The notes beneath the pieces were generated by a model. It saw only the letters and a list, made by a program, of their open reading frames with translations, had not been told where the DNA came from and made no database searches. Of a stretch of 22,691 nt of DNA, positions 1 through 22,691 are shown one piece after another. How positions within the stretch are numbered: the first letter of the stretch is position 1; each line of letters starts with the position of its first letter. The position numbers and the translations under genes were made by a program. Source of the stretch: a virus; IMG/VR virus record IMGVR_UViG_3300004369_000683, positions 1 to 22,691 of that record. One strand, 5' to 3'.

Positions 1-141
1 TCACCACTTGCCGATCGGACACTTTTGTGACTTGATCTTCACCTTGATGGGCATGAAACAGCCACATTCCTTACATTGACGCAACCCCTTGCGGAAGCGG
101 TCACATTCGAGGCAGATCACATAGCGGTCAACGGGGGTCAT
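1..141 (-). CDS. Small Cys-rich (zinc-binding type) phage protein, 46 aa
   Basis: The minus strand reads from ATG at 141 to TGA at 3-1. The 46-residue product has four cysteines in C-x2-C / C-x2-C-like spacing (CLEC, QCKECGC), an FMPIKVK stretch, and ends CPIGKW. Small proteins with this pattern (two Cys knuckles, then MP(I/V)KVK and a C-P-x-G-K-W end) are common in tailed phages, usually unannotated; this resemblance is from memory. It is the last visible gene of the leftward operon, and its start lies inside the end of the gene ending at 128. Zinc binding is inferred from the cysteines; the role is unknown. The stop codon touches the window edge but the gene is complete. Confidence 0.75.
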   Translation of the reverse strand: MTPVDRYVICLECDRFRKGLRQCKECGCFMPIKVKIKSQKCPIGKW

Positions 142-325
142 TGGCCAACCCCACCACAGACGAGCGGATCCACACCAGCAGACCCATCATGTCGTTCAGC
201 AACGGTTCGAGTCCCGGGATCTCGTTCTCAGATGCGTACTCGGCGAGTTTCTCCACTTTCGGCATCGCATCTTGAGCCATGTCCGACATTTGACCGAGAA
301 GACGTGTTAGTTCTTGACTATCCAT
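128..325 (-). CDS. Hypothetical small helical acidic protein, 65 aa
   Basis: The ATG at 325 follows the macro-domain gene's stop at 330 by 4 nt, giving a compact operon join; a longer reading frame to 406 would run into that gene and was not used. The 65 residues are Met- and Leu-rich and predicted helical (DSQELTRLLGQMSDMAQD), with no cysteines and no signal or membrane segment. The C-terminus (MMGLLVWIRSSVVGL) is mildly hydrophobic. The end overlaps the next start by 14 bp. No family is recognised. Context suggests co-expression with the macro and PhyH genes upstream. Confidence 0.7.
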   Translation of the reverse strand: MDSQELTRLLGQMSDMAQDAMPKVEKLAEYASENEIPGLEPLLNDMMGLLVWIRSSVVGLANDPR

Positions 326-329
326 GACT

Positions 330-776
330 CTAGAACGTATCACGGGTGACAATATGGAGGGTGACGCCTTGTGCTTGACTCCACACCTTACGGATGGACC
401 TGTCAACGTATGACCATTGAAGTCCGCCGATTCCGGCCCCCACTTGAGGGCATCCGATGGTTTTGATGCCGTTTTCCATTGCGTGCGCTCTCATGGACAC
501 GAACGCCAGTTCGATGAGGTTGATTTTGGCGTCAGCACCGGGTTCGACCTGAGTGGCGAGGTTGTAGACCCATTGGCCTAGTTCCTTGTGGGCCATCATC
601 ATCCCAGCGGTCAAAGAGCCGTTGTCGCAGGCACGCTGATACGCCACTTTGTTCTCGGGGAAACGGCGGAACACCTCGTAGGCGAGACCACCGGCGATGC
701 CACGAGTGTTGACCCCATGACAGATGGCTTCCACGTCGATCTCGAACAGATCAGTGTTTTCGTGATATTCGATCAT
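330..776 (-). CDS. Macro-domain (ADP-ribose-binding) protein
   Basis: This 148-residue protein matches a stand-alone macro domain in length and motifs. It has a GVNTRGIAGGLAYEVFRRFP segment near residues 21-40, corresponding to the conserved N-x-x-G-x-x-G-x-A loop, and PQVGAGIGG near 108-116, the phosphate-binding loop, followed by a DLQW-like LQWSYVD. Macro domains bind ADP-ribose and some hydrolyse it from protein or DNA; the P-x-[IV]-G-x-G-x-x-x-LxW pattern is closest to the TARG1/ALC1-like or DarG-type group, but I cannot rank these. The ATG at 776 overlaps the PhyH stop by 4 bp (ATGA). A plausible phage role is reversing host ADP-ribosylation defences such as DarTG; that is inference. 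Confidence 0.85.
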   Translation of the reverse strand: MIEYHENTDLFEIDVEAICHGVNTRGIAGGLAYEVFRRFPENKVAYQRACDNGSLTAGMMMAHKELGQWVYNLATQVEPGADAKINLIELAFVSMRAHAMENGIKTIGCPQVGAGIGGLQWSYVDRSIRKVWSQAQGVTLHIVTRDTF

Positions 777-1606
777 GTCAACAGGTTACCCGACTCCGAG
801 TAGCCGAGCAACATCGTTTCGTAGTCGATTTCGCCCCATCCGTCAGGCACCTTGAACCAGCCCTTGTCATGCGACGAGTCCGGAGCACGCCCATCCATCG
901 TCTTGTACCAGCCCTTGCCGTACCTCACCATCGAAGGATCCAACTCCATCATCGCCTCGACCTCCTCAATCGACGGGACTCCGCCGCCGGCGGACCACTG
1001 ATTCGAGAAATGGCCGAGAAGCGCAGGTCGCGGGCGATTCACCGTCGGACGAGAACCCCTGTGGATAACTCGACCGTTCCACACCAGAACGTCACCCTTT
1101 TTCGGCAGAAACGTGCGAATCTCGTACTCATACTCACGCATGACCTGCATGCACAGGTGATTCATGTCGATCCCGTGGTAATCGCCGGAATACGGGAAAT
1201 CCCACATGTGCGAACCCGGAACCCATTGGAACGGGCCGGTTTCCGGGTCAATGTCATCCAGTGCTATCCACACCCCCATGTACTGGGAGACGGTCTGTGT
1301 GTTTCCGTGCAAAATGTCGACATGCCAGCCCGTGTTGGCTGAACGCCAGTACGTCAGGTCGGAATGGACGGCGACACGTACGCCGATTTCGGTGAATACG
1401 TCGACAAGGGCGTCATGGAGGAGGAGATCAAGTATCTGAGGGTGTTGCAGGTAAGTCTGGTCGGTGTCGGTTCTGCGTCGATGTTCGTCATTGAACTCGT
1501 AGTGCTTGTGCCAGTAGTCGTTTACATACCGGTCAATGTCGGCGTGTGGGATCAGACCCGGGACTTCCAGAACCCCATTCGCCGCGAAATCGTCTGCGCT
1601 GCTCAT
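773..1606 (-). CDS. Phytanoyl-CoA dioxygenase (PhyH)-like Fe(II)/2-oxoglutarate oxygenase
   Basis: The start chosen is the ATG at 1606, which overlaps the upstream TGA by one base (TGATG); this gives 277 residues, usual for the family. The Fe(II)-binding triad is visible as H95-x-D97 (GWHVD) and H182 (VIHRG), with a basic NRPRP segment after it that probably holds the 2-oxoglutarate arginine. GPFQWVPGSH near 124-133 is the typical strand before the second half of the jelly roll. PhyH-type enzymes hydroxylate small molecules or tailor metabolites; several phages carry them with unknown substrates. It is coupled to a macro-domain gene downstream. The substrate cannot be read from sequence. Confidence 0.88.
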   Translation of the reverse strand: MSSADDFAANGVLEVPGLIPHADIDRYVNDYWHKHYEFNDEHRRRTDTDQTYLQHPQILDLLLHDALVDVFTEIGVRVAVHSDLTYWRSANTGWHVDILHGNTQTVSQYMGVWIALDDIDPETGPFQWVPGSHMWDFPYSGDYHGIDMNHLCMQVMREYEYEIRTFLPKKGDVLVWNGRVIHRGSRPTVNRPRPALLGHFSNQWSAGGGVPSIEEVEAMMELDPSMVRYGKGWYKTMDGRAPDSSHDKGWFKVPDGWGEIDYETMLLGYSESGNLLT

Positions 1607-1929
1607 CACCCACGCAAACGAAGGTTGCATTTGAGGCAGAACTCTGCCCACGGGTAGTAGCGGCGCATGTTCGTCGGGTGGTTGCAGTCGAGAACGTCCA
1701 TAACGTGCTTGTTCACCAAATCTCGCACCATCGCTGACACGTTGGTTTCAGAGATTTCGGCTGCCCGCTTCCATCGTTCATGCTCAACGGATGTCGCTCG
1801 GATGAGGATCTGCTTGGATGCCGGAACATCGGCCTCGTCGTCCTCTTTCGCTCGTGCGGCGATGGTCATGTCCATGTTTTCGGCCACTTTGTCCATCGCT
1901 GCCTCAATGTTGTCGATTTCGTCACTCAT
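1606..1929 (-). CDS. Ribbon-helix-helix-like DNA-binding protein with C-terminal zinc knuckle
   Basis: The 107-residue protein begins with an acidic helical segment. Residues about 38-75 (KQILIRATSVEHERWKRAAE, then ISETNVSAMVRDLVNKHV) fit a ribbon-helix-helix fold of the MobC/Arc kind: a basic strand followed by two helices. The last 30 residues carry C-x-H and a C-x2-C pair (DCNHPTN ... FCLKCN), a likely zinc site. Fusion of an RHH domain with a terminal zinc knuckle is unusual. The ATG at 1929 lies 9 nt after the stop of the terminase-like gene; GAGGAG in that gene's end could serve as ribosome-binding site. Likely a phage transcriptional regulator; target unknown. Confidence 0.72.
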   Translation of the reverse strand: MSDEIDNIEAAMDKVAENMDMTIAARAKEDDEADVPASKQILIRATSVEHERWKRAAEISETNVSAMVRDLVNKHVMDVLDCNHPTNMRRYYPWAEFCLKCNLRLRG

Positions 1930-1938
1930 GATTTCAGA

Positions 1939-2568
1939 TTACTCCTCAATATCGTCCACGGGTGACAGTTCGACCACTTCTGCGTCCACAATGTCGCCCA
2001 TTCCCAACATTTTCGACACATCCTCCTCGGGGAGCACCCCAGATCGTGCCATGAGTTCCAACAACTGCTGTGCCTCCTTCTTCGGGTCGAAAGCATCGAT
2101 CGCAGCGGGACCACCAGACACCTCGTTCGCCATGGCAACTCGCACGGGTACATCTATGTTGGTTGACACATCCATCTGGATGCTGACATTGTTTTGTTCC
2201 ATTCCCAACAGTTTTGACCGTCTGTCCATGATTGACAGAACCTGTTGGATGGCTTTCATGTCGGGTTCGACCGAAACCTCCTGACCGTCGTCAAGAGTTA
2301 CACGCCTGTGTTGAGTCATCGGCCAAATCGCCGCCTGCAGAGCGTCAAGTCGCTCCAACTCCAAGCGCAACACCTCCGGGTACGCCATCAACGCTTCCCG
2401 GTTCATCTTCTCCAACTGACGACTGATCGCCTTCGAGACAACACTTGTCGTCACGCCGAAGCGCTTCGCGATCTCGTTCGTCGGGACTCCCGCCTGCCGC
2501 ATCTTAAAGATACGCAGATCGCGTTCCGCAAGAAACTCACGGGTCAAGGCTTTACTATCATCACTCAT
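1939..2568 (-). CDS. HTH protein, probable terminase small subunit
   Basis: The 209-residue protein has an N-terminal helix-turn-helix (residues about 16-50, with MRQAGVPTNEIAKRFGVTTS). This is followed by a long helical central region with PEVLRLELERLDALQAA and QQVLSIMDRRSKLLGME, the arrangement typical of actinophage terminase small subunits, and an acidic tail. Terminase small subunits recognise the packaging site and stimulate the large subunit. The large subunit is not in the window, so a plain transcription regulator remains possible. TACTAT at 2576-2581 lies exactly 7 nt before the ATG, so an internal leaderless transcript may also start here; the gap from the primase stop is only 13 nt. 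Confidence 0.68.
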   Translation of the reverse strand: MSDDSKALTREFLAERDLRIFKMRQAGVPTNEIAKRFGVTTSVVSKAISRQLEKMNREALMAYPEVLRLELERLDALQAAIWPMTQHRRVTLDDGQEVSVEPDMKAIQQVLSIMDRRSKLLGMEQNNVSIQMDVSTNIDVPVRVAMANEVSGGPAAIDAFDPKKEAQQLLELMARSGVLPEEDVSKMLGMGDIVDAEVVELSPVDDIEE

Positions 2569-2581
2569 ACGAGTAATAGTA

Positions 2582-4354
2582 CTAAACCTTCATAAACTCC
2601 AAGACCTCAAATGGGAACTTCTTGCCACGCTTCATCTGAAGCGGCCACGCACGCAGATCACGAGCGCCACGGAAATGGTTCACGTCATAGACGTACTCCG
2701 AATGGGCAGTCGGATCGGGCTGTAAAGCCAACCCGAACTCCGGCCAGCGAGACCAAACCGCTGAACCAAATGGACGCAATTCCCGGGACGTCATCGACTG
2801 GCCCAGCGGCGCATGGTGCTCCAGCCACAGCGCAACCCCATAAGTCGCACGAATCCGGTCCAAATACTTGGCAACCTCGATAGCCACCGCTTCCGACGTG
2901 CGGGTACCCGGATCAAGGAACGCCTTGTAGAGAGGCCCCATCACCAGCAGATCCGGCTGAACAGTCTCAATGTGTTCCTCAAGGATCATCCGATCCGCCA
3001 CCGACAGCAGGTTCAGGCCATCCGGCTTGATCACCAAGTGGATGTCACCGTTCCGTTCGTAACCCATGGACCTCGCGGCCCCGACTATCGACGTTGATGT
3101 ACGACGAATGATTCGTTCCGGGTTCTCCAAATCGACTGTCAATGTACGAATCTTTGGCATCCGTTGGAACGTGAATGGGTTGACCCCGTATCCACAGCAG
3201 ATAGCGATTTGTCGTGCCAGCATGGTTTTACCCACACCTTCCGCAGCGACGACCATCACTCGCTCTTGCCGTTCCAAAAGGCCGGGAATCAGCCAGTCGT
3301 AAGACTCGTCGACTTCTTCGTCAACGAAATCTTGCCAGTTGACAAGTTTGCCTGTATCACGTACAATGCTTGTGTCGTCGGTTGAGAGTGCGACATCAGC
3401 GACTTTGTTGAGGATGTGCCTCGGGTTCTTGCCGGAAGTGAGGAGTTCTGCGATCTTGAGGATCGCCTTCTCCTCAGGCGAATGTTCGACTATCTCGGGT
3501 TCTTCGCCGTCCTCTGGCTGTTCCTCCGCTTCGACAGTTTGGCCTTCGAACTCAACAGCAAGGTCCGCCGCCGGGACTGTCTGGAGTTCAGAAGTATCGA
3601 ATCCCGCTTCGAGATGATCGTAGATGTCTTTGTGATTGGGGCATCGCCAGATGGCAACATCGGAACCTGCTTCGGTGAGGAGTCGGTGGACAAGGTGTGC
3701 GTGGCGTCGTCCGGGTTCGTCGTTGTCGGCGATGATGTCCACGACTGCTCCAGCGAGAGCCTCAGTATGTATGTCGAGCCATTTACCTGCGCCTCCGGGC
3801 ATAGTCGTGGCACAAGCACCCAGCGCGATGAGGGCGTCAGCATCTTTCTCTCCTTCCACTAGGAAAATCGGATCGCCGTTCGCTTTCGCTTGTAGAACGG
3901 CAGGGAGGTTGTAGAGGACTTTCGGTGTGTCCTCAAGTTTGTACGTCCAACCACCCTTACCGTCAGGCTTGCGCTGCCTGAACGTCTTCTTCCCATCGGG
4001 TTCGGTGTATCGAACTTTCTCGAACAGCAACTCGCCGGCGGAGTCCCGGTACTCGTACTTGGCAACGAACTTCAGTTTCGGTCGTTCCATCTTCGGATAG
4101 TCGACGCCTTCGACTTTGCGGTCATCTTTCGGCCACAAATCTTTCACGTCAAGACCAACGGCTTTACAGATCTCCGCACTTCCACACCCACCGTTGCGAT
4201 GGCAATGAAGTAACAGTCGTCCGTCCTCGTTTTCATGAATGGACAGCGACGGGTTGCGATCATCCTGTCGGCATGGGCATCGTGCTTCCCAACCGTTAGC
4301 AGACTTGATGACGCCATCTAGTCGTCCAAGGAACTCACTCGTGTGGCTGAACAT
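2582..4354 (-). CDS. Bifunctional DNA primase / RepA-like helicase
   Basis: The 590-residue protein combines replication domains in order. An N-terminal CHC2-like zinc site (C26, C28, C51, C57) is followed by a TOPRIM domain with VEGEKDAD near 167-174 and ADNDEPG near 209-215, the acidic metal-binding positions. After an acidic linker comes a RecA-fold ATPase with Walker A AAEGVGKT (370-377) and a Walker B-like DLLVMGP (468-474), resembling RepA-type AAA_25 helicases. It should synthesise primers and unwind DNA at the phage fork. The ATG at 4354 overlaps the WhiB gene by 20 bp. With SSB and the SNF2-like helicase it forms the visible replication set. Confidence 0.92.
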   Translation of the reverse strand: MFSHTSEFLGRLDGVIKSANGWEARCPCRQDDRNPSLSIHENEDGRLLLHCHRNGGCGSAEICKAVGLDVKDLWPKDDRKVEGVDYPKMERPKLKFVAKYEYRDSAGELLFEKVRYTEPDGKKTFRQRKPDGKGGWTYKLEDTPKVLYNLPAVLQAKANGDPIFLVEGEKDADALIALGACATTMPGGAGKWLDIHTEALAGAVVDIIADNDEPGRRHAHLVHRLLTEAGSDVAIWRCPNHKDIYDHLEAGFDTSELQTVPAADLAVEFEGQTVEAEEQPEDGEEPEIVEHSPEEKAILKIAELLTSGKNPRHILNKVADVALSTDDTSIVRDTGKLVNWQDFVDEEVDESYDWLIPGLLERQERVMVVAAEGVGKTMLARQIAICCGYGVNPFTFQRMPKIRTLTVDLENPERIIRRTSTSIVGAARSMGYERNGDIHLVIKPDGLNLLSVADRMILEEHIETVQPDLLVMGPLYKAFLDPGTRTSEAVAIEVAKYLDRIRATYGVALWLEHHAPLGQSMTSRELRPFGSAVWSRWPEFGLALQPDPTAHSEYVYDVNHFRGARDLRAWPLQMKRGKKFPFEVLEFMKV

Positions 4355-4664
4355 TTGTCGCCACCCTCTTCGATCCTCGACCCGGAACTGTGATCATTCC
4401 GATACGTATCGACGGGACTCCGCGCTGCCGCCGGATCACATCTCGTTCGTATTCGTCTTTCCCACCCCATATGCCGAATGGTTCGTTGGCGAGCGAATAC
4501 TCCAAGCAGGCGACACGATTTTTACAAGTGAAGCAGATAGCGATGGCCTGTTGCTTTTGGAAACGAGTCTCTGTTCGAGACTGTCCCCCTTTCGACAACA
4601 AAGGGAACCACCATTCGGTTGGTTTGCCCTTGCAAGCCCCGTCTTTGGGCGGGCTGTCGTTCAT
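4335..4664 (-). CDS. WhiB-family Fe-S transcription factor
   Basis: The 109-residue protein has the four cluster cysteines of WhiB proteins: C11, then C44-x2-C47-x5-C53 (CFTCKNRVAC). The diagnostic G-[IV]-W-G-G turn appears as GIWGG at 64-68, followed by a basic tail (RRQRG, GRGSKR). WhiB-like proteins bind a [4Fe-4S] cluster and usually regulate through the housekeeping sigma factor; they are restricted to Actinobacteria and their phages, so this gene identifies the host phylum. Known phage WhiBs can interfere with host WhiB regulation. The ATG overlaps the upstream stop by 4 bp (ATGA). Its own targets are not visible. Confidence 0.95.
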   Translation of the reverse strand: MNDSPPKDGACKGKPTEWWFPLLSKGGQSRTETRFQKQQAIAICFTCKNRVACLEYSLANEPFGIWGGKDEYERDVIRRQRGVPSIRIGMITVPGRGSKRVATNVQPHE

Positions 4665-5080
4665 TTGTCCCCCAGTCTCTCAACATCGTTTGGTCCTAAG
4701 AAAATATGTCCGGCTCGTACCTGTAGCCGTCCCCCTGAGAACTGCGTTTGGATACTCACCGCCTCAACTGGAACGCCGAACCTCGAAGCGATGGTCGCAG
4801 CGATCTTGTTGATGCGAACTTCATCTTTACCTGCGGTTTCGTCGAAGTCAATGCTTTCGGGAAAGATTTCTTCGGGAGCCGGGATTTTTTTCAGTTCCGC
4901 ATCCAACGCGGTGACTTTCAGACACATCACGCAAGCCAACTTCGGGGCTGAAGACGCTCTGGGACGCACTTCGACATGACCGCACTCAAGGTGATGGTGA
5001 TACTTCACGTTTCCCCACCCGCCGACTCGCGAGATGTCCTCGATCTTGCGTCTCGGAGCCTTGCGATGTTCGGTGGTCAT
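4661..5080 (-). CDS. Hypothetical protein with a possible zinc site, first gene of the leftward operon
   Basis: The 139-residue protein has a basic N-terminus (RKAPRRK). A cysteine cluster follows (ECGH about residues 32-35 and CVMC about 50-53) that could bind zinc, then an acidic middle (PEEIFPESIDFDE). The C-terminal half (INKIAATIASRFGVPVEAVSIQTQF) looks like a small alpha-beta fold. No family is recognised. TAAAGT lies 6 nt before the ATG at 5080, the same arrangement as at 13139, so translation is probably leaderless. It is separated from the divergent gene at 5149 by only 68 bp. Confidence 0.75.
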   Translation of the reverse strand: MTTEHRKAPRRKIEDISRVGGWGNVKYHHHLECGHVEVRPRASSAPKLACVMCLKVTALDAELKKIPAPEEIFPESIDFDETAGKDEVRINKIAATIASRFGVPVEAVSIQTQFSGGRLQVRAGHIFLGPNDVERLGDK

Positions 5081-5087
5081 CGCACGA

Positions 5088-5148
5088 CTTTAGTTCACGG
5101 GTGTGGCATCGAGGTCAAAGTTCCGTTCGACTTCCCTCTTATATAGGT
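5088..5148. promoter_or_regulatory. Divergent promoter region
   Basis: This short gap separates the leftward operon (start 5080) from the rightward gene at 5149. On the minus strand TAAAGT sits 6 nt before the start, though no good -35 lies 16-18 bp away. On the plus strand TTATAT (5139-5144) is only 4 nt before the ATG, with TTCGAC further upstream. Both fit weak actinobacterial promoters; their exact start points are inferred. Confidence 0.45.
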
Positions 5149-5466
5149 ATGGACACGTTTACAGAAATCATCAAAGACATTCACCTCCCCGTCGCCGAGG
5201 CGTTGTGGGCATCCATTGACCACTTGACGAACACGGAGGACGTGACGATCACGACGGACTTGGCGTGTAAGTACGCTCAGGTCGTGTCACTTCTCATCAA
5301 GAAGAAGGTGACGCTCACGCCTTCGGTCAACGACATCGAGGAATACATCGAAGGTTTGACCATGAAGTGGGCGGGTATCGGCATGACCGGAGCCGATCTC
5401 GCACTCGTCGAAGCGTATGTTCTTGCGTCGTTTGGGTTCACCGGCGATGAACTCGACGACTTCTGA
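5149..5466 (+). CDS. Hypothetical protein, 105 aa
   Basis: This is a solitary plus-strand gene between leftward genes. The ATG at 5149 is chosen because the AT-rich TTATATAGG sits directly before it; a longer in-frame extension to 5101 would cover the promoter. The protein is mostly helical, has a short KKK stretch near residue 45, a GMTGADL segment and an acidic end (FTGDELDDF). There are no cysteines, membrane segments or recognised domain. It converges on ssb, and a shared hairpin terminator lies between them. Confidence 0.72.
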   Translation: MDTFTEIIKDIHLPVAEALWASIDHLTNTEDVTITTDLACKYAQVVSLLIKKKVTLTPSVNDIEEYIEGLTMKWAGIGMTGADLALVEAYVLASFGFTGDELDDF

Positions 5467-5492
5467 CGGGACTGCCCGGGCCCAGAAATGAC

Positions 5493-5522
5493 AAAACCCC
5501 CCGGTCTCCCGAGGGGGTCTTG
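5493..5522. terminator. Bidirectional hairpin terminator between convergent genes
   Basis: An A4-C6 run pairs with a G5-T segment across CGG/CCG inner pairs (stem about 8 bp, loop TCTC). It lies 27 bp after the plus-strand stop and 33 bp before the end of ssb, the expected position for a terminator shared by convergent transcripts. Confidence 0.82.
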
Positions 5523-5554
5523 CCTTGCCCGACGTTACCGCCGTCTGGATTTTA

Positions 5555-5992
5555 TCAGAACGGCTCGTCTGCGGGCGCAGAGTTACGCGGTGATGCCGCT
5601 TTTTTTGCTGGCTTTGATGCTCCGCCCTCGCCACCTTCACGACGCTTGCGCTCGAACGACTCGACCGAACGGACTTGGAGGCCGACATTGTTGGCAAGAA
5701 CGTCGATCGTCGACTTCTTGTTACCCTCATCGTCTTCCCATGAACGCTGTTCGAGGCGTCCCTGAACAATGACACCGACACCCTTCTCAAGGACCGCTGC
5801 TGCGTCCTCGGCGAGGTACCGCCATGCGGTGACGTTGAAGAAGGAGGTGCGCTCCTGCTTCTCGCCGTCGGCATCAGTCCAGTAGTGATTGACTGCGATG
5901 GAGAAGCCGAGACGGGCTGCCCCCTGTGCGGTGTATTTGAGTTCGGGATCGTTGGTGACGTTCCCGATCAAAGTCACATCTGACTGAGCCAT
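5555..5992 (-). CDS. ssb: Single-stranded DNA-binding protein
   Basis: The 145-residue protein starts MAQSDVTLIGNVTNDPELKY and continues with an OB-fold typical of bacterial SSB: GFSIAVN, ERTSFFNVTAW and VQGRLEQRSW are its conserved strands. The C-terminal third is a flexible Lys/Gly/Ala-rich linker ending DEPF, close to the DDIPF tip that recruits replication and repair proteins. It coats single-stranded DNA during phage replication and probably acts with the primase-helicase. GGAAGG lies upstream of the ATG as ribosome-binding site, so unlike many neighbours this mRNA has a leader; that leader carries two strong inverted repeats. Confidence 0.96.
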   Translation of the reverse strand: MAQSDVTLIGNVTNDPELKYTAQGAARLGFSIAVNHYWTDADGEKQERTSFFNVTAWRYLAEDAAAVLEKGVGVIVQGRLEQRSWEDDEGNKKSTIDVLANNVGLQVRSVESFERKRREGGEGGASKPAKKAASPRNSAPADEPF

Positions 5993-6005
5993 GATTGCCT
6001 ACCTT

Positions 6006-6046
6006 CCGGGGGCTTGCCCCCGATACGGGTCATCGGGATGATGACC
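6006..6046. repeat. Two adjacent inverted repeats upstream of ssb
   Basis: CGGGGGC and GCCCCCG (6007-6013 / 6016-6022) form a compact GC hairpin. Immediately beyond it GGTCATC (6028-6034) and GATGACC (6040-6046) form a second perfect 7-bp repeat with a 5-nt spacer. They lie between ssb and the divergent gene at 6088. The first may be a leader hairpin for ssb; the second has the size of a repressor operator. Function is inferred from position. Confidence 0.6.
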
Positions 6047-6051
6047 GAGAG

Positions 6052-6080
6052 TTGGAGCATACCACGTTTAGGTGTAACAT
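6052..6080 (+). promoter_or_regulatory. Promoter for the gene at 6088 (leaderless)
   Basis: TTGGAG (6052-6057) and TAACAT (6075-6080) are separated by 17 bp, and the ATG at 6088 follows the -10 by exactly 7 nt. That geometry predicts transcription starting at or next to the start codon. Confidence 0.65.
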
Positions 6081-6087
6081 CAACCTC

Positions 6088-6384
6088 ATGACAACATTTG
6101 ACCCCGCCGATGCGAAGGTTTCGATCTTCAACCATCTCGTGAATCTCGACTATTGGACGGCCAGCCTGCCCGATGATGCGAGTGATGACGAACTTGAGAA
6201 AGCGAAAATCGCCGCTGAGGACTTTGCCGGGATGCTGATTGAGTCGCTCTCGATGGTCCCAGTCGGGACTTCAGACGCCGGCGGATTTCTGGTTGAGATC
6301 AAGCCTCTCCAAGATCAGGCTCTTGAGGATTGGATCGTGGCGTTCGCTGAAGGCTTCGAAGTTTCGGAAACCCTTGACGGGTGA
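6088..6384 (+). CDS. Hypothetical acidic protein, 98 aa
   Basis: The ATG at 6088 lies 7 nt downstream of a TAACAT -10, so the start is set by the promoter; an extension upstream would cover the promoter. The 98 residues are acidic and helical (DDASDDELEKAKIAAEDFAG), with FLVEIKPLQDQALEDWIVAFAEGFEV in the second half. No cysteines, signal peptide or known family are visible. It precedes the lysin gene but has its own promoter, and the lysin has another one, so they need not be co-regulated. Confidence 0.75.
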   Translation: MTTFDPADAKVSIFNHLVNLDYWTASLPDDASDDELEKAKIAAEDFAGMLIESLSMVPVGTSDAGGFLVEIKPLQDQALEDWIVAFAEGFEVSETLDG

Positions 6385-6385
6385 C

Positions 6386-6440
6386 TTGCTATTCCGTAAC
6401 CATTTGGTAACATGGTGGTATCCCACGTCTAGGTCGTGGG
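6386..6440 (+). promoter_or_regulatory. Promoter and leader hairpin of the lysin gene
   Basis: TTGCTA (6386-6391) and TAACAT (6408-6413) are 16 bp apart. The leader that follows contains CCCACG (6422-6427) pairing with CGTGGG (6435-6440) around a 7-nt loop. An AAAGGAG ribosome-binding site lies about 7 nt before the ATG at 6483. This is one of the few genes here with a clear leader and Shine-Dalgarno site. Confidence 0.6.
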
Positions 6441-6482
6441 CTTTGCCTTGCCCGGCAACAAACACCCAAAGGAGAAACACCA

Positions 6483-7112
6483 ATGGGAAAGAACCGTATC
6501 TTTGGAATGATTGGCTTCGTAGCCCTTCTTGGGATTGGAGCACGGATGGCTGACGCTGAGCCGCTAACTCTGGCTGTGTCACCACCCTCTGCTGTTCGGA
6601 TGATCGAACAGTCAGTTGAGATCCCCACCACCACGCAAGCACCAACGACAACCACAGTTGTCACCACGACGACAACGACTGTCCCTGAAGTCCCCGTTAC
6701 CGTTACGGCTCTTCTCGACGAAACTCCCGTTGTTCTGCCGTACAAGCATGGTGCCGACAAGATGTGTTGGGAATGGCTGACGCTCGCCCACGACGTTGGC
6801 TGGCCTGAGGACGAGTTGTCGAAGTTGGGTTACATCATTTGGCGTGAAAGTCGCTGTGACCCGATGGCTTGGAACCAAGATGATCCGACTCCGGACGGTA
6901 GTCGTGGCCTCACGCAGATCAACGGCTTTTGGTGTCGCCCCTCTCGCTACCATGCGGACGGCTACATCCAGACTGTTGCTCCGGAACTCTTAGCGTTTTC
7001 CGGGACGTGCGAGGACCTTCATGATCCGGCGATCAATTTTCGTGCCGCTTTGCTCCTCTATAAGTACGGGTTGGAGCGTGGAAATAATCCTTGGACTCCG
7101 TGGGGCGGATGA
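6483..7112 (+). CDS. Secreted lysozyme/transglycosylase-like protein with Thr-rich linker
   Basis: The 209-residue protein has an N-terminal signal or anchor segment (IFGMIGFVALLGIGA, 6-20), then a low-complexity Pro/Thr/Val linker (about 48-75). A lysozyme-like domain occupies about 85-209. The probable catalytic glutamate is E122 in IIWRESRCDP, followed by the family's SRGLTQIN motif (140-147) and a terminal NPWTPWGG. Such domains cleave peptidoglycan between the sugars. The linker resembles those of secreted proteins in Acidimicrobiia. It may act as endolysin or remodel the wall early; no holin is visible nearby. An AAAGGAG site precedes the ATG. Confidence 0.85.
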   Translation: MGKNRIFGMIGFVALLGIGARMADAEPLTLAVSPPSAVRMIEQSVEIPTTTQAPTTTTVVTTTTTTVPEVPVTVTALLDETPVVLPYKHGADKMCWEWLTLAHDVGWPEDELSKLGYIIWRESRCDPMAWNQDDPTPDGSRGLTQINGFWCRPSRYHADGYIQTVAPELLAFSGTCEDLHDPAINFRAALLLYKYGLERGNNPWTPWGG

Positions 7113-7113
7113 G

Positions 7114-7142
7114 TTGACATTTGGTTCAGATCCATGTATCGT
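7114..7142 (+). promoter_or_regulatory. Strong leaderless promoter for the HTH gene
   Basis: A perfect TTGACA (7114-7119), a 17-bp spacer and TATCGT (7137-7142) are followed after 7 nt by the ATG at 7150. The same -10 hexamer recurs in the minus-strand promoter family, but here the -35 is consensus and the AATAAG spacer core is absent. It overlaps the lysin stop codon. Confidence 0.8.
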
Positions 7143-7149
7143 TTGACGC

Positions 7150-7437
7150 ATGGCTCAGATCCGAAGAACTATCACGAACCTCGATCAAGCGTTCGAGATC
7201 ATCGTCGCAGAAGCACGAGACCGTTTCGACGGCAAAGAACTGCGATACCTCAGCAAGGACCAGAAAACCGAAGCAGTCCTCCTGATGCGAGACCTTGGCG
7301 TCCTCAACCTGAGAGAAGCCATCAATAAAGTCGCCCGTGAACTACATCGATCACGGGTTTGGGTCTACAACGTCATCAAAGCAGACGAATTCATGCTAGA
7401 TTTATCTAGAACAGATCGGGAGGAGCAGACCCAATGA
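7150..7437 (+). CDS. YheO/DauR-type HTH DNA-binding protein
   Basis: The 95-residue protein has its recognisable part at about 38-78: KDQKTEAVLLMRDLGVLNLR, then EAINKVARELHRSRVWVYNVI. This is the helix-turn-helix layout found at the C-terminus of YheO/DauR regulators (L-x2-x-G-V-x-x-L-R-x-A-x-x-x-V-A-x-x-L ... VYN). The N-terminal half is basic and helical. Its promoter has a perfect TTGACA, suggesting early strong expression, and the gene is translationally coupled by ATGA to the DUF932 gene. Near its 3' end lies the inverted repeat CTAGAT-TT-ATCTAG, a possible operator. Regulator function is inferred. Confidence 0.75.
   Translation: MAQIRRTITNLDQAFEIIVAEARDRFDGKELRYLSKDQKTEAVLLMRDLGVLNLREAINKVARELHRSRVWVYNVIKADEFMLDLSRTDREEQTQ
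7396..7409. repeat. Inverted repeat CTAGAT-TT-ATCTAG in the HTH gene
   Basis: The repeat is perfect, with 6-bp arms and a 2-nt centre. It contains AGATTTATCT, which also occurs exactly at 13771-13780 and 19669-19678. It is a candidate operator; the coding frame passes through it, so it may instead reflect codon choice. Confidence 0.45.
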
Positions 7438-8456
7438 GTCACGAACTCGAAATCAACAAGGACGGAACGGCTCGCATGGCATACGCCGGCGAAGTCCCGT
7501 GGCATCGCCTCGGCAAGCAGATGAACGGCCTCCAAACAGCCGAATCCATGCTGGCCGCAGCAATGGCCGACTTCGACGTGGTGACCACAAAAGTCGCCGC
7601 AGTAGACGACGAAGGCCACTTCATCCTCAACCCCGATGGCACCCCCATCATCATCGACGACTCCCGAGCAACAGTACGGGTAAATGACGACGGCACATTC
7701 GATGGCCTGTCAACCGTCGGAACTCGCTACGTCCCCACCCAGAACAAAGAGGCACTCCAGCGTGCGCTCGACGTCGTCGGGGCTTCCTCTGGCGAAGCAG
7801 TCGTTGAGACAGCAGGTGTGCTTCGTGACGGCAAGGAGTTCTTCGCCTCCATCAACTTGGGTGGCCTGATCCTTGACCCGACTGGCGTGAACGACAGGAT
7901 TGAGCGTTACCTCCTTGTCCGCAACGGCCACGACGGCAAAATCCCCATCACTTACGCCAACACCAGCATCCGTTCGGTCTGCCGGAACACCGTGATGATG
8001 GCTCTCAAAGACGCACAATCCGTGTTCACCGCCCGGCACACACGCAACCAAGACTCCGCTCTGGAGCAAGCAGGTGCCGTACTGAAGATCTCGTCAGAGT
8101 GGGCAAAAGGCTTCAAGGAAACCGCCGAGAAGATGTTGCGGATCCCAGTCCCGAATGGCAGCCGCCAGTTCGACCAAGTGTTTAACGCAGTTTTCCCATG
8201 GAAGGTTGATTTCACAAAGCGTCAGCATGAAAACCATGACGAACTTGGGATGCGTATTCGAGGTTTGTACCTGTCCTCCAAGAACGCAGGTGGGTACGGC
8301 ATGAATGGCTGGTCGGTTTACAACGCCATCGGCGAATACCTCGACCACCATCGCGAAGCCGGGGCTGAAGACCGAGCCGTTGCTTCGATGGATCAGAACT
8401 CTTGGGTGTCGAAGAAAAAGCAGATAGCCCAAGACGCAATCCTTTCGTTGGCTTGA
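7434..8456 (+). CDS. DUF932 (phage/plasmid-like TIGR03299) protein
   Basis: The 340-residue protein shows the family's start (ELEINKDGTARMAYAGEVPWHRLG) and, further on, the characteristic VGTRYVPTQN, FFASINLGG, YANTSIRSVCRNT and ARHTRN segments. Family members are widespread on phages and plasmids and usually lie beside replication or anti-restriction genes; the biochemical activity is not established. The length is within the family range. The ATG overlaps the HTH stop by 4 bp (ATGA), so the two genes are co-translated. Confidence 0.88.
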   Translation: MSHELEINKDGTARMAYAGEVPWHRLGKQMNGLQTAESMLAAAMADFDVVTTKVAAVDDEGHFILNPDGTPIIIDDSRATVRVNDDGTFDGLSTVGTRYVPTQNKEALQRALDVVGASSGEAVVETAGVLRDGKEFFASINLGGLILDPTGVNDRIERYLLVRNGHDGKIPITYANTSIRSVCRNTVMMALKDAQSVFTARHTRNQDSALEQAGAVLKISSEWAKGFKETAEKMLRIPVPNGSRQFDQVFNAVFPWKVDFTKRQHENHDELGMRIRGLYLSSKNAGGYGMNGWSVYNAIGEYLDHHREAGAEDRAVASMDQNSWVSKKKQIAQDAILSLA

Positions 8457-8501
8457 CGCACTTTCGTGCGACAATGGTAGAAACCGATGGAAGGGGCGCG
8501 T

Positions 8502-8918
8502 ATGTTCGATGATGATTCCGAACTGAGTCACGAAGATCTGATCGAAATGATCGGAGAATTCATGACCGGCTCCATGCGGGTGGAGGACGTTTACCGGTCT
8601 CACCTCTGTGACACGCTGGTTCAGCGGGTTTACGACGAATTCGGGACTGAAGGTATGGCGGAGTTGATGATGAAGATTGACTCTCGTGCCGACTGGATTA
8701 CCGACATGCTGTTCGATGCCAATGACTTGCACGACGCCATGTTTAAGCGTCATGGAACATTTGATGAGGACATTTCTGTGAAAGCCCGATCAACGATGGC
8801 TATGAGCGAAATGAACAAGAAGATGTGGAATATGCGTAAGCGGTATGTGTCGAAAATCGTGGACGAGATCTGGGAGAGCGACAATCCGTTGCCCGTCGAG
8901 GAGTCTTCAGCCCCGTAA
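8502..8918 (+). CDS. Hypothetical acidic Met-rich protein, 138 aa
   Basis: The ATG at 8502 is preferred over an in-frame ATG at 8487 because GAAGGGG lies about 7 nt before it. The protein is acidic and Met-rich, fully helical in appearance (SHEDLIEMIGEFMTGSM; MNKKMWNMRKRYVSKIVDEI), with no cysteines outside one at about residue 36. It shares a base with the start of the next gene (TAATG). TTGACG at 8453-8458 lies upstream, but no convincing -10 at the right distance was found, so it may depend on read-through from 7114. No family is recognised. Confidence 0.72.
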   Translation: MFDDDSELSHEDLIEMIGEFMTGSMRVEDVYRSHLCDTLVQRVYDEFGTEGMAELMMKIDSRADWITDMLFDANDLHDAMFKRHGTFDEDISVKARSTMAMSEMNKKMWNMRKRYVSKIVDEIWESDNPLPVEESSAP

Positions 8919-9187
8919 TGTCTCGCTTCTGGTCTCGCATTTTGAGGTTCCAGCCACGGTTCGAGGGGTCAGAAGAGCAAGTCAAGGAAAACATTGACTC
9001 GCACATCTGGCACAACTTCCGTTTCTCGGACAAGTATCCGGAACTGACAGAGGATTTGCCGCCTATTGTCACTTGTCGAACATGTGGTGTTATGGCCGAT
9101 TCCAATGCTGCTTCTTGGCCGTGCGGCGCAGCCCCGCCTGACATGTCGTACGACGAATACCTGAAACGAGAAAAACCCACCGGCTGA
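8918..9187 (+). CDS. Hypothetical protein with zinc-knuckle-like CxxC
   Basis: The 89-residue protein starts at the TAATG junction. After a basic N-terminus (MSRFWSRILRFQPRF) it has DSHIWHNFRFSDKYPE and then TCRTCG (53-57) and a WPCGAAPP segment. Together these provide three cysteines and nearby histidines that could bind zinc. The last codons lie inside the hairpin of the following terminator. No function is known to me. Confidence 0.72.
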   Translation: MSRFWSRILRFQPRFEGSEEQVKENIDSHIWHNFRFSDKYPELTEDLPPIVTCRTCGVMADSNAASWPCGAAPPDMSYDEYLKREKPTG

Positions 9188-9200
9188 AGTGCCGATGGGT
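9175..9200. terminator. Bidirectional hairpin terminator
   Basis: ACCCACCGGC (9175-9184) pairs with GCCGATGGGT (9191-9200) around TGAAGT. On the minus strand the hairpin is followed by a T5 run, giving a good intrinsic terminator for the leftward gene at 9226; on the plus strand it ends the 8502-9187 pair. Confidence 0.85.
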
Positions 9201-9225
9201 CTCTCCCGATGGATTTGGGGGGTTG

Positions 9226-9480
9226 TTAGATGATGTCGATGACGAGGCAATCGTCCAGTTTTGATTCGTCGAACTTCTCAACCTCGTGTGTGAATGGAAC
9301 TTGCCACATCTTGTTGTGGTTGTTCGCAATGTCCACCGCTTGCTGATGCGTGCGACACTTCATCTGGAAGATGTGTGAGTCTGATGAGTCACCGGTTGGT
9401 GACGAGAACCAGAGATTCACGATGTTGCCGATTACTTCTGTTCCGATTAGGGAACCCTTCATGTAAAGGTTTGCTGTCAT
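9226..9480 (-). CDS. Hypothetical protein, 84 aa
   Basis: The start is the ATG at 9480, exactly 7 nt after the TACAGT -10; an ATG six bases further upstream would lie inside the promoter. The protein reads MTANLYMKGSLIGTEVIGNI with a mixed strand/helix pattern and an acidic C-terminus (KFDESKLDDCLVIDII). The segment HIFQMKCRTHQQAVDIANNH suggests a small alpha-beta domain. No family is recognised. It lies downstream of the SNF2-like gene but has its own AATAAG-type promoter. Confidence 0.78.
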   Translation of the reverse strand: MTANLYMKGSLIGTEVIGNIVNLWFSSPTGDSSDSHIFQMKCRTHQQAVDIANNHNKMWQVPFTHEVEKFDESKLDDCLVIDII

Positions 9481-9487
9481 GTACATA

Positions 9488-9516
9488 ACTGTACCCCTTA
9501 TTGACTGTAGACGCAA
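9488..9516 (-). promoter_or_regulatory. AATAAG-type promoter (for the gene ending at 9226)
   Basis: Minus strand: TTGCGT (9516-9511), 17-bp spacer ending CAATAAGGGG, TACAGT (9493-9488), then 7 nt to the ATG. AT-rich DNA with TTGACA lies just upstream. It belongs to the repeated promoter family described in the findings. Confidence 0.82.
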
Positions 9517-9523
9517 CCTTTTG

Positions 9524-11431
9524 TCAAGAATTTTTTCGGAACAGCGACATGATCAGTTGAGACACCGATGTTTCCTCGGTTTCAGCGTCCCCACCATCCG
9601 TCGCCTGATTCACGACTGAGCGTTTCCGCTCAATCAAATCATAGATTTCTTCATCGATAGAGCCATTTAGCAGTAAATAGGTAGCCGTCACCGAACCCGT
9701 CTGCCCAATCCGGTGACACCTACTGTACGTCTGGTCAACATCCGCCGGAGTCCACGGCAACTCCACAAACAAAACGTCCTGTGATGCCGTCAACGTATGC
9801 CCGGTCTTCGCCGCCTGAATCGACAAAACCATAACTTTTGCGTTCGGGTCAGTTTGGAACGCCTCCTTAGCCGCCTCAATGTCCACCACATCCATCTCGC
9901 CCTGAATCTTGTAGCCACCATATTTGTTGGCCAACATGTCCACGATGTCACGATGGTGCGCCGCAACTACAACTTTCCGGGACTCCGCGAGCCGGCCCTC
10001 GATCCACTCCTCAATCGCAGGCATCTTCGCCTTCGCAGCCAATCTGCGCAAAATGCTAATCCGCACGAGATGCTGATTAGCCTCCGCTTTCAGACGAGCC
10101 TGAACAGCCGCCGACTTCGGACTCAACCCCAACTCCTCAGCGATTTCCACAGCCCTATCCACAAGGTACTGGACAATGTCCCTCTCGGCTTTCCGGTACT
10201 CCTTCATCGCTGCAGCCCCGCCATCAACCACAACCGGGTCATGAACGACTGGCGGCAGTTCCGTCAAAACTTGGTCTTTTGTTCTCCGGATGTAACACGT
10301 TGACCGCAAACGATCGTTGAGTTCATCAAGATTCGATGCGCCCTCTAGATGCCATTGCCCCCACTTGTCACGGAAAGCGTCGCAATACCTGCGGTAGAAA
10401 CCCCATTCGCCTCCGAACTTTGATAACTGTCCGATGATGCCGAGTTGAGGTGCGTACTCTGCTGGCCTGTTCGTGATCGGGGTGCCTGTGAGGAGGATCA
10501 CCGGGACTTCAGGGCCCGCGCCGGCGGCAATCTTCTTCGCTGCTTTGGTTCGCTGTGACGTTCCGTTCTTGCAGTAGTGGGATTCGTCAAAGACGTAGCC
10601 GTTCTTGCCTTTCAGTTGTTCAGCCCAATGAGCGATGTTTGAGTAGCCGACAACCAGAACCTCATAGTTTTGTGGGATTTCCTTGCGGTTCTCGACAACT
10701 TGGCAGTCCCGGTGCGGCAGCCAGCGGGCGTACTCCTTCTGCCAGTTGAGGACAAGTGTGGGTGGGCAAACCACAACACATGGGTATGCGTGCTGTTTCT
10801 CAATGGCGGCAATGGCTTGGAGAGTTTTCCCCAACCCCATCTCGTCGGCAATGAAACCTTTCTTGACTTTCGTGATGTAGTTGACGCCAGCCTTCTGGTA
10901 ATCCAGCAGCGTCGCTCGAAGTCCCGCGATCTCCAGATCCGCCTCAACGGAACGGCTTGCTTCCAACATTTGTTGCCGTTCGGCGCGGAGGTTGTCGTGT
11001 TCATCTGTCAGGTTGCGTGGTACAGCAACACCAAACCGGTTAGACCATTCGATGACTTCGCCGAGGGACGTCTTCGGGGCTGCCCAGAGTTTGCGCTTCT
11101 GATCCCATGTGATTCCGGGGATTTGCTTCACCGCTTTGATGCGTACACGTTCGTAGGGGAATGAGATGAGAACTGTGTCGCCGTCCTCGCTGATGCCTTC
11201 GGAGTGTTTGCGTTCGGGGAGTGTGAGTCGGGCAACTTCCTCTGTCATGGAGTACCCGTACTTGTCAACGAAGTCCCGGGCTGCGGCTAACTCGGCGACG
11301 GGTATTTCCCACAGTTTCGCACGTTTGTTCCACTTGGCACCGTTGATGCGTTTGATGGTTGCGACTTCTTCGGGGACGTAGGGCGTGTCGATGACGAGAA
11401 CGTCGGTGTCAAGGTAGAGGTTTACGTCCAC
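9524..11431 (-). CDS. SNF2-family helicase with tandem HARP-like repeats (SMARCAL1-like)
   Basis: The protein is about 635 residues. Two similar N-terminal segments (about 26-45 and 101-120; each with W-x3-x-KLW) look like tandem HARP-type substrate-recognition repeats. The ATPase follows: DEMGLGKT (about 194-201, Walker A), VVCPPTLVLNW (Ia), DESH (II, about 282), LTGTP (III) and RCHRIGQTG near the end (VI), all SNF2 signatures. SMARCAL1-like enzymes anneal or remodel branched DNA at stalled forks, so a role in phage replication or recombination is likely. GTG at 11431 is preferred because TAAAGT lies 6 nt before it; a TTG at 11437 is the alternative. Confidence 0.92.
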   Translation of the reverse strand: MDVNLYLDTDVLVIDTPYVPEEVATIKRINGAKWNKRAKLWEIPVAELAAARDFVDKYGYSMTEEVARLTLPERKHSEGISEDGDTVLISFPYERVRIKAVKQIPGITWDQKRKLWAAPKTSLGEVIEWSNRFGVAVPRNLTDEHDNLRAERQQMLEASRSVEADLEIAGLRATLLDYQKAGVNYITKVKKGFIADEMGLGKTLQAIAAIEKQHAYPCVVVCPPTLVLNWQKEYARWLPHRDCQVVENRKEIPQNYEVLVVGYSNIAHWAEQLKGKNGYVFDESHYCKNGTSQRTKAAKKIAAGAGPEVPVILLTGTPITNRPAEYAPQLGIIGQLSKFGGEWGFYRRYCDAFRDKWGQWHLEGASNLDELNDRLRSTCYIRRTKDQVLTELPPVVHDPVVVDGGAAAMKEYRKAERDIVQYLVDRAVEIAEELGLSPKSAAVQARLKAEANQHLVRISILRRLAAKAKMPAIEEWIEGRLAESRKVVVAAHHRDIVDMLANKYGGYKIQGEMDVVDIEAAKEAFQTDPNAKVMVLSIQAAKTGHTLTASQDVLFVELPWTPADVDQTYSRCHRIGQTGSVTATYLLLNGSIDEEIYDLIERKRSVVNQATDGGDAETEETSVSQLIMSLFRKNS

Positions 11432-11454
11432 GGTCAAACTTTATCGCAGATATG

Positions 11455-11534
11455 AGAGAACCCCCACACTCAACTCGCTGGGGGGAGGAGGAGCGTAGGG
11501 GTTCTCTTTGGGTATCAGATGGGGGGATCTGATG
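11455..11534 (-). ncRNA. Predicted 6C-like small RNA 1
   Basis: The minus strand encodes two hairpins just downstream of a promoter. Hairpin 1 (11514-11533) has 7-bp arms (ATCAGAT/ATCTGAT) and a loop of exactly CCCCCC. Hairpin 2 (11455-11507) has a 17-bp stem with two G-U pairs, outer arms AGAGAACCCC/GGGGTTCTCT, and a 19-nt loop containing CCTCCCCCCA. Two C6-loop hairpins are the defining feature of the actinobacterial 6C sRNA (B11 in M. tuberculosis), which pairs with G-rich mRNA sites. There is no U-tract, so hairpin 2 may be a U-less terminator. Transcription and family membership are predictions. Confidence 0.62.
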
Positions 11535-11540
11535 AGGGTG

Positions 11541-11569
11541 ACCCTAGCAGATTGTGCTTTCGTGCGCAA
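11541..11569 (-). promoter_or_regulatory. Promoter of small RNA 1
   Basis: Minus strand TTGCGC (11569-11564), 17-bp spacer and extended -10 TGC-TAGGGT (TAGGGT at 11546-11541). The predicted start, about 11534, falls at the foot of hairpin 1. The same TGCTAGGGT occurs before small RNA 2 at 13291. Confidence 0.65.
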
Positions 11570-11589
11570 CAACCGTCAAGGATTTTTCA

Positions 11590-11775
11590 TTACGACCGAT
11601 CGGTGATCTTCTTCGGCTCAGCGGGCATCTTCGGAGCCCCGGCGGACTTGTCCCACGATTTCGTGGCGAGGTGGCGACCCATCTCCCGATCTGCCTTGCG
11701 CTCTGAGGTTGAGCGAGCCTTGCGACGGGCGTTGCGAGCCTTGTAGATCGCCTTCCATTGTTCGGTGGTTTTCAC
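11590..11775 (-). CDS. Small basic protein, 61 aa
   Basis: A GTG start at 11775 overlaps the previous stop by 4 bp (GTGA), so it is translationally coupled. The product is strongly basic (KARNARRKARSTSERKADRE), followed by a Pro/Ala/Lys-rich tail, with no cysteines. Its charge suggests nucleic-acid binding, but no family is recognised. It is the last gene before the small RNA 1 promoter. Confidence 0.68.
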   Translation of the reverse strand: MKTTEQWKAIYKARNARRKARSTSERKADREMGRHLATKSWDKSAGAPKMPAEPKKITDRS

Positions 11776-11924
11776 TTGTTTCCTTTGTCCATTTTCTTGG
11801 CGTGTGCGAGTGCGGTGAGTCGATCGTCGAACTCGTAGCCGGTCTCCATGTCACGATTCTTCGTGTCGATGACCACCCACTTGTCGGTGTCCCACTTGTG
11901 CTTGATGTCGTATCGGTATCCCAT
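11772..11924 (-). CDS. Small hypothetical protein, 50 aa
   Basis: The ATG at 11924 lies 7 nt after TAAGGT, with a perfect TTGACA 17 bp further upstream, so the start is leaderless and well defined. The 50 residues (GYRYDIKHKWDTDKWVVID...) suggest a small beta sheet followed by a helix (DRLTALAHAKKMDK). No cysteines and no recognised family. It is coupled to the basic protein downstream by GTGA. Confidence 0.72.
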   Translation of the reverse strand: MGYRYDIKHKWDTDKWVVIDTKNRDMETGYEFDDRLTALAHAKKMDKGNK

Positions 11925-11931
11925 GACTTGT

Positions 11932-11960
11932 ACCTTACACGACCCTTTCCGACTTGTCAA
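11932..11960 (-). promoter_or_regulatory. Consensus leaderless promoter (for 11772-11924)
   Basis: Minus strand TTGACA (11960-11955), 17-bp spacer, TAAGGT (11937-11932), 7 nt, ATG. It lacks the AATAAG core, so it may be a constitutive sigma-70-type promoter rather than a member of the repeated family. Confidence 0.78.
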
Positions 11961-11964
11961 GTCT

Positions 11965-12171
11965 TTAGTCGAAATCTGCGAACATTTCTTGGAAGCACTC
12001 GGGGTGCGTTCCATTCATGACCTGCTCACGAAGCGGAGCCGGTAGGTTCGGAAACGCATCTTGGATGAGTGCGCCCTTGCGACGAGCCTCCATGCCCGAC
12101 TTCGGAACGATCACGGTTCCGTAGTCTCCGCAATGAAAGCAACGTGGTGTGGTGACTTCGATCATCTCCAT
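11965..12171 (-). CDS. Small zinc-finger-like protein, 68 aa
   Basis: The ATG at 12171 follows the promoter -10 by 6 nt. The product begins MEMIEVTTPRCFHCGDYGTV, with a C-x2-C knuckle. A second pair may be formed by the H and C of NGTHPECF near residues 57-62, together a likely zinc site. The middle has a basic KSGMEARRKGA helix and the end is acidic (EMFADFD). Similar small C-x2-C / H-x2-C proteins are frequent in actinophages; no function is assigned. Confidence 0.75.
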   Translation of the reverse strand: MEMIEVTTPRCFHCGDYGTVIVPKSGMEARRKGALIQDAFPNLPAPLREQVMNGTHPECFQEMFADFD

Positions 12172-12177
12172 AGGTAC

Positions 12178-12206
12178 AGTAAACACCTTATTCGACTCAA
12201 TGACAA
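12178..12206 (-). promoter_or_regulatory. AATAAG-type promoter (for 11965-12171)
   Basis: Minus strand TTGTCA (12206-12201), 17-bp spacer containing GAATAAGG, TTTACT (12183-12178), 6 nt, ATG. GGTTGT spans the -35. It closely matches the promoter at 16443-16471, including the TTTACTGTACCTATG end. Confidence 0.82.
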
Positions 12207-12227
12207 CCTGTTATCAGAAAAATGTCG

Positions 12228-12386
12228 GGTTCGCCCCGAACCGAGGAGGGAGAAAAAAGAAAAAACCTCCGTCAACCCGCATCCTGACTGCCCGGTAGCG
12301 GGGCTATCGGCCCGGGGAGGACTCCTCACACGCAGGAGGCACAGTAACCATGCTTAGGCGTGGATACCCGACTGGAGTCCTTACGC
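12228..12386. other. Structured intergenic region with polypurine tract
   Basis: No gene is visible here. From left to right: a perfect hairpin GGTTCG-CCC-CGAACC (12228-12242), which on the minus strand precedes a T5 run and could be a terminator; a 23-nt purine tract ending A6-G-A6; a GC-rich hairpin at about 12294-12316; and TAGGCGT/ACGCCTA arms (about 12356-12390) enclosing a segment that is also complementary to AGGACTCC near 12318. The last two pairings could form an H-type pseudoknot or switch. A plus-strand 23-codon frame with AGGAGG before it (12351) is not claimed as a gene. Confidence 0.4.
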
Positions 12387-12611
12387 CTAGAGAGCCGGTT
12401 TACGCCACTTGTAGGGCGTGAAGTCCCGGTTCACAGCATCCGCCAGTTCCTCGGACTCGTAGAGGCGAACAACATGGTGGCACGGATCTGACCCCTGCTC
12501 CCATTCTGCTTCCTCTTCCTCCGACATGGGGATTCCGTCATGGGTGGAGCAGACCGCAGAGCCACACCACTTGTTGTCGACCCCGATTTGGAGCCATTCG
12601 TCGAACGTCAC
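12387..12611 (-). CDS. Small conserved phage protein with Cys/His pattern, 74 aa
   Basis: The GTG at 12611 is chosen because it overlaps the upstream stop by 4 bp (GTGA) and has AGGAGG 7 nt before it; a TTG at 12617 is too close to that site. The product reads MTFDEWLQIGVDNKWCGSAV and continues with C-x-T-H-D-G and GSDPCHHVVRLY. This pattern (W-C-G ... C-x2-H-D-G ... D-P-C-x-H) recurs in small actinophage proteins that I recall as unassigned. Zinc binding is possible. It ends in an acidic-to-basic tail (DFTPYKWRKPAL). Confidence 0.78.
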   Translation of the reverse strand: MTFDEWLQIGVDNKWCGSAVCSTHDGIPMSEEEEAEWEQGSDPCHHVVRLYESEELADAVNRDFTPYKWRKPAL

Positions 12612-12757
12612 TTCCAAGCCTCCTTGTCACGACAGGCGTTGCGAGCCTGCTTCTTCTTCTTGTCGGGGAGAGTTTGCGCACGCAAACGAGAGTGGGTGAA
12701 AGCCCACTTGTCGTCAGCGTTCCAAGCCTTTTGTTTGGATTTCGGCTTCTTCTCCAT
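12608..12757 (-). CDS. Very small basic protein, 49 aa
   Basis: This short gene is defined by its promoter and by coupling. TATTAT lies exactly 7 nt before the ATG at 12757, and its stop overlaps the next start by 4 bp (GTGA). The product is Lys-rich (MEKKPKSKQKAWNADDKWAF, then LPDKKKKQARNACRDKEAWK), with one cysteine, and would be positively charged. The charge suggests binding to nucleic acid or to an acidic partner. No family is recognised. Its 5' end lies within the last codons of the preceding gene. Confidence 0.72.
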   Translation of the reverse strand: MEKKPKSKQKAWNADDKWAFTHSRLRAQTLPDKKKKQARNACRDKEAWK

Positions 12758-13139
12758 GTACCCAATAATACCCCTTACCCGGGCTATTTACAACACTTTC
12801 GTGAGGTTTTCTTGACAAATCTGGTTTTGACGCCGGCGCAGCCCCGTCTTCTTCGAGAACACAATCCCAGCCACAAGCGGCGTATCCAGCAAGATCAATC
12901 CAGTTGTCCTCCTTCTCAGGCGACCACGAGATGCGAGAAAGTTTCAGACACATCATCAACGCAGCAACATCGTGCGGTTTGAGAGAAACCGGGGCTCCGA
13001 GGCGGCGGCTGAGGTACGCAGACCACATCTCGGCAGTTGTCCGGAAGTCGGAGATCGGGTCGCCGTAATCGACGTTTCTGTCGCCGTTGACCAGACGATC
13101 GGCTTCGGACAGGACTCGGGTGCGGTTGCTTTTGCTCAT
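12714..13139 (-). CDS. DUF6378-like phage protein
   Basis: The 141-residue protein contains the pattern I associate with DUF6378: EADRLVNGDRNVDYGDPISD, a W-x-A-Y-L helix, then KPHDVAALMMCLKLSRISW and DNWIDLAGYAACG. Function is unknown; the family is common in phages. Leaderless translation is indicated by TAAAGT 6 nt before the ATG and TTGACG 18 bp above it. The last ~27 codons (after SRKPHESV) are also the promoter region of the next gene, so the C-terminus overlaps regulatory DNA and the next gene by 44 bp; the conserved domain ends before that. Confidence 0.8.
   Translation of the reverse strand: MSKSNRTRVLSEADRLVNGDRNVDYGDPISDFRTTAEMWSAYLSRRLGAPVSLKPHDVAALMMCLKLSRISWSPEKEDNWIDLAGYAACGWDCVLEEDGAAPASKPDLSRKPHESVVNSPGKGYYWVHGEEAEIQTKGLER
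12765..12793 (-). promoter_or_regulatory. AATAAG-family promoter variant (for 12608-12757)
   Basis: Minus strand TTGTAA (12793-12788), 17-bp spacer with GGTAAGGGG in place of AATAAG, TATTAT (12770-12765), 7 nt, ATG. It lies inside the 3' end of the DUF6378-like gene. TTGTCAAGAAAACC upstream matches the conserved AT element of the family. Confidence 0.72.
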
Positions 13140-13145
13140 GGGACG

Positions 13146-13175
13146 ACTTTACAGCCCCGTTCTGGTTGGCGTCAA
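13146..13175 (-). promoter_or_regulatory. Leaderless promoter (for 12714-13139)
   Basis: Minus strand TTGACG (13175-13170), 18-bp spacer, TAAAGT (13151-13146), 6 nt, ATG. The TAAAGTCGT-n3-ATG end is nearly identical to that before the gene at 5080. Confidence 0.7.
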
Positions 13176-13189
13176 GCGTCGCGTGAACG

Positions 13190-13224
13190 AAAAAACCCCG
13201 ACCGTCGGGGGGTAACGGTCGGGG
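13190..13224 (-). terminator. Strong Rho-independent terminator
   Basis: Minus strand AACCCCGACCGT pairs with ACGGTCGGGGTT over 12 bp around a 9-nt loop containing C6, and the stem runs into T6. It is the most canonical intrinsic terminator in the window. Confidence 0.9.
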
Positions 13225-13284
13225 TTCTCGGAGAATGGGGGGTGTCCCACTCCCCCGAAGGGGAGCACTAGGGGTTCTGTTGCC
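13190..13284 (-). ncRNA. Predicted C-rich small RNA 2 with intrinsic terminator
   Basis: From the promoter at 13291-13319 a transcript of about 95 nt would contain a CTCCCC-TTCG-GGGGAG hairpin, a C6 run (13228-13233 region), and a terminator stem of 12 perfect pairs whose loop also holds CCCCCC, followed by T6. An alternative stem pairs the GGGGAGTGGG strand with the CCCATTCTCC segment and excludes the TTCG hairpin, so two folds compete. Two C6 runs plus a terminator resemble the 6C sRNA layout less exactly than small RNA 1. A plain terminator for the gene at 13332 is the simplest alternative; the matching promoter argues for an RNA. Confidence 0.52.
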
Positions 13285-13290
13285 ACGCTT

Positions 13291-13319
13291 ACCCTAGCAA
13301 GGCGCCGACTCTTAGTCAG
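13291..13319 (-). promoter_or_regulatory. Promoter of small RNA 2
   Basis: Minus strand CTGACT (13319-13314), 17-bp spacer, extended -10 TGC-TAGGGT (TAGGGT at 13296-13291), the same extended -10 as small RNA 1. It lies in the gap after the stop of the gene at 13332. Confidence 0.6.
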
Positions 13320-13331
13320 ATCTCGTTGGAA

Positions 13332-13484
13332 TCAGCGACGACGATTCTTCCAACCCTCGGGGACGGCAAAGCCCCAGCGAAGGTCGTCTTGATCGATGGT
13401 CTCCTCCTCTGGGTCATCAAACCCGAAGAGTTCGTCCAACAACGATTCCTCGTTCTTCTTCATCTCACCTCCCCCCATCTCCAT
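13332..13484 (-). CDS. Small acidic protein, 50 aa (or 43 aa from an internal start)
   Basis: Two starts are possible. ATG at 13484 lies 7 nt after the TAACCT -10 (leaderless, 50 residues); ATG at 13463 has a strong GGGGGGAGG ribosome-binding site 4 nt before it (43 residues). The shared part is acidic (KKNEESLLDELFGFDDPEEE) and ends in a basic WKNRRR. The G-rich site is exactly complementary over 10 nt (TGGGGGGAGG) to the loop of small RNA 1, so its translation may be RNA-controlled; this is inference. No family is recognised. Confidence 0.7.
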   Translation of the reverse strand: MEMGGGEMKKNEESLLDELFGFDDPEEETIDQDDLRWGFAVPEGWKNRRR

Positions 13485-13491
13485 ACTCTTT

Positions 13492-13520
13492 AGGTTACTG
13501 CTTATTAGGCATAACGACAA
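13492..13520 (-). promoter_or_regulatory. AATAAG-type promoter (for 13332-13484)
   Basis: Minus strand TTGTCG (13520-13515), 17-bp spacer with CTAATAAGCAG, TAACCT (13497-13492), 7 nt, ATG. Confidence 0.82.
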
Positions 13521-13599
13521 CCTCTGAATCATTTTTTCCCATAAAGATGCTGACACTTAGACAACCCGTTTCGCACGGACATTTGTTAGCGGGAGCCCC

Positions 13600-13640
13600 A
13601 TTTCTTTTTCCACAGATTTATCCACAGGGTGTGAAAAAGT
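13600..13640. repeat. DnaA-box-like block, copy A
   Basis: This 41-bp block contains a perfect DnaA box TTATCCACA (13618-13626), a TTTTCCACA and a reverse TGTGAAAA. It is about 86% identical, with two single-base gaps, to the block at 16495-16535. It lies in a gene-free stretch (13485-13883) between leftward genes and is a candidate replication origin or regulator-binding site. Confidence 0.6.
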
Positions 13641-13737
13641 CAGAAAACAGCGACCCTGCACGAAACCCACACATGGTCACCACAAAACCCATGCCCAGCA
13701 ACGGTTTTAGCGCGCAGCCCCGGTCGAGTGGCCCAAA

Positions 13738-13765
13738 TGACGCAAGGTATGACGGTGGAGGAAAG
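13738..13765. repeat. CGGTGGAGGAAAG repeat, copy A
   Basis: This 28-bp block matches 16596-16623 at 23 of 28 positions; its last 13 bases are identical there. A shorter version (CGGTGGGGGAAAG) occurs at 21894-21906. It is followed by AGATTTATCT at 13771-13780. The rest of the gene-free stretch shows a GC-rich AGCCCCGG block at about 13716, and no convincing gene. Confidence 0.6.
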
Positions 13766-13883
13766 CGAACAGATTTATCTACAACGAGCACACTTCGGGC
13801 GATGACCCAAAGTTCTGTTCACGAAAGCAGGCTGTGGTTGTTGAGGGGTTTTTGGCGGGGCTACCGGAGCCGCCGGCGTCTGG

Positions 13884-14033
13884 TCAGACTCGTCCTTGGC
13901 CACGGTACTTCTTCTTGTAGTTCTTGGAGGTCGGAGACTGCGACGAACCACGCTTGGCATGAACACCTTTGCGCTTTGGCTTCTGCGTCTCAACAACAAC
14001 GCCGAACGAACTTGACCGAGAAGGCTTTGCCAT
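13884..14033 (-). CDS. Small basic conserved phage protein, 49 aa
   Basis: The ATG at 14033 is preceded by AAGGAG with a 5-nt gap, so this mRNA has a leader. The product (MAKPSRSSSFGVVVETQKPK, then RKGVHAKRGSSQSPTSKNYK and KKYRGQGRV) matches a small protein pattern common in tailed phages: K-R-K-G-V-H-A-K ... S-K-N-Y-K-K-x-Y-R-G-Q-G. It is very basic, and nucleic-acid association is likely. I recall this pattern as conserved but unassigned. A longer frame on the same strand (13775-13999) is out of frame with it and was not accepted. Confidence 0.85.
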   Translation of the reverse strand: MAKPSRSSSFGVVVETQKPKRKGVHAKRGSSQSPTSKNYKKKYRGQGRV

Positions 14034-14103
14034 GACTGCTCCTTACTACCCGTACCTTACACAGATAGTTTACCGCAGCAGCCCCGGCGGCGGCCCCACG
14101 ATT

Positions 14104-15189
14104 TCAGCGAACCACCGCAGTCACTTGGTGCTTGATAACCAACGGAGCATGATCTGGCCCCTTGATGTGCGGAGACACGAACGTCATACGACGAGCCTCA
14201 GGGTCAGCCTGCTCACCCAACTCCTTGTACCATTGACGACGCCAATAGCCACGGACGAAGATCTGGTGATCCAAACCAGTCCCCGTGCCAGTCCCGTCTT
14301 CATGGCCCGCACGACGTTGGCGACGAAGCCGAAGCGTAGTGACTTGGCCGTCCCACTTGGCCTTAGATGCCTCACGCTCAACAGCACGACGCTCCAAACG
14401 GGAGAACTCCGAGCCAACTGGTTTGCGAACGAGGATCTCCTGCCAGCAGAAGCGCATCAACGAAAGGAAGAACTTACGCATGTACGCTACGTCTGGGGTA
14501 GCGACCAGAAAGCCCTCCGGGGCTTCATGCTCCTCATCAGTCCACTTCTGAGTGAATGACCAAGCGTGGAAGTCCATGATGTAGAGGCTTTGCCCCTGTC
14601 CAGCGAGACGTTCGATCATCGTCTCTTTCTCTCCGTCTTCGTGCGATTCCATCACACGATCAACAGCCTGTTTCAGCAACTCGCCGTTGGTGTAGATCAT
14701 CAGCGAAAGACCGGAAGATTTAGTCCCGTCCATGTTGGTGACTTCGGTGACTTTCCATCCAACACCGCACCAACCGACAGATCCGGTAACGAACCGTTCG
14801 TCCTCAAACTTGAGTGGCTTGCCGAACATGATGAAACCTTTATCGGCAATGAGATCGTCGTAGCGAATCGGCTCAGGTTCCATGATGGACGCACCGTAAT
14901 CAAGCAACGTCATGATCTCAGGGCTGATCCATGTGGTTGGGTTGCCAAGGATCATCCGTTCCAGTTGGAGGAGTCCGTATGTTCCTTCCAGTTGGCTCAT
15001 TTTGTCGTCAACGTCACTACGGCTTGACATGGAACGCCATAGTGCTAGAGCCTGAATGAAAACGTCGTGGTCGACAGTCCCGTCACGCGGGTCTCCCCAA
15101 CCGGAGCGTGCGCCATTATCAAGTGTGTGACGCACCCGTTTGGCACGGTCGTTGTGGTGTCGAACGGAGTCGGCGATGCCGTACTTCAC
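14104..15189 (-). CDS. Conserved phage hypothetical protein, 361 aa
   Basis: The GTG at 15189 overlaps the upstream stop by 4 bp (GTGA); an extension to 15261 would lie inside that gene and was rejected. The 361-residue protein has an N-terminal segment (HHNDRAKRVRHTLDNGARSG, then a WRSMSSRSD helix) and a central domain (GKPLKFEDERFVTGSVGW, DFHAWSFTQKW). The C-terminus is basic (LRLRRQRRAGHEDG, YWRRQWYKELGEQ, ending FVSPHIKGPDHAPLVIKHQV). I recall the IKGPD-x-APLVIK ending from unassigned actinophage proteins. The many arginines suggest nucleic-acid contact. Function unknown. Confidence 0.8.
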   Translation of the reverse strand: MKYGIADSVRHHNDRAKRVRHTLDNGARSGWGDPRDGTVDHDVFIQALALWRSMSSRSDVDDKMSQLEGTYGLLQLERMILGNPTTWISPEIMTLLDYGASIMEPEPIRYDDLIADKGFIMFGKPLKFEDERFVTGSVGWCGVGWKVTEVTNMDGTKSSGLSLMIYTNGELLKQAVDRVMESHEDGEKETMIERLAGQGQSLYIMDFHAWSFTQKWTDEEHEAPEGFLVATPDVAYMRKFFLSLMRFCWQEILVRKPVGSEFSRLERRAVEREASKAKWDGQVTTLRLRRQRRAGHEDGTGTGTGLDHQIFVRGYWRRQWYKELGEQADPEARRMTFVSPHIKGPDHAPLVIKHQVTAVVR

Positions 15190-15431
15190 TTGTAGGTACC
15201 GCCGTCGAACAGGAACGCACGATGGCGATGTCCAGCGAGATGAGTGCCACAGGCGTCGCACGGAGCCTTGGAGAACTCCAAGCAGTATTCCTCGTTCTCA
15301 CCGCAGTCAATGATGAGGTTGTCGGGGAACGCCTTGACTTCGGCCTCACGAGCCTCGTCGTCCAGACCGGTCAGGTCGGCGTTGGCATGCCACATAGTGC
15401 AGTCGGTACAGATCATCATTCCGTCATCCAT
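15186..15431 (-). CDS. Small zinc-site protein, 81 aa
   Basis: The ATG at 15431 lies 7 nt after TATCGT, so the start is leaderless. The product has two C-x2-C pairs, CTDC (8-11) and CDAC (58-61), with H15 and the histidines of GTHLAGHRHRA beyond, fitting a zinc ribbon. The middle is acidic and includes NLIIDCGENEEYCLEF. The C-D-x-C-G-T-x-L-A-G-x-R-H ending recurs in small actinophage proteins. It is coupled by GTGA to the 361-aa gene. Confidence 0.82.
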   Translation of the reverse strand: MDDGMMICTDCTMWHANADLTGLDDEAREAEVKAFPDNLIIDCGENEEYCLEFSKAPCDACGTHLAGHRHRAFLFDGGTYK

Positions 15432-15438
15432 GTACAGA

Positions 15439-15467
15439 ACGATACCGCTTATTCGCTACAACAACAA
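15439..15467 (-). promoter_or_regulatory. AATAAG-type promoter (for 15186-15431)
   Basis: Minus strand TTGTTG (15467-15462), 17-bp spacer with GCGAATAAGCGG, TATCGT (15444-15439), 7 nt, ATG. TGTCAAGAAATCT, the conserved upstream AT element, begins just after the tRNA gene. Confidence 0.87.
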
Positions 15468-15495
15468 CCTGAGTCAAAAGATTTCTTGACATTCG

Positions 15496-15568
15496 TACCC
15501 CCCGTGGGACTCGAACCCACAACTAACGGGTTAAAAGCCCGCTACTCTGCCAGTTGAGTTAGAGGGGC
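15496..15568 (-). tRNA. tRNA-Lys (anticodon UUU)
   Basis: The minus strand folds into a complete 73-nt cloverleaf. The acceptor is GCCCCTC/GGGGGGT with two G-U pairs, the D arm ACTC/GAGT, the anticodon stem GCGGG/CCCGT with loop CTTTTAA, and the T arm GTGGG-TTCGAGT-CCCAC; the discriminator is A. The 3' CCA is not encoded. It is transcribed with the small-gene operon upstream and lies directly before the promoter at 15439. It may compensate for AAA lysine codons in phage genes. Confidence 0.95.
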
Positions 15569-15578
15569 CGGCGGGGCT

Positions 15579-15785
15579 TCAGAACAGGCTTTCTTCCTGC
15601 CATCCGCCCTCTTTGCGCCTATTGATGTCGTAGCACGCCTTGTGGAAGTAACGGTACTTCTCGTTCTCAATAGCGAAGTACGTCTTCGCAGCCCCGGCGA
15701 TCCACACCTCCGCCAACCTCACACACGATGCGGCCTTGATGTCGTAGATCGTGTTTCCGCAGGTTTCGCAATAGTGGAGGCTCAT
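15579..15785 (-). CDS. Small zinc-site protein, 68 aa
   Basis: The ATG at 15785 follows the preceding stop by 3 nt. The product begins MSLHYCETCGNTIYDIKAAS with C-x2-C at 6-9. A likely second half of the site is H48 and C51 in YFHKACYD, a zinc-ribbon-like arrangement resembling the 46-aa protein at 16138-16278. The C-terminus is basic then acidic (NRRKEGGWQEESLF). It is the last protein gene of the operon before the tRNA. Confidence 0.78.
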   Translation of the reverse strand: MSLHYCETCGNTIYDIKAASCVRLAEVWIAGAAKTYFAIENEKYRYFHKACYDINRRKEGGWQEESLF

Positions 15786-15788
15786 GCC

Positions 15789-15956
15789 TCAGTATCCTAC
15801 CGGAGCGATGTGCAAGCCGTAAAGGACTGATGTGTCGTAATCCTCACGATTTGCGTCAATCCAGCGGATGCATTCATCCAGCGAGCCTTCGAACTCCGGG
15901 ACTTCGGAATCTGGGAGACAGCCGAGAGAGTGGTACCAGACAACGTGGGTTTTCAC
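15789..15956 (-). CDS. Small hypothetical protein, 55 aa
   Basis: A GTG start at 15956 overlaps the previous stop by 4 bp (GTGA). The product reads MKTHVVWYHSLGCLPDSEVP, then EFEGSLDECIRWIDANREDY, and ends with HIAPVGY. The H-V-V-W-Y-H-S-L-G-C-L-P-D opening is one I recall from small actinophage proteins; function unknown. Context as the fourth member of a five-gene overlapping run supports it strongly despite its size. Confidence 0.8.
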   Translation of the reverse strand: MKTHVVWYHSLGCLPDSEVPEFEGSLDECIRWIDANREDYDTSVLYGLHIAPVGY

Positions 15957-16141
15957 TTGACCAACTCCTTCGTCTCGGTCTCAACGATCTGCCATGTGGC
16001 GATGCCCTCGTGAGTCTTGGCGACCTTTTGGAGTCCCGCCTCGATGACTCGACCGAAGTACGACGGGTGCCATTCGTCGCAATCCTCGCAGTCCATCGTG
16101 AGGTCGATGGTCACACGAACCGTGTGTCGTGGCATTGTCAT
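15953..16141 (-). CDS. Small acidic protein with CxxC, 62 aa
   Basis: The ATG at 16141 overlaps the previous stop (ATGA) and has GGAAGGGG nearby; a second in-frame ATG two codons on is possible. The product begins MTMPRHTVRVTIDLTMDCED and has one C-x2-C pair (18-21) followed by W-H, then a helix (FGRVIEAGLQKVAKTHEG) and a strand (IATWQIVETET). It probably forms a small mixed domain; no family is recognised. Confidence 0.76.
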   Translation of the reverse strand: MTMPRHTVRVTIDLTMDCEDCDEWHPSYFGRVIEAGLQKVAKTHEGIATWQIVETETKELVK

Positions 16142-16278
16142 TCCCCTTCCTGTAGGAACGCCTCGTACTCCATGTGATCTGAAGCACGATCGTATTGGAA
16201 CTGGTCGTAGCACCCCTTGTGGGCGTGCTTGTAGTCGTCGATGGGGTCGATTTGCCCACCGCAGAAGTCGCATTTCAT
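16138..16278 (-). CDS. Small zinc-site protein, 46 aa
   Basis: The ATG at 16278 overlaps the upstream stop by 4 bp (ATGA). The product begins MKCDFCGGQIDPIDDYKHAH and continues KGCYDQFQ. C3-x2-C6 and H20-x2-C23 form a plausible zinc site, similar in layout to the 15579-15785 product. The second half is acidic (DHMEYEAFLQEGE). A longer frame to 16374 lies inside the preceding gene and was rejected. Confidence 0.8.
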   Translation of the reverse strand: MKCDFCGGQIDPIDDYKHAHKGCYDQFQYDRASDHMEYEAFLQEGE

Positions 16279-16436
16279 TTGAGCATCATCCCTTCGTAGA
16301 CGGTCTCGTAGTTGTCGAACATCCCATCTTGAGCCGAAATGTATTCGATCCATTCGCCGTAGCAGGTCTCGCACAGGTCATCGAACCCCTGAGCGTCGTC
16401 GCAGGCTTGTGTGTGGAACTTTCCCCGATCAGTCAT
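16275..16436 (-). CDS. Small zinc-site protein, 53 aa, first of a five-gene run
   Basis: The ATG at 16436 lies 6 nt after the TTTACT -10, so the message is leaderless. The product (MTDRGKFHTQACDDAQGFDD, then LCETCYGEWIEYISAQ) has a C-x2-C pair plus one more Cys and a His, suggesting a partial zinc site. The C-terminus is acidic (DNYETVYEGMMLK). It heads the overlapping run 16436-15789, whose members are all small and mostly Cys-rich. Confidence 0.78.
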   Translation of the reverse strand: MTDRGKFHTQACDDAQGFDDLCETCYGEWIEYISAQDGMFDNYETVYEGMMLK

Positions 16437-16442
16437 AGGTAC

Positions 16443-16471
16443 AGTAAACAGGTTATTCAGCATAATCACAA
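16443..16471 (-). promoter_or_regulatory. AATAAG-family promoter (for the five-gene run)
   Basis: Minus strand TTGTGA (16471-16466), 17-bp spacer with TGAATAACCTG, TTTACT (16448-16443), 6 nt, ATG. TGTCAAATAAATCT lies upstream and directly abuts the DnaA-box-like block at 16495. Confidence 0.85.
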
Positions 16472-16494
16472 CCTGATTCGCAGATTTATTTGAC

Positions 16495-16535
16495 ATTTCT
16501 TTTCCACAGGTTTTTCCACAGGCTGTGGACAAAGT
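16495..16535. repeat. DnaA-box-like block, copy B
   Basis: This 41-bp block has TTTTCCACAGG twice and then CTGTGGACAAAG, so three TTNTCCACA-like boxes in both orientations. It is about 86% identical to 13600-13640 and is followed, as there, by a GC-rich block and the CGGTGGAGGAAAG repeat. Confidence 0.6.
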
Positions 16536-16595
16536 TTCGATTTTTCCGTTTTTCGGCAGCCAACCAGAACGCCGGCGGCGGCCCCGGCAAAAGTG

Positions 16596-16623
16596 TTGCG
16601 CAAAGTAACACGGTGGAGGAAAG
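16596..16623. repeat. CGGTGGAGGAAAG repeat, copy B
   Basis: This block matches 13738-13765 at 23 of 28 positions. It ends three bases before the stop of the gene at 16626. Between it and the DnaA-like block lies a GCCGGCGGCGGCCCCGGC stretch (about 16571-16588) that can form a hairpin. Confidence 0.6.
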
Positions 16624-16625
16624 GG

Positions 16626-17066
16626 TCAGTCATCATCCGAAAAAGCCGAGTGAAACACCTTACAAGGCACCCAACGATACTCGTCAGTTGCGCCTTCCTC
16701 ATTCGGGCTGTCCTGCCACAAATGGAACTCCGTGGCCCCTTTCTCCGGGACTTCGTAGCGCAGCGAGAAGTCGTTACCCGCATGAATCATAAAATCAAGC
16801 AGTTCATGAACAAACTGGATGCGCACGAAACCCGAGTCACGGGTGTACGACAGGTCGTCGTTCTGGACGATGATGTTGGAGAACCCAAACCACAGCGTTT
16901 TGGTCTGGCCCCACCAGTCCCGGATCGACTCCTCAAAATCGAAGCGTTGCCATTCCCAACAGTTGCCAAGACATTCGTCCACTTCGGTTCCGCTGTCGTC
17001 AACGCAGTCGCAGACGTATGTGGAAAAGAACTTGGTCGTGTGCGGAGGTTCAGTAAAGGTATCCAC
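16626..17066 (-). CDS. Hypothetical protein, 146 aa
   Basis: The GTG at 17066 lies 7 nt after TACCAT, with TTGTGA 18 bp further up, so a leaderless GTG start is inferred; a longer frame would run through the promoter. The product has an N-terminal cysteine group (STYVCDCVDD, DECLGNCWEW), then an aromatic-rich middle (DWWGQTKTLWFGFSNIIVQN) and an acidic end (FSDDD). It may be a small zinc- or disulfide-stabilised domain. No family is recognised. Confidence 0.74.
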   Translation of the reverse strand: MDTFTEPPHTTKFFSTYVCDCVDDSGTEVDECLGNCWEWQRFDFEESIRDWWGQTKTLWFGFSNIIVQNDDLSYTRDSGFVRIQFVHELLDFMIHAGNDFSLRYEVPEKGATEFHLWQDSPNEEGATDEYRWVPCKVFHSAFSDDD

Positions 17067-17073
17067 TTGACAA

Positions 17074-17103
17074 ATGGTACCAGAGGGGTGTGTTAGATCA
17101 CAA
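17074..17103 (-). promoter_or_regulatory. GGTTGT-type promoter (for 16626-17066)
   Basis: Minus strand TTGTGA (17103-17098), 18-bp spacer without the AATAAG core, TACCAT (17079-17074), 7 nt, GTG. It shares the GGTTGTGAT -35 with the promoter at 16443 but has lost the spacer motif. Confidence 0.62.
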
Positions 17104-17133
17104 CCAGATCGCGGGACTTCGGCGGCGTCCGGG

Positions 17134-17448
17134 CTAATCAAACCACGACGGGTTCATCCACGACAATTCCTCCAAGACGCGCTTCACCCCGGTCTCACGG
17201 TTACATTCGACGGCTTCCAAGATGAGTTCCAGCCCCGTCTTCAGCATTTTCTCGGAAGACCCGACAGGCATAGCCGTACAGTACGAGCCGTTATCCACAG
17301 ACTCCCACACGCCGTCTTCTGCCAACTCCATAACATCGAAGCGAAGCAGTTCTACGTCGTCGGGGTTGTCTGGGTTGTAGTCGCCGTCCCACCCTTCGCC
17401 TATGTCTGACCACATGACTTTGAGGTCACCTTTGACGAGTTCCATCAT
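17134..17448 (-). CDS. Hypothetical acidic protein, 104 aa
   Basis: The ATG at 17448 overlaps the upstream stop by 4 bp (ATGA). The product is acidic and starts MMELVKGDLKVMWSDIGEGW; an Asp/Asn/Pro-rich loop (DGDYNPDNPDDVELLRFDV) resembles a short calcium-like loop but shows no proven EF-hand. The C-terminal part is helical (EKMLKTGLELILEAVECN) and ends WMNPSWFD. The opening is reminiscent of unassigned phage proteins with a G-E-G-W-x-G-D-Y-N-P-x-x-P-x-D pattern. Function unknown. Confidence 0.78.
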   Translation of the reverse strand: MMELVKGDLKVMWSDIGEGWDGDYNPDNPDDVELLRFDVMELAEDGVWESVDNGSYCTAMPVGSSEKMLKTGLELILEAVECNRETGVKRVLEELSWMNPSWFD

Positions 17449-17660
17449 TCGTTCCCTTCTGGTTCACAGACCATTCCGTCGCACGAGCCGTACTGACGGC
17501 AAAAGCGGTAATAATTGGCACAATTCTGCTTGGTGAACTCGTTGACGAGAGCCCCGGCATCACGTTCCGCCTTCGCCTCCTGCCAATACTGGCGTTCGGC
17601 CTGTCTACGACCCCGACGTTTGCCGAAGCCGTAGACAATGAGACCTCCGAACAAGCCCAT
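17445..17660 (-). CDS. Small membrane-anchored-like protein, 71 aa
   Basis: The ATG at 17660 overlaps the upstream TAA (TAATG). The N-terminus MGLFGGLIVYGFGKRRGRRQ is a short hydrophobic stretch followed by a basic cluster, which could be a single membrane anchor with the rest inside the cell; at about 13 residues it is short for a full span. The remainder is charged and then Cys-bearing (QNCANYYRFCRQYGSCDGMV), possibly metal-binding. No family is recognised. Confidence 0.74.
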   Translation of the reverse strand: MGLFGGLIVYGFGKRRGRRQAERQYWQEAKAERDAGALVNEFTKQNCANYYRFCRQYGSCDGMVCEPEGNE

Positions 17661-18181
17661 TACCAAATCTCGAATCCGCCAGAGGCGATACAGAAATGGG
17701 CGAACTCTTTCACGTTCTCAACTTGGAACGGGTAGTTGGCGAGCCACGGCTCCTGCGTGCCGACACCATCACAGCCGTTACACCAGCCGTGCGTGCGACC
17801 CACCAGAATGACTGTCGCCTCGTCAAGTTCACGAGTCGGCATCCCCATCTCCACGCCAATGGAATCAGAGCGAATACCGGTCGCATGACAATGCTGACAG
17901 TCGGTGCGAGGCAACTCAGCGAGTTTGGCGTAGTACGCCAACCGATAGTCCTCCGTCACGCCGTCCTCAATGTCGTTGAGGAGACGATTACCCAGAGCGA
18001 GTGCTTGCTCCGAGTCCAGAGAGAAGCCGGAGTTGGTATGTCCCTCGCCTTCAGGGTCGCCCACGATGTCGTCGTGGAGATTCAGGCAGTAGTCCCAGAG
18101 GGGGTGCCAGAACCAGACGTTGTTGCGAAAGTATTCGCCGGTTTCGGACTGTGCGTTCTTGCCGTACACATCCATTCCCAT
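17660..18181 (-). CDS. Conserved phage protein with DnaJ-type Cys repeats
   Basis: The ATG at 18181 has AGGAGG 7 nt before it, so this member of the promoter family has a leader of about 40 nt. The 173-residue product opens MGMDVYGKNAQSETGEYFRN and NVWFWHPLWDYC, a start seen in many phage and some bacterial proteins of unknown function. Two C-x2-C motifs, CQHCHATG (about 95-102) and CNGCDGVG (about 136-143), match the DnaJ central zinc repeat CxxCxGxG. It probably binds zinc and a protein partner; a chaperone role is not shown. Confidence 0.85.
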   Translation of the reverse strand: MGMDVYGKNAQSETGEYFRNNVWFWHPLWDYCLNLHDDIVGDPEGEGHTNSGFSLDSEQALALGNRLLNDIEDGVTEDYRLAYYAKLAELPRTDCQHCHATGIRSDSIGVEMGMPTRELDEATVILVGRTHGWCNGCDGVGTQEPWLANYPFQVENVKEFAHFCIASGGFEIW

Positions 18182-18228
18182 GATGGTGCCTCCTAGAGAG
18201 CAGGTCGGGCGTATTCCCGACAACATGA

Positions 18229-18257
18229 ACGATACGCCTTATTCACTACAAGCACAA
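18229..18257 (-). promoter_or_regulatory. AATAAG-type promoter (for 17660-18181)
   Basis: Minus strand TTGTGC (18257-18252), 17-bp spacer with GTGAATAAGGCG, TATCGT (18234-18229). The ATG 2 nt later is too close and the true start is at 18181; the leader carries TCGGG/CCCGA arms. The upstream AT element lies in the last codons of the preceding gene. Confidence 0.83.
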
Positions 18258-18259
18258 CC

Positions 18260-18706
18260 TTATTCCGAAGATTTTTTGACAGATTCTCCGTAGCCGTACT
18301 TACACGCCACAAGAATCGCCGGATGGTAGTTGTGCCACCAGTCGTCGTCCCAGCCCAAAATCACCTCAGCCAGAACAGCCAACTCCTCGTCGGACGCCCC
18401 GGTCGCCCACTTCAGAGCGTCAGCGTCAGGATGGTTCGGGTCGTAATCCAACATCCCAGAATCGAGCATAACTTGGGCTTCCTCACGAATGGCGGTGGGG
18501 GAAAAGGCCACACAGTTACCCCATGCGAGATCGTTTTCAGCCAAGTTGATCGGTTTGCCGTGTTCCCGCATGACAGCGAGTGCTTCGGTCTCGTCATACT
18601 CACCGTATGTGAGATTCTCAAAGAAACGCGGGGCTGCGCCGGCGTCAACGATTTGACAGGACTCAACGAGCCAGACTTGTCCCTCAGGCGTAAAAAGGTA
18701 TTTCAC
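18260..18706 (-). CDS. Hypothetical acidic protein, 148 aa
   Basis: A GTG start at 18706 with GGAGG 7 nt before it overlaps the upstream gene by 23 bp. The product starts MKYLFTPEGQVWLVESCQIV and contains FFENLTYGEYDETEALAVM, an acidic middle (DYDPNHPDADALKWA) and WDDDWWHNYHPAILVACKYG. It looks like a small globular protein of unknown family. Its last codons (SVKKSSE and stop) coincide with the AT element of the next promoter. Confidence 0.78.
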   Translation of the reverse strand: MKYLFTPEGQVWLVESCQIVDAGAAPRFFENLTYGEYDETEALAVMREHGKPINLAENDLAWGNCVAFSPTAIREEAQVMLDSGMLDYDPNHPDADALKWATGASDEELAVLAEVILGWDDDWWHNYHPAILVACKYGYGESVKKSSE

Positions 18707-18899
18707 CGATGACCTCCCAGTCGTCTTCGTCAGCGATCAAGCCGAGCGATGAGCCGTTGTCCCACTTGACATGGATGGTTCCCATGTCGTCGGTCAGGAT
18801 CACAGTCCCTTCGGAGCCCCGAGGGAGTTGTGTGTAAACATCCGTTGTCTGAACGAGGCGGACACGAGTTCCGCGATCAAGTTTGAGAAAGTTCATCAT
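18684..18899 (-). CDS. DUF4314-like protein, 71 aa
   Basis: The ATG at 18899 overlaps the upstream stop by 4 bp (ATGA). The product has the SH3-like pattern of DUF4314: G-T-R-V-R-L-V then LPRGSEGTVILTDDMGTIHV and KWDNGSSLGLIADEDDWEVI. This small beta-barrel family is found in phages and actinobacteria; its function is not established. It sits in the middle of the 19622-18260 operon. Confidence 0.85.
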   Translation of the reverse strand: MMNFLKLDRGTRVRLVQTTDVYTQLPRGSEGTVILTDDMGTIHVKWDNGSSLGLIADEDDWEVIGEIPFYA

Positions 18900-19213
18900 T
18901 TCGTTTTCTCCGCAAGTAGGTCGGCGTAAGCCATACCGATGAGTTCCCAGCCGGATTCGGTCAAATGGTCGGTCAGACCCTTGCGCCACTCGTATGAAGT
19001 GGTGAGGTCGTTGACCCATTCATCCAGTTCGTCTTCGGTGAGTTCGGGCAGGTCGTCGGCCTCACGACAGTTGGTGATGTGTTCACGAAGGTCGTCAAGG
19101 CAGAATACAGTCCCGCTCCACCCGAACTTTGCGATGAGTTCGTGGAACACGCCGAATCCGTCGCCTTGTGTTTCGATGCCATCTACGATGGCTTTGATTT
19201 CGTCACGAGTCAT
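18896..19213 (-). CDS. Hypothetical acidic helical protein, 105 aa
   Basis: The ATG at 19213 overlaps the upstream gene by 11 bp. The product is acidic and helical: MTRDEIKAIVDGIETQGDGF, FHELIAKFGWSGTVFCLDDL, then an acidic patch (READDLPELTEDELDEWVND) and a C-terminal helix (MAYADLLAEKTK). High negative charge at this size is common in phage proteins that mimic DNA or bind host enzymes, but nothing specific is seen. No family is recognised. Confidence 0.78.
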   Translation of the reverse strand: MTRDEIKAIVDGIETQGDGFGVFHELIAKFGWSGTVFCLDDLREHITNCREADDLPELTEDELDEWVNDLTTSYEWRKGLTDHLTESGWELIGMAYADLLAEKTK

Positions 19214-19622
19214 CCTCGTCCTCCATTCCTTCCAGTTCTTTGTAGGCGTTCTGGAGTTCCTCTTCTTCTTGTTGGCAGGTCAGGCAGTCTTCCCAATGGT
19301 CACACCGATGTTGCGAGAAGATGTAGCGACCCTCGTCGGAGCGTTCCTTGATGAACGCCGAAACGACAGCAGAGTCGAACTTCCCTTGCTCCAGATGGCG
19401 AAGCACGAACTGACACACTTCGTCGTAACCGATGAAGTCGTAGTAGTAAACATCGACCGTTTCGGTCGCCTTGTCCCAGTCTTGGCAGGCGAAGCGACCG
19501 AGGTCGGTTCCGTCAACGGAGCGGATGTAGCCGATTTCGGGGAGAAACAGCGTGTCCACATCATCGGCCTTGAGGTGGTTCCCCACCCGATTACCGGTCT
19601 TGTCAAGTAGTTCTGTCAACAT
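19203..19622 (-). CDS. Hypothetical acidic protein with Cys pair, 139 aa
   Basis: The ATG at 19622 lies 7 nt after the TACGCT -10; an extension to 19775 would cross the promoter and was rejected. The product starts MLTELLDKTGNRVGNHLKAD and contains a beta-rich middle (TLFLPEIGYIRSVDGTDLG, TVDVYYYDFIGYDEVCQF). A Cys/His segment follows (QHRCDHWEDCLTCQQEEEEL), which could form a zinc knuckle, and a very acidic tail (KELEGMEDEDDS). It heads the operon 19622-18260. Confidence 0.8.
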   Translation of the reverse strand: MLTELLDKTGNRVGNHLKADDVDTLFLPEIGYIRSVDGTDLGRFACQDWDKATETVDVYYYDFIGYDEVCQFVLRHLEQGKFDSAVVSAFIKERSDEGRYIFSQHRCDHWEDCLTCQQEEEELQNAYKELEGMEDEDDS

Positions 19623-19629
19623 GAGAGAA

Positions 19630-19658
19630 AGCGTAGGGCTTATTCTACGCAACCACAA
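19630..19658 (-). promoter_or_regulatory. AATAAG-type promoter embedded in the preceding gene's end
   Basis: Minus strand TTGTGG (19658-19653), 17-bp spacer with TAGAATAAGCCC, TACGCT (19635-19630), 7 nt, ATG. GCGTAG/CTACGC form an inverted repeat around the core. The -35 is the coding sequence for the last residues (EVVVA) of the gene at 19645. Confidence 0.85.
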
Positions 19659-20058
19659 CCTCTCCCACAGATTTATCTGCGAACAGTTCGATGAACGCCG
19701 AAGCGGACATGACCATCTCGCCGTACACGACGATGGGTTCGCCAGCCGTGAACTCCCAGCCATGCGTGACAGCATCGGGGTGTTCCCATAAGACCACCGG
19801 ACAGACGTAGTTCACATCGTCATGGTCACCCACGATGATGCCGAAGCCGGTAGTCCCGCCATCGAGATTCGTGAGCGTGTCGAAGATGATGCGAGTTGCG
19901 TAGGGGTCGTCGTTCAGACGACCAGCCTCCTTCGCTTTCGCCAGCCCATTAGCAAGCGTCTCGCAGATGGAATCGCCTCCCCAATGGGTGTAGAGGTTGA
20001 GCGGGGCTGCTGGGAAGCATCCCGACTGGTAGATGGTGATGGTTGCGCGTGCGCCCAT
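19645..20058 (-). CDS. Conserved phage hypothetical protein, 137 aa
   Basis: The ATG at 20058 follows the preceding stop by 1 nt. The product opens MGARATITIYQSGCFPAAPL and contains NLYTHWGGDSICETLANGLA, a start I recall from unassigned phage proteins (G-A-R-A-x-I ... L-Y-x-H-W-x-G). A central strand-rich part (FGIIVGDHDDVNYVCPVVLW) and a helical end follow. Its last codons double as the -35 of the next promoter. Confidence 0.82.
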   Translation of the reverse strand: MGARATITIYQSGCFPAAPLNLYTHWGGDSICETLANGLAKAKEAGRLNDDPYATRIIFDTLTNLDGGTTGFGIIVGDHDDVNYVCPVVLWEHPDAVTHGWEFTAGEPIVVYGEMVMSASAFIELFADKSVGEVVVA

Positions 20059-20059
20059 G

Positions 20060-20257
20060 TCAGACCTCCTCGGTCATTTTGTATGCGTACAGGGTGTTTG
20101 TGATGGCTCCGAACATCTCATCCCACGCCCCCTCAGAGACGGGGACTTGATGAAGAACGACGTTGGCAGTCCCGTGGAGTACGGTCACCACGCCTTTGGA
20201 GAGTTCGATAATGATGGAAGCGGCTCCCTTTTCGGTTTGGACAGGTTCGGTCAGCAT
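20060..20257 (-). CDS. Hypothetical protein, 65 aa
   Basis: The ATG at 20257 overlaps the upstream stop by 7 bp; an in-frame GTG at 20266 is a possible alternative. The product (MLTEPVQTEKGAASIIIELS, GVVTVLHGTANVVLHQV) is beta-rich in its first two thirds, then helical (EMFGAITNTLYAYKMTEEV). No cysteines, signal or known family. Confidence 0.75.
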   Translation of the reverse strand: MLTEPVQTEKGAASIIIELSKGVVTVLHGTANVVLHQVPVSEGAWDEMFGAITNTLYAYKMTEEV

Positions 20258-20733
20258 GACGCCCACCCGAAGAATCCGTATTCGTCATCGGACAGTTTCA
20301 CGGCGACCGCCGAACCCCACTTGTCGTTGTAGGTCTGGCACATTGACCAGAACTTCTCTGCGCCCATCGCCTTCACGAGAACGAGTGCGTCGTCGTGGGC
20401 GAGGTTTTGGAAGGCGAAGTCAGAACCCTTCCAGTTGGCGAACGGGTCGACTTTCTTCTGTTGACCGTCTGCCCAGACGTACAGGTTGTCCATATACCAC
20501 TCGCAAGCGTTCGTCAGGCGAACCAGAATGTCCGGTACCTGTCCGAAGTCGTTTGGCCCCACTTTCGGGAGCAGGTGAGTGGGAATCGCCCACAGGTCGT
20601 ATCCCTGCTTCTCTGCGATGGTTCCGGTGTAGCCACCGTGACCGTTCCAGTAGTACGCCTCTTCGACAGCGTTGTGGAACGCCTCAGATGCGTCCTTGCC
20701 GGTCGCTTTCGTTTGGAAGGTTGTTGCTCCCAT
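20251..20733 (-). CDS. Conserved phage hypothetical protein, 160 aa
   Basis: The ATG at 20733 heads the leftward bank. The product opens MGATTFQTKATGKDASEAFH, then AVEEAYYWNGHGGYTGTIAE, a pattern I recall from widespread phage and bacterial proteins of unknown function (G-A-T-T-F ... G-H-x-G-Y-T-G-T-I-A-E). The C-terminal part is aromatic (NACEWYMDNLYVWADGQQKK; EYGFFGWASC). The leader carries a hairpin and GGTAGGGCTTATTC, the reverse complement of the promoter core. A rightward promoter overlaps its first codons. Confidence 0.83.
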   Translation of the reverse strand: MGATTFQTKATGKDASEAFHNAVEEAYYWNGHGGYTGTIAEKQGYDLWAIPTHLLPKVGPNDFGQVPDILVRLTNACEWYMDNLYVWADGQQKKVDPFANWKGSDFAFQNLAHDDALVLVKAMGAEKFWSMCQTYNDKWGSAVAVKLSDDEYGFFGWASC

Positions 20734-20749
20734 GAATAAGCCCTACCTT
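20721..20749 (+). promoter_or_regulatory. AATAAG-type promoter, rightward, overlapping a leftward start
   Basis: TTGTTG (20721-20726), 17-bp spacer with ATGAATAAGCCC, TACCTT (20744-20749), then 7 nt to an ATG at 20757. AGGTTGT spans the -35. It overlaps the start codon of the leftward gene at 20733 and faces the leftward promoter at 20789-20817. Confidence 0.75.
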
Positions 20750-20756
20750 TCTGTCT

Positions 20757-20825
20757 ATGGGCTACAGGGACTTTCCCCGTCACCCAGAACGATACGGCTT
20801 ATTCGGAACAACGACAACCTCTTGA
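20757..20825 (+). CDS. Possible 22-residue leader peptide
   Basis: ATG at 20757, 7 nt after a TACCTT -10, opens a 22-codon frame (MGYRDFPRHPERYGLFGTTT, then TS) ending at TGA 20823-20825. The start geometry is identical to that of real genes here, but the frame is antisense to the leader and promoter of the leftward gene, so it may be only a by-product of the promoter. It could be a leader peptide or an antisense transcript start. Confidence 0.3.
   Translation: MGYRDFPRHPERYGLFGTTTTS
20789..20817 (-). promoter_or_regulatory. AATAAG-type promoter, leftward, with leader
   Basis: Minus strand TTGTCG (20817-20812), 17-bp spacer with CCGAATAAGCCG, TATCGT (20794-20789). The start at 20733 is about 50 nt past the predicted transcript start, giving one of the few long leaders. 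It faces the rightward promoter at 20721. Confidence 0.85.
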
Positions 20826-20894
20826 CAGAAAAAATCCAAAAATGGCCTCTGAGCAGGGATTTTGTGGAAATCCAAAGATTTCTTGCCGGTCGGG

Positions 20895-20923
20895 TTGTGA
20901 CAGTAGGGAATAAGCCCTACCAT
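20895..20923 (+). promoter_or_regulatory. AATAAG-type promoter (for 20931)
   Basis: TTGTGA (20895-20900), 17-bp spacer with GGGAATAAGCCC, TACCAT (20918-20923), 7 nt, ATG at 20931. GTAGGG/CCCTAC form a perfect inverted repeat around AATAAG. Confidence 0.87.
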
Positions 20924-20930
20924 TCCTCTC

Positions 20931-21275
20931 ATGAAAGCAATCAACGCCGGAAAGACCGGCATCTCCACCCACATCCACTTCGACGTTGCCGACTCGTCGG
21001 CTCTCACGTTGCTCTCCATCACCGACAACGACTTCTCGTCGGGTCGGAAGGTAAACGTCCACATCATCTACAAGTCGAACCCTGAGGCTCGCTACCTCTA
21101 TGGGTTCTACGGCGTAGAAGCCATCGCCAACCTCTACCTCGCCATCATGGGCGAGGATTCGGCAGGAAAGTTCGCCACCTACGTTCGCAACAACGCCGAC
21201 GATGTATCGAAGCACGTTGCCGGCAACGTGGAGTTCTTGCCGGCTCGCAAGACCCTCGTAAAGGAGACAGTATGA
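20931..21275 (+). CDS. KTSC-like hypothetical protein, 114 aa
   Basis: The ATG at 20931 is fixed by the promoter 7 nt upstream. The protein starts MKAINAGKTGISTHIHFDVA. Its second half, VNVHIIYKSN then ARYLYGFYGVEAIANLYLAI and MGEDSAGKFATYVRNN, resembles the KTSC domain pattern (hydrophobic strand, Y-x-Y, a GV, a helix, S-x-GK-x-F). KTSC is thought to occur in phage and RNA-linked proteins; function is unclear. It is the first gene of a four-gene rightward run with 4-bp overlaps. Confidence 0.75.
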   Translation: MKAINAGKTGISTHIHFDVADSSALTLLSITDNDFSSGRKVNVHIIYKSNPEARYLYGFYGVEAIANLYLAIMGEDSAGKFATYVRNNADDVSKHVAGNVEFLPARKTLVKETV

Positions 21276-21466
21276 AAGTACCGCCCGTCTGTCCTCGTTG
21301 TGGGAACTGGATTCCCAACAACCACGAACCGGGGGCGTACCCCGGTGCGATTTCTCGTGTCGACAACAAGACCGAGATTTGCTCCGGCTGTGGGGTTGAC
21401 GAAGCCCTAGAGCAGTTCTCAACCGGCGCACCTGCGCCCATGTCCGAGTGGGAGTACCTCCCATGA
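21272..21466 (+). CDS. Small zinc-ribbon protein, 64 aa
   Basis: The ATG overlaps the upstream stop by 4 bp (ATGA). The product begins MKVPPVCPRCGNWIPNNHEP and continues with AYPGAISRVDNKTEICSGCG. It carries C-x2-C at 7-10 and 37-40, a classical zinc ribbon. The P-G-A-x-P-G-A-x-S-R-x-D-N-K-T-E-I-C-S-x-C-G motif is one I recall from small actinophage proteins. The remainder (VDEALEQFSTGAPAPMSEWE) is helical. It may bind nucleic acid or a partner; no function is assigned. Confidence 0.88.
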   Translation: MKVPPVCPRCGNWIPNNHEPGAYPGAISRVDNKTEICSGCGVDEALEQFSTGAPAPMSEWEYLP

Positions 21467-21654
21467 TGGCGATACAAGAACTGACCGACCTCATCATCCG
21501 CTACCCCGAGGAGTTCGGTCGGGGCTTCGCCGAGGGTCTCCTCTCAACCGGAGTGACCTACGACGACGACCCCGAGTCCGATCGCTCGCTCGCATACGAC
21601 GTAGGTCGCACGCTTCGTGAGGCCTTCCACGAAACCATGAAAGGGGAATCGTGA
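21463..21654 (+). CDS. Small hypothetical protein, 63 aa
   Basis: The ATG at 21463 overlaps the previous stop by 4 bp (ATGA). The product reads MMAIQELTDLIIRYPEEFGR, then GFAEGLLSTGVTYDDDPESD and a helix (AYDVGRTLREAFHETMKGES). It is acidic, with no cysteines, and likely helical. No family is recognised; its place in an overlapping rightward run is the main support. Confidence 0.78.
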   Translation: MMAIQELTDLIIRYPEEFGRGFAEGLLSTGVTYDDDPESDRSLAYDVGRTLREAFHETMKGES

Positions 21655-21857
21655 ACACCCAAGCCGTCACCCGGATCAACTCGATCCTTGCCAACAACAA
21701 CTACGACCCGGACGAAGCGGGGCTGCAAGACCTCCTCACGGACGTGATGCTGTACGCCCACGACGCTGATTTCGACTGGGAATACATCTCCCAGATGGCC
21801 AATGCGCACTTCATCACGGAGTCAGCACCCGATTACGACCCCGACAACCCGATTTGA
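21651..21857 (+). CDS. Small hypothetical acidic protein, 68 aa
   Basis: A GTG start at 21651 overlaps the upstream stop by 4 bp (GTGA), with AAAGGGG a few bases before it. The product reads MNTQAVTRINSILANNNYDP, DEAGLQDLLTDVMLYAHDAD and ends SAPDYDPDNPI. It is acidic and helical, with no cysteines. It ends the four-gene run; the stop is immediately followed by an AGCCCCGG block. No family is recognised. Confidence 0.77.
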   Translation: MNTQAVTRINSILANNNYDPDEAGLQDLLTDVMLYAHDADFDWEYISQMANAHFITESAPDYDPDNPI

Positions 21858-21893
21858 AGCCCCGGCCCCCGGGTAGCGCGTTCATCGCCTTTA

Positions 21894-21906
21894 CGGTGGG
21901 GGAAAG
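21894..21906. repeat. CGGTGGGGGAAAG repeat, short copy C
   Basis: Shares 12 of 13 bases with the CGGTGGAGGAAAG element at 13753 and 16611, again downstream of an AGCCCCGG block (21860) but without the DnaA-box-like block. It precedes the promoter at 21935 by 28 bp. Confidence 0.5.
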
Positions 21907-21934
21907 GGTTCTTCGAAAAGTTTCGACACAGAGG

Positions 21935-21963
21935 TTGTGTCGTCAACCAATAAGCGATACCTT
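21935..21963 (+). promoter_or_regulatory. AATAAG-type promoter (for 22010)
   Basis: TTGTGT (21935-21940), 17-bp spacer with CCAATAAGCGA, TACCTT (21958-21963). A leader of about 40 nt follows, with CCGGC-ACC-GCCGG arms right before GGAGAAACGG and the ATG at 22010, so the site may be folded. Confidence 0.8.
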
Positions 21964-22009
21964 GTCGCTTACCTACTAGCCGGCACCGCCGGAGAAACGG
22001 AAATACACC

Positions 22010-22381
22010 ATGCAAATCGTAGACACACCGTCGCCATCGGCGACCATCGTGGCTCGAACGTCTGACGGCAAGGTGGATCTCAACGCATACATCGGCCTGC
22101 ACGCCGATTTCAGCGTCGGAGACCTCACTGTCAAGACGATCATCAGGGATGCCCGTACTCGTTTCGGACATCTCGACCTTCTCATCACGCCCACTAGCGG
22201 GGCTGGCGAGAAGTGGGTTGAGCGCAAGAACCTTGTTCTCGCAAACGACCCAGCAACCAAGTCCTCACCTCTGGCATCTTTCGATTTGCCGGTGGAGGAT
22301 GACGACACACCAACAGATGACACGTTCTCGTCGCTCACCGACGAAGTTCTTGCCATCATCAACCGCGTCAACGTCAAGTGA
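22010..22381 (+). CDS. Hypothetical protein, 123 aa
   Basis: The ATG at 22010 is preceded by GGAGAAACGG, a loose ribosome-binding site, in a promoter-distal leader with a small hairpin. The product starts MQIVDTPSPSATIVARTSDG and contains DLTVKTIIRDARTRFGHLDL, a probable strand-helix-strand domain, then an acidic flexible tail (VEDDDTPTDDTFSSLTDEV) and a final helix. No cysteines, membrane segments or family are recognised. Confidence 0.76.
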   Translation: MQIVDTPSPSATIVARTSDGKVDLNAYIGLHADFSVGDLTVKTIIRDARTRFGHLDLLITPTSGAGEKWVERKNLVLANDPATKSSPLASFDLPVEDDDTPTDDTFSSLTDEVLAIINRVNVK

Positions 22382-22398
22382 CGAGGAAGGACCAATCC

Positions 22399-22689
22399 AT
22401 GTACCGCATCATCTTTGAGGAGCCACCTGTTTCCACTCGGTTGGGAGCCCCGGGAACGCTCACGAAGTTTCTCACGAACCTCGATAACAACCATCGTGGC
22501 GAGTGGGTTCGCCTCTACAAGAATGCGAAGCACATCTCCTACCTGTTCTCTGTTCGCAAGAACAAGTTTCCGAACATGGAGATCGTGACTCGCAAGAATC
22601 AGAACGGGACGTTCGGCGTCTGGATTCGTTTCCACGACGAGCCGGTCAAGACCGTTCCTCGTGGTCGAGTCGCCAAGAAGTCGGCCTGA
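22399..22689 (+). CDS. Hypothetical basic protein, 96 aa
   Basis: The ATG at 22399 has GAGGAAGGA 7-9 nt before it and is preferred; a GTG at 22378 overlapping the previous stop (GTGA) is a real alternative. The product reads MYRIIFEEPPVSTRLGAPGT, then GEWVRLYKNAKHISYLFSVR, and ends with a beta-rich basic part (EIVTRKNQNGTFGVWIRFHD, then VPRGRVAKKSA). This W-x-R-L ... F-x-x-R-K ... E-x-x-x-R-x-x-x-x-x-G-x-W-x-R pattern is one I recall from small phage proteins of unknown function. It is complete within the window. Confidence 0.78.
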   Translation: MYRIIFEEPPVSTRLGAPGTLTKFLTNLDNNHRGEWVRLYKNAKHISYLFSVRKNKFPNMEIVTRKNQNGTFGVWIRFHDEPVKTVPRGRVAKKSA

Positions 22690-22691
22690 CC

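Follow-up and report, generated by a model that had tools for sequence, protein, structure and literature searches.

A promoter class with a lineage-specific spacer word in an uncultured phage of actinobacteria

The promoter class of the window

The window is a stretch of 22,691 nucleotides (IMG/VR record IMGVR_UViG_3300004369_000683) from an uncultured phage of actinobacteria; a comparison with known phage isolates gave no close match at the DNA level. It carries twelve promoter sites forming one sharply separated class (Table 1), nine of them on the minus strand, and all twelve are present where the initial annotation, which gave their low ends, had placed them. Their anatomy and geometry can be read directly from the DNA: an A/T tract is followed by GGTTGT, N10, AATAAG, N3 and TANNNT, with a sigma-A spacer of 17 bp. 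With numbering from 0 at the 5′ G, GGTTGT occupies index 0–5, AATAAG 16–21 and the −10 element 25–30. The −35-like hexamer reads GGTTGC at 9518 and TGTTGT at 12795, the spacer word AATAAC at 16473 and GGTAAG at 12795; apart from these exceptions both elements have the sequence first described for them, and their places are fixed throughout. The −10 element is TANNNT in ten sites and TTTACT in two. The AT element noticed ahead of the promoters is real as well and takes the form of an A-tract/T-tract located roughly between −55 and −46. The description of the promoters as near-identical was too strong, since GGTTGT, AATAAG, T-A...T and the spacings are all that is fixed. The TTG and the spacing (17 ± 1 bp) of group 1 sigma-A actinobacterial promoters are kept in 12/12.

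Table 1 Promoters of the class and two candidate proteins in the window
Feature	Position (strand)	Elements or character	Start and gene	Support
Promoter 1	9480..9518 (−)	GGTTGC...AATAAG...TACAGT	ATG at +1, 84-aa ORF (9226–9480)	PWM 34 bits; leave-one-out 26.6 vs shuffle maximum 14.7
Promoter 2	12171..12208 (−)	GGTTGT...AATAAG...TTTACT	ATG at +1, 68 aa (11965–12171)	PWM and leave-one-out
Promoter 3, degenerate	12757..12795 (−)	TGTTGT...GGTAAG...TATTAT	ATG at +1, 49 aa (12608–12757)	Leave-one-out 8.5; clean promoter of G001 homologue at 2484
Promoter 4	13484..13522 (−)	GGTTGT...AATAAG...TAACCT	ATG at +1, 50 aa (13332–13484)	PWM and leave-one-out
Promoter 5	15431..15469 (−)	GGTTGT...AATAAG...TATCGT	ATG at +1, 81 aa (15186–15431)	Best PWM score
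Promoter 6	16436..16473 (−)	GGTTGT...AATAAC...TTTACT	ATG at +1, 53 aa (16275–16436)	PWM and leave-one-out
Promoter 7, leadered	18221..18259 (−)	GGTTGT...AATAAG...TATCGT	~40-nt leader, AGGAGG, then ATG 18181 (gene 17660–18181)	PWM and leave-one-out
Promoter 8	19622..19660 (−)	GGTTGT...AATAAG...TACGCT	ATG at +1, 139 aa (19203–19622)	PWM and leave-one-out
Promoter 9	20719..20757 (+)	GGTTGT...AATAAG...TACCTT	ATG at +1, ORF only 22 codons	PWM and leave-one-out
Promoter 10, leadered	20781..20819 (−)	GGTTGT...AATAAG...TATCGT	~48-nt leader, GGTAGGG, gene 20251–20733	PWM and leave-one-out
Promoter 11	20893..20931 (+)	GGTTGT...AATAAG...TACCAT	ATG at +1, 114 aa (20931–21275)	PWM and leave-one-out
Promoter 12, leadered	21933..21971 (+)	GGTTGT...AATAAG...TACCTT	GGAGAAACGG ahead of ATG 22010 (gene 22010–22381)	PWM and leave-one-out
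WhiB-like protein	4335..4664 (−)	4 Cys, EPF-GIWGG		Pfam Whib 42.5 bits; PDB matches WhiB3/WhiB/WhiB7
RHH-Zn	1606..1929 (−)	Ribbon-helix-helix and Zn-ribbon protein		RHH fold favoured by profile and model, below significance

With a position weight matrix (PWM) the twelve sites score 21–45 bits against 7.4 bits for the next-best position of the window, which bears out the proposed family. Under leave-one-out, 11 of the 12 still reach 18.8–38.9, whereas none of 30 dinucleotide shuffles exceeds 15.9. The site at 12795 scores only 8.5, not significant by itself, and is supported by its context: in phage G001 a clean copy stands at the corresponding position of the homologous gene.

In nine sites an ATG lies at index 37/38, the expected +1 (6–8 nt past the −10 element), and eight of these head real ORFs of 49–139 aa. 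Most mRNAs of the class should therefore be leaderless, judging by the predicted start sites. Leaderless mRNAs are readily used by actinobacterial ribosomes. This geometry was overlooked in the initial annotation. Promoters 10 and 11 are the leftward and rightward arms of a divergent centre, and the divergent pair, 74–76 bp apart, is also present in the relatives G009 and G005. Promoter 9 is oriented towards promoter 10, and its sequence overlaps the beginning of the gene at 20251–20733 (−). A tRNA-Lys gene lies 26 bp upstream of promoter 5. The far end of the early region is absent from the window.

Geometry and spacer word in related phages

From several hundred relatives in IMG/VR, 80 were retrieved per search. 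The sole enriched geometry in related phages is GTTG-N20-[TC]ANNNT-N6/7-ATG, with 321 sites in 25 records, numbers that include overlapping and near-identical contigs. In core-bearing phages the enriched spacing cell holds, for example, 35 sites in G020, 26 in G025, 25 in G023, 20 in G017 and 15 in G011, where 0.2–1 per cell are expected. None of the sites lies outside the non-structural region, where they run outward from a divergent pair. In a 137-kb relative they are grouped at about 112–133 kb, mostly one −10-to-start distance ahead of an ATG; the core is thus not strewn at random away from gene starts, the outcome that the initial annotation had named as refuting the family. In a first strict scan of the collection, matches outside the clade were mostly single chance hits, and a literature search found no paper with the window's promoter motif.

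Within one phage the spacer word is constant, and all its promoters differ together from those of other lineages; both are direct observations. The word is AATAAG in the window, G005, G009 and G011, AATAAC in G016, G017 and G031, TTATAAC in L343, TTACTAC in G023–G025, TTACAAC in L287, TTAGTAC in G029 and also G018, and TTACAAG in G020 and G021. Written out it is GAATAAG in the window and TWANWAS-like over the group, and its position shifts by 1–2 bp between lineages. An explanation of TAATAAG by stop codons was rejected, as TTACTAC and TTACAAG hold no stop. Index 12–24 carries 6–20 bits in the core phages vs 1.6 in the relative G028, which has the identical geometry without the word.

A word that is uniform in each phage, differs between lineages at all promoters at once and is lacking in G028 probably has a reader other than the ordinary sigma-70 contacts; to this extent the initial annotation, which had postulated an extra factor, was right. 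It might be argued that there is no reader and that the promoters arose recently by copying of a single cassette, or reflect an extended −10 effect, the spacer being kept by descent. The high uniformity within genomes, notably in G029, where index 12–24 holds 20.4 bits, would agree with this; however, flanks, discriminators and other spacer positions diverge among the window sites while word and spacings stay fixed, and a similar 7-bp word persists at a similar place among phages with only about 55–60 % protein identity, so that this explanation is very improbable.

Since the geometry is shared even by G028, the promoter frame is probably set by host sigma-A. The same fact could favour a host factor, or a host-specific property of the RNA polymerase (RNAP), as the reader, with a word that varies with the host. 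But phages differing in GC content (48–56 %) share AATAAG, and a scan of GTDB representatives for the window's full motif gave 11 lone matches, scattered over unrelated taxa and of the kind expected by chance; a host origin of the motif was rejected on this basis, and a host reader is improbable.

Candidate reader proteins

A phage-altered polymerase had been one of the readers considered in the initial annotation. This option found no support: no Sigma70_r2 or Rpb2_6 match was found in G009, G017, G025 and other records, which are possibly incomplete, and a phage sigma factor or multisubunit RNAP was rejected as reader. In the search for a single-subunit RNAP the control was silent as well.

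None of the considered readers, namely the WhiB-like protein, an HA + sigma4-like HTH protein and three ribbon-helix-helix (RHH) proteins, follows the word perfectly. The WhiB-like protein (PF02467) occurs in 16 of 18 records, is conserved wherever its region is covered and is a candidate partner of sigma-A region 4; as sole reader it was rejected, its C-terminus being near-constant across lineages with different words. The HA + sigma4-like protein (332 relatives) has a recognition helix, SRQR[VI]HQI, that is invariant across unrelated words, and it also occurs at loci without the promoter geometry. Neither it nor RHH-Zn has homologues among the 50,697 known phage isolate records. Also rejected was the HTH protein at 1939–2568 (60–86 % conserved), whose C-terminal part resembles the small terminase subunit; we take it to be TerS-like, the PHROGs label being 'RNase E'. 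The same applies to p164, presumably DUF5872-like, which is found in core phages covering its region and is probably structural because some phages have it joined to a giant protein.

RHH-Zn is a weak candidate for a putative spacer reader. Its strand residue (Q/T/N) at first seemed to follow the word, but G029 has Q and G018 has T, both with TTAGTAC, and T is common to G018 and G020 despite their different words. In the larger relatives an RHH-A/RHH-B cassette lies close to a second WhiB. RHH-A was rejected, its strand residues being nearly constant; those of RHH-B differ between several lineages having different words.

These proteins bear on the possibility that a phage-encoded, Arc-like RHH repressor uses the word as its operator and shuts the early genes off together. 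The promoter spacer is a classical repressor location: Arc of P22, likewise a phage RHH protein, binds at Pant between −35 and −10, with paired half-sites where the window class has one 7-bp word. The RHH genes of the core phages, the variation of RHH-B and the optimal 17-bp spacing, which requires no activator, would fit. Nevertheless, a repressor site need not hold one exact position in 10–35 promoters per genome, and promoters that carry the word have the weaker −35 element. Moreover, the RHH-B residues V,T,K are shared by TAATAAC and TTACTAC phages, and RHH-Zn can have Q with AATAA as well as with TTAGTAC and is encoded in coreless G028. A repressor of this kind is therefore somewhat unlikely.

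TTGAC is seldom kept at promoters that carry the word, whereas the wordless relative has it more often (AC at index 5–6 in 0–17 % of core-phage sites vs 35 % in G028), and on this account the reader is more likely an activator than a repressor. G028 also has more consensus sites under CACTTGACA. The argument from the −35 element draws on one coreless lineage. Shifts of the word by 1–2 bp are unusual for a polymerase-contacting activator.

Known systems and a possible mechanism

T4 middle promoters consist of a MotA box and a sigma70 −10 element, and are served through AsiA/MotA appropriation. In both cases the host sigma −10 is kept, the −35 is degraded and a phage-specific box stands at a fixed distance in a gene set that is switched together in T4; box and weak −35 are both present in the window class. 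The box lies here in the spacer, at −21 to −16, in T4 around −30, and the putative binder of sigma region 4 is WhiB-like and the starts are predicted to be leaderless here. The stoperators known from Cluster A mycobacteriophages are dispersed repressor sites that also occur within genes and away from promoters. They too are many copies of one asymmetric, phage-group-specific word, whereas every site of the window class stands in a promoter at fixed register, no other place exceeding 7.4 bits.

Start-associated sequences of Cluster K mycobacteriophages are GGGATAGGAGCCC-like, resemble SD sequences and lie 3–7 bp before the start codon, and the ESAS adds 17-bp inverted repeats (PMC3203893). Like the present class they recur ahead of numerous non-structural phage genes, most of which start with ATG, and the consensus of their extended form is subgroup-specific (PMC3203893). 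Here, in contrast, a complete promoter ends at the ATG, the AATAAG core lies 16–22 bp before it and an inverted repeat is missing. Actinobacterial WhiB7 and WhiB-WhiA promoters have an A-tract immediately beside the hexamer, and WhiA provides an example of a WhiB partner that has a short asymmetric site (PMC3905903; PMC10245118; PMC3781837). The phages share with them a WhiB-like protein (EPW/EPF-G[IV]WGG) and an A-tract upstream of −35; however, this tract stands some 11 bp ahead of the −35 TTG, the core differs from GACAC and no WhiA homologue was identified.

The best reading, held with moderate confidence and from sequence evidence, is that these are host sigma-A promoters of early (non-structural) genes which also carry a recognition word for a phage-encoded DNA-binding protein. 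Host primary sigma would use the TANNNT −10, the GGTTGT −35-like element, the 17-bp spacing and the upstream A/T tract. A sequence-specific protein, probably the phage's own, would recognise the spacer word, may assist RNAP at weak −35 elements and could switch the whole regulon together. More speculatively, and rather unlikely as a full scheme, the WhiB-like protein would modify sigma-A region 4 while a second phage protein reads the 7-bp word, turning on 10–40 mostly leaderless early genes, with reader and word having co-drifted into at least seven specificities.

To our knowledge conserved promoter spacers are rare. Here the word is uniform within a phage and differs between phages, 10–35 promoters per genome being altered in concert, which offers a natural experiment in how a regulator shifts its specificity along with that of its entire regulon. 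If the fuller scheme is true, at least seven reader/word specificities would form a natural series for a protein-DNA recognition code. The fixed −10-to-ATG distance predicts a leaderless early programme in an uncultured phage group, and the geometry shared by the relatives gives a simple pattern to locate where small genes truly begin in metagenomes of actinobacteriophages.

Promoters and probable leaderless starts in the window

All twelve promoters which the initial annotation had claimed, on account of a common GGTTGT and an AATAAG word in the spacer, are present in the window (22,691 bp, 55% GC, a phage fragment in IMG/VR), nine on the minus and three on the plus strand. Counted from the first G of GGTTGT (index 0), whose position also names the site, the class has the order A/T tract (−18 to −9), A (−1), GGTTGT (0–5), N10, AATAAG (16–21), N3, TANNNT (25–30), N6/7 and ATG (37/38). 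These sites, their spacing and the ATG register are facts of the sequence. The −35/−10 pairs (TTGNNN, 17 bp, TANNNT) have the well-established geometry of sigma-A promoters. A position weight matrix of the twelve sites scores them at 21–45 bits in the window vs 7.4 for the next place, and leave-one-out scores exceed those of every shuffled window for 11 of the 12; the exception, 12795, was kept in the class only because phage G001 carries a clean copy at the corresponding position of a homologous gene. The sites are almost certainly real promoters. The motif differs from the start-associated sequences (SAS; PMC3203893) and from stoperators.

Nine sites have an ATG exactly at the expected transcription start, and eight of these open reading frames of 49–139 amino acids. 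Actinobacteria translate leaderless mRNA, and most of the mRNAs are very probably leaderless, with start sites predicted from the promoter sequence.

Features of the window
Feature	Position	Strand	Remark
Macro-domain gene	330-776	-	Adjoins RHH-Zn gene
PhyH-type dioxygenase gene	773-1651	-	Adjoins RHH-Zn gene
RHH-Zn gene	1606-1929		Candidate word reader
Promoter	12795		Leave-one-out exception
tRNA-Lys (TTT) gene	15495-15568	-	Ends 26 bp upstream of promoter 15469
Promoter	18259		Leadered, SD-like sequence before start
Gene	20251-20733	-	Start overlapped by promoter 20719
Promoter	20719	+	ATG at expected start, ORF of 22 codons only; faces 20819 at 100 bp
Promoter	20819	-	Leadered, SD-like sequence before start
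Promoter	21933		Leadered, SD-like sequence before start

The facing promoters 20719 and 20819 may form an antisense or interference arrangement.

Related phages and the coreless phage G028

A helicase-based search collected 18 related contigs (G and L numbers denote IMG/VR phage contigs or loci), the largest being G009 (137 kb). There the matrix found 17 sites vs 0 in the reversed control, mostly within 112–133 kb. When every GTTG-to-−10 and −10-to-ATG spacing was tested, phages bearing the word showed a single enriched cell (20, 6 or 7), with a maximum of 35 sites (in G020, 30.9 kb) vs <1 expected. In the window, G009 and G005 the sites radiate in both directions from a divergent pair 74–76 bp apart. 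Nearly all sites of G009 and G025 lie in the non-structural part, and judged by gene content the genes served would be 'early'.

G028, which shares RHH-Zn (a ribbon-helix-helix candidate), WhiB-like and primase genes with these phages, has the same geometry (17 sites vs 0 in control) without the word: spacer information at index 12–24 is 1.6 bits vs 6–20 in the core phages. Therefore, geometry and leaderless starts are assigned to the host sigma-A system and the word is regarded as an addition. TTGAC occurs in 35% of the G028 sites, and another set lies at CACTTGACA; word-bearing promoters have GGTTGT as −35, and TTGAC is rare. From this one control lineage the word is read as giving help at a weak −35, i.e. 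as activation, and we lean towards an activator rather than a repressor as its reader. In some G028 promoters (L253–L255) GGTTG is preceded by a CRP-like TGTGAC...TCACA.

Neither a phage sigma region 2 nor a multisubunit RNAP was found in the searched phages; the single-subunit RNAP search proves nothing, because it was silent in phages and control genomes alike. Among GTDB representatives the motif is not a host motif either: they gave 11 single matches in unrelated taxa.

Other repeats in the compared phages

Dispersed G/C-rich words, CGGGGCTGC and GAAGTCCCG, occur in 10 copies each in the window (both strands counted), and related phages have similar repeats (GAGCCCCG, GGGGCTTC). The 57-kb G027 (L266–L268) carries a different promoter-like motif 31 times, in which AAATCCTTAC is followed about 20 bp further on by GACAGAGT and ATG. 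About ten copies of CACCCCGTGCG in G007 (L121, L122), immediately 5′ of TANNNT and followed by AACTAGCC and a hairpin, would represent another conserved-spacer promoter class. In L325 and L350 a −10 is preceded by other conserved promoter words specific to the lineage, TTGAGATAGGTTGCACG and TAGGAAACTCCAGCC. In L355, L358 and L351, in L360 and in L354, TAATAGATAACT, GTAGATAAG or TGTAGGTAAG words recur at about 20–30 copies/20 kb and are possibly operator- or stoperator-like.

Spacer words and their candidate readers

Within one phage all sites carry the same word; neighbouring words differ by 1–2 bases, and GGTTG and −10 are unchanged across lineages. The constancy within genomes, the change between lineages and the contrast with G028 are again facts of the sequence. 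The 321 sites of the relatives are not all independent, because there is overlap or near-identity among the contigs (L282 is contained in G025, L291 in G017, L284 in G023).

Spacer words as per-genome consensus at index 15–21
Word	Phages	Remark
GAATAAG	Window	
xAATAAG	G005, G009	
TAATAAG	G011	
CAATAAC	G016	
TAATAAC	G017, G031, L347	
TTATAAC	L343	
TAATAGC	L299	5-7 sites
TAGTAAT	L298	5-7 sites
TTACAAC	L287	5-7 sites
TTACTAC	G023, G024, G025	
TTAGTAC	G029, G018	Displaced 1-2 bp in G018
TTACAAG	G020, G021, L289	Displaced 1-2 bp

The word is probably read by a phage-encoded protein. WhiB-like proteins are known to bind sigma-A region 4. In the window, as in every core phage covering that region, a WhiB-like gene adjoins the primase. 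Its product bears the EPW/EPF-G[IV]WGG motif, which in WhiB7 touches sigma-A region 4 (PMC10245118, PMC3905903). As a reader this protein is a reasonable candidate for the shared elements (A-tract, GGTTG) but not for the word, which varies.

As word readers we considered RHH-Zn, the HTH protein HA-sigma4 (HA + sigma4-like) and the ribbon-helix-helix proteins RHH-A and RHH-B. In larger relatives RHH-A and RHH-B belong to a small cassette close to a second WhiB gene. G009, G017, G025, G029 and the HA-sigma4 loci possess a regulatory cassette of RHH-A (GRPP), RHH-B (with Zn ribbon), the second WhiB and HA-sigma4, the last with 332 relatives in IMG/VR and none in the isolate-phage collection. HA-sigma4 and RHH-A were rejected, their presumed reading residues being constant over different words. 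RHH-Zn is tentatively a ribbon-helix-helix protein (no profile match better than E 0.15; a model with pLDDT 69.5; ParG, AtaR, Arc and CopG as the best Foldseek matches, none better than E 0.3); its presumed reading residue varies between Q, T and N, with exceptions to the word match.

RHH-B is the best candidate of the set because its presumed reading residues vary most: N,S,R with AATAAG; V,T,K with TAATAAC and TTACTAC; T,A,K with TAATAGC; F,T,S with TAGTAAT; T,T,K with TTACAAC and TTACAAG; N,T,R with TTAGTAC; and N,V,R with TTATAAC. The case is limited, as V,T,K would serve two different words and phylogeny confounds such comparisons; moreover, the candidates were examined in turn on the same phage set, so that partial agreement of one is weak evidence. 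The drift of the word between lineages is the pattern that would be expected if a regulator changes its specificity and the regulon follows.

Follow-up and report, generated by a model that had tools for sequence, protein, structure and literature searches.

The window (the whole stretch of DNA that was analysed, 22,691 nt, positions 1 to 22,691 of the record IMGVR_UViG_3300004369_000683) is a 22.7-kb contig from a large phage of Actinobacteria. Encoded on it are a WhiB protein, a primase/helicase, an SSB, an SNF2 helicase, and an RHH-like protein, and there are many small genes. Two of its gene-free gaps (13485-13883 and 16437-16625) contain the same series of elements, namely one 33-bp block of three DnaA boxes followed by a GC-rich stretch and a 28-bp block (Table 1). 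In both copies of the 33-bp block, the three 9-mer boxes are arranged direct-direct-inverted with their starts 12 bp apart. The box TTNTCCACA occurs eight times in the window, where 0.94 copies are expected, and five of the eight lie inside the two modules (both direct boxes of module 1 and all three boxes of module 2). The sixth module box, the inverted box of module 1, matches the looser consensus TTNTNCACA. Clusters of at least two boxes within 40 nt are found twice in the window and in none of 2,000 dinucleotide-preserving shuffles. The 33-bp cores of the two copies are 85% identical, and the modules are separated by 2,894 bp from start to start.

The original prediction described these modules as duplicated in gene-free gaps, with a perfect TTATCCACA at 13618, a 41-bp block of about 86% identity, and a 28-bp block with 23 of 28 positions identical. 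The intergenic duplication and the perfect box were borne out, and the figure for the 28-bp block was reproduced exactly. The identity of the 41-bp block is as described when one single-base gap is allowed in a T-run; compared without a gap, the copies are identical at 30 of 41 bases (best 23 of 41 in shuffles). The assignment of the boxes as DnaA boxes is well supported, and the identical three-box geometry recurs in many phages. Features that had been overlooked are the dispersed element CGGTGGnGGAAAG, of which further copies are present, the promoter element that completes each module, and a LexA-like palindrome beside module 1.

Table 1. Features of the two modules and of the genes that border them
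Feature	Position	Strand	Details or basis
Small gene, putatively driven by module 1 promoter	13332..13484	-	start 13484 or 13463
Promoter element P, module 1 (AGGTTGT-N9-TAATAAG)	13501..13523	-	-10-like hexamer next, start codon about 7-10 nt further
Degenerate LexA-like palindrome CGGACATTTGTTAG	13576..13589		2 mismatches; located where relatives carry LexA boxes; suggestive only
DnaA block 1	13606..13638	+	boxes 13606-13614 (+), 13618-13626 (+, perfect TTATCCACA), 13630-13638 (-, TTTTTCACA)
GC-rich stretch GCGCAGCCCCGGTCGAG, module 1	13711..13730		sequence reading
28-bp block 1, ends CGGTGGAGGAAAG	13738..13765	+	block comparison
Weak fourth DnaA-like box TTATCTACA	13775..13783	+	box search
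50-aa basic protein gene, opposite side of module 1	13884..14033	-	DNA conserved in L158, L145, L150
Small gene, putatively driven by module 2 promoter	16275..16436	-	ORF reading
Promoter element P, module 2 (AGGTTGT-N9-GAATAAC)	16452..16474	-	element search
DnaA block 2	16500..16532	+	boxes 16500-16508 (+), 16512-16520 (+), 16524-16532 (-, TTGTCCACA)
GC-rich stretch, module 2	16572..16590		sequence reading
28-bp block 2, ends CGGTGGAGGAAAG	16596..16623	+	block comparison
Gene with 3' end bordering module 2	16626..17141	-	homologs in G010, G008, G019

Read along the minus strand, which is the gene direction, each module runs from the upstream gene through the 28-bp block, the GC-rich stretch, and the DnaA block to a promoter-like element and a small gene. 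The promoter-like element (AGGTTGT-N9-GAATAAG) is present in eight copies in the window at up to three mismatches and is absent from the shuffles. Most copies fit a TTGT motif (-35-like), 17 nt, and a TANNNT-like hexamer; an A/T-rich stretch lies upstream of the element, and in relatives the element is mostly oriented along the gene direction. Many of the mRNAs from this promoter family may be leaderless since the start codon often lies 7-10 nt after the -10-like hexamer. A search for a T7-type polymerase, a candidate reader of the CGGTGGnGGAAAG element, gave no match, and neither did its control. Each DnaA block has one member of the promoter family 26-83 bp downstream of it, in keeping with DnaA-regulated promoters, where DnaA boxes lie within about 100 bp of the promoter. 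The region within approximately 125 bp upstream of promoter elements also holds the O and D arrays of the relatives G010 and G008 and two single O boxes of G019. The closeness of block and promoter is weak evidence because intergenic gaps hold promoters anyway. Simple repression is not an obvious mode of action since the -35 region is not covered by the sites, which are upstream of it; any effect of bound DnaA on transcription would presumably be activation or modulation from upstream.

Relatives of the phage were found by a search with the SNF2 helicase (18 loci), and clear synteny with the window is seen in G010, G008, G019 (137 kb), G003, and G004. Two viral scans with neighbouring proteins yielded few or no additional relatives, and the exact arrangement of the window is kept in none of the relatives for which sequence was at hand. 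The module 1 promoter and its leader have 77-78% DNA identity to G019 and G008 (L158 and L150) and are thus orthologous to the promoter in these phages. In these relatives and in G010, the slot upstream of this promoter contains palindromes of the CGAACNNNTGTTCG type. G008 has five of them, spaced 19 bp and including a degenerate one, G010 has four, and G019 has a single copy, whereas the same slot in the window contains three DnaA boxes and one degenerate palindrome. An intact CGAAC-N4-GTTCG, as expected of a LexA (SOS)-controlled promoter, is present at the promoter in G010, G008, and G019, and the window has only the copy with two mismatches. The LexA array of G008 sits between two divergent promoters. 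G010 carries both kinds of site. At 12332-12396 two palindromes adjoin a pair of DnaA boxes, and at 9789-9821 there is a block much like that of the window (27 of 33 bases by eye). The exchange of DnaA and LexA boxes at one promoter, together with the presence of both in G010, suggests that these slots receive signals of replication and DNA damage in the host.

We tentatively propose that the two modules each serve as the control region for a single transcription unit in a large actinophage, a reading that we regard as quite possible. The three-box block is likely a high-affinity assembly site for host DnaA and, since it is placed just upstream of a promoter of the AGGTTGT-N9-GAATAAG family, promoter output would depend on the DnaA state of the host. 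In relatives, the same promoter would take LexA (SOS) boxes as its input, and G010 would use both kinds together. Most likely, the blocks are sites through which host DnaA (and LexA) give input to phage promoters, and at these gaps the virus is probably reading, or borrowing, its host's replication and damage signals.

Blocks of this type are also carried by isolated phages. A search with an idealised three-box block, whose ranking favours DnaA-box-rich phages in general, matched about 59 Streptomyces phage records as well as large Microbacterium phages and Lactococcus phage 949. The Streptomyces examples that were examined are Stanwilliamsviridae or look-alikes, and the matching segment falls in a gap without annotation. 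In the Stanwilliamsviridae and in phage 949, the block lies in gene-free gaps of 1.1-1.7 kb, and in Faust this gap is the largest in the feature table. The isolates vary in the number and spacing of boxes: the 12-12 layout is present in Faust, Wakanda, and 949, LukeCage and Anedea are without a good middle box, and the spacing in EGole is wider. The genes that flank the block are codirectional in Faust, Karp, Annadreamy, and Wakanda and convergent in EGole, LukeCage, Anedea, and Lactococcus phage 949, and in Rudy the block is located at a genome end. Since convergent gaps need no promoter, replication, titration, or structure is the more likely function of the block there. It is these isolates that speak most strongly against a role in transcription only, and the general role of the block may differ from the one proposed for the window.

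Clusters of DnaA boxes are a hallmark of replication origins, and the window has such clusters in non-coding gaps. The blocks could be DnaA-dependent phage origins, or parts of them, with the nearby promoter supplying transcriptional activation. The large gaps of the isolates, some of which are convergent and hence promoterless, are consistent with this model, as is the resemblance of an array with palindromic repeats to the iteron/DnaA-box layout of plasmid origins. An origin should, however, be conserved in close relatives. No TTNTCCACA cluster is present in G019 (all 137 kb) or in G008 (18.5 kb) despite proteins that are largely 60-88% identical to those of the window, and G010 has three separate array sites, its DnaA clusters being in other gaps than those of the window. 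GC skew is monotone across the window, and in nine other records its extrema do not consistently coincide with arrays. An origin at these sites is rather unlikely. The original prediction had offered two origins or a shared control region and had named a GC-skew switch as a check; the control region is well supported, and two origins are unsupported for this phage family, in which LexA boxes replace the DnaA block at the orthologous promoter and the skew gives no consistent signal for the modules. In the family of the window, the exchange of boxes at one promoter and the loss of the block in two relatives make a regulatory input more plausible than an essential origin.

The two box types also occur together beyond this family. 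A search for the composite pattern CGAACRNNYGTTCG-N0-30-TTATCCACAG matched 57 viral contigs, of which 34 are non-redundant, and 78 contigs of bacterial genomes, almost exclusively from Actinobacteria; a rough chance estimate from base counts alone, with the size of the viral set only approximate, gives a few genome matches and about one viral match. The LexA and DnaA boxes are interleaved in the viral arrays, and WhiB is encoded in most of the phage contigs that carry them (20 of 26 records). In 57 of the 78 genome contigs, recA starts 23-223 bp downstream of the pattern, and in one further contig (L342) the downstream gene resembles, by eye, an error-prone polymerase alpha subunit. By its sequence, the phage palindrome is a LexA box, identical to the SOS box that precedes host recA; the LexA-box pattern read backwards, as a control, was found in 0 of 30 records. 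An earlier survey of palindromes at 73-75 viral DnaA-box pairs found LexA boxes in two independent lineages only and is too weak alone. The better test is an unbiased set of 78 loci, selected solely by a DUF6378-like protein. It contained 11 non-redundant DnaA-box clusters, and among 1,024 palindromes of the 5-N4-5 form CGAAC-N4-GTTCG ranked first beside these clusters (6 of 11 versus a mean of 0.14). BLAST of the L218 array against isolate phages and plasmids gave no match at strict E-values, and phages rich in DnaA boxes appeared once E-values as high as 10 were allowed. Crude gene calling around the arrays was too noisy for separating promoter-bearing from convergent gaps.

A search of 16 records, array-bearing or related, found neither a DnaA_C nor a LexA DNA-binding domain, making host proteins the likely readers of these sites. 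It is very unlikely that the boxes are instead operators of a phage-encoded regulator and merely look like DnaA boxes. The phage does encode RHH-like and WhiB proteins and repeated operators are common among phage regulators, but phages that are unrelated and differ in gene content have the same 9-mers, alongside true LexA boxes. The arrays reach 10-12 sites (six LexA and four DnaA in L289, five LexA and seven DnaA in L045) and are not bound to any single gene. Both properties would suit decoys whose copies, amplified by phage replication, titrate host DnaA (and LexA in relatives), thereby stopping host initiation and loosening SOS repression, and extra DnaA boxes on plasmids titrate DnaA (PMC5835720). 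The window holds only six to seven boxes, however, and titration would leave the strict geometry and the promoter proximity unexplained, so we consider decoys unlikely here.

DnaA boxes in phage DNA were already known, whereas the composite LexA/DnaA array appears to be undescribed. It is possible, and put forward tentatively, that composite arrays, undescribed until now, are widespread in actinobacterial phages as an input of host state or a sink for host regulators and resemble the host recA promoter, with phages keeping both box types or, as in the window, the DnaA half only. If true, many actinobacterial phages carry built-in sensors or sinks for DnaA and LexA, the two central DNA-status regulators of the host, and phage development would be linked, in a concrete way that can be tested, to the timing of host replication and to the SOS response. 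The Stanwilliamsviridae isolates (for example Faust, Karp, and LukeCage) carry a like DnaA-box block in an unannotated gap, making the DnaA half testable in culture.

The geometry of the block resembles that of the E. coli K-12 elements DARS1 and DARS2 (PMC4245941), whose cores likewise consist of three boxes with one opposed to two. The starts of boxes II and III are 12 bp apart in both, but those of boxes I and II are 14 bp apart in the two DARS and 12 bp apart in the window, and the block thus does not have the DARS spacing. Among 73 non-redundant viral sites chosen for having two direct DnaA boxes, a third box that is inverted and placed at +24/+25 is preferred, as in the window (12 exact, 17 with one mismatch). 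The orientation and this preferred viral geometry would fit a DARS-like element that promotes the release of ADP from DnaA and raises ATP-DnaA in the infected cell. Such a function is nevertheless very improbable given the different I-II spacing, and the DARS compared are those of E. coli, and regenerated ATP-DnaA would aid the host too.

The proposed input of host DnaA to phage promoters has precedents in the E. coli repair genes and in phage lambda. In E. coli, DnaA and LexA act together as repressors of uvrB, recN, and dinJ, and uvrB has seven DnaA and four LexA boxes (PMC6015884). These are repair genes of a host chromosome with the E. coli LexA box, whereas the sites described here are at phage promoters with an SOS box of the Gram-positive type, and the intact sites of the window itself are DnaA boxes only. 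In lambda, DnaA binds near the pO promoter, and DnaA-stimulated transcription at ori-lambda has been reported (PMC3985674 and its references). The pO/pR region thus also has host DnaA boxes near a phage promoter, but its two boxes lie downstream of the promoter and within a known origin with O-protein iterons. Actinobacterial recA promoters are alike in having, upstream of a promoter, CGAACRNNYGTTCG with TTATCCACAG in the next 30 bp, and differ in that a host gene is concerned and that there is a single LexA box, usually with a single DnaA box, in place of arrays. The promoters of Bacillus phage GIL01 read host LexA via tandem LexA boxes; in GIL01 the LexA boxes lie within the promoter and there is a phage partner, gp7, and the abstract of that study names no DnaA boxes (PMC6182141). 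Phage T5 also carries DnaA boxes and repeats in non-coding DNA; there the DNA concerned is the terminal repeat of an enterobacterial phage (injection-stop or first-step-transfer DNA), and the proposed role is in two-step DNA entry (PMC13250531).

The window shares with related phage contigs a family of near-identical phage promoters, consensus AGGTTGT-N9-GAATAAG, that is present in about 10 copies per genome (also found in records L146, L150 and L158). An A/T-rich stretch lies upstream of these promoters, and a -10-like hexamer is followed by a start codon 7-10 nt on; this suggests leaderless mRNAs. YTTNACGGTGGNGGAAAG is a dispersed element that keeps one constant strand independent of the direction of the neighbouring genes, and in G019 (a related contig of 137 kb) it is restricted to the region from about 120 kb to the contig end plus the first 1.4 kb. 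GC-rich words of the GCAGCCCCG type recur across many gaps of the window's phage group, and perfect 20-bp copies of TTGACGCCGGCGCAGCCCCG lie inverted within two window genes.

The gene at 14104-15261 sits between modules 1 and 2 (the two gaps with DnaA boxes and a promoter element), as does a tRNA gene. Its homologs in the related contigs G010 and G019 (about 30% identity) are located elsewhere, adjoining a gene that resembles window 7150-7437; this different site marks the window gene as either relocated or a paralog.

In the unrelated phage contig G024, two DnaA-box arrays lie about 2.9 kb apart, at about 21.2 and 24.0 kb, and the second also contains two LexA boxes (SOS palindrome CGAAC-N4-GTTCG). 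The related contig G008 carries five LexA boxes at 19-bp intervals, one of them degenerate, flanked by two divergent phage promoters.

In actinobacterial genomes, a LexA box is paired with TTATCCACA in recA promoters (57 genome loci), with a conserved spacing (38-39 bp in Bifidobacterium). This combination suggests that DnaA provides an input on actinobacterial recA. The same LexA/DnaA pair also precedes a coiled-coil membrane protein gene in three actinobacterial MAGs (L332, L348, L383), and by eye the protein looks like a DivIC/FtsB-type septum protein.

Positions of repeated elements, box arrays and associated loci
Feature	Record	Positions	Strand
AGGTTGT-N9-GAATAAG promoters	window	12187, 13501, 15448, 16452, 18238, 19639, 20718, 20798, 20892	
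YTTNACGGTGGNGGAAAG copies	window	13753, 16611, 21894	
YTTNACGGTGGNGGAAAG copies	L158 (G019)	2360, 5226, 7766, 11354, 15512, 16080, 16467	
YTTNACGGTGGNGGAAAG copies	L152	870, 1342	
YTTNACGGTGGNGGAAAG copies	L146	456, 2769, 5683, 9310, 13364	
TTGACGCCGGCGCAGCCCCG copies	window	12827-12846, 18629-18648	
tRNA-Lys(ttt) gene	window	15495-15568	minus
DnaA-box arrays of G024	L404	1155-1174, 4040-4164	
LexA-box array of G008	L150	12128-12328	
recA loci with LexA box and TTATCCACA	L364, L328, L331, L335, L323 and 52 others
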